Below, piece after piece: positions 1 through 64,000 of a stretch of 64,000 bases of DNA. This DNA comes from an uncultured Bacteroidota bacterium. Lineage in GTDB: Bacteria; Bacteroidota; Bacteroidia; Bacteroidales; F082. Below the pieces are notes generated by a model. It ran no database searches. It saw only the letters and a program-made list of their open reading frames with translations, and was not told where the DNA came from. The DNA lies in NCBI GenBank assembly GCA_937912115.1, contig CALDOI010000191.1, positions 1 through 64,000 on the forward strand, read 5' to 3'. A program made the position numbers and the translations under genes. Position 1 is the first letter of the stretch; every line of letters begins with the position of its first letter.

Positions 1-2
1 CA

Positions 3-368
3 TTACCACCAACGGTTGTAAGTGCAGGTATACGTATGTTTGATATGATGAATGAATCAAACGATCTTCAGGATAAACTCCATGAAAATACAGATTATTT
101 CATGAAAAAAATGCTTGCAGCCGGGTTCGATATTAAACCAACACAATCGGCTATATGTGCAGTAATGCTTTATGATGCAAAACTTTCGCAAGACATGGCA
201 GCTAAACTTCTTGAAGAAGGAATTTATGTAATCGGATTCTATTTCCCAGTTGTACCAAAAGGTCAGGCTAGGATAAGAGTACAGTTATCTGCAGGGCACA
301 AGCGTGAGCATCTTGATAAGGCAATTGCGGCTTTTATTAAGGTTGGGAAAGATCTTGAGGTTATATAG
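3..368 (+). CDS. kbl: Glycine C-acetyltransferase (2-amino-3-ketobutyrate CoA ligase), C-terminal part, truncated by window edge
   Basis: Frame is open from base 3 (LPPTVVSAGIRMFDMM...); the C-terminus FYFPVVPKGQARIRVQLSAGH is typical of alpha-oxoamine synthases. Confidence 0.85.
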   Translation, partial: LPPTVVSAGIRMFDMMNESNDLQDKLHENTDYFMKKMLAAGFDIKPTQSAICAVMLYDAKLSQDMAAKLLEEGIYVIGFYFPVVPKGQARIRVQLSAGHKREHLDKAIAAFIKVGKDLEVI

Positions 369-533
369 ATGTTTAGATAGGAATTGGATAGATTCGGATT
401 ATTTCAACAGCCTTTATGATCAGGCTGATACAATTGAGAAAATGATTTCAGGATTGTTGAGTTATTTGTCAAAAAGCGATAATAAAGGTAGAAAATACAA
501 GAATAGATAACCCACAACACAAAACCCAAAACA

Positions 534-911
534 ATGATATTCGGCATAGGAACAGATATAATTGAGGTAGGTCGTATGGAAAAGCATCTTGAAAAAAATG
601 ATGCTTTAATGAAAAAGCTATATACAGAAACAGAGCAAAAATATTGTGGTAAGGGTAAGGTAACACGATATCAGTGTTTTGCAGCAAGGTTTGCAGCTAA
701 AGAAGCTTTTTTCAAAGCCCTTGGAACAGGTTATCGATTTGGTATGGCTTTTCATGAAATCGAAGTTCTAAACGATGAACTTGGCAAACCATATATAGTC
801 CCCCATGGTAAAGTAAAAGAATATCTTGAAGAACAAAAAATTAGTAGCATTCACCTTAGTATTTCGCATGTGAAAGAAATGGCAAATGCTTTTGTAGTGT
901 TGGAAAAATAG
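534..911 (+). CDS. acpS: Holo-[acyl-carrier-protein] synthase
   Basis: MIFGIGTDIIEVGRM...FAARFAAKEAFFKALGTG motif. Confidence 0.93.
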   Translation: MIFGIGTDIIEVGRMEKHLEKNDALMKKLYTETEQKYCGKGKVTRYQCFAARFAAKEAFFKALGTGYRFGMAFHEIEVLNDELGKPYIVPHGKVKEYLEEQKISSIHLSISHVKEMANAFVVLEK

Positions 912-928
912 ACACCAACTACTTAACT

Positions 929-1570
929 TTAGTCTGAGATTAAGAAATCAAAAGCCACAAGTTCTCTTTTAATCCCACCGGTAGTGCTAGCAAATAAAGC
1001 ATTTTCATATACTATTCCTACACCTTTCGAAAAAGCTGTATGCCCGTTAAATTCATGCGTGAAATTTTCATTTCGTCTAAAAAAGGAGAGTTTATTATCT
1101 AAACATAAAAACTCACCCAAGGGAACACTAAATATAACTGGATCCTGTTGCATTTTATAATACCAATGATATAATGTATCACCATTTGGTATAACATATT
1201 CTTCATTAAACTTACTGTTGAAATCAGTATTTGAAAATCTGATTTTCCCATTGATGTCCACGATGTAGTCAAGAGAATCTCTTAAGTAAAAAGGTTCGTT
1301 TCCAATTATCTTTCTACCTTCAAGTTTGTAATATAACTTTCCATTGATCAAAGTATCTTTAGAAACAAAATTGGAGTCTATTCTTATCGAATTACAATTG
1401 GTCCAAGTGGAATCACAATTTGAGGTTTGATAAATCCAATAATTACCAACACTAAGTGGATAATAGGCAAGAACTGATTCTTTTGTAATAGGGTCGTTTT
1501 GGTTGTCATTCTTTTTGCACCCCGAAAATGCAATTACGGCAATAAAAACTAATAAAAAAACAAGTTTCAT
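929..1570 (-). CDS. Hypothetical lipoprotein
   Basis: Signal peptide and lipobox (MKLVFLLVFIAVIAFSGCKK); no family recognised. Confidence 0.65.
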   Translation of the reverse strand: MKLVFLLVFIAVIAFSGCKKNDNQNDPITKESVLAYYPLSVGNYWIYQTSNCDSTWTNCNSIRIDSNFVSKDTLINGKLYYKLEGRKIIGNEPFYLRDSLDYIVDINGKIRFSNTDFNSKFNEEYVIPNGDTLYHWYYKMQQDPVIFSVPLGEFLCLDNKLSFFRRNENFTHEFNGHTAFSKGVGIVYENALFASTTGGIKRELVAFDFLISD

Positions 1571-1640
1571 AATTGGGTTTAAATAAATATTAAATGAAAA
1601 GTATTCTTCGAAAATAGGCGAAGCTTTTTATCAGAAACGA

Positions 1641-2660
1641 CTAATTACCAGAGTTATTGTTATCATTAATAAAAAAAGCAGCATTCTTTTTAACACTATT
1701 TTTAACGGATAAAAAACTTATATTAAACTCTTTCGTTATCTTATTGTTTGAGTAGTAATAATTTTGGTTGGCTGTAATAGCTGTTTCTCTTGTTATTGTT
1801 GATTTTGTTCCGGTTAGTAATCCTCTCATCCATAATAATCTCCATGCAATTTCACTTAATAATCGTGTGGCTTTATATTTTGGTCTTGGAACACAAAGTG
1901 AGTCAGCCATCCAGGAAAAGAAATCTTTGTAGCTCACGTTTTCAGAATTAATAATGAACCTCTTTCCTGTAATATCGCTTTTCATCAACATTCTCATCAC
2001 CCTGACAACATCTTCAACATCAACAAATCCATTTGTGCCAGTTGAATAAAATTTGAGGCCATTATACATTGTTGCAAAAAGTTTTGAGCTACCAGTACTC
2101 CAGTCGCCGGGGCCTAGTATAATCGATGGGTTTATTATCACAGCATTTAATCCTTCAGCAATTCCTCGCCATACTTCCATTTCAGCATGATACTTGCTCG
2201 TGGAGTATACTGAAGATTTTTTTGAACTCCAATAAGTTTCTTCTGTTACTATTCCGTTTGCAGTGGCCCTTCCAAGTGCACCAATTGAGCTAACATGAAT
2301 CAGTTTTTCCACTTTCTTTTCAATAGCTGCATTAACAATATTGGTGGTCCCCGTTACATTGGTGCTTATAATACCTTCCTTGTCAGAAGATTGAAATGAA
2401 ACTGAAGCAGCAGCATGGTAAACATTTTTAATTCCATCCATTGCATCTAGTACAGAATAATAATCGAGTATGTCACCATCAATCCATTTAATTTTATTAA
2501 AAAGAGTTTCATGGTCTTTTGAATAGTAAGAAAAGATTTTTTTTGTTTTGGATATATCAGATGATGTACGTTTTAAAGCAATAGGTTTTTCACCAGAAAT
2601 AATAAGTTGATATAGTAGATGTGCTCCTACTAATCCGGTACCTCCTGTAACAAGTATCAT
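1641..2660 (-). CDS. NAD-dependent epimerase/dehydratase (extended SDR) family protein
   Basis: N-terminal TGGTGLVGAHL Rossmann motif; YSTSKYHAE resembles the SDR YxxxK. Confidence 0.85.
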   Translation of the reverse strand: MILVTGGTGLVGAHLLYQLIISGEKPIALKRTSSDISKTKKIFSYYSKDHETLFNKIKWIDGDILDYYSVLDAMDGIKNVYHAAASVSFQSSDKEGIISTNVTGTTNIVNAAIEKKVEKLIHVSSIGALGRATANGIVTEETYWSSKKSSVYSTSKYHAEMEVWRGIAEGLNAVIINPSIILGPGDWSTGSSKLFATMYNGLKFYSTGTNGFVDVEDVVRVMRMLMKSDITGKRFIINSENVSYKDFFSWMADSLCVPRPKYKATRLLSEIAWRLLWMRGLLTGTKSTITRETAITANQNYYYSNNKITKEFNISFLSVKNSVKKNAAFFINDNNNSGN

Positions 2661-2846
2661 AATTTCATAAATAAATCTTCAAATTCTTACTGACGTCAGA
2701 GGTGTTTGTCATTCTAAACAAGGTAAAGAATCGAAATTGTAAAAATAATAAACTAAAATAGATCATTTACTTAGGCGGAGGATAACAAATCCAGTTTTTC
2801 ATTTATCTAATCAATAAACGAATTGATATTATCCTATTTTTGTTTC

Positions 2847-3737
2847 ATGCTATCAAATTTTATACAGTATTCCGAACCACTTTTCCGTCCTCCGAGTGAA
2901 GCGAGGTCATTGATTCTTCAAACTACAATAGGGTGTTCATGGAATAGATGTGCGTTTTGCGAAATGTATACATCAAAAAAATTCCATCTTAGGAAAGAGG
3001 AGGATGTTTTTAAAGAAATTAATTCGTTAAGTCCCTATTCGACTCAAATACGAAAAGTTTTTTTGGCAGATGGAAATGCAATGGTATTGTCATATGATAA
3101 GTTAATGAGAATCATTGAAAAATTAAACAGTTCATTTCCCAATATAAATCGGATATCCGCTTATGCAATTCCAAAAGACCTTAGCTCTAAAACTCATGAT
3201 GAATTAGAATCATTGGCTAATGCGGGATTAAAGCTACTATATACCGGCATTGAAACCGGCGATGATGAATTGTTGAAAATAATCAGCAAAGGGGAGACAT
3301 ATAATTCAACGGTTGATGCATTAGTTAAAGCTCGACAATCAGGGTTGAAATTATCAGTTATGATATTAAATGGACTTGGCGGCAAGAGATTTACAACTCA
3401 ACATGCGCAAAATTCGGCAAAAGCAGTAAATGCAATTGATCCTGAATATTTATCAACACTGGTTCTCAGTTTCCCATTTGGAGTTGATCATTACAAAAAT
3501 AAGTTTGCTGGTGATTTTACGGAAATGAGCAAAATGGAATTAATATCAGAAATGGGAGACTTCATAAGTAATCTGGAGTTAAACAATACTATTTTCCGAA
3601 GCGATCATGCATCAAACTATCTGGTACTAAAAGGAATTTTAAATAGGGATAAAGATAAACTGCTATCGGATATAGCCAGAGTCTTGAAAAGTCAAGATCA
3701 ATCAGAACTCAGGCCGGAATGGATGCGTGGGTTATAG
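2847..3737 (+). CDS. Radical SAM protein with CX4CX2C cluster motif
   Basis: TTIGCSWNRCAFCEMY; ETGDDELLKIISKG; the ATG at 2847 is a likelier start than the track start at 2823. Confidence 0.85.
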   Translation: MLSNFIQYSEPLFRPPSEARSLILQTTIGCSWNRCAFCEMYTSKKFHLRKEEDVFKEINSLSPYSTQIRKVFLADGNAMVLSYDKLMRIIEKLNSSFPNINRISAYAIPKDLSSKTHDELESLANAGLKLLYTGIETGDDELLKIISKGETYNSTVDALVKARQSGLKLSVMILNGLGGKRFTTQHAQNSAKAVNAIDPEYLSTLVLSFPFGVDHYKNKFAGDFTEMSKMELISEMGDFISNLELNNTIFRSDHASNYLVLKGILNRDKDKLLSDIARVLKSQDQSELRPEWMRGL

Positions 3738-3816
3738 TGCATCTGTCATATTTTATGTAAGAGTTATGCATTTTAGTGCATTTGCCTTTAAATATTTATA
3801 AAATCATTTGATAGAA

Positions 3817-3868
3817 GCTTGAAGTAGGAAGCCTGGCTTCGCTCTTCTGACTTCCGCCTTCTGTCAAA
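3817..3868. repeat. Inverted repeat of GAAGNNN heptads between convergent genes
   Basis: TTTGATAGAAGCTTGAAGTAGGAAGCC/TGGCTTCGCTCTTCTGACTTCCGCCTTCTGTCAAA. Confidence 0.78.
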
Positions 3869-3918
3869 TTATTGAGGATAACAACTAAATTAATCCGAAG
3901 TGAAAAACAATTCTGTGG

Positions 3919-4707
3919 CTATTGTTTGGAAATCCTTGAAATCACTATTGGATCACTTTTTTGGATTCCAAGTAGCGAAGCAGCTTTTCCTTTATTTATA
4001 GACACTTCAAGGGAATCATTGCTGGTAAACAATGCTACAATTTCACCAGGGCGAACATCACCATATGAATCATGAACTTCTGTAACTTTATATCTTTGCG
4101 ATCTAAATGATATTTCAAATTTTGAGTTGGAAATAAAGCTTTTGAATTCGGCTTTTGAAATGTTTGTTATCAGGTTCTGGTAATTGTCGATATGAATTAT
4201 CATACCTTTTAAAGTATCTTCAATAATAACAGGCTTAAAAAGCATCTTATTTACAAGTTCAAGCTTATCAGGACCGAGGTCTTTTGCATCTCCTCCTTTT
4301 GCAAGATGAGCCGCAGCCTTAGCAAATCGATCACGACTTGAAAAAGTATGGTTTGATGATTCAAGCGGGATATCTAGTTCATAAATATTTTCGGGCTGGT
4401 GATCAAATATTAATGAAAATATGCCGTCATCAGTACCTATAAAATACTGCTTGTTATAATAAGCCACTATGTGCATATCCTTAAGAGATTCCTCGGTATT
4501 GATGCCAATAATGTGCACGGTGCCATCGGGAAAACTCTGAGATGCATTCTTTAGAATATAAGCAGCCTCAATTGAATCGAAAGGTTGAATTTGATGAGTG
4601 ATATCTACAATTAGTGCCTCGGGATGAAATTTATAAATCATACCTTTTACCGCTGAAACATAATAGTCACTTGTTCCCCAATCACTAATTAATGTAATTA
4701 TCCCCAT
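3919..4707 (-). CDS. SAM hydroxide adenosyltransferase / SAM-dependent chlorinase-fluorinase family (DUF62)
   Basis: MGIITLISDWGTSDYYVSAVKGMIYKFHPEALIVDITHQI...IGTDDGIFSLI. Confidence 0.88.
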   Translation of the reverse strand: MGIITLISDWGTSDYYVSAVKGMIYKFHPEALIVDITHQIQPFDSIEAAYILKNASQSFPDGTVHIIGINTEESLKDMHIVAYYNKQYFIGTDDGIFSLIFDHQPENIYELDIPLESSNHTFSSRDRFAKAAAHLAKGGDAKDLGPDKLELVNKMLFKPVIIEDTLKGMIIHIDNYQNLITNISKAEFKSFISNSKFEISFRSQRYKVTEVHDSYGDVRPGEIVALFTSNDSLEVSINKGKAASLLGIQKSDPIVISRISKQ

Positions 4708-4901
4708 CTCTTTTCTATATTCCTATAGTTTGTTATCCATTGATTATGATGAATATCACGCCATCAAAACAAGTAAGTAATAATAGGTAATTCACCATTT
4801 CATGCGAAAAATCAAAATTATAAAAATTGCTACTCTGTTTAGAGTATTTTTTTAATATTTTTGAAAGTTATTCTAATAGATGGAAGCATGAGGTTAAGCC
4901 T

Positions 4902-5852
4902 ATGAGTGAGAGGGTAGTACAGTTGGACTTGGGTAGTCCTTTGGAGTTTTATGGCCCGGGCGATGTTAATTTAAATTTAATTAAGTCATTATTTCCTAAG
5001 TTAAAGATAATTGTTAGGGGAGATATTATTAAATTAATTGGGACTGAGGATGATATAAATAACTTTGAAAAAAGGTTAGAACTACTAACTATTCAATTCG
5101 AAAGATTTGGAAAAATAAACCAAGAAGTAGTAAAAAGAATAATGGGAGAGGAGCCAGAGGAAAATGGCATACATGACTCTCAAGATTCAGATGTACTTGT
5201 TTATGGCAGGCATGGTAAAATAATTAAAGCTCTTACCATCAATCAAAAAAGAATGGTTGAATGTGCTGACAAAAATGATTTGATTTTTGCAATAGGTCCT
5301 GCCGGTACAGGTAAAACTTATACGGCTGTTGCTTTGGCGGTAAGGGCATTGAAAAACAGAGAGGTAAAAAAAATTATTCTTGCACGTCCCGCAATTGAAG
5401 CAGGAGAGAGTCTTGGATTTTTACCTGGTGATATGAAGGATAAACTTGATCCATATCTTCAACCACTTTATGATGCGCTTAGGGATATGCTTCCAACGCA
5501 GAAGTTTTTATCATATCTTGAAGATGATACAATTGAAGTTGCACCCTTGGCATTTATGAGAGGTAGAACTTTAAGTAATGCCTACGCGATATTGGATGAA
5601 GCTCAAAATGCAACCGAAAGTCAGCTAAAAATGTTTTTAACCAGAATGGGTAAATCATCAAAATTTATTGTAACAGGTGATGTTACTCAAATCGACCTTC
5701 CCCGACAAAAACTATCCGGCTTATTACAGGCTCCTGAACTACTCACTGGGATTAAGGGAATTGAATTTATCTATCTTGATGGGAGAGATGTTGTTAGGCA
5801 TAAACTTGTTACACGAATAATTGAAGCATATAATAAATCTGAAAATAAATAA
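4902..5852 (+). CDS. phoH: PhoH family ATPase
   Basis: [18 protein letters not shown] Walker [13 protein letters not shown] at 4902 (MSERVVQLD) is the likely start. Confidence 0.9.
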
Positions 5853-5862
5853 ATCTATAAAC

Positions 5863-6816
5863 ATGAAAGAAGCAATAACCAGAACAGATTTTAATTTTCC
5901 AAATCAGAAGAACGTTTATCACGGTAAAGTGCGTGATGTATATAATATTGGTGAAGAACTTTTAGTGATGGTTGCCAGCGATCGCATTTCAGCATTCGAC
6001 GTTGTACTACCCGAAGGCATACCATATAAAGGTCAGGTATTGAATCAAATAGCAGCTAAATATTTGGATGCTACCGCTGATATTGTACCCAACTGGAAAT
6101 TGGCAACTCCCGATCCGATGGTAACCGTTGGGCATTATTGTAACCCATTTCCTGTTGAAATGATCATTAGAGGTTATTTAACTGGCAGCAGTTGGCGTAC
6201 ATATAAAAGCGGAGCAAGACTAATTTGTGGTGTTCCTGTTCCTGATGGCCTTAAGGAACATCAGCGTTTTCCAGAGCCAATAGTTACTCCAACAACCAAA
6301 GCTGATGAGGGACACGATGAGGATATCTCAAAGGAAGAAATTATAGCACAAGGATTGGTGAGTGCTGAGGATTATCAGAAATTAGAAAATTACACTAAGA
6401 AATTATTTAAGAGGGGAACCGAAATTGCTGCCGAAAAAGGATTAATACTTGTGGATACCAAGTATGAATTTGGTAAAATTGGCGATCAGATTTATTTGAT
6501 TGATGAGATTCATACTCCTGACTCGTCAAGATATTTTTATGCTGATAAATATGAAGAGAGGTTTGCAAAGGGTGAACAGCAAAAGCAGCTTTCGAAAGAG
6601 TTTGTACGTGAATGGCTTATGGAAAATGGATTCCAAGGTCAGGAAGGTCAAAAGGTTCCGGAAATGACAAACGAAATAGTTGAAAGCATATCTAATAGAT
6701 ACATTGAGTTATTCGAACAGGTTACTGGTGAGAAGTTTGTAAAAACACCTTCTGAAAGTGTGCTCAGCAGAATTGAGAAAAATATCAATGATTTTTTGCA
6801 AGAAAAAGATAATTAG
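5863..6816 (+). CDS. purC: Phosphoribosylaminoimidazole-succinocarboxamide synthase
   Basis: [44 protein letters not shown]. Confidence 0.93.
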
Positions 6817-6846
6817 CTTTCAGTGAGTTCTGGATTCCAAATAGGA

Positions 6847-6879
6847 TTAATATAAACATTATATCTTAATTTATATTAA
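6847..6879. repeat. AT-rich perfect inverted repeat TTAATATAAA/TTTATATTAA downstream of purC
   Basis: 10-bp perfect arms, 13-nt loop. Confidence 0.7.
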
Positions 6880-7016
6880 TTCTGGATTGTATTGTAGAAT
6901 TGTATATAATTGCTGTTAATAAAAATTTTATTAAAATGTCTTCGAGGCACTTATGTACATACTTTTTTTTCTAAATTTACGGATTCGGCAACGCATTGTT
7001 AAATTAAACATAACTT

Positions 7017-8228
7017 ATGTTGAGGTTTATAATTAATAGTTACTTCTTGATTACTTTATTTTTGTTGCTTGGCACGGATAATCAGTTGTTTAGCCAGAGT
7101 AATAATAATGATCAGGATAATACCGATTTGGTGAATTTTTCATCATTAAGTCCTGTTCAGTCAGAGATGGATGAGATGCGAGGTTGGGCAAAGCAGGACA
7201 ATGGAAGTTGGCTCTCGGCGAAAAATCGAATTCCTTTTACTGATGAAAAAACTAATAAAGGTACCGGAGGTGAACGTAAACTGGGTCAGGATAACATAAT
7301 AACTTTGCAATTAAGGAAGGTTATGATTAAAAACAAGCAATATAATGTTCTTGTTAAGAAATATTTCGATGGCCAATATGAATTTCCTGTTCTTCATGAA
7401 AATTGGCGTGGGTTTAAATCACTTGATTTTTTTGTTTTTCCCAGTTATAAATTGGAAGAAATATTACCGAATGAAATACCCTTTAATGAACAATATGCTG
7501 TTAATCTTCAGTTATATGCTAGAGGTACTATAAGGGATTATGAAAAAAAACAGGAAGATGATGAGATAGTAGCAGCAATACAACGTGTTGAAAGAGGGGA
7601 GATTGTCAACGACTGGAATATTGTTTTTGCTGTATTCCCTATTAAAAATGGAGATAATGAAGTTATTCGCTTTAAACTTATTAAATCTTTCAACAGAAAT
7701 TATTTAGCCAGTTTTTATACTGCTCCATCAAATTGGGAGAGAAATTTTGAAATGACCTTTTACGAAATTAATTTTTTCCGATTTAAATCATTTATACGTG
7801 ATGCTCAGGAATATGTACTCGATGTTACTGAGAATGTTGATCACCTTACCCTCGAAGGAGCTTATAAAAATAATTATAATTGGGGAATTCTAAGATATCA
7901 AATGGGTGATTGGCCTAGCGCCATCGATTATTTTAATGAGGCCTTAAAGATTAATCCAGACCCTGATGATTTCCTAATTTATTCGTTTAGGGGAAATGCC
8001 AGAAGTAAGATGCAGAAATACAACGATGCTATCGATGATTTTGATAAAGCTTTGGATATGCAACCTAAAGACATTATGGACTATTCAAATTGGGTTAAAA
8101 ATTATTTCAATCGTGGTGTTGCTAAGTATTATTTGGATGACCTGGATGGTGCCTGTAAAGATTGGAATAAGGCTCTTGAATTAGGCTTTGGTCAGGCGCA
8201 TGATTTTATAATGGATTATTGTGAATAA
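7017..8228 (+). CDS. TPR-containing secreted protein of unknown function
   Basis: Signal-like N-terminus; C-terminal TPR repeats (GDWPSAIDYFNEALKINPDPDDFLIYSFRGNARSKMQKYNDAIDDFDKALDMQP). Confidence 0.7.
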   Translation: MLRFIINSYFLITLFLLLGTDNQLFSQSNNNDQDNTDLVNFSSLSPVQSEMDEMRGWAKQDNGSWLSAKNRIPFTDEKTNKGTGGERKLGQDNIITLQLRKVMIKNKQYNVLVKKYFDGQYEFPVLHENWRGFKSLDFFVFPSYKLEEILPNEIPFNEQYAVNLQLYARGTIRDYEKKQEDDEIVAAIQRVERGEIVNDWNIVFAVFPIKNGDNEVIRFKLIKSFNRNYLASFYTAPSNWERNFEMTFYEINFFRFKSFIRDAQEYVLDVTENVDHLTLEGAYKNNYNWGILRYQMGDWPSAIDYFNEALKINPDPDDFLIYSFRGNARSKMQKYNDAIDDFDKALDMQPKDIMDYSNWVKNYFNRGVAKYYLDDLDGACKDWNKALELGFGQAHDFIMDYCE

Positions 8229-8246
8229 AAACAAGGTTTAACTCAA

Positions 8247-9413
8247 ATGCCTAACAGAAATTCAATTAAAATACTTGCTACTATTCTTATTATCGCTTTC
8301 GCGATGAATGGGTTTAGTCAAATGCGTAAAAAATCCAATACTAAACTATCTAATAATTGGCAAGTAAACTATAACCTTGGTTTTACAGAATTTTATGGTG
8401 ATGCGAGTAATAACGGGTATTTTCAAAAGTTTTCGGGTGAGATAGCATTTGCAACAGGGCTTACGGTACGAAAGTATTTTAATCCAATTTTTGGTTTGGG
8501 TTTCAATTTATGGTATTCAGGACTTAAAAGTCATAAAACAAAAAGTGCAACTGGAATTCCCGTTAATACTTATTTAACAGGAAACTATTTTGATGGCAAT
8601 GTTAATCTTCTAATCGACTTTAATAATCTTTTCTGGGGTCCAAGTTCTCGTAAATTTTCTGTTTATGGGCTTATTGGTTTAGGATATGGATCGTGGAATA
8701 CACAGTTAACCGACTCACTATCAGGTTTGGTTATTAATAGTGGTGATGCAATTGGAAGCATTACCTTCAAAAAAGGAGGCTTTGTAATACCCATTGGTGC
8801 AGGCCTTAATTATATGTTAAACGAAAATTGGGCTGTGAATTTTGAGATGAATTTACGTACCGTACTTAATGATGATGTTGATGTTTGGCGAGATGGTTTT
8901 AAATATGATCAACCCTTATATACCAGCTTTGGAGTGTCATACTTCTTTAATGGAATTGCGAAGCCAAAAAACAAATCACAACGACCGCAAATGAAATCGG
9001 TAAAGCAGGAAACGCTTAAACCGGTTGTTCCTATATATAATTATAGATTACAATCTACAAATAAAGCATCAGGATCATCAGGATCATCAGATTCCGGTGT
9101 ACTTCTAATTGAGCCTCCTACAAAAAAACCGGAAATTTCATACTCTGGTATTGTTTATCGTGTACAAATACTTGCTAAACGTGATAATTTGCCATCGTTG
9201 AGTTCTTTAAAAAGTAAGTACAATATAGATGGTGAGATTTATGAAAATTATCAGGATGGTATTCATCGTTACTCAACCGGTATGTTCCTAACATATCAGG
9301 AAGCTGTTCAATATAGCCAAGTTATAAAAAATAAAGGAGTTCACGATGCATTTGTAGTAGCATATCAGAATAATATAAGAATACACATTACCCCTGAAAT
9401 GAAAAGAAAGTAA
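8247..9413 (+). CDS. Outer-membrane beta-barrel protein with C-terminal SPOR-like domain
   Basis: Signal peptide, Gly/aromatic-rich alternating barrel region; C-terminal YRVQILAKRDNLPSLSSLKSKYNI...YSTGMFLTYQEAVQYSQVIKNKGVHDAFVVAY. Confidence 0.6.
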   Translation: MPNRNSIKILATILIIAFAMNGFSQMRKKSNTKLSNNWQVNYNLGFTEFYGDASNNGYFQKFSGEIAFATGLTVRKYFNPIFGLGFNLWYSGLKSHKTKSATGIPVNTYLTGNYFDGNVNLLIDFNNLFWGPSSRKFSVYGLIGLGYGSWNTQLTDSLSGLVINSGDAIGSITFKKGGFVIPIGAGLNYMLNENWAVNFEMNLRTVLNDDVDVWRDGFKYDQPLYTSFGVSYFFNGIAKPKNKSQRPQMKSVKQETLKPVVPIYNYRLQSTNKASGSSGSSDSGVLLIEPPTKKPEISYSGIVYRVQILAKRDNLPSLSSLKSKYNIDGEIYENYQDGIHRYSTGMFLTYQEAVQYSQVIKNKGVHDAFVVAYQNNIRIHITPEMKRK

Positions 9414-9581
9414 TCAGTGATTTTTTTTATTATTGATATTATTTTTAAAAAATACTATCCAAAACCATAATTATTGGAAAAATTTGCATTCAAAATTCAT
9501 TAAATACTCTACTTAAGCTATTTAATTTTATTTTTTTAGAAAAAAAACTATAAAAAAGTATCAAACTAAATAATATAAGTA

Positions 9582-9589
9582 TACATTTG
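9582..9589 (+). promoter_or_regulatory. Candidate Bacteroidota -7 element TACATTTG upstream of cold-shock gene
   Basis: Matches TAnnTTTG 29 bp upstream of the ATG. Confidence 0.4.
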
Positions 9590-9618
9590 CAAAATATCTA
9601 ATTATTAAATTTTTAACA

Positions 9619-9810
9619 ATGAATAAAGGCACAGTAAAATTCTTCAATGAATCAAAAGGTTTTGGTTTTATCACAGATGAGGACTCAAACAACGAATATT
9701 TTGTACACATAACCGGTTTAATCGACAAGATTAACGAAGGTGACTATGTAGAATTTGAATTGAAAGAAGGAAAAAAAGGTTTAAATGCTGTAAACGTAAA
9801 AACAGTTTAG
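9619..9810 (+). CDS. Cold-shock domain protein
   Basis: MNKGTVKFFNESKGFGFITDEDSNNEYFVHITGL (RNP1/RNP2 motifs). Confidence 0.95.
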   Translation: MNKGTVKFFNESKGFGFITDEDSNNEYFVHITGLIDKINEGDYVEFELKEGKKGLNAVNVKTV

Positions 9811-9835
9811 GAACTCTTTTTTATGAAGATATTAT

Positions 9836-9866
9836 AGCCTGTCAATATTTTGACAGGCTTTTTTTT
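9836..9866 (+). terminator. Rho-independent terminator of cold-shock gene
   Basis: AGCCTGTCA-(loop)-TGACAGGCT followed by a T-run. Confidence 0.9.
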
Positions 9867-9868
9867 GT

Positions 9869-11119
9869 TTAGTAGCTTAGAATGAATTCTTTTCCCATTG
9901 GTATTACTGCTTCTTCTGAGACTTTTACCGGTCTATATCTAACGCCAATTCCCATATTTGTAAATATGGCAGTGCTATCATCAGTTAGCACAGCCCATTC
10001 GATGGGTTTCCACTCATTATCATTAAAAACAGCCAAATAAACAAATTGTGAAGTATCAACTAATTGAATATTGATACTTTTGGTTGCTATATATTCGTTT
10101 GAAACATCAATATAATTATAGTCCCCTAAAAATGGTGGGGTATGAGTGCTCTTTTCCTTAGTGGTAAATAAACCAACTGGGTTGTTACCATGTATTCGTC
10201 TATACACCTTCGCTGTTTTAATTGGTTGATAAGGGTTTGTATTATCATCTGAATTCTTGAGATAAATTTTTTCTTTATTTGGTAGTATTACCGTTGTTGA
10301 ATAATATCCTAATATAGAATCAGCAAAAAACGGAGTATAATCCATGGCTGCTGCAATACCCAAACTTCTTAGAGCCTTAATCTTATATATGTTAATATCA
10401 CGAAGATCTCCGGATTTATTTTCTTCAGTTAGTTCAATACTCTGCACATTCGGATTATAAACTATTCTTTCGTCATAAGTTATACTGCTGTTAATTTCAT
10501 CATTTAGTAAGATAGCAATCTCTTTTTGGTTTTTGTTTCCATCCAATAGATGACCATATTTATCCTGAAAATTATCAGTATAATTTTCAATCTCTTCATT
10601 TGAAACTCTGTACGGGAGTATGTAGTTGCAAAAAGTGTTGAAATCATAACTATTTTCGAACAGACTACTATTCCATATATCGTAAGATGTTTTGATGTGA
10701 TTAATTAAAAAATCGGGACTTATGTTTTTGAAATCTAACCAAATTGAATCGGCCTTGTAACTTAATCTGCCCACTACTTTTTCGATCGAATCACGTTTTT
10801 GTTTTATAGATGAAATATCAGGGAAGTCATAAATGTTTATCTCGATAGGATTATCCAATGAATCGACAAGTGACTGTTGTATACTATAATTATTGTCAAG
10901 GTTTTCTATTAAGTAATATGCTGATTTGAGTTTTAAGGAATCTTCCGGCTTCTGAAAGGTAAGAATTAGTCTCATTAGACCCGGTTTATGAATACCGGAT
11001 TGATTTAATACTTCTTGAATTTCATTTGGTATGCCAGGTTTCTTACTCTTTAAGCAGCTATTACAAATTATAGCCAGAATAACTAGAAGTAAAACTGATT
11101 TATTTGAGTGAATCCGCAA
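9869..11119 (-). CDS. Lipoprotein with possible transglutaminase-like region
   Basis: Lipobox (LLVILAIICNSC); KIKALRSLGIAAAMDYTPFFADS resembles bacterial transglutaminase-like proteins. Confidence 0.5.
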   Translation of the reverse strand: MRIHSNKSVLLLVILAIICNSCLKSKKPGIPNEIQEVLNQSGIHKPGLMRLILTFQKPEDSLKLKSAYYLIENLDNNYSIQQSLVDSLDNPIEINIYDFPDISSIKQKRDSIEKVVGRLSYKADSIWLDFKNISPDFLINHIKTSYDIWNSSLFENSYDFNTFCNYILPYRVSNEEIENYTDNFQDKYGHLLDGNKNQKEIAILLNDEINSSITYDERIVYNPNVQSIELTEENKSGDLRDINIYKIKALRSLGIAAAMDYTPFFADSILGYYSTTVILPNKEKIYLKNSDDNTNPYQPIKTAKVYRRIHGNNPVGLFTTKEKSTHTPPFLGDYNYIDVSNEYIATKSINIQLVDTSQFVYLAVFNDNEWKPIEWAVLTDDSTAIFTNMGIGVRYRPVKVSEEAVIPMGKEFILSY

Positions 11120-11183
11120 AACCGAGTATATAAGGTTGGTTAAGGTTTACTCATAAAACACAATTTTGTTTCACAAAACAGAG

Positions 11184-11948
11184 TTATATTTCTTTAATGG
11201 ATTTTTCTGGTAACCAACCAACACTACCATTTTTTATTTTTATCTCAACCCAATTATCAATTTTATCTGTAATCATAACTTTTGTTCCCTCATGGATTAC
11301 AAATAAATCAACGGCATTCTGCGTTGGGGAGCTTTTTACTGTTATGGAGGAGGTGAAAACAATTCCTTCCTTATGATCAATATTAAAATAATATTTCTGT
11401 GCAGCAAGAGATGATGATACAACAGTTATTATCAAAAAAAGCAATCCGATATAGAATGACAATTTCCTGTTACCTCGTTTTCGTGATAGGATAAATATAC
11501 CAATTGTAATCACAAGAAGTGCAAAAGAGATTAAAGTAAATATTGCCCATGAGTCAGCGTCAAGAAAATTATAGAAAAAATTCCACCATTGCTGATAAAA
11601 AAGTTCAGGGACTTTTTCAATCTTATCAACGATCATGCTATTTGCAATATTCAAATTGTAATTAATACTTTCATCATTTGGAAGAAGCTTTTTGGCCTTT
11701 TCGAAATAAAGTATTGCCGAGGCAATATCATTATTCTTGTAACATGTATTACCCATGTTATAATATAATTCCCCTGATTCTAATCCTTGGTCGATAACTT
11801 GTTGATAAGTAGATAGAGCAGAATCATAAAGCCCCTTATTATAAGCATTGTTTGCATCAACAATTAAGGAATCAGCGTTGTTAGTAAAGCCGCTTAAGGT
11901 TATAGCATTTAAAATAATAATTATCGTGTATTTTATGGCCTTAGTCAT
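11184..11948 (-). CDS. batE: BatE-like TPR and SH3-type protein
   Basis: TPR YYNMGNTCYKNNDIASAILYFEKAKKLLPNDESINYNLNIA; C-terminal SH3-like segment; position in bat operon. Confidence 0.8.
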   Translation of the reverse strand: MTKAIKYTIIIILNAITLSGFTNNADSLIVDANNAYNKGLYDSALSTYQQVIDQGLESGELYYNMGNTCYKNNDIASAILYFEKAKKLLPNDESINYNLNIANSMIVDKIEKVPELFYQQWWNFFYNFLDADSWAIFTLISFALLVITIGIFILSRKRGNRKLSFYIGLLFLIITVVSSSLAAQKYYFNIDHKEGIVFTSSITVKSSPTQNAVDLFVIHEGTKVMITDKIDNWVEIKIKNGSVGWLPEKSIKEI

Positions 11949-11959
11949 TATTAAATATT

Positions 11960-13810
11960 TTATTTCAATGCCTTTTCGGCTTGCATAATTGCACTAGCCG
12001 ATTCGTTATAAATACTTGCCATTTTATTGCTTGAATCGCCCGGAGCAAATCTTGCAAATTCAATATTATTAAGGGTGTTTATGAAACTATCAGTCACCAA
12101 TTCATCAACTCCTTTTTCTTTTAACATATCAGCCACCGTTTCAATCGAAAGCTCAGATTGTTTTAGGCTGAATTTATCAGCAATATAGCCCCAAAGTGCC
12201 TGAGCAATCTCATCATAATATGCTTTGTCATCTCCTGCATTCATATATTTTTCAGCGGACCGAAGTCTGGTTTTCGCAACTTTATTTGCCTTTCTGTTTT
12301 TTAATAGTCCGACATTTGATTTTTGTTTGTCCATCCTCCTAATAATTATAATAAGAATTATCATTATTACAATGGGCAATAGCAGAAAGATAAAGAAGGT
12401 GGTAGAGAGAAATAAAAATTTACCATGTTCACGAAAGCTAAAAGGAAGCAACTTAATGTGTTGAATATCTTGACCAATAAATCTTATATCCTCTTGTGCT
12501 GAGGAACTATATGATATTCCATTTGAAGTAGCTTCTCCTTTTTCTACCAGAATGTTATATTTTTCGGATGATAAAGTATGATACTTATTGTCGTTTGGGT
12601 TAAAATAACTCAAGAAAATTGGCATTATTTCAAAATCGCCTCCATTTCGTGGAATTGCCAAGTATTCAAATTTCTTTTTTCCTGATATACCTGTGGAGTT
12701 TGTTTTAATATCGCTCGTTACTTTTGGATCAAAACTTTCAAAGTCAACGGGAAATTTAACGTCAGGAATATTAATTAATTCTAGATTTCCCTTTCCAGAT
12801 ATGGTATAAGTAAGAGTAAGCGCATCATTTGCAATAAGTTTGGTTTTGTCGATTCGGCTACTAAATATAAAATCGCCAACGGCACCATTAAACCCCATTG
12901 GTTTCCCTTCCTGAGGTAAAGATTTAACGTTTATTACTATGGGATTTGACTTAATGATAGTACTTATGTTCTTTACATTTCTGTTAAAAAATGGATCATT
13001 AAAAAAATCTTCAAATGGATCATTTCCACGCTTTCTCTTGTTTTGAACTCTAAGCTGAACCGTACATTCCATTTCTGTAGGTTCAATTGTAAGCTTTCCT
13101 GTTTTTTGAGGAAATACAGCAAACTTATTTATTACTGCAACAACGTATTCCTCACCGTTAATTATCTCAGTATCTTGTTGATATTGTTTGTTTTCTTCTA
13201 ATAAACTTTTCGACCAAAATCCTTGTAACGACGATAGTTTTTTAACCACCAAATTAGAAACCGTAACTCTAGTGTATAACTTATAGGTTAAAATAACCTG
13301 TTCTCCTATAAATGGGTTTGCATTACTTATGGAAGCTTTTATATAAACATCATCATCCTGCAATACTCCGGGATCTTTAGTTTTATTATTTGTATTTTCG
13401 GAAGTACTGCCTTGCTGATTACCGGTAGAATTGACGATTTGAATCTTAATACTATTCGATTGTACTCGCTTTCGATCAACGGTAGCTGTAGCAGGGCTAA
13501 TCACAACCTCGCCTTCCTGAGTAGCCTGAACTATATATGTATAAGTCATCGAATAGGATTGTGTCATCTTCCCATTCACATATTGAACACTTGAATTGGT
13601 TGATGTACTTGGTCCGGATAGTACCTGAAGGCTTCCAAAATTTGGTGACTGAAAATTGTCAGCATCCTGGTTTATTTCATACACAATTCTAAAGCGTTCT
13701 CCAACTTTGGCAACTTGTTTTGCAGAACCACTAAAACGTATTTGATCATTCGCCAGACCAAGAAAGCCTGATGTTATGAATAATGATATAATTAAAATTC
13801 TATTTATCAT
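11960..13810 (-). CDS. batD: BatD family oxygen-tolerance protein
   Basis: Signal peptide, repeated Ig-like segments (IKASISNANPFIGEQVILTYKLYT), C-terminal TM; position in operon. Confidence 0.85.
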   Translation of the reverse strand: MINRILIISLFITSGFLGLANDQIRFSGSAKQVAKVGERFRIVYEINQDADNFQSPNFGSLQVLSGPSTSTNSSVQYVNGKMTQSYSMTYTYIVQATQEGEVVISPATATVDRKRVQSNSIKIQIVNSTGNQQGSTSENTNNKTKDPGVLQDDDVYIKASISNANPFIGEQVILTYKLYTRVTVSNLVVKKLSSLQGFWSKSLLEENKQYQQDTEIINGEEYVVAVINKFAVFPQKTGKLTIEPTEMECTVQLRVQNKRKRGNDPFEDFFNDPFFNRNVKNISTIIKSNPIVINVKSLPQEGKPMGFNGAVGDFIFSSRIDKTKLIANDALTLTYTISGKGNLELINIPDVKFPVDFESFDPKVTSDIKTNSTGISGKKKFEYLAIPRNGGDFEIMPIFLSYFNPNDNKYHTLSSEKYNILVEKGEATSNGISYSSSAQEDIRFIGQDIQHIKLLPFSFREHGKFLFLSTTFFIFLLLPIVIMIILIIIIRRMDKQKSNVGLLKNRKANKVAKTRLRSAEKYMNAGDDKAYYDEIAQALWGYIADKFSLKQSELSIETVADMLKEKGVDELVTDSFINTLNNIEFARFAPGDSSNKMASIYNESASAIMQAEKALK

Positions 13811-13932
13811 GTTTCCTTATACGTTTACCAAAGTAGTTCAACCACATAACCCTAACAAAAAATATTCCATCTTAGTATATGTCAGGTTCTTTAGTTATTA
13901 TTTATTATCATCTGCCACTTAGTCAATACACA

Positions 13933-14697
13933 CTACCAATCAATATCACTTTTACTTCCTTTTACTGCCTGAGCTTTTTGCTTTTGAAGCTTTTGCAGAG
14001 TTTTTTTCTCGTCATTTTGTAAAGCATCAAGCATGCGTTGAGCATCCTGTTTGGATATTTGTTGAGGTTGCTGTTGCTGATCTTTTTGTTGATCTTCCTT
14101 ATTTTGGTCCTTTTTATCCTGATCTTTGTTCTCGTCTTTCTGATCGTCTTTTTTATCCTGATCCTTCTTGTCTTGGTTTTCTTTATCCTTGTTTTCCTGA
14201 TCCTTATTTTGATCTTTGTTCTCTTCGTCTTTCTTGTCCTGATCTTGATTTTGATCCTGCTGTTGTTGCTGTTCTTTTAGTTTCTTTCTTGCGTATTCAA
14301 GATTATATTTCGCATTTTTATCGTTAGGATTTAGTCGCAATGAGTTTTTAAATGAATCAATACTTTCCTTATATTTATTCTCCTTCATAAAAGTATTTCC
14401 CAGATTATAATATGCAGCAGCTTTTTCCTCATTTGTTGTGTTTCGCTCAATTATTTCAGAAAAAAGTTTTGTCGATTCTTCATAGTTCTCCTGTTCATAC
14501 ATTGCATCACCAAGGTTAAAAGTACCTTTTGAGTAATCTGGTTTTTCCATTAACGCTTTGCGATATTCTTTTTCGGCATCCTGATAATTGCCTTCGCTAT
14601 ATTCGCTATTGCCCTTGCGTACTCTTTTTTTCTCCTTTTGCGAGTAACCGGCTGTTGCCGTAAGGGCAATAATTAGAAATATTATTATAGTTCGCAT
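13933..14697 (-). CDS. batC: BatC-like TPR protein with low-complexity Q/K/D/E tail
   Basis: TPR (AAAYYNLGNTFMKENKYKESIDSFKNSLRLNPNDKNAKYNLEYA) plus KEQQQQQDQNQDQDKK tail; start MRTIIIFL at 14697. Confidence 0.82.
   Translation of the reverse strand: MRTIIIFLIIALTATAGYSQKEKKRVRKGNSEYSEGNYQDAEKEYRKALMEKPDYSKGTFNLGDAMYEQENYEESTKLFSEIIERNTTNEEKAAAYYNLGNTFMKENKYKESIDSFKNSLRLNPNDKNAKYNLEYARKKLKEQQQQQDQNQDQDKKDEENKDQNKDQENKDKENQDKKDQDKKDDQKDENKDQDKKDQNKEDQQKDQQQQPQQISKQDAQRMLDALQNDEKKTLQKLQKQKAQAVKGSKSDIDW
14058..14277 (-). repeat. Coding low-complexity Q/K/D/E repeat in batC
   Basis: Repeated ctt/gtc/ttg codon pattern encoding (K/D/Q/E)n. Confidence 0.8.
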
Positions 14698-14701
14698 AGT
14701 A

Positions 14702-15739
14702 CTATTCTTTCTTTCCAAAAAAATCAAATTTCTTAGCCCATCGTGTTTTTCTATCAGCTATCAATAATTCAATTATTAACATAATTATTGTCAGACCTAA
14801 AAAGATTTGGAATCTATCTTCGTAATCTGTAAATTGTCGTGTTTCGATTTCTTTTTTGTCAATTTCATTTATATCATCGAAGATTCTTTGTAAACCACTG
14901 CTCGCATTATTTGCTCGGGCATAGGCTCCACCACCGGCAGCAGCAATCTGTCGTAACATATCTTCATTAAGTTTTGTAATAACTGTATTGTTTTGTTTAT
15001 CCTTTTTAAAACCAGTTTGTGTTTCATATTGATTATATATTGGAATAGGAGCACCTTCGGGTAATCCCATGCCAATGGTAAACACATTTATTCCAAGTTC
15101 ATTGGCCATCTTTGCTGCTTCCAGTGGATCATCCTCGTGGTTTTCACCGTCGGTAATTACAATAATTGCTTTATTGTGTTCGGTTTCACCAAAACTTAAA
15201 GTTGCCATTTCAATGGCTTCACCAATGGCCGTTCCCTGTGTGGGTACTATTTTTGTGTCGACGGCAGAAAGGAAGAGCTTCGCTGCTGAATAATCAGTTG
15301 TTAATGGAAGCTGTTTATAGGCATTTCCGGCGAAAATTATAATACCGACTCTATCGCCCTGAAGTTTATCAACCAATGTGGATATAGCAAGTTTTGACCT
15401 TTCAAGCCGATTTGGCTTTATATCCTCTGCCAACATTGAATTTGAAACATCTAATACAAGATATAAATCGATTCCTTCTCGTTTTATATTTTCAAGTTTT
15501 GAGCCTATCTGGGGATCCACTATCCCTACGATTAAAAATGTTGCGGCTATTAGCAAAATAATGAACTTTAGCACTGGTGTTGATGACGAAACTTCAGGCA
15601 TCAGTTTGGCAATTGTTTTGCTGTCGCCAAATCGGTTTCTTGCTTTTTTTAACCATAATCTGTACAGCCAGAATAGAATTGCAAAAACAAGCAAAACTCC
15701 AAGTAGGATAAAGTATTCAGTATGTGCGAATTTTATCAT
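14702..15739 (-). CDS. batB: BatB, von Willebrand factor A domain membrane protein
   Basis: LYLVLDVSNSMLAEDIKPNRLERSK (MIDAS), flanking TM segments. Confidence 0.9.
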   Translation of the reverse strand: MIKFAHTEYFILLGVLLVFAILFWLYRLWLKKARNRFGDSKTIAKLMPEVSSSTPVLKFIILLIAATFLIVGIVDPQIGSKLENIKREGIDLYLVLDVSNSMLAEDIKPNRLERSKLAISTLVDKLQGDRVGIIIFAGNAYKQLPLTTDYSAAKLFLSAVDTKIVPTQGTAIGEAIEMATLSFGETEHNKAIIVITDGENHEDDPLEAAKMANELGINVFTIGMGLPEGAPIPIYNQYETQTGFKKDKQNNTVITKLNEDMLRQIAAAGGGAYARANNASSGLQRIFDDINEIDKKEIETRQFTDYEDRFQIFLGLTIIMLIIELLIADRKTRWAKKFDFFGKKE

Positions 15740-15786
15740 TTTTTGATTTCGATAATTAGTTTATTTGTCATTAGTATTGTTTTTAT

Positions 15787-16782
15787 TTATGGAAATCTTC
15801 TGAATACAACGTATCTTAAAATAATTTCCAGGGTAAAAAGCACTAGAGCTAATAACGCAAATGGCACGAAAGCTTCATGTTTCTTTCGAAACTCCTGAAT
15901 ATCGATTTTTGATTTTTCAAGCGTGTCGATTTCCTTATATATTTCTTTTAGTTTCTTATTATTATCGGCTCTAAAGTATCTTCCTCCAGTCATTCCGGCA
16001 ATTTTTTCCAAAAGTTCTTCATCTATCTGGACTTGCATTTGTTGCATTTGAATACCAAAAGCAGTTTGAACAGGATAGGGTGCTGTTCCCATCGAGCCAA
16101 TACCTATAGTATAGACCCTAATACCAAACATATGAGCCATTTCAGCAGCTGAAATTGGATCAACAGATCCCGAATTATTAACGCCGTCGGTGATTAGAAT
16201 TATAACCTTTGAGATAGCATCCGAATTCTGTAATCTGCTAACAGAAGTTGCTAATCCATCCCCTATTGCTGTTCCATCTTCAATCATCCCACTTTTAACT
16301 TCACTAAAAATATTTGTTATCATTTGGTGGTCGGTGGTTAGAGGTACTTGTGTAAAAGCTTCTCCACTAAAAATTACAAGACTCACCCGATCGTTTGGCC
16401 TTTTTGCTATAAATTCAGCGGCAACTTCTTTTGCGGCTTCTAATCTGTCGGGTTTAAAATCTCTGGCAAGCATACTCCCCGAAACATCAATCGACATAAC
16501 AATATCTATACCTTCGATGTGTACATTTTGTTTTGTGGAAATTGATTGCGGTCGTGCTAATGCTACAGCGATTAGTGAGATTGCAAATATCCTCAGAACA
16601 AATAAACCATGTATTAACCATGTTTTTGGGCTTGGGGCAATACCGTCAAAAGCCTGAATTCCTGAAAACCTCAATTCGGCTGTGCTTTTCTTATTCCTAA
16701 ACCAATACCAAACTATTAGTAGAGGTATTACCAGCAGTATGTATAAATATTCGGGATTTGCCCAATTATCAATATTTAACAT
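15787..16782 (-). CDS. batA: BatA, von Willebrand factor A domain membrane protein
   Basis: IDIVMSIDVSGSMLARDFKPDRLEAAKEVA; paralogous to batB. Confidence 0.9.
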   Translation of the reverse strand: MLNIDNWANPEYLYILLVIPLLIVWYWFRNKKSTAELRFSGIQAFDGIAPSPKTWLIHGLFVLRIFAISLIAVALARPQSISTKQNVHIEGIDIVMSIDVSGSMLARDFKPDRLEAAKEVAAEFIAKRPNDRVSLVIFSGEAFTQVPLTTDHQMITNIFSEVKSGMIEDGTAIGDGLATSVSRLQNSDAISKVIILITDGVNNSGSVDPISAAEMAHMFGIRVYTIGIGSMGTAPYPVQTAFGIQMQQMQVQIDEELLEKIAGMTGGRYFRADNNKKLKEIYKEIDTLEKSKIDIQEFRKKHEAFVPFALLALVLFTLEIILRYVVFRRFP

Positions 16783-17760
16783 CTATTTGCTTTGTTTTAA
16801 GTTAGTTTCTTTATCAGTTTCTGTCAATATTGGTTCTTCAACATTTTTTGTTTCATTAACGAAATCAACACAATGCGTTAGACCAAGGTCATTTTCAAGA
16901 GCTGTTGGAATTGCTTTTGCAAATTTTACCATATCAGAAAGATTAAGCACAGCTTCCAGTTTTGACATTACTTCTTTATTAATTTTGAGTTCATGTAATT
17001 CCGTTATGATCTCATAACTTGTCATCTCAGGAGCATCGATATGATAACGATTTTCCAAATATTCTCTGGTTATATCAATAAGCTCAGTATAGTATTTTTT
17101 CAACATTCCTGATTGCCAAACTTTGGCCAACCGAAGTTCTTCTAATTGTTTAATTGCCAATATGTGAGCTGGTAATACTGGTTTTGGTTTACGTATAAAA
17201 ATTGGTTGTTTTTTCTTCCGTTTTATTAGGTAGAATATCAATAGTACGATCAAAATTATTCCGGCTGATGTAACTATTATCCAAGGCAATACTTCTGCCA
17301 AAGTATATGGCTCTTTAATTGGACCAACCAATGGTTTAAAAACTTGCGAGGTATCAACAACCGGCACAAATACCTGTAGGAAAAGAATTCCAGTTGACGT
17401 ACTATAGATGGTGCTGTCGTCTTCAAATCCGAACTTAAAATCTACCGCAGGTATTTCAAAATAACCTGAATCGAAAGAAGTAATTAGAAACTTCTGATGA
17501 AGAATAATGTCAGAATCAGACAAAGTAGTATCGATATTACTTCTGTTTATTATTTCAATATTTGAGGTGAGTGTATCACCAAAAAAAGGCCATGCAATAA
17601 GTGTGTTTTGTGGAACTTGTATTCCAATTTCATAAATAATCTGATCACCAATCATAATAGCATTTGAATCCAGAGATGACCATGCACCGGTTTGCTGTGC
17701 ATTCGCTGATCCAAAAAAAAGCATCATGAAAAATATTATTATGTTACTTATCCATTTCAT
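16783..17760 (-). CDS. Bat-operon membrane protein of unknown function
   Basis: Signal peptide, central TM (WIIVTSAGIILIVLLIFYLIKRKKKQ), located between batA and the DUF58 gene. Confidence 0.65.
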   Translation of the reverse strand: MKWISNIIIFFMMLFFGSANAQQTGAWSSLDSNAIMIGDQIIYEIGIQVPQNTLIAWPFFGDTLTSNIEIINRSNIDTTLSDSDIILHQKFLITSFDSGYFEIPAVDFKFGFEDDSTIYSTSTGILFLQVFVPVVDTSQVFKPLVGPIKEPYTLAEVLPWIIVTSAGIILIVLLIFYLIKRKKKQPIFIRKPKPVLPAHILAIKQLEELRLAKVWQSGMLKKYYTELIDITREYLENRYHIDAPEMTSYEIITELHELKINKEVMSKLEAVLNLSDMVKFAKAIPTALENDLGLTHCVDFVNETKNVEEPILTETDKETNLKQSK

Positions 17761-17776
17761 TATAAATGTGATTATT

Positions 17777-18652
17777 TTACTTCCTTGATTCCCTTTTCTT
17801 AAATAGACTCATAAGAGGTACTACATAATCTCTTCCTGTATAAACTTTTGCCATATCTACTCCATATCTACCAAAAATTGTATCCAAATAAGCCCTTTTC
17901 GATCTTACCTGGTTAGAATAATGTTTCCTTACTTTCGGGCTTGAAGTATCTATCCATCTTGTAGTACCTGTTTCTGCGTCAAGCATATTAACCAGTCCTA
18001 TGTTTGGAATATCAGTTTCACGTTCGTCGGTTACCCTGATGGCAATAAGGTCGTGTTTGTAGTTTGCAATTTGGATAGCTTTTTCAAATCCACTATCCAT
18101 AAAGTCACTTATTAGAAAGGCTGTGGATTTCTTTTTTATTGCATTTGATAAATATCGCAACGCTTCTGAAATATTTGTGCCTTTATTCTCAGCCTTAAAA
18201 TCAATTAACTCTCGGATTATTCTTAATATATGGCTTGTCCCTTTTTTTGGAGGTATAAATTTTTCAACTTTATCACTAAAAAATATCACACCTACCTTGT
18301 CATTATTTTGAATGGCTGAAAAGGAAAGCACAGCAGCTATCTCTGTTACTATATCTTGCTTTAGCTGACTACTTGTTCCGAAATTATTTGATCCTGAAAC
18401 ATCGATTAACAACATAACAGTCAACTCTCGCTCTTCTTCAAAAATCTTTACAAAAGGATGGTTAAATCTGGCAGTAACATTCCAATCTATATTGCGGATA
18501 TCGTCACCAAACTGGTATTCGCGTACTTCACTAAAAGCCATACCTCTTCCTTTGAATACACTATGGTACTCACCGGAAAATATCTGATTAGACAATCCTC
18601 TTGTCTTAATTTCAATTTTCCTTACTTTTTTGAAGATTTCCTGTGCGTCCAC
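17777..18652 (-). CDS. DUF58 domain protein
   Basis: GMAFSEVREYQFGDDIRNIDWNVTARFNHPFVKIFEEERELTVMLLIDVSGS. Confidence 0.9.
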   Translation of the reverse strand: MDAQEIFKKVRKIEIKTRGLSNQIFSGEYHSVFKGRGMAFSEVREYQFGDDIRNIDWNVTARFNHPFVKIFEEERELTVMLLIDVSGSNNFGTSSQLKQDIVTEIAAVLSFSAIQNNDKVGVIFFSDKVEKFIPPKKGTSHILRIIRELIDFKAENKGTNISEALRYLSNAIKKKSTAFLISDFMDSGFEKAIQIANYKHDLIAIRVTDERETDIPNIGLVNMLDAETGTTRWIDTSSPKVRKHYSNQVRSKRAYLDTIFGRYGVDMAKVYTGRDYVVPLMSLFKKRESRK

Positions 18653-18660
18653 TTTTAAAA

Positions 18661-18695
18661 GTTATACGTTATTTGTTAAAAGTTAAGTGTTGTTA
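18661..18695. repeat. Five-unit heptad array GTTATAC GTTATTT GTTAAAA GTTAAGT GTTGTTA
   Basis: Read directly; strict 7-nt period. Confidence 0.75.
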
Positions 18696-18727
18696 GCTAA
18701 TTGAGTGTTTTACTATGAGATAGTTTC

Positions 18728-19720
18728 TCAAGGTACTTCAACTGAGTTTAGAATTTCATTTATTATATCCTCACTGGTAATGTTTTCTGCTTCAGCCTCA
18801 TATGTTAATCCAATTCTATGGCGCATAACATCGTGAGCAACTGCACGAATATCTTCTGGAATTACATAACCACGTTTGCGAAGAAAAGCAAGTGCTTTTG
18901 CTGCCAAAGCAAGGTTTATACTCGCCCTTGGAGAAGCTCCATATTGAATCATACCCGAGAAGCTACTTAGTTTGTAATCGTTTGGATATCTTGATGCAAA
19001 TACAATGTCAGTAATGTAATTTTCAATTTTCTCGTCCAAATAAACTTCACGTACAATTTCGCGTGCTTTAAGTATATCTTTTGCCGTTAGTATTTTATTT
19101 GTTGAAGATTGTGTGTTCGTAATATTTTGACGAAGGATCAATTTTTCCTCCTCTTTTTTAGGATAGTTAATAACAACTTTTAACATGAAACGGTCAACTT
19201 GTGCCTCAGGTAAAGGATAGGTTCCTTCTTGTTCAATGGGATTTTGAGTTGCCATTACCAGAAATGGTTCTTCAAGTTTAAAAGTTGTATCCCCAATTGT
19301 AACCTGCCGTTCCTGCATAGCTTCAAGCAAGGCACTTTGTACTTTTGCCGGCGACCTGTTTATCTCATCAGCTAGTATAAAGTTAGCGAATATTGGGCCT
19401 TTTTTCACCATAAACTCTTCTTTCTTCTGACTATATATTAATGTGCCAAGTAAGTCGGCAGGTAGCAAATCAGGAGTAAACTGAATGCGACTGAATTTTG
19501 CATCAATAACATTCGCTAGTGAATTAATGGCTAGAGTTTTTGCCAAGCCAGGTACTCCTTCAAGAAGTATATGGCCGTTAGCGAGTAGTCCGATAAGTAG
19601 TCTTTCGGTCATATGTTTTTGACCAATTATTACCTTCCCCATTTCAAGGTGAATAAGGTCAGCGAATTGACTTTCACGTTGAATTTTTTCGTTTAGTTCC
19701 CTTATATTTGTTTCAAGCAT
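18728..19720 (-). CDS. MoxR-family AAA+ ATPase
   Basis: ILLEGVPGLAKTLAINSLA, ILADEINRSPAKVQSALLEAMQERQVTIG, FLVMATQNPIEQEGTYPLPEAQVDRF. Confidence 0.93.
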   Translation of the reverse strand: MLETNIRELNEKIQRESQFADLIHLEMGKVIIGQKHMTERLLIGLLANGHILLEGVPGLAKTLAINSLANVIDAKFSRIQFTPDLLPADLLGTLIYSQKKEEFMVKKGPIFANFILADEINRSPAKVQSALLEAMQERQVTIGDTTFKLEEPFLVMATQNPIEQEGTYPLPEAQVDRFMLKVVINYPKKEEEKLILRQNITNTQSSTNKILTAKDILKAREIVREVYLDEKIENYITDIVFASRYPNDYKLSSFSGMIQYGASPRASINLALAAKALAFLRKRGYVIPEDIRAVAHDVMRHRIGLTYEAEAENITSEDIINEILNSVEVP

Positions 19721-19947
19721 TTTGAATGAAATTTTGTACAGCACAAAAATACAAAATTGACTTTTTGGCTCATGTTAATAATTGTTAAAGCTGGATATTA
19801 CTTGTTTCAGATAATAAAATGATTCCAAGCTACGGAAAGCATTCCCAAAGGTATGTAAGTGTTTGGTTCAAACATATATAACGATAGATGGGTGATGCTA
19901 AATTGACTAATATTGTAGGCGTAAGTCGATGCGAAATGTAAAACTAA

Positions 19948-21171
19948 TTATCTAAAAGCAGCTAACAAAAGTTCCAAATCACGTGAAGGTAAACCAAACA
20001 TGTCGCCAATGTGGTTATTAGTAAGAGCTCCATTATAAATATATACTCCTTTTCTAAATCCTTCGTCATGTTTTAACATCTGTTCAATCCCACCAAATTC
20101 GGAAATTTGAATAAGCATAGGAGCGATAATATTGCTTAACGAAAATGAAGCGGTATTTGGAACACAGGAGGCAATATTTGGAACACAATAATGAGTAACG
20201 CCATGTTTTTCGAATATTGGATTGTCATGCGTGGTTAACCTCGATGTCTCAAAACAACCTCCCTGATCGATACTAACATCAATTATTACGGAACCATGCT
20301 CCATTTGTTTTACCATGTCTTCAGTAACTAAACATGGTGATATTCCAAGGTCAGTAAATTTTGCACTTATTACAACATCTGCATTTTTTATTGCAGCCTT
20401 AATGGACTCCGAATGCAGGGTAGAAGTTGCAATACTATACCTTAGGTTTTTTTGAATCCTCCGTAATTTTGTTACTGAACTGTCAAAAACCTTAACAGAA
20501 GCTCCCATTCCTAGAGCTGTTCTTGCAGCAAACTGGGCAACTGTTCCTGAACCAATAATTACAACTTGAGATGGACTTATGCCAGGAATGCCACCAAGTA
20601 ATTTGCCTTTGCCAAACTCAATACTCCTTAGATATTGTGCTGCTAATAATACGGATGTATTGCCAACAATCTCACTAATAGATTTCATTACCGGTAAAGC
20701 ACCCGACTTATCCTGTATATATTCATATGCTATTGCAATTGATTTTTGGGACATTAATTTAGTAAAGAAACTCTTCTTGGAATTTGGCAGGAATAACGAC
20801 GACAGTATAACTTTATGTTTGCCCATTACCTCCAGGTCTTCTTCTAAAGGTGGCGAAACTTTAATAATAATATCACAATTGTAGGTTTCAGCAGTAGAAC
20901 CCACTATGTTTGCTCCAACTGCTGCATAATCTTCATTGCTGAAATTGGATCCCTTACCAGCTCCATCTTCAATCAGGACTTTGTGATCGTTGTCGATTAA
21001 AATTTTAACTGCTTCGGGTACAAGTGAGATGCGGTTTTCATTTCTGGATGTTTCTTTTGGAATACCAATTGAAAAGCGACTTTTTTTAGGGATAGATTCT
21101 AACATCTCTTCCTGTGGCATCAGCTGTTCAACATCTGATAGTTTTAGGAAACCTTTATTTTTATCGTTCAT
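19948..21171 (-). CDS. ald: Alanine dehydrogenase / PNT-family dehydrogenase
   Basis: IGIPKETSRNENRISLVPEAVKIL..., VVIIGSGTVAQFAARTALGMGASVKVFD. Confidence 0.87.
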   Translation of the reverse strand: MNDKNKGFLKLSDVEQLMPQEEMLESIPKKSRFSIGIPKETSRNENRISLVPEAVKILIDNDHKVLIEDGAGKGSNFSNEDYAAVGANIVGSTAETYNCDIIIKVSPPLEEDLEVMGKHKVILSSLFLPNSKKSFFTKLMSQKSIAIAYEYIQDKSGALPVMKSISEIVGNTSVLLAAQYLRSIEFGKGKLLGGIPGISPSQVVIIGSGTVAQFAARTALGMGASVKVFDSSVTKLRRIQKNLRYSIATSTLHSESIKAAIKNADVVISAKFTDLGISPCLVTEDMVKQMEHGSVIIDVSIDQGGCFETSRLTTHDNPIFEKHGVTHYCVPNIASCVPNTASFSLSNIIAPMLIQISEFGGIEQMLKHDEGFRKGVYIYNGALTNNHIGDMFGLPSRDLELLLAAFR

Positions 21172-21275
21172 GCAAAAAATAGTGATTATTAGTCAAACCA
21201 TCAATTGATATAGTATGTTTTAATAATTCAGGTTTCTGTTTTAATAGATTAGGAAATTAAAATACTATTAAAAAA

Positions 21276-21704
21276 CTAATGAGATACCAAAGAATAATTA
21301 ATAACTCTTATACCATTTTCTTTTTCTTCAATCAGTACGTATACGTAAGATTGGGGTAAAAGTTCCAAAACAAGTTCAGGCCATTCTACAAAGCAATAAT
21401 AATCACTATAAAAGTACTCTTCATAGCCAATGTCAAATACCTCTTCAATTTTTTTAATTCTATAGAAATCAAAATGGTATACAGGATCATTATCTCCGTT
21501 AGAATACTCATTTATCAGGGCAAAAGTTGGACTACTAACTACTTCGGTTACGCCTAATTCACTGCAAAACTCTTTAATAATAGTTGTTTTGCCAGCTCCC
21601 ATTGCTCCATTAATTGCAAAAATGTTGTGACCCTTCATATCACATAAAATGGTATGTGCTACATGTTTAAGGTCGCTCAAACTTGAGGCAGTGATTGTGT
21701 ACAT
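21276..21704 (-). CDS. tsaE: tRNA t6A biosynthesis ATPase TsaE
   Basis: INGAMGAGKTTIIKEFCSELGV...SSPTFALINEY. Confidence 0.92.
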   Translation of the reverse strand: MYTITASSLSDLKHVAHTILCDMKGHNIFAINGAMGAGKTTIIKEFCSELGVTEVVSSPTFALINEYSNGDNDPVYHFDFYRIKKIEEVFDIGYEEYFYSDYYCFVEWPELVLELLPQSYVYVLIEEKENGIRVINYSLVSH

Positions 21705-23257
21705 TATTTTGATGTAAGAGTTATAATTGGAATTAAGACTTCTTCCATCGACAAACCTCCATGTTGGAATGTGTTTTTGTAATAATTAGCATAATAATTG
21801 TAATTATTTGGGTAGGCGAAAAAATCAGATCCCCTTGAAAATACCCACCTCGTACTAATATTAATTTTTGGTAAGTGATACTGTTCAGGATCCTTTATCT
21901 CAAAAACATCTTTTGCTTTATAGTTTAAACTTTTGCCGTACTTATACCTTAGATTTGTATTAACATTCTTGTCGCCAACTATTTTAACCGGATTGGTTAC
22001 TTTTACTGATCCGTGATCGGTAGTTATAAGAACAGTAACATCCTTTGATGCAAGATGTTTTATTATGTCGAAAAGTGACGAATGTTCAAACCATGATAAC
22101 ATTAATGATCTGTAGGCAGCCTCGTCATCAGCTAATTCGCGAATTATTTCCATTTCAGTTCTGGCATGCGATAGCATATCCACAAAGTTGTACACCACAA
22201 CATTAAAGTCGGTTGTCATTAAATTAGAGATATTCTCGAATAATTTCCGACCAGCATTAAGGTTTAGAATTTTATTATAAGATATAGTGTGTTTCCTGCG
22301 ATAACGGTCGAATAGTTCCTGCAATAATTCTTTTTCGAATTTATTTTTTGTACCATCTTCATGTTCATCAGCCCAATATTGTGGATAGCGATTTCTAATG
22401 TCGTTTGGCATCATTCCTGCAAACAGAGCATTCCGGGCATATTGTGTAGTTGAAGGAATTATACCATAATAGAGATTATCTTTTTCAACTCTAAAATATT
22501 GTTCAATTATTGGTTGTATTACTTTCCATTGATCATACCTCAGGTTGTCAACCAATAACATAAACACTTTCTTTCCTTGGTCGAGTAAAGGAAAAGCCAC
22601 ATCTCTAATAAGTGTATGTGAAAGTACCGGTTTGTCATCAGTATCGCCATACAGCCAATCTTTATAATTGTTTTCGTAGTATTTAGCAAATGCATTATTT
22701 GCCTCGTGTTTTTGAATGTTCAATATTTCAACAATCCCTTTATCATCTGATTTCTCAAGATCAGTTTCATACCTTATAAGGTCTTTATATACATTACCCC
22801 ATTCTTTCCAATCAAGTCTGTCGGTAATTTTCATTCCCAGCTCACGAAATTGCTGTTGGTAAGTAACTGTAGCTTTCTCACCAGCTAGCTTTCTGTTTTC
22901 CAGATTGCGCTTAAGCGATAATAATATTTGGCTTGGCTTTACAGGTTTTATAAGGTAGTCGGCAATGTTGGACCCAATGGCATCCTCCATAATCGATTCT
23001 TCTTCACTTTTTGTAATCATAACAACAGGAAGGCCTGCCGTATGCTTTTTAATTTTTTCAAGAGCTTCTATTCCACTCATGCCCGGCATTTGTTCATCCA
23101 AGAAAACAATGTCATAATGGTTTTCCATGACTAAATCTACCGCTTCATCACCACTTACAACAGCATCAACCTCATATCCTTTTTCTTCAAGATACATGAT
23201 ATGTGGCCTAAGCATTTCAATTTCGTCATCAGCCCATAATATTCTTATTTTGCTCAT
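21704..23257 (-). CDS. porX: Response regulator with PglZ/alkaline-phosphatase-like domain (PorX type)
   Basis: N-terminal receiver (ILWADDEIEMLRPH...DIVFLDEQMPGMSGIEAL), C-terminal PglZ fold (LLVDNLRYDQW, TTDHGS). Confidence 0.88.
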   Translation of the reverse strand: MSKIRILWADDEIEMLRPHIMYLEEKGYEVDAVVSGDEAVDLVMENHYDIVFLDEQMPGMSGIEALEKIKKHTAGLPVVMITKSEEESIMEDAIGSNIADYLIKPVKPSQILLSLKRNLENRKLAGEKATVTYQQQFRELGMKITDRLDWKEWGNVYKDLIRYETDLEKSDDKGIVEILNIQKHEANNAFAKYYENNYKDWLYGDTDDKPVLSHTLIRDVAFPLLDQGKKVFMLLVDNLRYDQWKVIQPIIEQYFRVEKDNLYYGIIPSTTQYARNALFAGMMPNDIRNRYPQYWADEHEDGTKNKFEKELLQELFDRYRRKHTISYNKILNLNAGRKLFENISNLMTTDFNVVVYNFVDMLSHARTEMEIIRELADDEAAYRSLMLSWFEHSSLFDIIKHLASKDVTVLITTDHGSVKVTNPVKIVGDKNVNTNLRYKYGKSLNYKAKDVFEIKDPEQYHLPKINISTRWVFSRGSDFFAYPNNYNYYANYYKNTFQHGGLSMEEVLIPIITLTSK

Positions 23258-23387
23258 ATTCCGGTTTTTATTTTTATTCAGTTAATTTTGTGTTTTGTTT
23301 ATTGAAGTTGTTACTATTACTACAATGATAAATTAATATAAATATTGTGCCAGAGAACATCATGTTATTACAAAATTAACAAATTTT

Positions 23388-24626
23388 ATGAGGGGCAGGA
23401 AAGTAAATAAACGCAAAATCTTCAACGATCCCGTATATGGTTTTGTAACAATACCTAATGAGTTGATTTTTGATTTAGTTGAGCATCAGAGTTTTCAGCG
23501 ATTGAGAAGAATTAAACAGTTGGGCTTAACACATCTTGTTTATCCTGGAGCACTTCATACTCGATTCCAACATTCACTTGGAGCTATGCATCTAATGTCG
23601 AAAGCTGTTAGTGAATTAAGGTTTAAAGGTCATGATATTACTGATGATGAATTTTTGGGAGTCACAACTGCCATATTACTTCATGATATTGGTCACGGAC
23701 CATATTCTCATGCTCTTGAACATTCGATAGTTGATAATGTTGATCATGAAACGATTTCCAGAATATTTATGAATATGCTAAATGAGGAGTTTGATGGGAA
23801 ATTAGATATTGCCATTGATATTTTCAATAATACGTATAGTAAGGGATTTCTTCATAAATTAGTTTCTGGACAATTTGATATGGACAGGCTTGACTATCTA
23901 AAACGAGATAGCTTTTTTAGTGGAGTATCTGAAGGAACTGTTAATTATGAAAGGTTGTTAAGCATGATTAATGTAGTTGATGATGATCTGGTAATTGAAG
24001 CGAAAGGGATTTATTCCGTTGAAAAATTTATTACAGCACGTAGATTAATGTATTGGCAGGTTTATCTTCACAAAACAGTACTGGTTGCTGAATATACAAT
24101 CATGAAAGTGTTAAAAAGAGCAAAAGAACTAAGAATGAAAGGAGTAAATCTATTTGCCACTCCAGCATTTGATTTCTTTTTAAGAAATAGAATATCAGCA
24201 GATGATTTTAAAAATAATAATGAAGTAATCCAAAATTTTTCAAAACTTGACGATTACGATATTTCAACATCAATGAAAGTATGGACAAATCATGATGATC
24301 TTATTTTGTCTACTCTTTGCAGTAGTATCATAAATCGTAAGCTGTTTAAAATCGAAATCCAGAAAGAACCCTTTGAAAGTACAATTGTCGATAATATAAA
24401 AAAACAAACAATGAGCAAATATGGTTTATCTGATAAAGAGGCTGACTATTTTGTTATAAATGATCTAACATCCAATTATACATATAAACCCGGATCAAAC
24501 AAAATTGGTATACTTCAAAATGATGGTTTGGTAGTTGATATTGCCATAGCTTCTGATCAGCTAAACATATCGATGCTCGATAAACCCACAACAAAATACT
24601 TTTTATCATACCCCAAAGAGTTATAA
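23388..24626 (+). CDS. HD domain phosphohydrolase
   Basis: LVYPGALHTRFQHSLGAMHLM...LLHDIGHGPYSHALEH...GQFDMDRLDYLKRDSFF. Confidence 0.92.
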   Translation: MRGRKVNKRKIFNDPVYGFVTIPNELIFDLVEHQSFQRLRRIKQLGLTHLVYPGALHTRFQHSLGAMHLMSKAVSELRFKGHDITDDEFLGVTTAILLHDIGHGPYSHALEHSIVDNVDHETISRIFMNMLNEEFDGKLDIAIDIFNNTYSKGFLHKLVSGQFDMDRLDYLKRDSFFSGVSEGTVNYERLLSMINVVDDDLVIEAKGIYSVEKFITARRLMYWQVYLHKTVLVAEYTIMKVLKRAKELRMKGVNLFATPAFDFFLRNRISADDFKNNNEVIQNFSKLDDYDISTSMKVWTNHDDLILSTLCSSIINRKLFKIEIQKEPFESTIVDNIKKQTMSKYGLSDKEADYFVINDLTSNYTYKPGSNKIGILQNDGLVVDIAIASDQLNISMLDKPTTKYFLSYPKEL

Positions 24627-24716
24627 TAAAGTCTTTCATTTTGAGGTCAATTACTAATTAACAGTGGTATGTTAACTATAGTTTTTTTTCAAAAAATATT
24701 ACTTCTCTAATTGTAC

Positions 24717-24724
24717 TAACTTTG
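24717..24724 (+). promoter_or_regulatory. Candidate -7 element TAACTTTG
   Basis: TAnnTTTG 20 bp upstream of the ATG at 24745. Confidence 0.45.
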
Positions 24725-24744
24725 TTTGATGAAACTATAATGTA

Positions 24745-27429
24745 ATGACTAAAAAAGGCATCATTCAAATTGGAATTATTGCTACAATAATTATTGTTGT
24801 AGCTACCTGGTATTTGATTGAACATATTGGTAAGGTTGATGGAGAACCACTTGATATTATCCCGGCAAATGCAGCCATAGTTATCGAAATCGACGATCCT
24901 ATAACTACCTATTCTAAACTTATTAAGAACAATTCCATTTGGAACAAAATAGTGCAAGTACATGATATTAGCGTTTTAAGAGATAATCTTATCTCATTGG
25001 ACACGCTTTTAGTTGATAATTTAGAGTATTATAACTTACTATGGAATAGCGCTTTAACAATTGCAATATATCACGATTCTATTGTTGGTGCGGAAACTTT
25101 AATTCTCTCTAAAATTGAAAATAATCCTAATATTATGGGATTAAAAAGAATGCTTAGTGCAAAACTTGGAAGAGATTATGGAGTGCTGGATATAGCAGGA
25201 ATACGTGATGGTTTTAAAATTGTTGATGCCGAACGAAACCAAACCAGTTATTTTGCGATTGTTGATGGTGTTTTTGTTTATTCTTCGTCATTGAAGTTAT
25301 TATCACGATTAATTGATACATATAAGGGATCGATTGGGAATTTAAAAGATGATGCTTCATTTGTTAAGTTACAGCAAACTAGTAGCTCAAAAGCTCAGGC
25401 AAGGGTTTTTATTAAGTATAAAGAACTCTCAAAACTACTTAGTCCATATATTGTTGCTGACGAATTAGTTGCATTGAACTGGTTGGGAAATTTCGCAAGC
25501 TGGACAGAGATTGATATGTTGTTAAAAAACAATGAATTGATATTTTCCGGATTTACAATCGCTGATTCACACGAAAAACACTTAACGTTATTTCATGATC
25601 AGCAGGCTGTTAAAATCGAAGCTATTAATATACTGCCTTATAATACTAATACACTACTATGGATTGGGGTATCAGACTTTAGTTCCTATTTTTATAATAG
25701 TATAACAGGGTCAGATGCCAAAAGCATTTCTGCAGAAATTAAATTTGATATTGACAAACTTTTGACTTTATTTGGCAATGAGCTTGTATTTGCCTCAAAT
25801 GCTGAGTCGGTTGGAGGAGTTGCAAATGGATCATGGTTTGCTGTAAAGATCTCTGATATTAAGGAGGCAAAGTATGATTTTGGTTCTATCGCACGAATTC
25901 ATGTAAATTCTAGAACTTCAAGATATGAAGGTTATACTATTGGAAAAATTAATAAAACCGACTTCATTCCACTTATTTTTGGAGATGCCTTTTCAACTAT
26001 TAAACAAAACTATTACACATTCGTTGGAGATTATGTTGTTTTTGCTAATTCAGAAAATTCATTAATAAATTTGATAGGATATATTGAAACAGGTAAAACT
26101 CTTGATCTAAACGATAATTTCAAGAATTTCTCCGATAATATATCAACCAAATCAAATTTACTTGTTTATTTGAAACCCGGGGATCTTAGTCAGAGATTTG
26201 GTCAATTTTTTAACCAAACTGTTTCCAGAGAATTAGAACTAAATAAAAAAGTCGTGTCCTCATTTCAGGGGTTATCTTTTCAGCTAACTTCGGGCAATCC
26301 ACTGTACTTTACAAATATTTACACAAATCATTCAGGAGTTCATCATGAGGAAAATTTAGCACTGTGGAAAGTTAAGCTTGATGATGAAATAGTCTGGGAA
26401 CCAACTATAGTATCTGATCATCAATCACACAAGCAAAATATTATTGTTTTCGATAAACAGGACAATATGTATTTGATTGATCCAGATGGAAGAATATTGT
26501 GGAAGAAGAAGCTTGATGCTACACCAGTTGGCGAAATATTTGAAGTAGATTATTACAAAAATGAAAAAATTCAATACCTTTTTAATACAGGTAATTATAT
26601 TTATTTAATCGATAAAAATGGGAATAGTGTAAAGGGTTATCCCAAAAAACTTCATTCAAAAGCAACCAATGGGATAGTTGTTTTTGATTATCTGGGGAAT
26701 AAGGATTATCGATTATTGATTGCTCAGGCAGATAAAAGAGTCTACAATTATTCTATTGAGGGAGATGAGATAAGAGGTTGGTCGAAACCAAGAACTTCAA
26801 ATATTGTAATTGATCCGGTAACACGACTATTGGCCAATAAAAAGGATTATATAATTATTACAGATATTGAAAATGAGATAAAGATAGTTAATAGAAAAGG
26901 GAATAGGAGAATTAAAATATCAGGCAATCTTAAAAAAGCAAAAAACTCCGATTATTATGTAAATCGCACAAACAGCAAAGGCATATTAATTACAACCGAT
27001 CAGCAAGGAAAGCTTGTATATGTTTCTTCTTCCGGCAAACTAAACTATACCGACTTTGGCAAATTCAGTCCCGAGCATTTTTTCCTTTACGAGGACTTCA
27101 ATGGTGATGGATCGATTGATTTTATTTATATAGATGATAGTAAATTGACAGTGTTCGATAGGTTTAAAAAAGTATTGTTTAGTTATGATTTTGGTTCGAT
27201 AATATCGATCAAGCCATCATTTTTTACTTTGGGGAATAAGCATCATGTACTAGGTGTTGTGGCCGATATGGAAAAAACGATTTACCTATTTGATAGCAAG
27301 GGTAATATAATTATCAGCAAGGGGCTTGTTGGAGAAACTCCTTTTACCGTTGGCAATCTCGAAGGCAATAATAAAATAAATCTCGTGTCGGCTGCTGGTA
27401 GCACGCTATATAATTATAGGTTGAGATAA
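24745..27429 (+). CDS. DUF3352-like membrane-anchored protein with C-terminal beta-propeller-like repeats
   Basis: N-terminal TM, PANAAIVIEIDDP; C-terminal repeated segments (IVFDKQDNMYLIDPDGRILWKKKL..., DGSIDFIYIDDSKLTVFD). Confidence 0.6.
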   Translation: MTKKGIIQIGIIATIIIVVATWYLIEHIGKVDGEPLDIIPANAAIVIEIDDPITTYSKLIKNNSIWNKIVQVHDISVLRDNLISLDTLLVDNLEYYNLLWNSALTIAIYHDSIVGAETLILSKIENNPNIMGLKRMLSAKLGRDYGVLDIAGIRDGFKIVDAERNQTSYFAIVDGVFVYSSSLKLLSRLIDTYKGSIGNLKDDASFVKLQQTSSSKAQARVFIKYKELSKLLSPYIVADELVALNWLGNFASWTEIDMLLKNNELIFSGFTIADSHEKHLTLFHDQQAVKIEAINILPYNTNTLLWIGVSDFSSYFYNSITGSDAKSISAEIKFDIDKLLTLFGNELVFASNAESVGGVANGSWFAVKISDIKEAKYDFGSIARIHVNSRTSRYEGYTIGKINKTDFIPLIFGDAFSTIKQNYYTFVGDYVVFANSENSLINLIGYIETGKTLDLNDNFKNFSDNISTKSNLLVYLKPGDLSQRFGQFFNQTVSRELELNKKVVSSFQGLSFQLTSGNPLYFTNIYTNHSGVHHEENLALWKVKLDDEIVWEPTIVSDHQSHKQNIIVFDKQDNMYLIDPDGRILWKKKLDATPVGEIFEVDYYKNEKIQYLFNTGNYIYLIDKNGNSVKGYPKKLHSKATNGIVVFDYLGNKDYRLLIAQADKRVYNYSIEGDEIRGWSKPRTSNIVIDPVTRLLANKKDYIIITDIENEIKIVNRKGNRRIKISGNLKKAKNSDYYVNRTNSKGILITTDQQGKLVYVSSSGKLNYTDFGKFSPEHFFLYEDFNGDGSIDFIYIDDSKLTVFDRFKKVLFSYDFGSIISIKPSFFTLGNKHHVLGVVADMEKTIYLFDSKGNIIISKGLVGETPFTVGNLEGNNKINLVSAAGSTLYNYRLR

Positions 27430-27458
27430 TTAGTAGTTCGGAATTATCAACTATTAAT

Positions 27459-27532
27459 GGAGGAAAGGAAGATTGGAAGGATGGATGTTGTTTGACCAAT
27501 TATCCAATGTCCAATGACTAATTATCTAATTA
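27459..27532. repeat. Composite array: GGAAGATT-type octads followed by CCAATNN-type heptads/octads
   Basis: GGAGGAAA GGAAGATT GGAAGGAT GGATGTTG then CCAATTAT CCAATGT CCAATGA CTAATTAT CTAATTA. Confidence 0.7.
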
Positions 27533-27951
27533 ACAGCTACCAAATACATAGCACTTTCATCATTCTCATTTATCATAACAATGCTGGAGGCTTTATCGTT
27601 CGAATCTTTTTGAATTAGGATTTTAAAAACACCATCACTACTTATGTCAATTATGGGACTATAATTGCTTTTGCTCATGATTTTGTCGAATTTATTTTTG
27701 AATTTCATATACTTTGCGTTGTTGATATTTCCCTTATAATTAAGTATATAAATATCTTTGATGTTATTAAGTAGCTCGAAAAAACCACTGTCAAAATCAA
27801 AATCGAAATCAGCATCGGATGTGCCAATACTTAGGTCAAAACCACTTACGTTTTCGTATTCCATAAATAGTTTTTTCATTTCCTTATTTTGCGAAAAAAG
27901 ATAAGTAGGAACAATAGTTATCAGGATTATTATAAAAATTAATTTTCTCAT
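27526..27951 (-). CDS. DUF4252-type protein
   Basis: Signal peptide from MRKLIF; SSDGVFKILIQKDSNDKASSIVMINENDESAMYLVAVN; paralogous to the next gene. Confidence 0.6.
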   Translation of the reverse strand: MRKLIFIIILITIVPTYLFSQNKEMKKLFMEYENVSGFDLSIGTSDADFDFDFDSGFFELLNNIKDIYILNYKGNINNAKYMKFKNKFDKIMSKSNYSPIIDISSDGVFKILIQKDSNDKASSIVMINENDESAMYLVAVN

Positions 27952-28000
27952 TTTATTATATTTTAATTTGTGCGATTTTAATTGGCGTGAGTTTTCAAAT

Positions 28001-28039
28001 AAGCACAGATACACAAATTAATCTGTGAATCTGTGGCTT
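28001..28039. repeat. Imperfect palindrome of CACAGATN octads
   Basis: AAGCACAGATACACAAATTAATCTGTGAATCTGTGGCTT, near self-complementary. Confidence 0.75.
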
Positions 28040-28062
28040 CTTTTCAGTTATTGCCTTGTTTA

Positions 28063-28599
28063 TTAATCATGTATTTTTTCAAGATTTTCCATTCCTTTCA
28101 TGTCGAGTGAGCTGCCAATTTTGGAAATCGAATTCATGTCTAAATCACCAATCATGCTCATCACCAGAACTTCACCCTCGCTTTTTACAATCATCAGTAA
28201 TTCAGAAATCCGATTTTTGCCTTCTTTTTTTATAAGGAATTTAATATCACTATCGCTGTCATTAATTGTCATTAATTCGGTGTAATCACCCAGAGGCAAA
28301 AATTTCTTAATATCGTTATAGAAGTTTGCTACGCTTTTGCCTTCCGGGTTTTCGTAGACCAGCATTTTCAATCCTGCCAATTGCTCCATTACATTTTGGG
28401 CATCTTTGACTTCTTCGGCACTATCACTCATATCAATTGAGCTTAGGAGTCTAAACATTTCAGGCGAAATATTTATGCTGGTAACTCCTTCTTTGCCTGC
28501 ATATTTTTCATAGAGTTTGTTAAAATCATCTTGTGCCATCATTGTAGCAGGAAGCATTGTAAAGATAATTGCTAATACTTTGATTAATTGTGTTTTCAT
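28063..28599 (-). CDS. DUF4252 domain protein
   Basis: Signal peptide; FNKLYEKYAGKEGVTSINISPEMFRLL...KKEGKNRISELLMIVKSEGEVLVMSMIGDLDM. Confidence 0.75.
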   Translation of the reverse strand: MKTQLIKVLAIIFTMLPATMMAQDDFNKLYEKYAGKEGVTSINISPEMFRLLSSIDMSDSAEEVKDAQNVMEQLAGLKMLVYENPEGKSVANFYNDIKKFLPLGDYTELMTINDSDSDIKFLIKKEGKNRISELLMIVKSEGEVLVMSMIGDLDMNSISKIGSSLDMKGMENLEKIHD

Positions 28600-28635
28600 G
28601 ATATTATTATTTTAGTTGCGATTTATGTTTCGTTA

Positions 28636-29229
28636 TTATGATTTTCCTGATTTTACTGTAACTTTTGTCATCGATTTAAGTAACTCACCAGTTTCATTTA
28701 ATTTGTTGATTTTTTGTACTTGTTTAATTGCATCCGTTGCTTTAGTAACTTTTTTTGTATTCTCTAAGCCAGTCTCAATTTTTTTCATTGATGTAGCTGC
28801 AGGTATTACGCCTTTTTGTACATTACCAGATACTTTTTGTAGTGCCTTCTTTGTTTCTGCAAAGGCAATTTGAGGATCATTAACTGTTCCGTAAACTTCT
28901 GTAGAGCCTAATATATTTGAGCCTACCCAAATGGTAATCAGGATAAGTGAAGCTGCAGCAATTCCCGAAAGTATTCTATTGATATTGAAACGAGCGATTT
29001 TTGTTGGTTCCGATGCGGAGAGTTTCTCCAATAATTTTTCATCGAACGACTCATCCAACATTTTCTCATCATTAAAAAGGATGTTCAAAGCATTAATTTG
29101 AATTTTGACTTCAGCATACTTTGGATCATTATTGTTTTTCAAAAAAACAAAAAGTGATTCTTCTTCTTCAAGCGATAGATTCCCTTCATAATACCTATCT
29201 ATCAATGCATTAATATCTTGATTGTTCAT
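28636..29229 (-). CDS. Putative membrane anti-sigma factor-like protein
   Basis: N-terminal DINALIDRYYEGNLSLEEEESLFVFLKN, single TM (ILSGIAAASLILITIWVGSNIL); overlaps the sigma gene. Confidence 0.65.
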   Translation of the reverse strand: MNNQDINALIDRYYEGNLSLEEEESLFVFLKNNNDPKYAEVKIQINALNILFNDEKMLDESFDEKLLEKLSASEPTKIARFNINRILSGIAAASLILITIWVGSNILGSTEVYGTVNDPQIAFAETKKALQKVSGNVQKGVIPAATSMKKIETGLENTKKVTKATDAIKQVQKINKLNETGELLKSMTKVTVKSGKS

Positions 29230-29725
29230 AATGCTGTAGTTTTAAAATAGTTTCTTTAATTCTTTTTCTTCCTCTCGATAGGTTCACCCTAAGATAATTC
29301 ATATCCCATCCTGTTATCTGCAAAATTTCTTCAAAATTATATCCTTCAACATCCCTTAGATGAACAATTGTTCTTTGTTGCTCAGGAAGTAGTTGCATAA
29401 CTTCTTTAACTTTTTTTACCAAATCGGCTTGCTCAAGTGATTTGTATGGTGATGAATTAGATTGTTTTGTTATATCTTCATTTAGAGTTAGAAAACGGTT
29501 TCGTTTGCTCTTGAGTTTATCCAAACAATGATTTCGAGTCACTGTCATCATAAATGCTTTAATATTTTTGAGATTAGCCATTTTTTCCTGTGTATTCCAA
29601 ATCTTGACAAAAACCTCCTGAACAGCATCTTCAGCATCATCACGGTTGTTCAACAAGCTCAACGATAGTCTGAACATTCTGTTCTTCAGCGGTAATAAGT
29701 TTATTTTAAACTCTTTTATTGTCAT
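29210..29725 (-). CDS. ECF RNA polymerase sigma factor
   Basis: Sigma-70 region 2 (NRDDAEDAVQEVFVKIW) and region 4 (LLPEQQRTIVHLRDVEGYNFEEILQITGWDMNYLRVNLSRGRKRI). Confidence 0.93.
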   Translation of the reverse strand: MTIKEFKINLLPLKNRMFRLSLSLLNNRDDAEDAVQEVFVKIWNTQEKMANLKNIKAFMMTVTRNHCLDKLKSKRNRFLTLNEDITKQSNSSPYKSLEQADLVKKVKEVMQLLPEQQRTIVHLRDVEGYNFEEILQITGWDMNYLRVNLSRGRKRIKETILKLQHYEQSRY

Positions 29726-29821
29726 TGTATCTACTAAGACGAATTAGCTGTTGTGAAATTACACTTTATATGGAAATTATTTGGTTTTGGGTATTGAGTT
29801 GAGTGTTTTGGGTTGTTAGGA

Positions 29822-29916
29822 CGGGGTTATATGGGTATAGGGTATAATGGTATGGGGTATGAAGTAGTCCATTTTATACCCCCTATACCTTTATATCCAT
29901 TATACCCAATATCCCC
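29822..29916. repeat. Imperfect inverted repeat built of GGGTATA-like units
   Basis: GGGGTTATATGGGTATAGGGTATAATGGTATGGGGTAT ... ATACCCCCTATACCTTTATATCCATTATACCCAATATCCCC. Confidence 0.75.
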
Positions 29917-30095
29917 ATTAAAAGGATATTTATAAATCTTGGTTTTAATTTTCTTCTATGTTAATCTATAATAAATGGGGCGAAATTTAGTTAGTATTAA
30001 CACAAATATGTTTAAAAGAAATAATACACAAATTAGCTACTCATCAATATCAAAGTAAATTTACCAAAGTTATAAACTATAGAAATCATTTGCCA

Positions 30096-30791
30096 ATGAC
30101 AACAGGAATAATATTACAGATTCAGGAAGCTGCAAATTTGTTAACCGGTACAAATCCGGATGATGAAATAACACTACCAATTATCGACCTTGTAATGAAA
30201 GGTGGCTGGATAATGGGTATCATTGGAGTGCTTTCCGTTATTGCGGTTTATATTTTTATTGAAAGATTTTTTATAATCGGCAGAGCTAAGAAAGAGGATA
30301 AAGGATTTATGAATAATATCAGAACCTATATTCAGGATGGAAAACTAGAGTCAGCACAAGCGCTATGTCTTACAAATAACTCACCAATCGGGAGGATGAT
30401 AAGCAAGGGGTTGTCAAGGATTGGCAGACCACTTGGTGATATTAATGCCGCAATTGAGAATACAGGTAAACTTGAAGTGTCGAGGCTTGAGAAAAATGTA
30501 GCCGGACTCGCAACTATTGCTGGTGCTGCTCCAATGCTTGGGTTTTTAGGAACAGTTATTGGAATGATTAGAGCATTCTATGATATGTCGATGGCGGGCA
30601 ATAATATTAATATTGAATTATTATCAAGGGGTATATATCAGGCAATGATAACTACCGTTGGTGGACTTGTTGTTGGTATTACAGCTTATATTTTTTATAA
30701 TATAATTGTTTCCCGAATTCAGTCGGTAGTTTATAAACTTGAAATTAATGCTACTGAGTTTATGGATATGCTTCATGAACCAGCTAAATAG
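30096..30791 (+). CDS. exbB: MotA/TolQ/ExbB proton channel family protein
   Basis: Three TM segments, GAAPMLGFLGTVIGMIRAF. Confidence 0.9.
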   Translation: MTTGIILQIQEAANLLTGTNPDDEITLPIIDLVMKGGWIMGIIGVLSVIAVYIFIERFFIIGRAKKEDKGFMNNIRTYIQDGKLESAQALCLTNNSPIGRMISKGLSRIGRPLGDINAAIENTGKLEVSRLEKNVAGLATIAGAAPMLGFLGTVIGMIRAFYDMSMAGNNINIELLSRGIYQAMITTVGGLVVGITAYIFYNIIVSRIQSVVYKLEINATEFMDMLHEPAK

Positions 30792-30857
30792 TGGCTTGGT
30801 GCTATCATAAACCCAATTAGTATTGTAAATTCATTTTAAATTAAAGAAGAAAACAGT

Positions 30858-31271
30858 ATGGCAATACAAATGCGAAATAAACGTGATACTAATTTCAGCA
30901 TGTCATCCATGTCGGATATGGTATTTCTGTTGTTGATATTTTTTATGTTGACTTCAACATTAGTTGCTCCCAACGCTATTAAATTACTATTGCCCAATAG
31001 CAACAGCAAAACGATGTCGAAGCAAACCGTAACTGTTTATATAAATAAAGCAAGGAGTATCTATGTGGAGGATCGTAAAGTTGAGCCTGCAAATCTGGAA
31101 AATATTCTTTACGGACTTATTCGAAACGAGCAATCAGCCTCAGTAGTATTACGCTCCGACAAAACTGCACCGGTACAAGATATTGTTGTTGTTATTGATG
31201 CAGTAAATGAAATAAACAATAAACACAACACCGAACATAAAGTAATTTTGGCAACCAAGCCAAAACGATAG
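30858..31271 (+). CDS. exbD: ExbD/TolR family biopolymer transporter
   Basis: SMSDMVFLLLIFFMLTSTLV. Confidence 0.9.
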   Translation: MAIQMRNKRDTNFSMSSMSDMVFLLLIFFMLTSTLVAPNAIKLLLPNSNSKTMSKQTVTVYINKARSIYVEDRKVEPANLENILYGLIRNEQSASVVLRSDKTAPVQDIVVVIDAVNEINNKHNTEHKVILATKPKR

Positions 31272-31309
31272 TTTTCGATAGATAAGAAAGTATATAGGTA
31301 TCAGGGAAA

Positions 31310-32221
31310 ATGAAATTGGATAAAGACAGACGAAGAGGTTTAATAGGGACAGTATTAGTGCATTTGATACTGCTTGTGTTTTTATTGCTTGTTGCTTTAC
31401 GAACCCCATTACCATTACCTGGTGAAGAGGGCGTTGAGGTTAATCTTGGTTATGATGATCAGGGTTTTGGTAATATACAAAGCGATGTTCCACCTCCAAA
31501 GGCTGAGCCAGTTCCTGTTCAGGAGAGGATTGTTCAGCCAACTCCCGAACCTGAGCCCGAGCCTGAACCTGAGGTTGTTGAAGAAGAAATTATAACTCAG
31601 GATATTGAAGAAGCTCCGGTAATAGAAGAAGAGGTTATTGAAAAGGAGCCCGAGAAAGAAATAGAAGAGAAACCCAAGGAAGAACAAGAACCCATAAAGG
31701 AGGAAGTTGTTGAAGAAAAACCCATTGAAGAAATAGTTGATTCTGTTTTTGTTCAGGCTGAAGCGGTTGAAGAAGTTGTTGTGGAAGAACCAAAACCGGT
31801 TGTAAATACCAGAGCCCTTTATACAGGAAGCACATCCGATTCACAAGGTACAAACCAGGGAATTACCGAGGGTGCCGGCGACCAGGGAAAACCCCATGGT
31901 TATAAAGACAGTGATAAATATGATGGTAAAGGCGGCTCCGGGGATGGAATCTCATTCTATCTTGGAGGCAGAGGATCGTTACATTTAGAACAACCAACTG
32001 CAAAATTTAAAGAACAAGGAACTGTTATTGTAAGTATTTGGGTTGATCAGGATGGAATTGTGAAAAAAGCTCAGGTGAGCGCTAAAGGAACAAATGTACT
32101 TGATCAAAATCTCCGTAAGATAGCAGTTGATGCCGCCTATAATTCAACCTTTGCCAAGGATAATAATGCTGCCGAATTACAACGTGGTACAATAACATAT
32201 AATTTTATTTTGATGAAGTAA
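31310..32221 (+). CDS. tonB: TonB-family energy transducer with Pro/Glu-rich spacer
   Basis: N-terminal TM, PEPEPEPEPE spacer, C-terminal TonB-like domain; operon with exbB/exbD. Confidence 0.8.
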   Translation: MKLDKDRRRGLIGTVLVHLILLVFLLLVALRTPLPLPGEEGVEVNLGYDDQGFGNIQSDVPPPKAEPVPVQERIVQPTPEPEPEPEPEVVEEEIITQDIEEAPVIEEEVIEKEPEKEIEEKPKEEQEPIKEEVVEEKPIEEIVDSVFVQAEAVEEVVVEEPKPVVNTRALYTGSTSDSQGTNQGITEGAGDQGKPHGYKDSDKYDGKGGSGDGISFYLGGRGSLHLEQPTAKFKEQGTVIVSIWVDQDGIVKKAQVSAKGTNVLDQNLRKIAVDAAYNSTFAKDNNAAELQRGTITYNFILMK

Positions 32222-32517
32222 TTTATCAGCCCGGCCTTCCGGAGGTTATAAAGCTTTGAGTAGTATTATTTCTCAAAATGCAATAATTCAATTCTCAACC
32301 ATAAGTATTCTACTACACATAATTTAATATACATTTGAAATCTACCTTCTTTGACGGTGGATTCATTAATGTTTTTTTGCATCCTATCTACTTTCCAATT
32401 CCACTCCATCCCCAATTACCGAATAAACACCCCCACTCACCGAATTGTTATTTCACTGCCTCAGCATACACAATATATTTGCTGAAAATTAAAACCAATA
32501 AACAAAAATTAATAGAT

Positions 32518-33009
32518 ATGGAAACTCAAAAAAGACTATACCGATCAGCATCCGACACGGTAATTGGTGGGGTAGCCGGCGGATTAGCAGATTATTTCAA
32601 CATCGATGTGGTACTAGCGAGAGTTATATTTGTGCTGCTTGCACTTTTTGGTGGAGGTGGAGTATTAATATACATCGTTATGTGGATAGTTGTCCCTGAA
32701 CAAAATAAACTCATTGATAGCTTTAATAGTAAATACAGCACTAAAGAAAAGACTGATGATGATGGAACCATAAAAAGCGAAACGCCAATAGCCGATGAAA
32801 TTATCAGGGCTAGAAATGCGAAAACTTCCAACACCGGACTAATTGCCGGAATTATTCTAATATTTGCCGGACTACTTTTTTTGGGTGATAGATTATTGCC
32901 CTGGTATAATATTACCGATCTTTGGCCACTGCTACTGGTAGTTGTTGGCGTGCTTTTGATAAAACCAGATATTTTTAAACCAACTAAAAAACAGACCAAT
33001 GAAATTTAG
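32518..33009 (+). CDS. PspC domain protein
   Basis: KRLYRSASDTVIGGVAGGLADYFNIDVVLARVIFVLLALFGGGGVLIYIVMWIVVPE; start at METQKR 32518. Confidence 0.88.
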   Translation: METQKRLYRSASDTVIGGVAGGLADYFNIDVVLARVIFVLLALFGGGGVLIYIVMWIVVPEQNKLIDSFNSKYSTKEKTDDDGTIKSETPIADEIIRARNAKTSNTGLIAGIILIFAGLLFLGDRLLPWYNITDLWPLLLVVVGVLLIKPDIFKPTKKQTNEI

Positions 33010-33904
33010 AAACATATTTTGGGGAATGATTTTGATCCTTATCGGAATCCTATTTACACTTGAAAACCTAAACGTAATCGATTTCGACTGGTACAACCTA
33101 TGGCGTCTATGGCCGGTAATTCTTATCCTCTGGGGAGTATCTGTATTGCCGGTAAAAGACATAATAAAAGTAATACTTGTTCTTGTAATACTGGCAGGTT
33201 CTGTCACATACATGATGAATAGAACAGTTTACTGGCATGATAGAGATTATAGTATTACTTATGATAATAGTAATGACTACCAGGTAATAGATCAGGAATT
33301 TACAATACCAATGGATGACAGTATTGAAACAGCAACGTTGGACATGGAAGTAGCTGCAAGTAAATTTATCCTAATGGATGAATCATATAATTTGCTCGAC
33401 TTCGAGAAAAAGGGCTCGGTATTGGATTACAAATATGCTGTAACGAAAATGGACAAATCGGTTGATATTGACATCTATATTGAAGATGATGTTGTACTGA
33501 AAACCCATTCGAAAAACAAAATTGAGATGGCATTGAATGCTTTCCCTGTTTGGGATATGCATTACGAAGTAGGTGCCGCTGATGTTGATCTGGATCTATC
33601 CGGACTTAAAATCAGCAACCTCGATATTGAAGGTGGCGCAGCAGCAATAAGGGTTAAGCTCGGTGATAAGTATCATGAAACAAAGGTTAGCATCGAATCT
33701 GGTGCTTCATCAATCAAAATTAAAGTACCCGAGAATGCCTATTGCGAGTTAGATATTTCGTCAGTATTATCAGGAAAAAATATTTCCGGATTTAAAAAAG
33801 TTGATCACGGTCATTATATCACCGAAAACTTTGATCAGGCCGAATGTAAAATTTATCTTGTTGTAGAAGCAGCCGTTTCGAGTTACTCAATAGTGCGTTA
33901 CTAA
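32999..33904 (+). CDS. LiaF/DUF5668-type membrane protein
   Basis: LILIGILFTLENLNVIDFDWYNLWRLWPVILILWGVSVL; C-terminal toast-rack-like region; overlaps the PspC gene. Confidence 0.7.
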   Translation: MKFRNIFWGMILILIGILFTLENLNVIDFDWYNLWRLWPVILILWGVSVLPVKDIIKVILVLVILAGSVTYMMNRTVYWHDRDYSITYDNSNDYQVIDQEFTIPMDDSIETATLDMEVAASKFILMDESYNLLDFEKKGSVLDYKYAVTKMDKSVDIDIYIEDDVVLKTHSKNKIEMALNAFPVWDMHYEVGAADVDLDLSGLKISNLDIEGGAAAIRVKLGDKYHETKVSIESGASSIKIKVPENAYCELDISSVLSGKNISGFKKVDHGHYITENFDQAECKIYLVVEAAVSSYSIVRY

Positions 33905-33949
33905 CGTTGTAGGGCATAGTTCGCCCGACCAATCATATATAATATCAAG

Positions 33950-33985
33950 CCCTGCATCCAATTAAAAGGGATGCAGGGTTTTTTT
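33950..33985 (+). terminator. Rho-independent terminator
   Basis: CCCTGCATCC-AATTAAAA-GGGATGCAGGG followed by T7. Confidence 0.92.
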
Positions 33986-34117
33986 GTGCCACAACCTTTA
34001 TAACTCATATGCTGAATAATTGGCAAAATAGTAAATCTCAAATTATATCAAAAATACCTCCATCCTAATACACTTTTTAATTACTTTGCACGTTTCAAAA
34101 CAATAGAAATCACTTTT

Positions 34118-36448
34118 ATGAAAAACAGATACTTATTCGTTATTGTTACCTTGATTATAATGTTGTTTGGACAGGGTTATGTAGTTGCTCAACAGGGGGT
34201 TATCAGGGGTTTTATTTATGAAGAAGAAACAGGAGAACCTGCAATGTATTGTAACGCAATACTGGAGGGGACTAATTTTGGAGGCTCTTCGGATGTAAAT
34301 GGGTACTTTATTATATCGAAAATTGATCCCGGCAACTATACATTAAATATTACATACCTCGGTTTTGATACGGTTGTTGAAAATGTTAAAATTAAACCCG
34401 GTGATATTATCAGTCAAAATTTCTTCCTTAAAAAGTCGTCATTTAAACTTGAAACAATCACCATAAGTGCCGAAAGAGCTGCCGCCAGAACTGAAACAAA
34501 AACCTCAGTTGTGAGGATAACACCAAAACAAATTAAGCAAATACCATCTGTTGGAGGCCAGGCCGACTTTGCTCAGTATTTGCAGGTTGTTCCAGGTGTT
34601 GTGTTTACAGGTGATCAGGGTGGTCAGTTTTATATACGGGGAGGATCGCCTATTCAAAATAAGGTTATGCTCGATGGAATGACAATTTATAATCCTTTTC
34701 ACTCAATTGGCCTTTTTTCGGTTTTTGAAACAGATATTATTCGGAGTGCCGATGTTTATACCGGTGCTTTTAATGCGGAATATGGGGGCCGGCTTTCATC
34801 GGTTATGGATATAACAACAAAAGATGGAAATAAAAAAAGATTTTCAGGAGTTGTTGGAGCTTCAACCTTTGGAGCAAGAGCAGTATTAGAAGGCCCAATT
34901 GTTAAACAAAAGGCACCCGATAAAGGAAGTGCTTCATTTGTGTTGTCGTTTAAAAATTCATATTTAGCCGAAAGCTCAAAAATATTTTACAATTATATTG
35001 ATGAAAATGGACTACCGTTTAATTTCTCTGATTTTTATGGAAAGGTTTCGTTAAACGCTGCAAATGGAAGTAAAGTGAGCTTTTTTGGATTTAATTATAA
35101 CGATAATGTTAAGGATTATAAAGCCATTTCTGATTTTGGTTGGAAATCAGCTGGAGGAGGAGCAAATTTCGTAATAATTCCGGGAAAATCTCCGGTATTA
35201 ATTGATGGGTTAATTGCATATTCTCAGTATAATTCAAATATCAGCTCAAGCACTTTGAATAAGAGAAGTAGCTTTATCGGCGGCTTTAATGCCGGATTTA
35301 ATTTTACTTATTTTCTTGGGAAAGATGAATTGAAATTTGGATTCGAACTTGAAGGTTATCGAACCGAATATAAATTCACCAACTTTTTAAATACTGAAAT
35401 CGAACAAATTGAAAATACTACTCAGCTTGGATTATATGCAAAATATAAGGCTGTATTTGGAAAGTTTATCGTTGAACCCGGATTGAGAATTCAAGTTTAT
35501 GCTTCATTGTCTGAAGTTTCACCTGAGCCTAGATTTGCAATTAAATACAATGCTTCCGATAGATTTCGTTTGAAATTTGCTGGTGGTATGTATACTCAAA
35601 ACCTTATTGCAGCTTCATCAGATAGAGATGTTGTTAACTTGTTTTATGGATTTTTATCAGGACCTGAAAACCTGCCCGCTACATTTAACGCAAAGGAAGT
35701 TAATAGTAAAATCCAAAAATCTAATCACGTGGTACTTGGTTCCGAATTTGATGTATCCAATTCGATAACTATGAATGTTGAGGGATATTATAAACATTTT
35801 CCACAACTAACAAATATCAATCGTTTCAAAATATATTCTGAAGAAAGTGCACCTCCGGGAGCAACTGATGTAGAAACAAAAGATTTTATTCTTGAAAAAG
35901 GGGATGCATATGGTGTTGATGTTGTGCTGAAGTATGATTACAAAAAAGTGTATTTATGGTTAGTTTATTCATTGGGATTTGTTAATCGTGAATATGAAGC
36001 TGTTAACGGTGATATGATTAAATATACTCCTCATTTTGATCGCCGACATAATGTAAATGTGGTTTTTTCGTACGTAACAGGGAAAAAAGGAGAATGGGAG
36101 TTTGGTGCCCGTTGGAATTTGGGAACTGGTTTCCCATTTACTCAGATTCAGGGATTTTATGAATACTTATCATTCCCAGGAGGTGTTAATACTGATTATG
36201 TTAATGAAAATGGGCAGTTAGGAATAATCTATGGAGATCTATTTGAGGGAAGATTACCTATCTATCATCGTTTGGATCTTGATATTAAACGAAATATCTT
36301 TTTTAGTGAAAATACTAAAATGGTACTCGACTTAAGTGTTACAAATGTTTATGATCGTAAAAATATTTTTTATATCGATATTGTGACCAATAAAACAGTT
36401 TATCAATTACCTTTTATGCCTAGCTTTGGTTTAAGCCTTTACTTTTAA
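34118..36448 (+). CDS. TonB-dependent receptor with carboxypeptidase-like N-terminal domain
   Basis: IRGFIYEEETGEPAMYCNAILEGTNFGGSSDVNGYF...; plug (GGQFYIRGGSPIQNKVMLDGMTIYNPFH). Confidence 0.92.
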   Translation: MKNRYLFVIVTLIIMLFGQGYVVAQQGVIRGFIYEEETGEPAMYCNAILEGTNFGGSSDVNGYFIISKIDPGNYTLNITYLGFDTVVENVKIKPGDIISQNFFLKKSSFKLETITISAERAAARTETKTSVVRITPKQIKQIPSVGGQADFAQYLQVVPGVVFTGDQGGQFYIRGGSPIQNKVMLDGMTIYNPFHSIGLFSVFETDIIRSADVYTGAFNAEYGGRLSSVMDITTKDGNKKRFSGVVGASTFGARAVLEGPIVKQKAPDKGSASFVLSFKNSYLAESSKIFYNYIDENGLPFNFSDFYGKVSLNAANGSKVSFFGFNYNDNVKDYKAISDFGWKSAGGGANFVIIPGKSPVLIDGLIAYSQYNSNISSSTLNKRSSFIGGFNAGFNFTYFLGKDELKFGFELEGYRTEYKFTNFLNTEIEQIENTTQLGLYAKYKAVFGKFIVEPGLRIQVYASLSEVSPEPRFAIKYNASDRFRLKFAGGMYTQNLIAASSDRDVVNLFYGFLSGPENLPATFNAKEVNSKIQKSNHVVLGSEFDVSNSITMNVEGYYKHFPQLTNINRFKIYSEESAPPGATDVETKDFILEKGDAYGVDVVLKYDYKKVYLWLVYSLGFVNREYEAVNGDMIKYTPHFDRRHNVNVVFSYVTGKKGEWEFGARWNLGTGFPFTQIQGFYEYLSFPGGVNTDYVNENGQLGIIYGDLFEGRLPIYHRLDLDIKRNIFFSENTKMVLDLSVTNVYDRKNIFYIDIVTNKTVYQLPFMPSFGLSLYF

Positions 36449-36469
36449 CCACCTTCTAGTTTTAAAGAA

Positions 36470-37898
36470 ATGACCAAGTTGTATCTTTCCACGTTAGTCC
36501 TACTTGCTTTTTCTATTTTAATATCGTGCAAACCAACCAACAACACTAATTTGAAACAACCTAAGGCTAAACAAATAGCTAAAGAACTGGTAATGCATGG
36601 TGATGCCCGCATCGATAATTATTATTGGCTTATAGTATTGATACTGTTAGCAGACGAAAATTTGATATCTATTTTAGGAATACTGTAACAAATAAGTTAT
36701 TTGATGAGGTAATATCAAATACCACCGGTAATATTGTTTGGGCCAATGATAATCGTACGGTTTACTATCAGGTTAAGGATAAGACCTTGAGATCATATAG
36801 AATTTATAAACATGAAGTGGGAACTGCTGTTGAAACTGATGTGCTTATTTATGAAGAAGCTGATCCAACATTTTCAGTTTATGTATATAAAACAAAATCT
36901 GACAAGTATCTGGTAATAAGTTCCGAAAGTATTCTTTAGAGTGAGTACCGAATTCTGGATGCAAATAATCCCGATGGTAAGTTTAATATTTTTCAACAGA
37001 GATTGCCAAAGGTTGAATATAGTATTAGGCATCAAAACGGCAGGTTTTTAATACTTACAAATTTTGAGGCTTCAAACTTTCGTTTGATGGAAGTTGGAGA
37101 GAATGAGACGGATATAAATAACTGGACTGAAGTTATTGAGGGAAGAGATGACGTAATGCTTGAAGACTTAAAAGTATTTTCCGTTTTTTTTGTTGTTACA
37201 GAACGTAAAAACGGACTTTCGAAATTCAGGATATTTAATACTAGTTTAGTTAGTGATTATTTCCTGGATTTCGAGGAAGACGATTACTATGTAACTTCGT
37301 CGGCAAATCCTGATTTTAGTTCTCAAAAATTTAGGTATAATTACACATCATTAAAAACGCCTCGCACTGTTTATGATTATGATATGATTGATCGTGAGCA
37401 AAAAATGTTAAAAAGACAAGAGGTAGTTGGAGGATATAACCCAGATGATTATATAACCGAAAGAAAGTACGCAGTAGCCCGCGATGGTGTAAAATACCCA
37501 TTTCGATAGTGTACAAAAAAGGATATAAGATTGACGGGAAAGCCCCCTTATTGCTATATGCCTACGGCTCGTATGGAATCAACATTGAGTCAACATTCAG
37601 GTCGTTGCGTTTAAGTTTACTAGATAGAGGATTTGCTTTTGCGATAGCTCATGTTCGCGGAGGCGAGGAATTGGGACGCCATTGGTACGAAGATGGTAAA
37701 ATGCTAAACAAGAAGAACACTTATTTTGACTTTATTGATTGTGGTAAATATTTGGTTGCCGAAAAATACACTTCACCTAATAGTATGTTTGCAATGGGTG
37801 GTAGTGCAGGCGGACTATTGGTTGGGGCAGTTATTAATTATAGCCCCGAATTATTTAAAGGAGCAATTGCAGCCGTTCCGTTTGTTGATGCTGCTTAA
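36470..37898 (+). pseudogene. Degenerate S9-family prolyl oligopeptidase / oligopeptidase B-like protease
   Basis: Four colinear ORF fragments (36470-36688, 36625-36939, 37003-37509, 37509-37898) with internal deletion, in-frame TAG, frameshift and C-terminal truncation; GGSAGGLLVGA nucleophile region still readable. Confidence 0.88.
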
Positions 37899-37915
37899 TC
37901 CTGAGAAGTACTAGC

Positions 37916-37950
37916 ATAACTATTGGTGAATACATTCACCAAAAAGTTAT
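37916..37950. repeat. Palindrome / stem-loop after pseudogene and helicase gene
   Basis: ATAACTATTGGTGAATACATTCACCAAAAAGTTAT: TGGTGAAT/ATTCACCA and ATAACT/AGTTAT pairing. Confidence 0.6.
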
Positions 37951-37973
37951 AGTATTGTTTATGATATTTGGTA

Positions 37974-39257
37974 TTAACGAGGTCTTCGAGAAAAGGTTCT
38001 CCGGCTTTTTTGTTGGTTTTCACTTCCTCCGGCATTTGAAGAATTGGGAGAACGCCTTCTTTGAAATTGCTTCTTTGAGGCATTTGGTTTTACAGACTTT
38101 TTAACTTCAACCTGAGTACCATCATCCTCAAAAGGGTTTTCCTCAGCTATGGTTATGGTTTGATCAATAAGCTTTTGAATATCTTTCAAATATGCTCTTT
38201 CCTCAGCATCGCAAAATGAAAGTGCGATACCACTTGCTCCTGCTCTACCGGTTCGGCCAATTCGATGAACATAGGTTTCAGGAATATTTGGAAGATCAAA
38301 ATTTATTACATGCGAAAGATCATCTATATCAATTCCACGAGCTGCAATATCAGTTGCAATAAGAACCTTTGTGTGGCCGCTTTTGAAATTGCTGAGAGCT
38401 CGTTGCCTTGCTCCTTGCGATTTATTGCTGTGAATAGCTTCGGAAACTATTGATGCTTTGTCAAGAATTTTTACGATTTTATTGGCTCCATGTTTGGTTC
38501 TTGAAAAAATTAGCACCGACCCAACTTCATCTGTTTTTAGAATATGCAGAAGTAGTTTTGGTTTATCTTTTTTACTAACATAGTATAGAAACTGCTCAAC
38601 CTTTTCAGCCGTTGTTTGCTCTGGCTTTACTGTTACTTTCTCAGGGTTTCCAAGTATTTTTTGTGATAGCCTTACTATATCAGGTGGCATGGTTGCCGAA
38701 AAAAACAATGATTGTCTTTTTACAGGTAATTTTGCAATGATTTTTCGAATATCGTGGATGAAGCCCATATCTAGCATACGATCTGCTTCATCAAGCACTG
38801 AGAATTCAATATCACTTAAAGTAATAAATCCTTGTTCTATTAGATCGAGCAAACGACCAGGAGTTGCAATTAGTATTTCTACGCCCTGACGCAGGCTTTG
38901 TGTTTGAGCCAATTGCTTAACTCCACCAAAAATTACAGTATTTCGGATTCCGGTATACTTACCATAGGTTGTAAAACTATCAGCAATTTGGATCGCAAGT
39001 TCACGTGTTGGTGTAACAATTAAGGCTCTTATCTTTCGCCGTCCTTTGATTTGTTGCGGATTATTGTAGATATGTTGAAGTATGGGAATGGCAAATGCTG
39101 CCGTTTTTCCTGTACCTGTTTGGGCACAACCTAATAAGTCCTTTCCTTGTAGTAGTATTGGAATTGATTGTTCCTGGATGGGAGTTGGGTGTGAATAGCC
39201 TTCAGCCTCTATGGCTTTCAGGATGGGGTCGATAACCCCTAAAGATTTGAATGTCAT
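37974..39257 (-). CDS. DEAD-box RNA helicase (RhlE-like)
   Basis: [41 protein letters not shown]. Confidence 0.93.
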
Positions 39258-39334
39258 GTAATAACTATAATGTGCGGCAAAGATACATCATTTGTTTGGA
39301 TATCCTGTTTTTTATTAATTTGGAGAGGTGTGAG

Positions 39335-39369
39335 GTTATCCGTTACTTGTTATTAGTTATATGTTATAC
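39335..39369. repeat. Five-unit heptad array GTTATCC GTTACTT GTTATTA GTTATAT GTTATAC
   Basis: Read directly; strict 7-nt period. Confidence 0.8.
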
Positions 39370-39487
39370 GCTTTGTGTGTTGCTTTGGAAGACCAACACT
39401 TTATATGTCCTTATATGGTTAAATAATCCATCGGAATAATGGTTTGTAGAGCGATCTGTTATTTTAGGTGAGTATTGTTCTAAGCCG

Positions 39488-39531
39488 AATCAACGTATAA
39501 CTATTTAACACATAACTTATAACTAAATAAC
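39488..39531. repeat. Inverted-orientation GTTATNN array overlapping the helicase stop codon
   Basis: Reverse complement: GTTATTTA GTTATAA GTTATGT GTTAAATA GTTATAC GTTG. Confidence 0.78.
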
Positions 39532-40848
39532 AGTTACCCTTATTTTTTTCTTTTTAAGTTTAGTATTATTTATCGATGAGATTAGGTTTTCAACTACCGA
39601 TTCGTGAACTCCTACAAATGCGCAATCTTGTTTTAATTCGATAATTCCGATCTGATCGTTGGTAAGCCCGCCTTGTTTTATGCATAACCCTGCAATATCG
39701 CCTTTTGAAATTTTATCTTTTCTACCACCTGAAATAAATAAAGTGCTCCATCGCGTTCTTTCCTGATCGTTCGACTTCTGTAATTCAATATCTCGAAAGC
39801 TATCCTTTGCGGGAACGTTAATAAAGTCAGGAAGATCTTCCTTTACCCACTGAATAACATATGCTGTCCCCTCCTTATGCATACGTGCTGTTCTTCCGTT
39901 TCTATGTGTGAACTCATATTTTTTAAGTGGAAATTGATAATGGATTATAAATTTTATTTCCGGCACATCAATACCTCTGGCTGCCAGGTCGGTGGCAATG
40001 ATAATTTGGTGAGTACCATTTCTGAATTTAATTAGAGCTCGTTCTCTATCTTTCTGCTCCATTCCCCCGTAGAAGCAGCCATGATTAACTTTTTTTTCTG
40101 TGAGATAATCACTCACATATTGAATTGTGTCTTTAAAGTTACAGAAGATAATTCCAGGCTGGTTTCCAATGTGATTTAGTAAAGTTAAGAGAGCGTCAAG
40201 TTTGTCTTTTGATGGTGAAAGGACTGTCTTGATTTTTAGATTGGAGATTTGTTCGTGTGAGTAATCAAGGTAGGCTGGATTTCTCATTCCAACGAATGCA
40301 GGAATTTCAACTCTCTGGGTTGCTGAGGTAAGTATCTTCTTTTGAACCTTTGGTAAGGCATCGGCTATTTCGATCATTTCCGATTCGAATCCAATTTCAA
40401 GTGATTTATCGAACTCATCCAGAACAAGTGTGGTGATTGAATCAGTTACAAACCTCTCTCTTCGTAAATGGTCGGCAATACGTCCGGGAGTTCCAATAAG
40501 TATAGCTGGCGGATGTTTTATGTCGATCATATCCTGAGAGCCTGATCGGCCACCATATACGGCTATAGCCTTATAACCTGTTCCCATTTGTCGGATAACT
40601 TGTTCGATTTGAATAGCCAGTTCCCGTGATGGAACAATAATCAGAACTTGTATTTCAGATTTTTCAGGATCCAGTTCGCTAATAATTGGTAATAGGAAAG
40701 CAAGTGTTTTTCCTGTTCCTGTTGGAGATAGTAATACGGTCGATGGGTTAGATTGAATAGTTAAAAGAGCCTCTTCCTGCATGGGATTTAGGTTTTTAAT
40801 ATTCAATTTATCGAGAATTTCCTGTTGGTTTTTTATGATGCTTGACAT
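39523..40848 (-). CDS. DEAD-box RNA helicase with C-terminal DbpA-type RNA-binding domain
   Basis: LLSPTGTGKTLAFLLPI, LVLDEFDKSLEIGF, HRNGRTARM; C-terminal GGRKDKISKGDIAGLCIKQGGL. Confidence 0.88.
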   Translation of the reverse strand: MSSIIKNQQEILDKLNIKNLNPMQEEALLTIQSNPSTVLLSPTGTGKTLAFLLPIISELDPEKSEIQVLIIVPSRELAIQIEQVIRQMGTGYKAIAVYGGRSGSQDMIDIKHPPAILIGTPGRIADHLRRERFVTDSITTLVLDEFDKSLEIGFESEMIEIADALPKVQKKILTSATQRVEIPAFVGMRNPAYLDYSHEQISNLKIKTVLSPSKDKLDALLTLLNHIGNQPGIIFCNFKDTIQYVSDYLTEKKVNHGCFYGGMEQKDRERALIKFRNGTHQIIIATDLAARGIDVPEIKFIIHYQFPLKKYEFTHRNGRTARMHKEGTAYVIQWVKEDLPDFINVPAKDSFRDIELQKSNDQERTRWSTLFISGGRKDKISKGDIAGLCIKQGGLTNDQIGIIELKQDCAFVGVHESVVENLISSINNTKLKKKKIRVTVI

Positions 40849-40961
40849 GGTGCAAAGGTAGGATTTACTTAATACTTGCAATTGGTATTCTTGGTCCTTT
40901 TGTATTTGTACTAAAATGACCGCATCAATATTGTTTATTGATAGTCGTTAAATCATTTTTG

Positions 40962-42038
40962 TTATTCTTCTATACAAATCCCATCAATTTGTGTGATGGA
41001 ATCGGTGGCAGGTGAGAGATATCTTCCAGTAGTTATTTTTTTAAATGATTGATAATTAATTTTACTAAGTTGATCCATATATTTTGAATGGGTTATTTCC
41101 GTGAATGAGTTAGTTAAGCTACTTGTTACTGTATTGTATTGATTTAAAGAAGATTGTTTGATTTCCTGGATTTGAGTAGCCACCATATTCATTAACTCTT
41201 CATTTTCCAGAACTTTTTTTCTAACCAATGTTGTTACTATTATTGCAATACCTAATTCGACAAGTAGAGGTAATCCAAGAATTGAAAATATTGCAACACT
41301 TACAGAAGAAATAATGGCACCTTTGGCAACATGACCTGATTTGATTTCGTTTTTCTTAATAAATACTACATAAGCAGTAATAAATATCAAAGCGACTGCC
41401 ATTATTGGATTAGCTGATGCAATAGATGTAACGCCCATACTACCAATAACTTCTGCTATTTTCTTTTGGTCGTTATTTTTTAGGCCAAAAAAAACTGAAG
41501 CAGCACCTATAGAGGTTCCAATAATTTCAAATGCATCAAAACTAAGTAAATCATAGAAGTATGTTTTATCAACAAAAGGTATTTTTTCAGAACACCAATC
41601 TGCATACTTATCATAATTGCCTTTTTCCCAAGTGAAGAATGGAAGACCTTGTTTGGTAGTTAGATCTTTCCAAATAGATGACACATAATTCACTATCTCG
41701 TCAGTATTGGAATCATCTTGTTTTGTATTCTTTATTCTATCCCAAGCACTAAATAAGTCATGACCTCCATCAAACATTCTATGATTTCCACCCCCAATAT
41801 GTGATCTTAGGTATTCCATATCAAGAGCTTTATCATAAGCAGAGGCTGTTCCTTTGGTAATACTTTCTGACCAATTTAATAAATCAGGGTTCGAAAGAAA
41901 AGGCATTGTTGTCCCCGACAATAAACTAGACACTTGTTTGTATTTATGCATGGCCTTAAGATTTGCTTTTGATGCAGTTTCACGTAATGATTCAGAATTA
42001 TCTTTTAATAACTTTTTGAATCTATTAATATTGGCCAT
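40962..42038 (-). CDS. Uncharacterised multi-TM protein with HRMFDGGHD motif
   Basis: Intact 358 aa ORF; LRSHIGGGNHRMFDGGHDLFSAWDRI; three or more hydrophobic segments; no family recognised. Confidence 0.6.
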   Translation of the reverse strand: MANINRFKKLLKDNSESLRETASKANLKAMHKYKQVSSLLSGTTMPFLSNPDLLNWSESITKGTASAYDKALDMEYLRSHIGGGNHRMFDGGHDLFSAWDRIKNTKQDDSNTDEIVNYVSSIWKDLTTKQGLPFFTWEKGNYDKYADWCSEKIPFVDKTYFYDLLSFDAFEIIGTSIGAASVFFGLKNNDQKKIAEVIGSMGVTSIASANPIMAVALIFITAYVVFIKKNEIKSGHVAKGAIISSVSVAIFSILGLPLLVELGIAIIVTTLVRKKVLENEELMNMVATQIQEIKQSSLNQYNTVTSSLTNSFTEITHSKYMDQLSKINYQSFKKITTGRYLSPATDSITQIDGICIEE

Positions 42039-42140
42039 TTCATTTTATGTTTAGCACTGCTAATTTACAAAATAATTTGTTTTGAGATTGGGACAAACTG
42101 TATCAAATCAGTGATAGTATAGGTATTGCAAATATAAGAA

Positions 42141-42298
42141 CAGGGCTGCTGATCGGCAGGGATTGAAGTGGTAGCTTGGTGAAATGGGTGCTGATATTTT
42201 TTGTTGGCAGGCGAAGGCTGACGGAGGAAGCCCACGTACTGCCTACAAAAATACAGTGGCCATGAAGCAACTACAAACGGAAAGCCCGTTAAGCCGCA
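42141..42298 (+). ncRNA. Candidate structured RNA element with nested helices (strand uncertain)
   Basis: GGGCT/AGCCC, CTGC/GCAG, GTAG/CTAC, TTTTTTGTtGGCAG/CTGCCtACAAAAA and GGCT/AGCC pairings around conserved-looking GGGATTGAAGTGG and ACGGAAAGCCC. Confidence 0.5.
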
Positions 42299-42354
42299 AA
42301 AAAAAGCTATTTATTCTAAACTAGAACCAAATCTATTATATCTCTCAAAGTAAT

Positions 42355-42362
42355 TATCTTTG
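42355..42362 (+). promoter_or_regulatory. Candidate -7 element TATCTTTG
   Basis: TAnnTTTG 22 bp upstream of the ATG at 42385. Confidence 0.5.
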
Positions 42363-42384
42363 CGCCCAATTTTAAAAGATATAA

Positions 42385-44028
42385 ATGATTTCAGTTGACG
42401 GACTTGCGGTTGAATTTGGTGGAACTACGCTTTTTAAGGATATTGGTTTTGCCATAAATGAGAAGGATAGGATTGCCTTGATGGGAAAAAATGGGGCGGG
42501 AAAATCGACTTTGCTTAAAATTATTGCGGGTATAAAAACTGCCACACGAGGGAAGGTTACATCGCCAAATGATGCTGTGATTGCCTATTTGCCACAACAT
42601 CTGCTTGCTGTTGATAGTCGCACCCTATTTGAAGAGGCAGCTCAGGCTTTTGAGCAAGCTTTAAATACGGAACACGAAATTGAAGAATTGAATGTACAGC
42701 TTTCGTCGCGTACCGATTATGAATCGCCTGAATATTTTGAGCTTATCGAGCGTGTGTCGACTCTTAGTGAGTCGTTCTATTCGGTGGGGGAGATTAATTA
42801 CGATGCGGAAATAGAAAAGATACTGTTGGGGCTTGGATTTTTGCGGAAAGATTTTGATAGACCCACCAGCGAGTTTAGTGGTGGATGGCGCATGCGCATA
42901 GAGTTGGCTAAGATATTGCTTCAAAAGCCTGATTTGTTGTTACTTGATGAGCCTACAAATCATATGGATATTGAGTCGATTCAGTGGTTTGAGGATTTTC
43001 TTGTAACAAGTGCTAGGGCGGTAATCGTAATTTCGCACGACAGGGCTTTTGTGGATAATATTACCACCCGAACCATTGAGATAACAATGGGGCGCATATA
43101 CGATTACAAGGTTACGTATTCGAGCTATCTGCAACTTAGAAAAGAGCGCCGTGAGCAGCAGCAAAAACAGTTTGAGGAACAGAAAAAATTTATTGCGGAT
43201 AACCAGGATTTTATTGACAGATTTAGAGGGACTTATTCGAAAACAAATCAGGTACAATCGCGGGTTAAAATGTTGGAGAAGTTGAGCATTGTAGAGATTG
43301 ATGAGGAGGATAAGTCAGCGTTGCGATTAAAATTTCCTCCTTCGCCACGATCCGGAGCCCACCCTGTTGTGTTGGAAGGTGTAGCTAAGTCCTATGGTGA
43401 TAACACCGTGTTTTCGGATGTTAGCTTTAATTTACAAAGGGGTGAACGGGTTGCTTTTGTTGGCAAAAATGGGGAAGGTAAATCCACCATGGTGAAATGT
43501 TTAATGAATGAAACGGATTGTGATGGTAAATTGGAAATTGGTCATAATACGCTGATTGGATATTTTGCCCAAAATGAAGCTTCGTTGCTTGATGAAGGGA
43601 TTACCGTTTTTGATACTATTGATGATGTTGCTAAAGGGGATATTCGCACAAAAATTAAAGATATCCTCGGGGCTTTTATGTTTGGTGGCGATAGCTGGAA
43701 TAAAAAGGTAAAAGTCTTGTCGGGTGGCGAACGTACTCGCCTTGCTATGATTAAATTACTTTTGGAACCGGTTAATTTATTAATACTTGATGAGCCTACT
43801 AATCATTTGGATTTGAGGACTAAGGACATATTAAAAAGTGCCTTGAAGGATTATGATGGAACACTTATTCTCGTGTCGCATGATCGTGATTTTTTAGATG
43901 GTTTGGTTAGCAAAGTTTATGAGTTTGGTAATAAGCAAGTGAAGGAACATATGGGTGATATTCACAGTTTTTTATCGAAGAAGAAGATGGAAAATTTACG
44001 GGAAATAGAACGTACGGTGAAGAAGTAG
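42385..44028 (+). CDS. ABC-F family ATP-binding cassette protein
   Basis: Two ABC domains (GKNGAGKSTLLKII, LLLDEPTNHMD; GKNGEGKSTMVKCL, LSGGERTRLAMIKLLLEPVNLLILDEPTNHLD), no TM. Confidence 0.93.
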   Translation: MISVDGLAVEFGGTTLFKDIGFAINEKDRIALMGKNGAGKSTLLKIIAGIKTATRGKVTSPNDAVIAYLPQHLLAVDSRTLFEEAAQAFEQALNTEHEIEELNVQLSSRTDYESPEYFELIERVSTLSESFYSVGEINYDAEIEKILLGLGFLRKDFDRPTSEFSGGWRMRIELAKILLQKPDLLLLDEPTNHMDIESIQWFEDFLVTSARAVIVISHDRAFVDNITTRTIEITMGRIYDYKVTYSSYLQLRKERREQQQKQFEEQKKFIADNQDFIDRFRGTYSKTNQVQSRVKMLEKLSIVEIDEEDKSALRLKFPPSPRSGAHPVVLEGVAKSYGDNTVFSDVSFNLQRGERVAFVGKNGEGKSTMVKCLMNETDCDGKLEIGHNTLIGYFAQNEASLLDEGITVFDTIDDVAKGDIRTKIKDILGAFMFGGDSWNKKVKVLSGGERTRLAMIKLLLEPVNLLILDEPTNHLDLRTKDILKSALKDYDGTLILVSHDRDFLDGLVSKVYEFGNKQVKEHMGDIHSFLSKKKMENLREIERTVKK

Positions 44029-44043
44029 GTTTAGTTTTTTACC

Positions 44044-44067
44044 GCAGAGGTGCGGAGAAGCAAAGGT
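44044..44067. repeat. Three-unit octad array GCAGAGGT GCGGAGAA GCAAAGGT
   Basis: Read directly, begins 15 bp after the ABC-F stop codon. Confidence 0.55.
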
Positions 44068-44285
44068 TTTATGGAGGTTAAAATGATTCTTCGTTTTGCT
44101 TAGAATATCAAATACCATTGGAAATAATTAACCATACAAACTTGATTATTGTTTTATCTTCTTTTTCTGCCACGGTTCCACATAATTACAATCTTTTAGC
44201 AATTAAGATATGGGCTGACAGTGAATAGGGGTTGTTAAGACATTGTTAATTTATAGAGAAAAAGATAGCAATAGTTAATTTCTTT

Positions 44286-44293
44286 TAGTTTTG
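44286..44293 (+). promoter_or_regulatory. Candidate -7 element TAGTTTTG
   Basis: TAnnTTTG 22 bp upstream of the ATG at 44316. Confidence 0.4.
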
Positions 44294-44315
44294 CATTTCA
44301 TCAATTAATATTATT

Positions 44316-44723
44316 ATGAAAAAAACCACAATTGTTTTCATGGCAGTTATAAGTTTAATAGTACTGTCATGCAATAAATCGGATGATCCCGATCCGGTTC
44401 CGCTGGAAAACTACACAGTAACTTACAGCGTTATCCCAACAGGTGTAGTTAATATGGATACAATTGCGTATTTAGGGGTTGATGGCAATGAAGTTATATT
44501 AACAGAAGTAGCTCAGTTATCACATTCGTTTGTGCAACCATCAAATAATTATCATGGCAAAATTCGCGTAAGAGGAGAGATAGGTGAGCTTGGTGGTTCA
44601 TGCTCATATTCGATGACGGTGTTAGATAAGTCAAGCAATGTTATTTATTTTAAAAATAGTGAAGTAAGTGGAGCCGGTTCTTTCTTTTTATGGACTGCAG
44701 AATATAGTAGTTCTAGTAAGTAA
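44316..44723 (+). CDS. Small hypothetical lipoprotein
   Basis: MKKTTIVFMAVISLIVLSCNKSDDPDP lipobox. Confidence 0.65.
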   Translation: MKKTTIVFMAVISLIVLSCNKSDDPDPVPLENYTVTYSVIPTGVVNMDTIAYLGVDGNEVILTEVAQLSHSFVQPSNNYHGKIRVRGEIGELGGSCSYSMTVLDKSSNVIYFKNSEVSGAGSFFLWTAEYSSSSK

Positions 44724-44754
44724 TACCAATTAGCTATCAAAATAAGCCGTTGGA

Positions 44755-46350
44755 TTATTTCTTCGTCCTGTTTTTCTTTTTTCCTGTTTCTGCCACAGGA
44801 TCAATATAATAACCAGTACGAACAAGTAGATGATCTAAATTTGCTATTCCGTAAACAATTATAGCTGTAACAAGAGCTGCATGCTCTTGGTATACTTTAA
44901 TACTTTTATTATAGAGATCCCGCTCGGTGTGCCATATTTCCCGATAATTGAAATCATAGCCTTTTGGATCACCATTTTTAGGCCCAATTGTGGGAACTCC
45001 TTCAACCGCAAAGGGTCCGCTGTCGGTACCCCATGCTTTTATTGGTTTTTCACTTGGTTCTCGAGAGGTGATTTCAAACGGAAAATCAGGATTTATATCA
45101 TTAATTGGTTTGCATATCAACTCAAAATCATCACGCATAGCATCACTTACACTAACTCCTGTTGGAACTGTTGGTCCACCGTCGCGGTTTACCATATTTG
45201 AAACCTTATGAAGTTCGTCCATATGTCTGTCGACCCAGCTTTGTGAGCCCAGAAGCCCAAATTCTTCGCCAGCCCAAAGAATTGCCAAAATAGTTCGCTT
45301 TGGTTTTCCACCTGCTTCCATAATTAACCGAGCAGCTTCCATGGTAGGTGTAACTCCCGAACCGTCATCAACACCTCCTGTGGCAACATCGTAAGCATCA
45401 AGGTGTCCACTCATAATAACATATTCATCGGGGAATTCGGTGCCGGGAATGATACCAATAACATTGTGATACTTAACCGGCCCCATTTTGAAATGATTAC
45501 GAATATCGAACTCAAGTTCAAAATAGCGGCGTTCTTCGGCCATCTGTTTTATGATTTCATATTGATGTTCATCCAGCTTAATATCTGGGACAGTTGGCAA
45601 GGTTTCGAAGGTCATGTTCATTAAATTCTTCCGGTCGTACATAACTCTAATTGGAGTTTTGCTGGATTGGATAATACCAAGAATTCCTGCATCTTTCATT
45701 TCTTTGTAGAATAGGGCAGGTTCTTCAATTAATTTCAATAACTCTTTTTGAGGATTATCTGTGCCTCGATTTTTCCAATTTTCTCTTTTTATTTCATTGT
45801 TTTCCTTTTCAGTTTCCGCATTTTTTACTTTAATAGAGTTACGTATACTGTCAGCCTTTTCAGAATAATCAATGGGCCAGCCTTCATTAACTCCAGAAAT
45901 GAGTACCCACGAACCAAGGAGCCTTCCTTTCATTCGGTCGAATTGAGCCTGTGTTTTTGGTTCGATAAGCACATGTCCGCGCTGAACTCCCTTCGTTCCT
46001 GATGTGTATGATGGTGTTGCAAAATGTAGATGCATTCCCTCATCGGATAACATTCTTCCAAACCAAGGTCCACGATTAAAGCCTACTGGTAATTCACCCA
46101 CCTCATCCATTTCAACTTCCATTCCCCATTCCTGGAATTTACTCGCTGCCCAGATTGCTGCATTTTCATATGCATCCGATCCAATTGGTCTGCCCCCGAA
46201 GCGGTTGCAGAGGATATCCAAATGATCCATTGTTTGGTTATCGGTTGTGCCAATTTCAATAATTTTCTGTACCACAGAGTCGGATTGTGCAATTGTATTT
46301 ATTGACAATAGAATACTGATTATTAAAGTAATGATTTTGATTTTTTTCAC
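44755..46350 (-). CDS. M28-family secreted metallopeptidase
   Basis: VIMSGHLDAYDVATGGVDDGSGVTPTMEAARLIM...AILWAGEEFGLLGS; signal peptide. Confidence 0.87.
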   Translation of the reverse strand: MKKIKIITLIISILLSINTIAQSDSVVQKIIEIGTTDNQTMDHLDILCNRFGGRPIGSDAYENAAIWAASKFQEWGMEVEMDEVGELPVGFNRGPWFGRMLSDEGMHLHFATPSYTSGTKGVQRGHVLIEPKTQAQFDRMKGRLLGSWVLISGVNEGWPIDYSEKADSIRNSIKVKNAETEKENNEIKRENWKNRGTDNPQKELLKLIEEPALFYKEMKDAGILGIIQSSKTPIRVMYDRKNLMNMTFETLPTVPDIKLDEHQYEIIKQMAEERRYFELEFDIRNHFKMGPVKYHNVIGIIPGTEFPDEYVIMSGHLDAYDVATGGVDDGSGVTPTMEAARLIMEAGGKPKRTILAILWAGEEFGLLGSQSWVDRHMDELHKVSNMVNRDGGPTVPTGVSVSDAMRDDFELICKPINDINPDFPFEITSREPSEKPIKAWGTDSGPFAVEGVPTIGPKNGDPKGYDFNYREIWHTERDLYNKSIKVYQEHAALVTAIIVYGIANLDHLLVRTGYYIDPVAETGKKKNRTKK

Positions 46351-46394
46351 TGTATTTGGTTTATGGGTTCGATTTTATAATTGTGTTGCCTTGT

Positions 46395-47687
46395 TTATTT
46401 TACGGACATTAATAATTCAATTTCTTCAATTTCGATGGGTATATCTGACATAAGGTTGATTGGTTCACCATCGGTTATAAGAATATCATTTTCAAGCCTG
46501 ATACCAATATTTTCTTCCGGGATATATATGCCGGGCTCACAGGTTAATATCATTCCGGGTTTAAAAGATTCTTCCTTGTCACCAACATCATGAACATCCA
46601 ATCCTAAAAAGTGGGCGGTACCATGCATGAAGTATTTCTTGTAAATAGGAGAATCAGGGTCTTGTTTTTTAACATCTTCCAATGAAAATAGACCGAGCTT
46701 AATCATCTCCTTTTCCATCATCAAATTTACCTTTTTATTAATGATATTAATGGTATTGCCTGGGATATAAAGTAATATGGCTTTCCTTAAAACCTTTAAT
46801 ACTGCATTGTAACAATCTTTTTGTCGTGTGGTAAATTTGCCGTTTACAGGTATTGTACGACTCATATCAGTCGAGTAATTGGCATATTCAGCACCAAAAT
46901 CGAAAAGGAGCAAATCACCATCTTTACATTCCATGTCATTTTCAACATAATGCAATACGCAGGAGTTTTTCCCGGAGGCAATTATTGGGGAATAACCATG
47001 TCCATTGGCTCGATTTATTATAAACTCATGACTTATTTCTGCTTCAATATCAAACTCATAACATCCGGGTTTTGTAGTTGCCAGTACTCTTTTGAAAGCC
47101 TTATTTGTGATATTACAGGATTGCCGAATAAGGTCAATCTCATAATTTGATTTAATTAACCTCAATTTAGTTAATAGCGGTGCCGATCGATGATAACGAT
47201 GTAATGGAAATTCTTTTTTTAGCTCATTTCCCAAACGCTGATTTCTATCTTCAACCTCAGGAAAGAATTTTGAATATTCGTTTCGGTTTAAAAATACATC
47301 ATTGGTTATCGACATTATTTCACGAAGTATTAGGGTGAAATCATCTATCCAATAAATATTTTCGATACCTGACGTTTCTCTGGCTTCCGCAATTGTGTAT
47401 TTATGTCCTTCCCAAATTGCAATTTTTTCATTTGTCTTTATAATGAAAAGTGTTTCTCTTAACTTATTGGTTTTCATATTGGGAGCAATAATAAGAATGC
47501 TTTTTTCCTGATCAATGCCAGTTAAGTAGAAAAAGTCGGATTGTTGTCGGAAATTAAAATATTGATCACCATTTCTGGGTTGTTGATCATTGGAATAAAA
47601 AACTGCAACCGATTTTTTAGGTAATAATTCAACAAAACGTTTTCGATTTTCAATAAACATTTTATTATCAATTGGGAAATATCTCAT
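46395..47687 (-). CDS. pepP: Aminopeptidase P family protein (M24)
   Basis: LLFDFGAEYANYSTDMSRTIPVNGKF, HGTAHFLGLDVHDVG, GMILTCEPGIYIPEENIGIRLEND. Confidence 0.9.
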   Translation of the reverse strand: MRYFPIDNKMFIENRKRFVELLPKKSVAVFYSNDQQPRNGDQYFNFRQQSDFFYLTGIDQEKSILIIAPNMKTNKLRETLFIIKTNEKIAIWEGHKYTIAEARETSGIENIYWIDDFTLILREIMSITNDVFLNRNEYSKFFPEVEDRNQRLGNELKKEFPLHRYHRSAPLLTKLRLIKSNYEIDLIRQSCNITNKAFKRVLATTKPGCYEFDIEAEISHEFIINRANGHGYSPIIASGKNSCVLHYVENDMECKDGDLLLFDFGAEYANYSTDMSRTIPVNGKFTTRQKDCYNAVLKVLRKAILLYIPGNTINIINKKVNLMMEKEMIKLGLFSLEDVKKQDPDSPIYKKYFMHGTAHFLGLDVHDVGDKEESFKPGMILTCEPGIYIPEENIGIRLENDILITDGEPINLMSDIPIEIEEIELLMSVK

Positions 47688-47840
47688 TTTTTCAATCTGT
47701 TTACAATGTTTGAAAAGCAAATATAGTATAAATGACTATGTCAGCCTTGCAGTTGAATCATACGGCAAACGCATCTTAATTTATTTATGAAGCAATGAAT
47801 ACCGAATATATTTCTTTGCTAATCAGTATATAGAAAAGAA

Positions 47841-47868
47841 TTTGCCGAGATATTTTTTTATATCTTTG
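47841..47868 (+). promoter_or_regulatory. Candidate promoter TTTG-N16-TATCTTTG for the restriction endonuclease gene
   Basis: Both -33-like and -7-like Bacteroidota elements upstream of the ATG at 47896. Confidence 0.5.
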
Positions 47869-47895
47869 AGCTAATTAGAACTTCAATTTAGTTAT

Positions 47896-48582
47896 ATGGA
47901 ATTATCAGCGGAACAATTATATAAAAAGCTTGTAGAAGAATACAAAATTATTGGTGAAACAGGGAGTATAAAGTTTACAGTAAAAGATTTGAGCATATAC
48001 ATTAAAACAAAAGATTCTGTCGGCAATCTTTTACAAGAGTGGCTAAAGGCATGGTTTCAACAATCAGATATTGATTTTGAAGAAAACACTAACTCTCAAA
48101 CCTTTCCCGATTTTCTTTTGAATAAATACGATCATAAAAAGGGACTTTTAGAAGTTAAATCATTCGATTTTGATAGAGGTCCAGGATTCGATTTAGCAAA
48201 TTTTGATTCTTATTGCAATTCCCTTTTAGATAGTGCTTACAGAATTGATTCTGATTATTTAATCATAGCATATCAAATGAAGGAAGGCGTAATTAGCATT
48301 AAAAACGTATGGCTAAAAAAGATTTGGGAGCTTGCATGTCCAAGTGGTACTTACCCTTTAAAAGTACAAGAAAAAAAGGGGGTGATATACAATATTAGAC
48401 CTAGTATTTGGTATTCAAGTAGAGCAAAATTTACTCCTTTTGCAACGAAGGAAGAATTTCTATCAGCTTTAAATGAAACTAGATATCAATATCCACAAAC
48501 GAGGCATGATAACGGACATTGGTTAAGAAATGTTTTAAAAAACTATGAAACACATACAGGTGTTTCTTTATTGGTCAAGTGA
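47896..48582 (+). CDS. Type II restriction endonuclease (possibly NgoBV/NlaIV-like)
   Basis: PD-(D/E)XK motif FPDFLLNKYDHKKGLLEVKSFDF; convergent with a C5-MTase gene. Confidence 0.78.
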   Translation: MELSAEQLYKKLVEEYKIIGETGSIKFTVKDLSIYIKTKDSVGNLLQEWLKAWFQQSDIDFEENTNSQTFPDFLLNKYDHKKGLLEVKSFDFDRGPGFDLANFDSYCNSLLDSAYRIDSDYLIIAYQMKEGVISIKNVWLKKIWELACPSGTYPLKVQEKKGVIYNIRPSIWYSSRAKFTPFATKEEFLSALNETRYQYPQTRHDNGHWLRNVLKNYETHTGVSLLVK

Positions 48583-49904
48583 TATTCTTGGGTTTCTATA
48601 ACTTCTGCTATCCTTGACGCTACAAATTCAACTACAGGAATCGCAACAGTATTCCCCAATAAATCAAATGCGTCATATTCTTTTGTCGGTACTTTATACC
48701 ATTCAGGATACCCGAAAAGCCTTAATCCTTCTCTAATGGTTAATCTTCTAAGTCCCTTGCCATCAGGAACAGCAAGTCTTGAAACATCTGTTGCAACTAA
48801 AGTAGGAGCAATGTTGTTAGGATCTAAAATTTTATTGATTTCAAAACTAAGTTTACCGGTGACAATGTTATAACCTTTTGGTTTTGTTTCGTCATATTCA
48901 CGATAAGACCTAACGCCATTCTTGGTATTTTCTTTGATAAGCTTTTTAGGATGCTCAAATTTCAAATATCCTTTTTTAACCAAATCATCTAGCATTTTTC
49001 TGAGTTCAGGTTTTGGTTTTACTGTGAATGTATTTATCTGTTCTAAAGTTAAGGCCATGCCATCCATCCAATCTATACCAATTTCTTCTGCCCATTGTTT
49101 CTTCCTTCGTTCTTTAAATAATTTATTTAACAAAATACTTTGTTCATCTGAAACTTTGCCTTTTATTCCGATATCCCAACTATGGATATTATTCTTGCCA
49201 CCTCTTTTATCTTTAATTGATTTCCCATATAAATCTTCAATCTCAAAATGTGATAGTAATTTGTCAACAAATTTTGATTTTATAGGATCAAGTCCTCTTT
49301 CTAAAATGCTCTCCAGCTTATTAAATTTCGGTTTATTACCAGTTAAATCAACTTTTCCATTTTTAGTGCCTACAATAAAAATACGTTTTCTTGATTGGGG
49401 TAAACCAAATTCTAAAGAATCAAATACTTTCCATGAAACATTATATCCTAAATCATTTTTGAGAGTATGCAATATTGTTGTAAGAGTTCTTCCTATTTTA
49501 TCTTTTGAATCTTCCAAATCATGTTTGACTAAGCCTTCAACATTTTCAAGAATAAAACCATATGGTTTTTTATCTCTTAAAATTCGTTCGATTTCAAAAA
49601 ATAAAGTTCCTCGTGTGTCTAAAAACCCTTGTCTTTTTCCTCCAGAACTAAAAGGTTGGCAAGGAAAACCACCCAGGAGAAAATCAAAATCTGGAATAAA
49701 TTCATTTCTTATATCAAATATATTACCTGCTAAAAAATCGTGATTGAAATTTTGCTGGAGTGTTTTTACCGCATATAGTTTGATTTCAGATGTCATCACA
49801 CATTTAGTCTTATATCCAAGATTATTGAATATATTTTCAAAACCAAGTCGAATTCCTCCCAGACCAGCAAATAAATCAATAAATTTTATCTCTTTATTTT
49901 TCAT
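48543..49904 (-). CDS. dcm: DNA (cytosine-5-)-methyltransferase
   Basis: Motif I FIDLFAGLGGIRLGFE, motif IV GGFPCQPFSSGGKRQGF, motif VI ENVEGL, motif VIII QSRKRIFIVG, motif X LLGNTVAIPVV. Confidence 0.95.
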   Translation of the reverse strand: MKNKEIKFIDLFAGLGGIRLGFENIFNNLGYKTKCVMTSEIKLYAVKTLQQNFNHDFLAGNIFDIRNEFIPDFDFLLGGFPCQPFSSGGKRQGFLDTRGTLFFEIERILRDKKPYGFILENVEGLVKHDLEDSKDKIGRTLTTILHTLKNDLGYNVSWKVFDSLEFGLPQSRKRIFIVGTKNGKVDLTGNKPKFNKLESILERGLDPIKSKFVDKLLSHFEIEDLYGKSIKDKRGGKNNIHSWDIGIKGKVSDEQSILLNKLFKERRKKQWAEEIGIDWMDGMALTLEQINTFTVKPKPELRKMLDDLVKKGYLKFEHPKKLIKENTKNGVRSYREYDETKPKGYNIVTGKLSFEINKILDPNNIAPTLVATDVSRLAVPDGKGLRRLTIREGLRLFGYPEWYKVPTKEYDAFDLLGNTVAIPVVEFVASRIAEVIETQEYHLTNKETPVCVS

Positions 49905-50181
49905 GATTTAAGGGTTTATTATATTCAACAATAGGTTCAGCAGCAACAAGTAGTGATTTTTCATATTCTTCAATTTCTACTTTTGAACAACCTATAACCG
50001 ATAGGGTTTGTAGAAAAAAACAAGCACTAAAACTGCCACGACTAATTTTACTATCAATACTAGCTTTAGTCTCATGTACATCAATTTCCTTTAAAAGTAT
50101 AGCTAGATCAGTGTTTGAGACTCCTCGTTTAATAAGCTCGGACTTTAAAAGACGTTTGACTTTATCATTCCAATTTATCAT
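49894..50181 (-). CDS. Small DUF6471-like protein associated with the methyltransferase
   Basis: MINWNDKVKRLLKSELIKRGVSNTDLAILLKEIDVHETKASIDSKISRGSFSACFFLQTLSVIG; overlaps the MTase start. Confidence 0.65.
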   Translation of the reverse strand: MINWNDKVKRLLKSELIKRGVSNTDLAILLKEIDVHETKASIDSKISRGSFSACFFLQTLSVIGCSKVEIEEYEKSLLVAAEPIVEYNKPLNHEK

Positions 50182-50442
50182 GTCAATGAAATTTATATTT
50201 GCAATTATAGACAATAAATGTCATATATGCAAATTATAAGGCAAAAATAAAAAATCATATTGGGTATCATAGTTCATTATTAAAAGCGATATAAAGATGT
50301 TTTGTAAGATTAGTATCCTAATTTTATCCAGATAAAGGACACAGGAAAAATAAATCCTGAAATTTGACTCGTATCTTGTGTAGATGATGCCTTGAAGTAG
50401 GAATTCCAAAAAAATATTATTTTTGAACCTTAATCCAATTCG

Positions 50443-50856
50443 ATGATATACATTACCCGTAGAGAGAGATTTAATGCAGCTCATAGATTATTTAGGCCTG
50501 ATTATACAGATGAAAAAAATTTAGAAGTATTTGGGAAATGTTCTAACCCAAATTGGCATGGTCATAACTATGAGTTATTTGTTACCGTTAGAGGTGACAT
50601 TAACAAGGAAACTGGATTTTTGGTAAACTTAAAAACACTTGGCACGTTAATTAAATCACGTGTTATTGTGAAGCTTGATCATAAAAATATAAATCTTGAA
50701 GTTGATTTTATGAAGGATAAACTCGCATCAACGGAAAATTTGGCAGTTGGTATATGGAACGAGTTGGATAGGAGTGTTAGGGATTTAGGTGCTGTACTTC
50801 ATTGTGTTAAGGTTGTTGAATCGGAAAATAATTACGTTGAGTATAAGGGGGAATAA
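50443..50856 (+). CDS. 6-pyruvoyl-tetrahydropterin synthase family protein
   Basis: FNAAHRLFRPDYTDEKNLEVFGKCSNPNWHGHNYELFVTVRGDI...LDHKNINLEVDF...STENLAVGIWNEL. Confidence 0.92.
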   Translation: MIYITRRERFNAAHRLFRPDYTDEKNLEVFGKCSNPNWHGHNYELFVTVRGDINKETGFLVNLKTLGTLIKSRVIVKLDHKNINLEVDFMKDKLASTENLAVGIWNELDRSVRDLGAVLHCVKVVESENNYVEYKGE

Positions 50857-50919
50857 TAATATCCTATTAATAATGACAAATTATAAATGTTGGCATTTTT
50901 TTTGACATAGTAATTAAAT

Positions 50920-51546
50920 ATGGAAACAATAAAAAAACCGCTCGAGTTGCTGGGTTACGAAAAGATTGAAAAATACGATCCTGAAAATCTAAAAAAACTA
51001 CAATATCACTATAAAGAAATATTAGGATTATTGGGAGAAAATGTTAATAGAGAAGGACTATTGGAGACTCCGTATCGTGTTGCTAAATCCGTACAATTTT
51101 TAACACAGGGTTACGATCATAATCCTGAAGAAATACTATTATCAGCAAAATTCAAGGAAGATTACAAGCAAATGGTTATAGTTAAAGATATTGAAATTTT
51201 CTCAATGTGCGAACATCATATGATACCATTTATCGGGAAAGCACATGTTGCTTATATACCAAATGGTTACATAACAGGATTAAGCAAAATTGCTCGTGTT
51301 GTGGAAGCATATTCAAGGCGACTTCAGGTACAGGAACGACTTACTACACAAATAAAAAATGCAATTCAAAATACACTTAACCCTTTGGGAGTTGCTGTTG
51401 TTATTGAGGCTAAGCACTTATGTATGTCTATGCGTGGAGTTCAAAAGCAACATTCGGTAACAACAACATCAGATTTTACCGGGGCCTTTGAAAGAGCAGA
51501 AACAAGAGCGGAATTTATAAGTCTGATTTCTTCTAACCTATCTTAA
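50920..51546 (+). CDS. folE: GTP cyclohydrolase I
   Basis: [52 protein letters not shown]. Confidence 0.96.
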
Positions 51547-51663
51547 TAATCATTTCTTCTGGTAAATTAATTCTTGAATTATCAATACAAAAATTCCAAT
51601 ACTAAATTTTATTATGGGTAAAATATTGAATCAACATATGCGTTTAACAATAATACAAAAAAT

Positions 51664-52389
51664 ATGAATTATACAAATAACCAAATAGACTATGCCGGTA
51701 GAACTGAGACCATACCGGTAGCTAAAACTTTCCTTTCTGGAGTTTTTATGTGGATGGGTTTAGCCCTCTCAATAACGGCCTTGGTTTCGTGGATGTTTGC
51801 ATCAAATCCTTCATTAATGAACATCCTTTTTGATTCACAAACCGGAAGTATGAATATGATGGGATGGATCGTGATGCTTGCTCCTTTAGGCTTGGTACTA
51901 TTAATGTCGATGGGATTTCAAAAACTAAGTGCTTCATCACTCGTGCTTATTTTTATTATTTACTCAGCTTTGATGGGAATGAGCCTTAGTTTCATCTTTA
52001 TGGTTTATACTCTACCTTCAATCGCTAGTACTTTCGTTATCACAGCTGCAATGTTTGGATTTATGGGAATACTTGGTTATACAACCAAAACAGATTTAAC
52101 TAAGTTTGGCAGTATCATGATGATGGGTTTGGTAGGAATAATAATTGCTTCTGTGGTAAATATGTTTATGCAGAGTGAAACTATGCAATATGTTATTAGT
52201 TTTATTGGAGTGCTTGTATTTACAGGATTAACAGCATATGATGTGCAAAAGTTAAAACGCATTGGATCAGAGATATCTCTTGGAACAGAGGCTGCCAGGA
52301 AAGTAACAATTATGGGGGCATTAACTCTTTATCTCGACTTTATTAATTTATTCCTATTTTTGCTCCGATTTTTTGGCAACAGAAAGTAA
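51664..52389 (+). CDS. Bax inhibitor-1/YccA family membrane protein
   Basis: About seven TM segments; C-terminal GLTAYDVQKLKRIG...GALTLYLDFINLFLFLLRFFG. Confidence 0.93.
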   Translation: MNYTNNQIDYAGRTETIPVAKTFLSGVFMWMGLALSITALVSWMFASNPSLMNILFDSQTGSMNMMGWIVMLAPLGLVLLMSMGFQKLSASSLVLIFIIYSALMGMSLSFIFMVYTLPSIASTFVITAAMFGFMGILGYTTKTDLTKFGSIMMMGLVGIIIASVVNMFMQSETMQYVISFIGVLVFTGLTAYDVQKLKRIGSEISLGTEAARKVTIMGALTLYLDFINLFLFLLRFFGNRK

Positions 52390-52418
52390 TAATACGTTAT
52401 TAATCAAATATATAATAT

Positions 52419-53300
52419 ATGAACGCATATGTTTTTCCCGGACAGGGAGCACAATATGTCGGAATGGGCAAGGAACTATTCGATAATTCTACTAAAGCCC
52501 AGGAACTATTCAACAAAGCAAACAGCATCTTAAAGTTTAATATAACTGATTTGATGTTTGATGGTACTGAAGAAGACCTAAGACAAACAAATGTAACACA
52601 ACCTGCTATTTTTCTTCATTCAGTAATCCTTGCCAGAGTTTTGGGTGATGATTTTAAACCCGATATGGTGGCCGGTCATTCCTTGGGTGAATTTTCTGCA
52701 CTTGTTGCAAATGGAACTTTATCATTTGAAGATGGTTTGAAGTTGGTAGCAAAACGTGCTGATGCAATGCAAAAAGCATGTGAAATGGAAGAGTCTACAA
52801 TGGCTGCCATTCTTGGATTAGATGATGCTGTTGTTGAAAAAATTTGTAATAGTATCAGCGATGTTGTTGTACCAGCTAACTATAATAGCCCTGGCCAATT
52901 GGTGATTTCAGGATCTGTAGAAGGAATAAATAAAGCCATTGAAAAGTGTAAAGAAGCTGGTGCGAAGAGAGCTCTTCCACTAAAAGTTGGGGGTGCATTT
53001 CACTCCCCACTAATGGAGCCTGCAAGGATTGAATTAGCAGAAGCGATTAATTCAGTAAAATTCAACAAAGGTATTTGCCCTATTTATCAAAATGTTACCG
53101 GACAGTCGGTTAATGATGGTGAGATCATTAAGAAAAACCTGATTGCCCAGCTAACATCACCGGTAAGGTGGACAAAGATTATGCAAAATATGATTGCCGA
53201 TGGAGCCAATAATATTACAGAAGTTGGCCCTGGTAAAGTATTACAGGGATTATTTAAAAAAGTAGAAAGACAGATTCAAACGCAGAGCGCAGAAATTTAA
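52419..53300 (+). CDS. fabD: Malonyl-CoA-ACP transacylase
   Basis: YVFPGQGAQYVGMGKEL, VAGHSLGEFSALVA, GGAFHSPLMEPA. Confidence 0.95.
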   Translation: MNAYVFPGQGAQYVGMGKELFDNSTKAQELFNKANSILKFNITDLMFDGTEEDLRQTNVTQPAIFLHSVILARVLGDDFKPDMVAGHSLGEFSALVANGTLSFEDGLKLVAKRADAMQKACEMEESTMAAILGLDDAVVEKICNSISDVVVPANYNSPGQLVISGSVEGINKAIEKCKEAGAKRALPLKVGGAFHSPLMEPARIELAEAINSVKFNKGICPIYQNVTGQSVNDGEIIKKNLIAQLTSPVRWTKIMQNMIADGANNITEVGPGKVLQGLFKKVERQIQTQSAEI

Positions 53301-53320
53301 AATAAACCTTGTACCAATAA

Positions 53321-53358
53321 AAAAGCCGTGCCATTATAAAAAGTGGCACGGATTTTTT
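53321..53358. terminator. Terminator (possibly bidirectional) after fabD
   Basis: AAAAAGCCGTGCCA-loop-TGGCACGGATTTTTT. Confidence 0.85.
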
Positions 53359-53425
53359 ATTGATCTAAGAGCTATTGTATAATGACAATTGTTTTATTGG
53401 CTTACGTTAAGTTAAGAAAATAGAT

Positions 53426-54685
53426 TTAGTTTGGCTTTTCGTTTATTAAGTACCTTCTTAACATCTCCAAAGCACTAAGTGCCGATCTTCTAATATTTCT
53501 ACCACGGTGTTCCCCAAAATGAAATAGTTTAGATACCACATCATCAGGAGTTGCCAATGCTATCCAAACTGTGCCAACAGGTTTTTCATCGGTTCCACCA
53601 TCGGGTCCGGCAATGCCAGATGTTGCCAAACAATAATCAGTCTTCAGAAGTTTTTTTCCACCCGAGGCCATTTGCTCAACTACTTCTTTGCTAACTGCTC
53701 CCTTTAAATCGATTACATTTTTATCAACACCAAGTACATTATCCTTTACATCATTTGAATATGAAACTACCGACCCGGCATAGTATTCTGAACTTCCAGC
53801 AATACTAGTTATCAAATGAGCAATATAGCCGCCAGTACAACTTTCTGCCGTTGAAAGAGTTTGCCCTCTTTCCTTTAGTAGATTTCCTACAACTTCTTCA
53901 AGGGAAATATCATCCCATCCAAAAATAATATCTGGTATTATGTCAATTAACTTATTGCAATAGTTATCAACCTCTTCTTCAATAGTTTCCATATTGTTTC
54001 CTGAAGCAGATAGACGTAATCTTACAATTCCCGGCTGAGGCAAATATGCCAGTTTAATATAATCCGGTAGGCAATTTTCCCAATCAGCAATTTTTTCAGC
54101 CAACAACGACTCGCCAATTCCTGTGGTCATAGCTGTTCGATGGTAAATATGACTGAGGTTGAATCTCTCTTTAAGTCTAGGAATAATTTCGTCTAACAGA
54201 AGTCCTTTCATCTCAAAAGGAACACCCGGCATCGAAACTATTACTTTGTCATCCTTTTCAAACCACATTCCTGGGGCAGTTCCATTTTGGTTGTGAAGTG
54301 GGATACATTTGTCAGGAATTAAAGCCTGATGTTTATTTACTTCTGTAACTTTATAGTTTCGTTTACTAAACAGGAATTTTATATGCTTGAATGTGGGCTC
54401 GTGAAAAATAATTTTTGACCCGAAATAATCGGCAAGCACATTCTTTGTGATATCATCTTTGGTTGGTCCCAAACCACCTGTTAATAGTATAATGTCATAG
54501 GTTTTTTCAGCGTGTGCTATAGCATCTACAATCTCCTGCCCATCATCGCTAATTGCGGTAATTCTACCAACCTTGATACCTGATTTGTTAAGCTCTACTG
54601 CCATCCATGAGGCATTGGTGTTCACAACCTGGCCAATTAATAGTTCATCACCAATGCTGATGATTTCAGCTTTTATCTCCGACAT
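53426..54685 (-). CDS. cinA: CinA family nicotinamide-nucleotide amidohydrolase/competence-damage protein
   Basis: AEIISIGDELLIGQVVNTNASWMA...; C-terminal TAESCTGGYIAHLITSIAGSSEYYAGSVVSYSN. Confidence 0.93.
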   Translation of the reverse strand: MSEIKAEIISIGDELLIGQVVNTNASWMAVELNKSGIKVGRITAISDDGQEIVDAIAHAEKTYDIILLTGGLGPTKDDITKNVLADYFGSKIIFHEPTFKHIKFLFSKRNYKVTEVNKHQALIPDKCIPLHNQNGTAPGMWFEKDDKVIVSMPGVPFEMKGLLLDEIIPRLKERFNLSHIYHRTAMTTGIGESLLAEKIADWENCLPDYIKLAYLPQPGIVRLRLSASGNNMETIEEEVDNYCNKLIDIIPDIIFGWDDISLEEVVGNLLKERGQTLSTAESCTGGYIAHLITSIAGSSEYYAGSVVSYSNDVKDNVLGVDKNVIDLKGAVSKEVVEQMASGGKKLLKTDYCLATSGIAGPDGGTDEKPVGTVWIALATPDDVVSKLFHFGEHRGRNIRRSALSALEMLRRYLINEKPN

Positions 54686-54690
54686 TCTTC

Positions 54691-55572
54691 TTAAAAAATA
54701 AGCTGTTCATTACCAACTTCATCAGGAATAATAGACATTACGGCAACTTGCGACATACGAATTATCGACTGTGCTGCCGATCCTAAAAAGAATTCAACTA
54801 ACTTATTCTCCTGTTGGGTCATTACCATAATAAGGTCAATGTTACCTTTTTCTTCAACATATTTCAAAATTCGAGGGGCTAACATTCGTTCTCCCCCTGA
54901 GGTTTCAATAAGTTCGCTTGTGCATTTAATTTTTGCATCTTCAATAAACCACTGAACCTGTTTCAATTGTTGTGTTAGCTCATGTTTGGTGTCCTTATCT
55001 TTCTTCGACCATAGTACAGAAACAACTGTAATTCTTGCTCCGAATGATTTTGCAATATCAATAGCATATGTTACTTTTTGTCTTGTTTCTTTTGTGAGAT
55101 CGAGAGGCAGTAGGATATTATGTACAAACCGGGATATTTTTTTACCATTTATAGTAATTACAGGGATTTTCGATTGTCGAATAACCTTTAATGTGTTTGA
55201 TCCAATGCTGTTTTTATCCATACGAATATTTTCGGATGAATTGTTTGTTCCCATGAGGATAAAACTGGCATTAACTTCTTTGGAGGTTTCTAAAATCTGT
55301 GAATATACTTTTCCTTTTTTAACAACAGTTGTTACTTTCATTCCAGATTTTTTCTGAGCTTCAGTAGCCAGAACATCAAGTTTTTCCTGAATCTTTTTGC
55401 TTATTTCTTCAGGCGAAATCAGCGAAGCGCTTATTCCGGTTTCTTCGTAAACATACAGTAATACTATATTCAGTTTTAAAAAAGGTGCAACTACGTATGA
55501 GCGCTCCATTGCGAACATTGATTGTTCATTAAAATCAATTGGGACGAGAAGTGTATGTGATTCGTTTTTCAT
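54691..55572 (-). CDS. Universal stress protein (two UspA domains)
   Basis: LLVPIDFNEQSMFAMERS...FILMGTNNSS; second domain ILLPLDLTKETRQKVTYAIDIAKSFGARITVVSV. Confidence 0.82.
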   Translation of the reverse strand: MKNESHTLLVPIDFNEQSMFAMERSYVVAPFLKLNIVLLYVYEETGISASLISPEEISKKIQEKLDVLATEAQKKSGMKVTTVVKKGKVYSQILETSKEVNASFILMGTNNSSENIRMDKNSIGSNTLKVIRQSKIPVITINGKKISRFVHNILLPLDLTKETRQKVTYAIDIAKSFGARITVVSVLWSKKDKDTKHELTQQLKQVQWFIEDAKIKCTSELIETSGGERMLAPRILKYVEEKGNIDLIMVMTQQENKLVEFFLGSAAQSIIRMSQVAVMSIIPDEVGNEQLIF

Positions 55573-55707
55573 AATAGATAGTATCTTATTTTAAAGAATG
55601 TAAATGTAGTGACATAATTTTAATTTAAATTATTGTTGTATTAATCTAAAATTAATTCTTGAATAGCAAGGTAAGTATAAATAGTTTTACCTTATATAGC
55701 TAAATGC

Positions 55708-55715
55708 TATCTTTG
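55708..55715 (+). promoter_or_regulatory. Candidate -7 element TATCTTTG
   Basis: TAnnTTTG 33 bp upstream of the ATG at 55749. Confidence 0.5.
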
Positions 55716-55748
55716 CAAAATTACTGAATTCTTTTATTACGATAATAT

Positions 55749-56627
55749 ATGACTACAAACAATAAATCAGAGCTGGTATTAAACAATGATGGCTCCATAT
55801 ATCATTTAAACTTATTCCCAGGCGATGTGGCTGAAACAATTATGCTTGTTGGAGATCCGGGTCGGGTAGAACTTATTGCAGGTTTTTTTGATTCAATTGA
55901 GTTAAAAAAGCATAATCGTGAAATACACACGGTTACCGGAACTTATAAGGGTAAAAGATTGTCGGTAATGTCGACAGGTATGGGACCTGATAATATTGAA
56001 ATTGTTGTGAATGAGTTGGACGCATTATTCAATATTGATTTAAAACTTAAGATGGAGAAGTCAGAAAAGACTGTGTTAAATCTGATAAGGATTGGCACAT
56101 CCGGCGCTCTTCAATCTGATATACCCGTTGTTAATTCACCACTTGTTTCTGAATATGGATTAGGCTTGGATGGGCTTGCCTATTTTTATAAAAGAGGAAT
56201 AGAAGTTATTGACAAAGAGTTGACAGACAGTTTTATTAAGAATCTAAATTGGGATAGCAATCTTCCCAGACCATACGGAATAAAAGCTTCTGATTACCTT
56301 CTTGAAAAAATTGGATACGGTTGGCGACAAGGTATTACACTGACCGCTCCGGGATTTTATGCACCTCAGGGACGTGAGTTACGACTTAAGGTTAACGATC
56401 GAACGATAGTTGACAGAGCAAGTGCGTTCACTTATAATAATGCAATAGTTACCAATTTTGAAATGGAAACATCGGCTCTTTATGTTCTATCAGCAATGCT
56501 GGGGCACAACGCATTAACAGTGTGCGACATTATTGCCAATAGGATCACTCAGGATTTCAATCCTGACTATAAGAAGAGCATGAAGTGTTTAGCTAGTGAG
56601 ATTATTGAGCGTGTTGCAAAACTCTAA
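55749..56627 (+). CDS. Nucleoside phosphorylase (uridine phosphorylase-like)
   Basis: AETIMLVGDPGRVELIAGFFD...VMSTGMGPDNIEIVVNEL...LIRIGTSGALQ...NFEMETSALYVLSAMLGH. Confidence 0.88.
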   Translation: MTTNNKSELVLNNDGSIYHLNLFPGDVAETIMLVGDPGRVELIAGFFDSIELKKHNREIHTVTGTYKGKRLSVMSTGMGPDNIEIVVNELDALFNIDLKLKMEKSEKTVLNLIRIGTSGALQSDIPVVNSPLVSEYGLGLDGLAYFYKRGIEVIDKELTDSFIKNLNWDSNLPRPYGIKASDYLLEKIGYGWRQGITLTAPGFYAPQGRELRLKVNDRTIVDRASAFTYNNAIVTNFEMETSALYVLSAMLGHNALTVCDIIANRITQDFNPDYKKSMKCLASEIIERVAKL

Positions 56628-56639
56628 TTTTATAATGGT

Positions 56640-57773
56640 TTAGTCTATTTGTAAATTGTAAATTCCTTGAATAACAATATTAGATAATGAGTTTGTATCT
56701 CCTTTTATCTCAGTAAATCTATCTGAAATATTTCCAATTTCCACCTTCTTTTTTCGAAGGAAATAGGTGTTGTCATTAATCTGATCTACTACAAGTATAT
56801 AATTATCGTTTTCCGATTTAATAATTGCTCCATTTGGCAGGGCAGGGGATTCATTGGATTTAATAATGATATTCGCTTCAACATATGATCCATTTGTAAA
56901 GTCATAGTTCTCTTCTCTAATTATTTTAGCAGTACAATTTATTGTTTTTGAATTAGTATTGATGGTCTTTCCAATGGATTGGAGTATTGCATGATGATTA
57001 TAAACTGACTCGCCAAGGAGTTTGAAATTTACTTTTTGTCCGGGTAATATATTACTAATATCATCTTCAAAAACGGAAAGTTGCAATTGAAGCTTGTCAG
57101 TATCAATGATTTCTATTAATTGTGACTGAGGTTCAATGTATTTGCCAATCACCATATTATTATTAGTTATATATCCAGAAATTGGAGACAAAATAGAAAA
57201 TGTTGTATAGAGATCACCTTCTTCGATTTTTTCTATGCTAAGATTAAGTTGTTTCAATTGCATCTTCAATGATTGATATTTAGCAAACATAGCCTTGTAC
57301 ATGCTTTCCTTCGATACATAATCCTTTTTAGCACCAATGTTTTCATTATAGAGTGCTTTACTACGTTCAAAATCAACTTTTAGTCTTTCAAGGTTAGCCG
57401 AAGTTTCCAGAAAATCCTGTTGGATTGCTATTAGGGTGCTACTCGATATGGTACATAATGCTTCTCCAGCTTGTACGTGCCGCCCGATATTGTAATTTAT
57501 TGACTCAACTATACCCGGAATCCTGGCGCTGATTTGAGCAATTCCATCGATAGGTGCATTAATAATTCCGTTACAAGTAACTAACTCCTCAAATGGTTGT
57601 ATTGATAATTCGCCAAGTTTCATTTGGTCAGATTCAAATTGCCCTACTGAAATTTGAATGCGACTATCATCTTCAACAGCGTTTTCTGCTTTATTTGGTT
57701 GATTATTTGTGCAACTAAATGAGATAAAAATCACGAAAATTATTAGAATGTTTATATAATTATTATTTTTCAT
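56640..57773 (-). CDS. RND efflux periplasmic adaptor (HlyD/CusB family) lipoprotein
   Basis: Lipobox (FVIFISFSC), ISARIPGIVESINYNIGRHVQAGEALCTISS; 10 bp from the end of the TolC extension. Confidence 0.88.
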   Translation of the reverse strand: MKNNNYINILIIFVIFISFSCTNNQPNKAENAVEDDSRIQISVGQFESDQMKLGELSIQPFEELVTCNGIINAPIDGIAQISARIPGIVESINYNIGRHVQAGEALCTISSSTLIAIQQDFLETSANLERLKVDFERSKALYNENIGAKKDYVSKESMYKAMFAKYQSLKMQLKQLNLSIEKIEEGDLYTTFSILSPISGYITNNNMVIGKYIEPQSQLIEIIDTDKLQLQLSVFEDDISNILPGQKVNFKLLGESVYNHHAILQSIGKTINTNSKTINCTAKIIREENYDFTNGSYVEANIIIKSNESPALPNGAIIKSENDNYILVVDQINDNTYFLRKKKVEIGNISDRFTEIKGDTNSLSNIVIQGIYNLQID

Positions 57774-57783
57774 TGCAATACTT

Positions 57784-60700
57784 TTATTTCGTTAAGTAAT
57801 TTATTTCCAGAGCAATTTGATTGTAGTTCGAAACATTTTCAAGGTAATCTAAAGTTAGGCTTAATGCATTTTCAACACTTAGTACGTACTCAAAAAAGTC
57901 TATCTCGCCTAGTTCAAAACTTCTTTGTGACGATCTGATTATCTCTTTACTGAGTTCAGTTCCTGAAATATTATAGTAAGCTATGGATTCGTTATATTTC
58001 GTAAGCTCACTACTAAGTTCAGCAAATTTACCTTGTGCTTTCGACAGGTAATACGTTTCAAGATTTTCCCTAACATTAATAGCTATTTTGTTGGCTTTAA
58101 TTTTTGCCTTTTATTCACCAAAAAATATTGGCAATCCCAGCCCAACCATAATGCCTTGGTAGTTTTGGGAATTTGTATGCTGATTTGAACCTATATAGTA
58201 ACCAAGAGATATGTCGGGAAGTAACTTGTTTTGTTCAAGTTTTAGCATCTTAGTTTGGTAGTTGGTTTGCATTTTCATTAATTTATAACCCGAGTTATAT
58301 TCTATATTACGTTTGGTGATGGGTATTAGCTTAAGCTCTTCATTTGATATGGAAAATGTACTATCGTATTGCATCGTAGCACTCAGCTTTTGATACTCGA
58401 TTTGTATGTTATACCTTATATTACTCACTTTAATTTTAACCTGTTGATGTTTTGCTTTGGCGTTTAGCAAATCGAGGTAGCTTATATCTCCCTGATTATA
58501 TCGGAATTCGGAGTTGCTTAAAAACCTCATTACTAAGCTGTCAATTTTTAAATAAACAGTTTGTTTGCTTAGTAAATATTGTATTAAATAGTACGATTTT
58601 GAGACCTCTTTTTCAATGCTCAACTTTTTTTGATATAGTTCATTTTCTGAAATGGTAATACTCTGTTTATTTAACTTATTTTGCGATGTGTATACCGTTG
58701 GAAAACGGAACCCTTGCTCAACCCCAAATACATTAAGTGGATAACCATTATCTGCAATATTATTCTGATCGAAATCATAATATATTAATGTTTTATCTAC
58801 TGAAAAGGAAGTATGCTTAAGTGCCTTTGCCTCTTCAACTTTAAGATTATATGCAGAAAGTTCGCTATTATTTTGGTTGGCAATTGAAATAGCATCATCA
58901 AGTGTTAGTTGCCTTGATTGTCCATAGGAGATTGTAGTTGCCAACATTAAAAATATCATAATCATAACACCTTTAGCCCTAACTAGTTTTGGAGGCCATA
59001 AACGAATACTAACAACATTATGGAATAGCTCAAATAACAATGGTAAAGCTATCATTGTAAGCATCGTAGATGTAACTAAGCCACCAATAACTACAGTAGC
59101 CAATGGGCGTTGTACTTCAGCACCTGCTCCTGTTGATATTGCCATTGGAAGGAATCCCATGGCGGCAGCAGCAGCTGTAAGAATCACCGGACGTAGGCGA
59201 TCGGTTGTCCCTTGTAAAATTAACTCCCTCATATTAGTCATCCCTTTTTCTTTTAGTTCTTTTAAATGTTCAATTAACACAATTCCATTTAGTACTGCAA
59301 TTCCGAACAAAGCTATGAATCCAATTCCAGCCGACACACTAAATGGCATCCCCCTAAACCATAAAAAGAATACGCCTCCAACAGTTGAAAGAGGAACCGC
59401 GGTAAAAATCATAATTGCATCTTTAAGGGATTTAAAGGCAAAATGCAGAAATAGGAAAATAAGAAGCAGGGCTAATGGTACTGCGAATATGAGTCTATTG
59501 GTAGCATTCTGAAGATTCTCAAACTGTCCGCCGTATTCAATATAATTGCCGGGCTGGAGTAGTACATCCTTATCAACTTTAGTTATTATATCTTCCACAA
59601 CCGATTGTAAATCTCGGTTACGTACATTAACGCTAACTACAACCCGGCGGTGTGTGTTTTCGCGTGAAATTTTTGCCGGCCCTGTATTTAGTGTTATTTC
59701 GGCAACCTCTTTAAGAGGTATTTGTTCACCATTTGACAGTGGTATTTGTAATTGCCGTATATTGTTAATATCCAGGCGGTTTTGTTCGTGTAACCTGACA
59801 ACCATATCAAAGCGTTTCTCATTTTCAAAAACACTTCCTGTAATTTCACCACCAAAAGCCATTGATAAGTACCTGTTTAATGTTTGTATATCTAGTCCAT
59901 AGTAGGCAATTTTATTTCGGTTATATACCACACTCATTTGTGGTAGGCCTTCTGTTTTTTCAATAACTATGTCGGCAGCACCCGGAACATTTGATATTAG
60001 GTTTTTAATTTCGATTGCCTTTGCAGATAAATATTCCAGATCTTCGCCAAAAATTTTAATTGCAATATCCGACCTAACACCTGTTATTAGTTCATTAAAC
60101 CTCATTTCGATGGGTTGTGTGAATTCGTATTCAACACCTGGAAGTATTGAGAGTGCTTCCTTAAATTTATCGGCCAATTCCTCTTTACTATCCGCACTCA
60201 CCCATTCGCTTCGTGGTTTAAGTTTGATAATAACATCAATTTCTTCCATCGACATAGGATCAGTAGGTACTTCGGCAGCTCCAATTCGACTTACAATTTG
60301 ATCAACTTCTGGAAAATTATCAATTAGAATCTGTTCCATTCTAGTCGACATTTCAATTGTTTTAGTAAGTGATGTCCCGGTTTTTAGTACAGGTTGAATA
60401 ACAAAATCACCCTCATCCAGAGTAGGGACAAACTCACCTCCCATATTGGAGAAAACATAACCTGTTAATATTAGTGAAAACAAAGCAGCTCCCAGCACCC
60501 AACTTTTGTTATTACACGACCATCTAATTACCGGAGTATATGAACGATATGCGAGTTGCATTATCCAATGCGAAATACCTTTTTTATTTTCCTTTTCAGG
60601 CTTTAAGAATAATGATGCCGCAACGGGAAGCCAAGTTAGTCCAAGAATCATTGCTCCAATTATTGCAAAGCTGAACGTAAGAGCCATTGGATGAAACATT

Positions 60701-62127
60701 TTTCCTTCCACACCTTGCAATGATAGTATTGGGATGAAAACAATGAGAATGATAATTTGTCCGAAAACGGCTGAATTCATCATCTTTGATGCACCGTTAA
60801 AGGTGATATTATCTATTAGTGTTTGTTTCTTAGCTCCTGGTAAACTATTAATTTCTAATTTTTTAGAGGTAATTCTGATGGCAATAAATTCTACAATAAT
60901 AACTGCACCATCTATTATAATACCAAAATCGAGTGCTCCTAAACTCATAAGGTTTGCATCAATTCCGAAAATGTACATCATCGAAAGAGTAAAAAGTAAC
61001 GAAAGTGGTATCATTGAGGCAATTACCAAGGCTGAACGTACGTTACCTAATAATAAAAAAACCACGATGATTACAATTATGCATCCTAGTAATAGGTTTT
61101 CAACAATTGTAAAAGAAGTCTTTGAAATAAGTTCACTACGTTCGAGAATGGGATTGATAAATATCCCCTCAGGAAGTGTTTTTTGAACCTCTGCAACGCG
61201 CTCCTTTACTTCTTTAATTACCTGTTTGGAATTTGCATTTTTAAGCATCATTATTTGACCAAGAACTTTCTCACCTTCTCCATTGGCAGTTATTGCTCCA
61301 AATCTATTGGCATATCCAAAATGTACTTTTGCAAGATTTTTTACTAATATAGGTATTCCACTTTCATTCTTAACAACAATGTTCTCAATATCCGATAGCG
61401 ATTTAACAAGTCCATCACCACGGATGAAATAACTCTGATTGGATTTTTCAATATATGCACCACCAGATATACTGTTATTCGACTCTAAGGCATCAAATAC
61501 TTCCATCATGGTAACATTTAAGCTTCGCATCAATTGAGGGTCGATAGCTATTTCATATTGTTTTAAGTAGCCACCCCAACTGTTTACTTCAACAACACCT
61601 TTTATTCCTGAGAGATTTCGTTTTACAATCCAGTCCTGAATTGTTCGTAGTTCCATGGGTGTATATTTATCTTCATAACCAGGCTTAACATCAATTATAT
61701 ATTGATATATTTCACCTAAACCAGTTGTAATTGGACCCATCTCCGGAGTGCCAAATCCCTCAGGTATATTCGCTGAGGCTGTTTTAATCTTTTCAGCAAT
61801 AAGCTGACGCGGCAAATATGTGCCGATGTTTTCTTCAAATACAATTGTAACAACCGATAAGCCAAATTTAGATATTGACCTAATTTCAACAACACTTGGT
61901 AAGTTAGCCATTTCAAGTTCAATTGGTGTTGTAATAAACCGCTCAATCTCCTGAGTTGAAAGGTTTCCGGAAGTAGTAATAACCTGAACCTGATTATTAG
62001 TTATGTCGGGAACAGCTCCAATTGGAATTTTTAGTATTGCATATATTCCAAACGCAGCAATGGTAAAAGTAAATAGGATTGAAATTAGTTTGTTTTTAAG
62101 GCTATAGTCAATAATTTTTTCTAACAT
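57784..62127 (-). pseudogene. CusA/CzcA-family RND transporter fused to a TolC-like domain, interrupted by an in-frame TAA at 58111-58113 (intact part 58111-62127)
   Basis: RND motifs (KIPIGAVPDITNNQVQV, GALDFGIIIDGAVIIVE, GIAVLNGIVLIEHL), then an OMF domain; after the TAA the same frame reads KAKIKANKIAINVRENLETYYLSKAQGKFAELSSELTKYNESIAYYNISGTELSKEIIRSSQRSFELGEIDFFEYVLSVENALSLTLDYLENVSNYNQIALEINYLTK*. Confidence 0.85.
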
Positions 62128-62295
62128 TAAATGAGCTTTTTAAATGAAGTTACTGATGCTTGTAAAAAGAATTCAGTAATTTATGATAAAATTAATAAAA
62201 CTCAGACGAAAACATCTAGGCAATCTATATATTTTATTACTTTTCTCTGTTATTTAGAGAAGTTTATGAATAGGCCAAAATCAATTTGTAATTAT

Positions 62296-63306
62296 TTAGA
62301 GGGTAAATATTGTACCTCCCCATGAAAAGCCAACCCCAAATCCGGCTAGTAGTATGGTGTCGCCATTTTTTATAATGCCTTTTTCCAAAGAATTGTGTAA
62401 GGCAATTGGTATTGTTGACGAAACTGTGTTCCCGGTATTGGCAATCTCAATTATAAGTTTTTCATTGGGTATTTTTAGCTTTTTACCAAGGGTTTCAAGT
62501 ATAATTTGGTTGGCCTGATGGAATATGAAATAATCGATATCCTCAAATCTTAAATTACTTTTTCTAAGAAGCTTAGAAACTAATTCAGGAGCTTTTGTTA
62601 CTGAGAAATTAAAAACTTCGGAGCCATCCATATAGAAATTTGCATCATTTCTGGCATTGCCATAATTATCAACTCTATCAGTCTCAGCATATTTAGGAAG
62701 TGGAAAACGTTCACGACCATTTTTAATAATTATTCTATCGTATTTGCTGCCATCGGTACCGAAAGTAAAACCACCGGAGATACTATCTGAATTGCGTTTT
62801 GTTATTATGGAAGCTGTTGCAGCATCTCCAAAAATTGCTCTATTGCTACTATCTTTGGCATGAATGGTTTTTGAAATAGCTTCGGAAGTTATTAGTAGTA
62901 TATTTTTAGCATTGCCAGCTGATATCAAGCTATCTGCCATGCTTAATCCATAAATATATCCAGTACATCCCTGATTGAAATCAAAGGCACCACAATCTGA
63001 AGGAAGCCCAAGTTGGTTATGTATTATGCAAGCAGATGCCGGAGTAATATAGTCGCCACCTGCTGAGCAAAAAATAATATAATCTATGTCCTCTTTTTTT
63101 GTACTGCTAGTACTAAATAATTTTTCAGCAGCTCGTATTGCCATATCAACCGAAGTTTCATTTTCGGCACAAATATGACGTTGATATACACCGGTCAGAC
63201 GTGTTAATTCCTTAAGCTTTAACTTGGGAAACTCATCCAGAAGTGAATGGTTAGTAATCACTTTGTCAGGATAATAGCAGCTAATGTCTTTGATATGGTT
63301 TTCCAT
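62296..63306 (-). CDS. fabH: 3-oxoacyl-ACP synthase III family protein
   Basis: FDFNQGCTGYIYGLSMADSLI (active Cys), FIFHQANQIILETL, NTGNTVSSTIPIAL. Confidence 0.88.
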   Translation of the reverse strand: MENHIKDISCYYPDKVITNHSLLDEFPKLKLKELTRLTGVYQRHICAENETSVDMAIRAAEKLFSTSSTKKEDIDYIIFCSAGGDYITPASACIIHNQLGLPSDCGAFDFNQGCTGYIYGLSMADSLISAGNAKNILLITSEAISKTIHAKDSSNRAIFGDAATASIITKRNSDSISGGFTFGTDGSKYDRIIIKNGRERFPLPKYAETDRVDNYGNARNDANFYMDGSEVFNFSVTKAPELVSKLLRKSNLRFEDIDYFIFHQANQIILETLGKKLKIPNEKLIIEIANTGNTVSSTIPIALHNSLEKGIIKNGDTILLAGFGVGFSWGGTIFTL

Positions 63307-63310
63307 TGAA

Positions 63311-64000
63311 TTATTGCTTTTTATTCTGAGCTTTTTTCTCCGTATCTTCTGTTTTCTTCATGTAATAATCGTATTTGTTTTTGTCACCTTTGGATGCGTA
63401 ATAGCTACTTAGAAGTTTACCTATTGCAGATTTACTGCCAAGCTCAAAAGCCTGGCTAAAATATTCCACAGCAGCAATTGTATCATTTGCATTTATGGCG
63501 TAATTGCCAAGATTAATAAATGGCATGTCACTAAGTGGGTAGGTTTCAATTATTTTTTTATTTTGTTGAATTGCTTCAACAGGTTGTTGGTTTAAATAGT
63601 ATGCGTTTGCCAACCGCGACATGCTAACTAATTCGCCTCCATCAACATCCACAGCTTTTTGGAAATATATTATTGATGAATCATATTTTTGTTGAAGATC
63701 GTACGTGTTTGCAAGATTAAAATAAGCACTCCCATATTCGGGGTTATATAACAGTGCCTGATTGAAATAACCAATGGCAGCAGCAAAATATTTTTGAGCG
63801 TTGATCTTCTCTAATTCAGCTTCTTCGGGCTTGTTGAATTTAATATGACTTTGTACTCTCAGATTTGCCTGATTACCATGTATTTTAGAATAAATAATTC
63901 CTAAATTATTCCGTGCAGAATAATGTGTAGAATCGAGTTCCAGAGCCCGCTTATAATGTTTTTCAGCTTTGTCAATAATGCCGACAATAAACTTATATGG
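63311..64000 (-). CDS. TPR-repeat protein, N-terminus beyond window
   Basis: Frame remains open past the track start (GTG at 63652) upstream with TPR units (AIGYFNQALLYNPEYGSAYFNLANTYDLQQKYDSSIIYFQKAVDVDGG). Confidence 0.78.
   Translation of the reverse strand, partial: PYKFIVGIIDKAEKHYKRALELDSTHYSARNNLGIIYSKIHGNQANLRVQSHIKFNKPEEAELEKINAQKYFAAAIGYFNQALLYNPEYGSAYFNLANTYDLQQKYDSSIIYFQKAVDVDGGELVSMSRLANAYYLNQQPVEAIQQNKKIIETYPLSDMPFINLGNYAINANDTIAAVEYFSQAFELGSKSAIGKLLSSYYASKGDKNKYDYYMKKTEDTEKKAQNKKQ

What the first reader, a model, noticed from the sequence alone, without database searches (positions are those of the whole stretch)
3817..44067. Synthesis: a class of intergenic arrays sharing a 7/8-nt period but not a unit sequence
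At least seven intergenic loci here (3817, 18661, 27459, 28001, 29822, 39335/39488, 44044) contain short degenerate tandem arrays. The units differ (GAAGNNN, GTTATNN, GGAAGNNT, CCAATNN, CACAGATN, GGGTATA, GCNNAGNN), but each has a G- or C-anchored conserved half, a variable half and a 7-8 nt period. Several form inverted pairs, and two overlap a stop codon. This suggests an unknown mechanism producing or maintaining phase rather than sequence, such as template slippage in repair, a periodic-binding protein, or an RNA-guided/repair polymerase footprint. This is the strongest candidate here for an undescribed phenomenon, though it may only be relaxed AT-rich spacer evolution.
Basis: partly seen in the sequence, partly recalled or inferred. 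Interest (0 to 1): 0.7.

Follow-up and report, generated by a model that had tools for sequence, protein, structure and literature searches.

The report
Array flanks of IVS-like selfish elements
The odd 7-8-letter DNA repeats between genes here are real, and most look like gene-less relatives of repeat arrays that flank two very common unstudied bacterial genes (the "four helix bundle" IVP gene and the GxxExxY gene) in several phyla, which ties a puzzling repeat class to specific genes that can be tested.

Summary
Six of the seven loci beat shuffles. In 853 kb of the same genome, degenerate arrays of period 7, 8 and 9 (not 5, 11 or 13) are far above shuffles and about 30 times denser between genes than in genes. 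The seventh locus, 44044, is a decayed three-unit array that is intact in a sister genome. The units recur as families across the genome.

Arrays of this class flank two small-gene families. For IVP/S23 "four helix bundle" genes (Avd-like fold), 91% of 151 loci have an array and 56% have one on both sides, against 18% and 0% of 104 same-size ORFs. GxxExxY genes are the second family. The two arms share a unit in inverted orientation, but different loci use different units. The pattern extends to cyanobacterial plasmids. A published Coxiella 23S-rRNA intervening sequence also has variable heptamers before its S23 gene (PMC4990558).

Orthologous spacers show recurrent, lineage-specific array gain.

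Best reading: the window holds solo arrays of IVS-like selfish elements. Protein recognition of arrays and the route of spread are inferred, not shown. I found no paper making this link, in an open-access library only.

The parts
3814..3865 (.). Inverted pair, 7-nt: GAAGNNN arm 3814-3831, CTTCNNN arm 3837-3863
   Evidence: periodic p .049, inverted p .003; same hairpin type at L007:18575-18644 and L208:14533-14622 of this genome
18655..18691 (.). Single 7-nt GTTATNN array filling the moxR-DUF58 spacer
   Evidence: p .008; absent from the same spacer in G034, G045, G064; independent array in G021
27456..27487 (.). 8-nt GGAAGNNT array, left half of a composite
   Evidence: p .007; same composite at L003:1664-1797
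27493..27530 (.). 7-nt CCAATNN array, right half of the composite, overlaps the stop codon at 27526
   Evidence: score 8.1
28004..28036 (.). Hairpin of CACAGATN / ATCTGTGN units (GxxExxY type)
   Evidence: inverted p .001; same unit flanks GxxExxY genes in L140, L146, L159
29825..29918 (.). Inverted pair GGGTATA/GGTATNN (29825-29861) and ATACCNN (29874-29918)
   Evidence: periodic p .002, inverted p .001; sister hairpin at L203:5269-5418; similar unit GGGTGTA flanks an IVP gene in Calothrix
39336..39371 (.). 7-nt GTTATNN array, left arm
   Evidence: periodic p .002
39494..39539 (.). 7-nt NNATAAC array, right arm, overlaps the stop codon at 39523
   Evidence: inverted match to the left arm (score 19 v null maximum 11)
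44043..44066 (.). Decayed 8-nt array, three units CGCAGAGG/TGCGGAGA/AGCAAAGG (GxxExxY type)
   Evidence: not significant alone; intact in G069, absent in G034 and G064
507..532 (.). Further 7-nt array (ATAACCC.ACAACAC.AAAACCC), not listed by the finder
   Evidence: score 9.6; TRF hit

Best explanation
The window arrays are solo (gene-less) members of a widespread class of degenerate 7-9-nt arrays that normally flank tiny one-gene elements. The gene is either the IVP/S23 four-helix-bundle protein (TIGR02436, Avd-like fold) or the GxxExxY protein (PF13366/TIGR04256). The free-standing elements are the intergenic counterpart of the S23-carrying 23S-rRNA intervening sequences: an inverted pair of arrays around one ORF. 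Arrays gain, lose and reshuffle units (slippage, recombination), spread to other intergenic spacers, and take on a lineage-specific unit. Both arms keep the same unit. The simplest reason, and an inferred one, is that one sequence-specific factor acts on both arms; the element's own oligomeric protein reading one unit per subunit is the leading candidate. SHOWN: periodicity; association with IVP and GxxExxY genes; shared unit but not shared register between arms; recurrent gain in orthologous spacers; unit families within a genome. INFERRED: that window arrays descend from such elements rather than from a parallel process, that IVP or GxxExxY binds the arrays, and how they move.
For: IVP loci were collected by protein only, so array presence was not selected. 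IVP flanks show lag-8 autocorrelation z=35, lag 16 z=30, lag 24 z=32. Arrays occur at 91% of 151 IVP loci (56% on both sides) v 18%/0% of 104 same-size ORFs, 7%/0% of 28 PF01909 genes and 16%/0% of 25 Y1_Tnp genes. Upstream v reverse-complement downstream match: median 20 matched v 11 mismatched for IVP, 16 v 11 for GxxExxY, 11 v 11 for control genes. Cyanobacterial plasmid IVPs: 8 of 10 flanked. Window unit types occur at such genes: GTTATNN at IVP L230, L438, L447, L458; CACAGATN and CGCAGAGN at GxxExxY. Genomes rich in solo GTTATNN arrays carry a GTTATNN-flanked IVP more often (5/34 v 0/60 IVP loci, p=.005). Recurrent gain: moxR-DUF58 spacer 21-32 bp without array in G034, G045, G064 v 75 and 68 bp arrays in G000 and G021, with other units in other genera. 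ElbB-FabK slot with IVP, with solo arrays of other units, or empty. Fold: TM 0.81 to Avd 4dwl. Published: three tandem heptamers, varying in number between strains, before the S23 ORF of the Coxiella IVS (PMC4990558).
Against: No window array has an IVP or GxxExxY gene beside it. No own-genome IVP with GTTATNN arms was found (assembly 90% complete). G133 has 12 strict GTTATNN hits and no IVP; G067 has 16 and only a weak IVP-like match in a 268-aa frame. GxxExxY arrays are irregularly spaced, so only 34% pass the periodic test. Period does not follow deep IVP phylogeny (7 changes v 8.7 shuffled), which weakens strict protein-array coevolution. No insertion with target duplication was seen.
Confidence: 0.6

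Rival explanations
1. Ordinary simple-sequence-repeat birth: DNA polymerase slippage favours 7-8-nt units (the published explanation for heptamers being the commonest long SSRs), and arrays decay in relaxed spacers. IVP and GxxExxY genes merely sit in tolerant spacers.
For: Heptamer excess is known in bacteria and attributed to slippage (Mrazek 2007, as cited in PMC4679880 and PMC4692102). Arrays are intergenic, arise in orthologous spacers, and some genomes have arrays without a true IVP.
Against: Inverted same-unit arms around IVP genes. Both-side arrays at 56% of IVP loci v 0% of same-size ORFs. The same unit at many unlinked sites of one genome. Variation concentrates in some columns more than in a neutral duplication-plus-mutation simulation of similar divergence (dispersion 1.73 v about 1.14).
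Confidence: 0.25
2. Arrays are functional RNA hairpins (terminators or 3'-end stabilisers), kept because paired arms form stems.
For: Four window loci are significant inverted repeats; arrays are enriched in convergent spacers.
Against: In 94 IVP loci with two arms the arms share units but not register: best match 9.9 v 8.8 after permuting units, significant in only 17%. Many arrays are single, for example 18661 and most GTTATNN arrays. Oscillatoria L423 arms are in direct orientation.
Confidence: 0.08
3. REP/BIME elements mobilised by a RAYT (Y1 tyrosine) transposase.
For: Dispersed hairpins, with gene-bearing and solo copies; Y1 genes in this family have inverted flanks (48% with score >=17).
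Against: The own genome has only one partial Y1 hit (54 model positions) without arrays; Y1 genes elsewhere lack two-sided arrays (0 of 25).
Confidence: 0.04

Closest known systems
23S rRNA intervening sequences with an S23/IVP ORF (Coxiella, Leptospira)
   Same: One small four-helix-bundle ORF inside inverted repeats; the Coxiella IVS even has three to four tandem heptamers before the ORF that vary between strains (PMC4990558); horizontal acquisition proposed
   Different: Those sit in 23S rRNA helices with a near-perfect stem cut by RNase III; these sit between protein genes, have degenerate arrays as arms, and most copies here have no ORF
Heptameric long SSRs and STRR repeats (TAACTGA in Beggiatoaceae, GGGAATC in Xanthomonas, GGGGAYT in Nostoc)
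   Same: Intergenic 7-nt tandem arrays, genome-specific unit, patchy across taxa, length differs between close relatives (PMC4679880, PMC4692102)
   Different: Described as near-pure repeats and, in the papers read, not linked to a gene family; here degenerate, often inverted, and tied to IVP and GxxExxY genes
REP/BIME with RAYT transposase
   Same: Gene-bearing copy plus dispersed solo hairpins
   Different: Other gene families, and periodic arrays instead of a fixed palindrome
Avd of diversity-generating retroelements
   Same: Same fold (TM 0.81 to 4dwl; weak NCBIfam hit E 1.9e-4)
   Different: Below the Avd model cut-off; no template or variable repeat sought or seen

Membership tests
IVS / S23-IVP element | Small IVP/S23 ORF between inverted repeats | tested here: met
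   At gene-bearing loci: arrays at 141 of 156 IVP loci, inverted arms. Window arrays lack the ORF.
IVS / S23-IVP element | Located in a 23S rRNA helix | tested here: not met
   No rRNA match in the window; loci examined lie between protein genes
IVS / S23-IVP element | Excision by RNase III | not testable with these tools
   -
Heptameric SSR / STRR | Tandem units of about 7 nt in intergenic DNA, above chance | tested here: met
Heptameric SSR / STRR | Near-identical units | tested here: not met
   Units degenerate; mean column deviation 21% in 163 IVP-flank arrays
REP/BIME-RAYT | Y1 tyrosine transposase flanked by the same repeat | tested here: not met
REP/BIME-RAYT | GTAG/GGAG-tagged palindrome | not tested
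Diversity-generating retroelement | Avd partner protein | tested here: inconclusive
   Avd fold yes; Avd equivalog cut-off not reached
Diversity-generating retroelement | Reverse transcriptase with template and variable repeats nearby | not tested
   -

The most novel reading that the evidence does not exclude
IVP and GxxExxY proteins drive a large, undescribed family of minimal selfish elements whose ends are defined by a short-period array of locus-private units rather than by a fixed sequence. The protein (an Avd-like oligomer, perhaps with a host reverse transcriptase) recognises and propagates its own unit, which would make many bacterial heptamer repeats their footprints.
Probability: 0.3. 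Interest if true: 0.9.

Novelty: new variant of a known kind. Interest (0 to 1): 0.68.

Why it matters
"Four helix bundle protein" and GxxExxY genes are common in this bacterial family (IVP in 146 of 149 genomes, GxxExxY in 50 of 60) and I found no reported function; heptamer repeats have been noted since 2007 without a driver. A tight, cross-phylum link between them gives the repeats a candidate cause and the proteins a candidate substrate, and places the 23S-rRNA intervening sequences, of unknown origin for more than 25 years, as one special case of a broader element class. Each step can be tested with simple binding and deletion experiments.

Tried and rejected
Global lag test inside the window alone: too weak. 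Rfam: no match. RAYT/Y1 as driver: rejected. Period follows IVP phylogeny: only among close relatives, not below 60% identity. Perfect stem between arms: rejected. IVP in phages: none. Array-flanked IVP with window units GAAGNNN x4, GGTATNN x3 or GGAAGNNT in 156 IVP flanks: none found, so for those units the link rests on architecture and analogy. A cargo gene for GTTATNN arrays: mostly none nearby.
Full report
What is there. The window (AT-rich, 90% coding) belongs to a 3.9-Mb draft genome, G000. Of the seven loci named, six carry arrays that shuffled sequence rarely matches; four of these are also significant inverted repeats. The seventh (44043-44066) fails alone, but its ortholog in G069, next to a 98%-identical gene, reads CGCAGAGG-CGCGGAGA-CGCAAAGG, and it is missing in G034 and G064. 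It is a decayed array.

Genome-wide. In 853 kb of the same genome, period-7, 8, 9 and 10 segments exceed shuffles strongly while periods 5, 11 and 13 do not. Density is 2.7-3.0 per 10 kb in spacers against 0.1 in genes; arrays favour convergent and avoid divergent spacers. The units are not unique to each spot. GTTATNN, GAAGNNN, GGTATNN, GGAAGNNT, CACAGATN and CGCAAAGN recur at unlinked sites, and the composite at 27456-27530 recurs at L003:1664-1797.

The gene link. The same genome has seven PF05635 (IVP, four-helix-bundle) matches and four PF13366 (GxxExxY) matches. Four of the IVP loci inspected, and the GxxExxY genes at C269 and C53, lie between inverted short-period arrays with different units. 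I then collected IVP genes by protein alone: 79 loci from named genomes and about 70 from the window's family. IVP flanks show lag 8, 16, 24 and 32 autocorrelation with z of 24-35. At the same threshold 91% of 151 IVP loci have an array and 56% have one on both sides, against 18% and 0% of 104 same-size ORFs of the own genome; PF01909 and Y1_Tnp control genes have 7% and 16%, and never both sides. Family loci include groups of orthologs, so they are not all independent; in a deliberately spread set of 40 loci, 35 have arrays. On cyanobacterial plasmids 8 of 10 IVP genes inspected are flanked. GxxExxY genes show inverted ACAGAG/ACAGAT/CGAATT-type arms with looser spacing: 34% pass the periodic test and 52% the inverted-arm test.

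Arms share the unit, not the register. Across 94 IVP loci with two arms, the arms match far better than base-shuffled arms (9.9 v 0.3) but hardly better than arms with units permuted (8.8; significant in 17%). A maintained stem does not explain this. A common factor reading units, or unit-level exchange between arms, would. Variation is concentrated in some columns more than in a neutral duplication-mutation simulation (1.73 v about 1.14); the simulation is simple and this is supporting evidence only.

Turnover. The 18655-18691 array fills the spacer between moxR and a DUF58 gene (names from my reading of the sequences, not from a family search). In the same genus this spacer is 21, 32 and 29 bp without an array in G034, G045 and G064, and 75 and 68 bp with related but different arrays in G000 and G021; in other genera the same spacer holds other 7-nt units (CAAATNA, AACCNGT, GTTTACM, AAAGNNT). 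The spacer between ElbB-like and FabK-like genes holds an IVP gene in G000, G018, G009 and G001, solo arrays of other units in G064 and G002, a GxxExxY-type hairpin in G017, and nothing similar in others. Arrays are therefore gained repeatedly and independently. Strict GTTATNN arrays occur in 20 of 149 family genomes, patchily even within the genus; five of nine array-rich genomes examined also carry an IVP gene flanked by that unit, against 0 of 60 IVP loci elsewhere in the family (p=.005).

The protein. IVP models as a four-helix bundle (pLDDT 97.6) closest to 2gsc and 2rld and next to the DGR protein Avd (4dwl, TM 0.81). Both 2gsc and 2rld hold five chains per entry, compatible with a pentamer, which is why a one-unit-per-subunit reading is proposed. 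This is inference.

Literature. Heptamer SSRs are known as the commonest long SSRs and have been ascribed to polymerase slippage (PMC4679880, PMC4692102). PF05635 is recognised as Avd-like (PMC10053308). The Coxiella 23S IVS, called a selfish element, has heptamers of strain-variable number before its S23 ORF and terminal inverted repeats (PMC4990558). No paper found in this open-access library links heptamer arrays in general to IVP or GxxExxY genes; subscription journals were not searchable.

Verdict. The feature is real and broader than the finder thought. That array-flanked IVP/GxxExxY elements exist across phyla is well supported (about 0.85). That the window arrays are solo relatives of them is likely (about 0.65); for the units GAAGNNN, GGTATNN and GGAAGNNT no matching gene-bearing locus was found. 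That the proteins recognise and spread the arrays is a testable proposal (about 0.3-0.4).

Noticed in passing
L170:7236-8321 (G000:C53): An 805-bp unit holding an IVP gene with both arrays is duplicated in tandem without visible change, as if the whole element amplified.
   Followed up: partly
L170:971-10906 (G000:C53): At least a dozen 9-nt CGAATTNNN / AATTCGTNN arrays cluster around a GxxExxY gene in 12 kb.
   Followed up: partly
L196:2310-2530: Arrays of two different units (TTCCAACA 8-nt and TCATTGGTNG 10-nt) appear nested in each other.
   Followed up: no
L204:8856-8909: A pure TATTGAT heptamer array runs off the contig end, so such arrays probably break assemblies and are undercounted in drafts.
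   Followed up: no
L427 (Pseudanabaena galeata plasmid pPg_04): IVP gene directly after cas1-cas2, without a clear array; one of two cyanobacterial exceptions.
   Followed up: no
L423 (Oscillatoria PCC 7112 plasmid): IVP gene with very long 8-nt arrays in direct, not inverted, orientation on both sides.
   Followed up: no
L149, L153, L155, L157: GxxExxY genes sit within several successive hairpin arrays, suggesting local hairpin amplification.
   Followed up: no
window 14144-14256: Degenerate 42-nt / 15-nt tandem repeat inside the ORF at 13933-14727, unrelated to the arrays.
   Followed up: no
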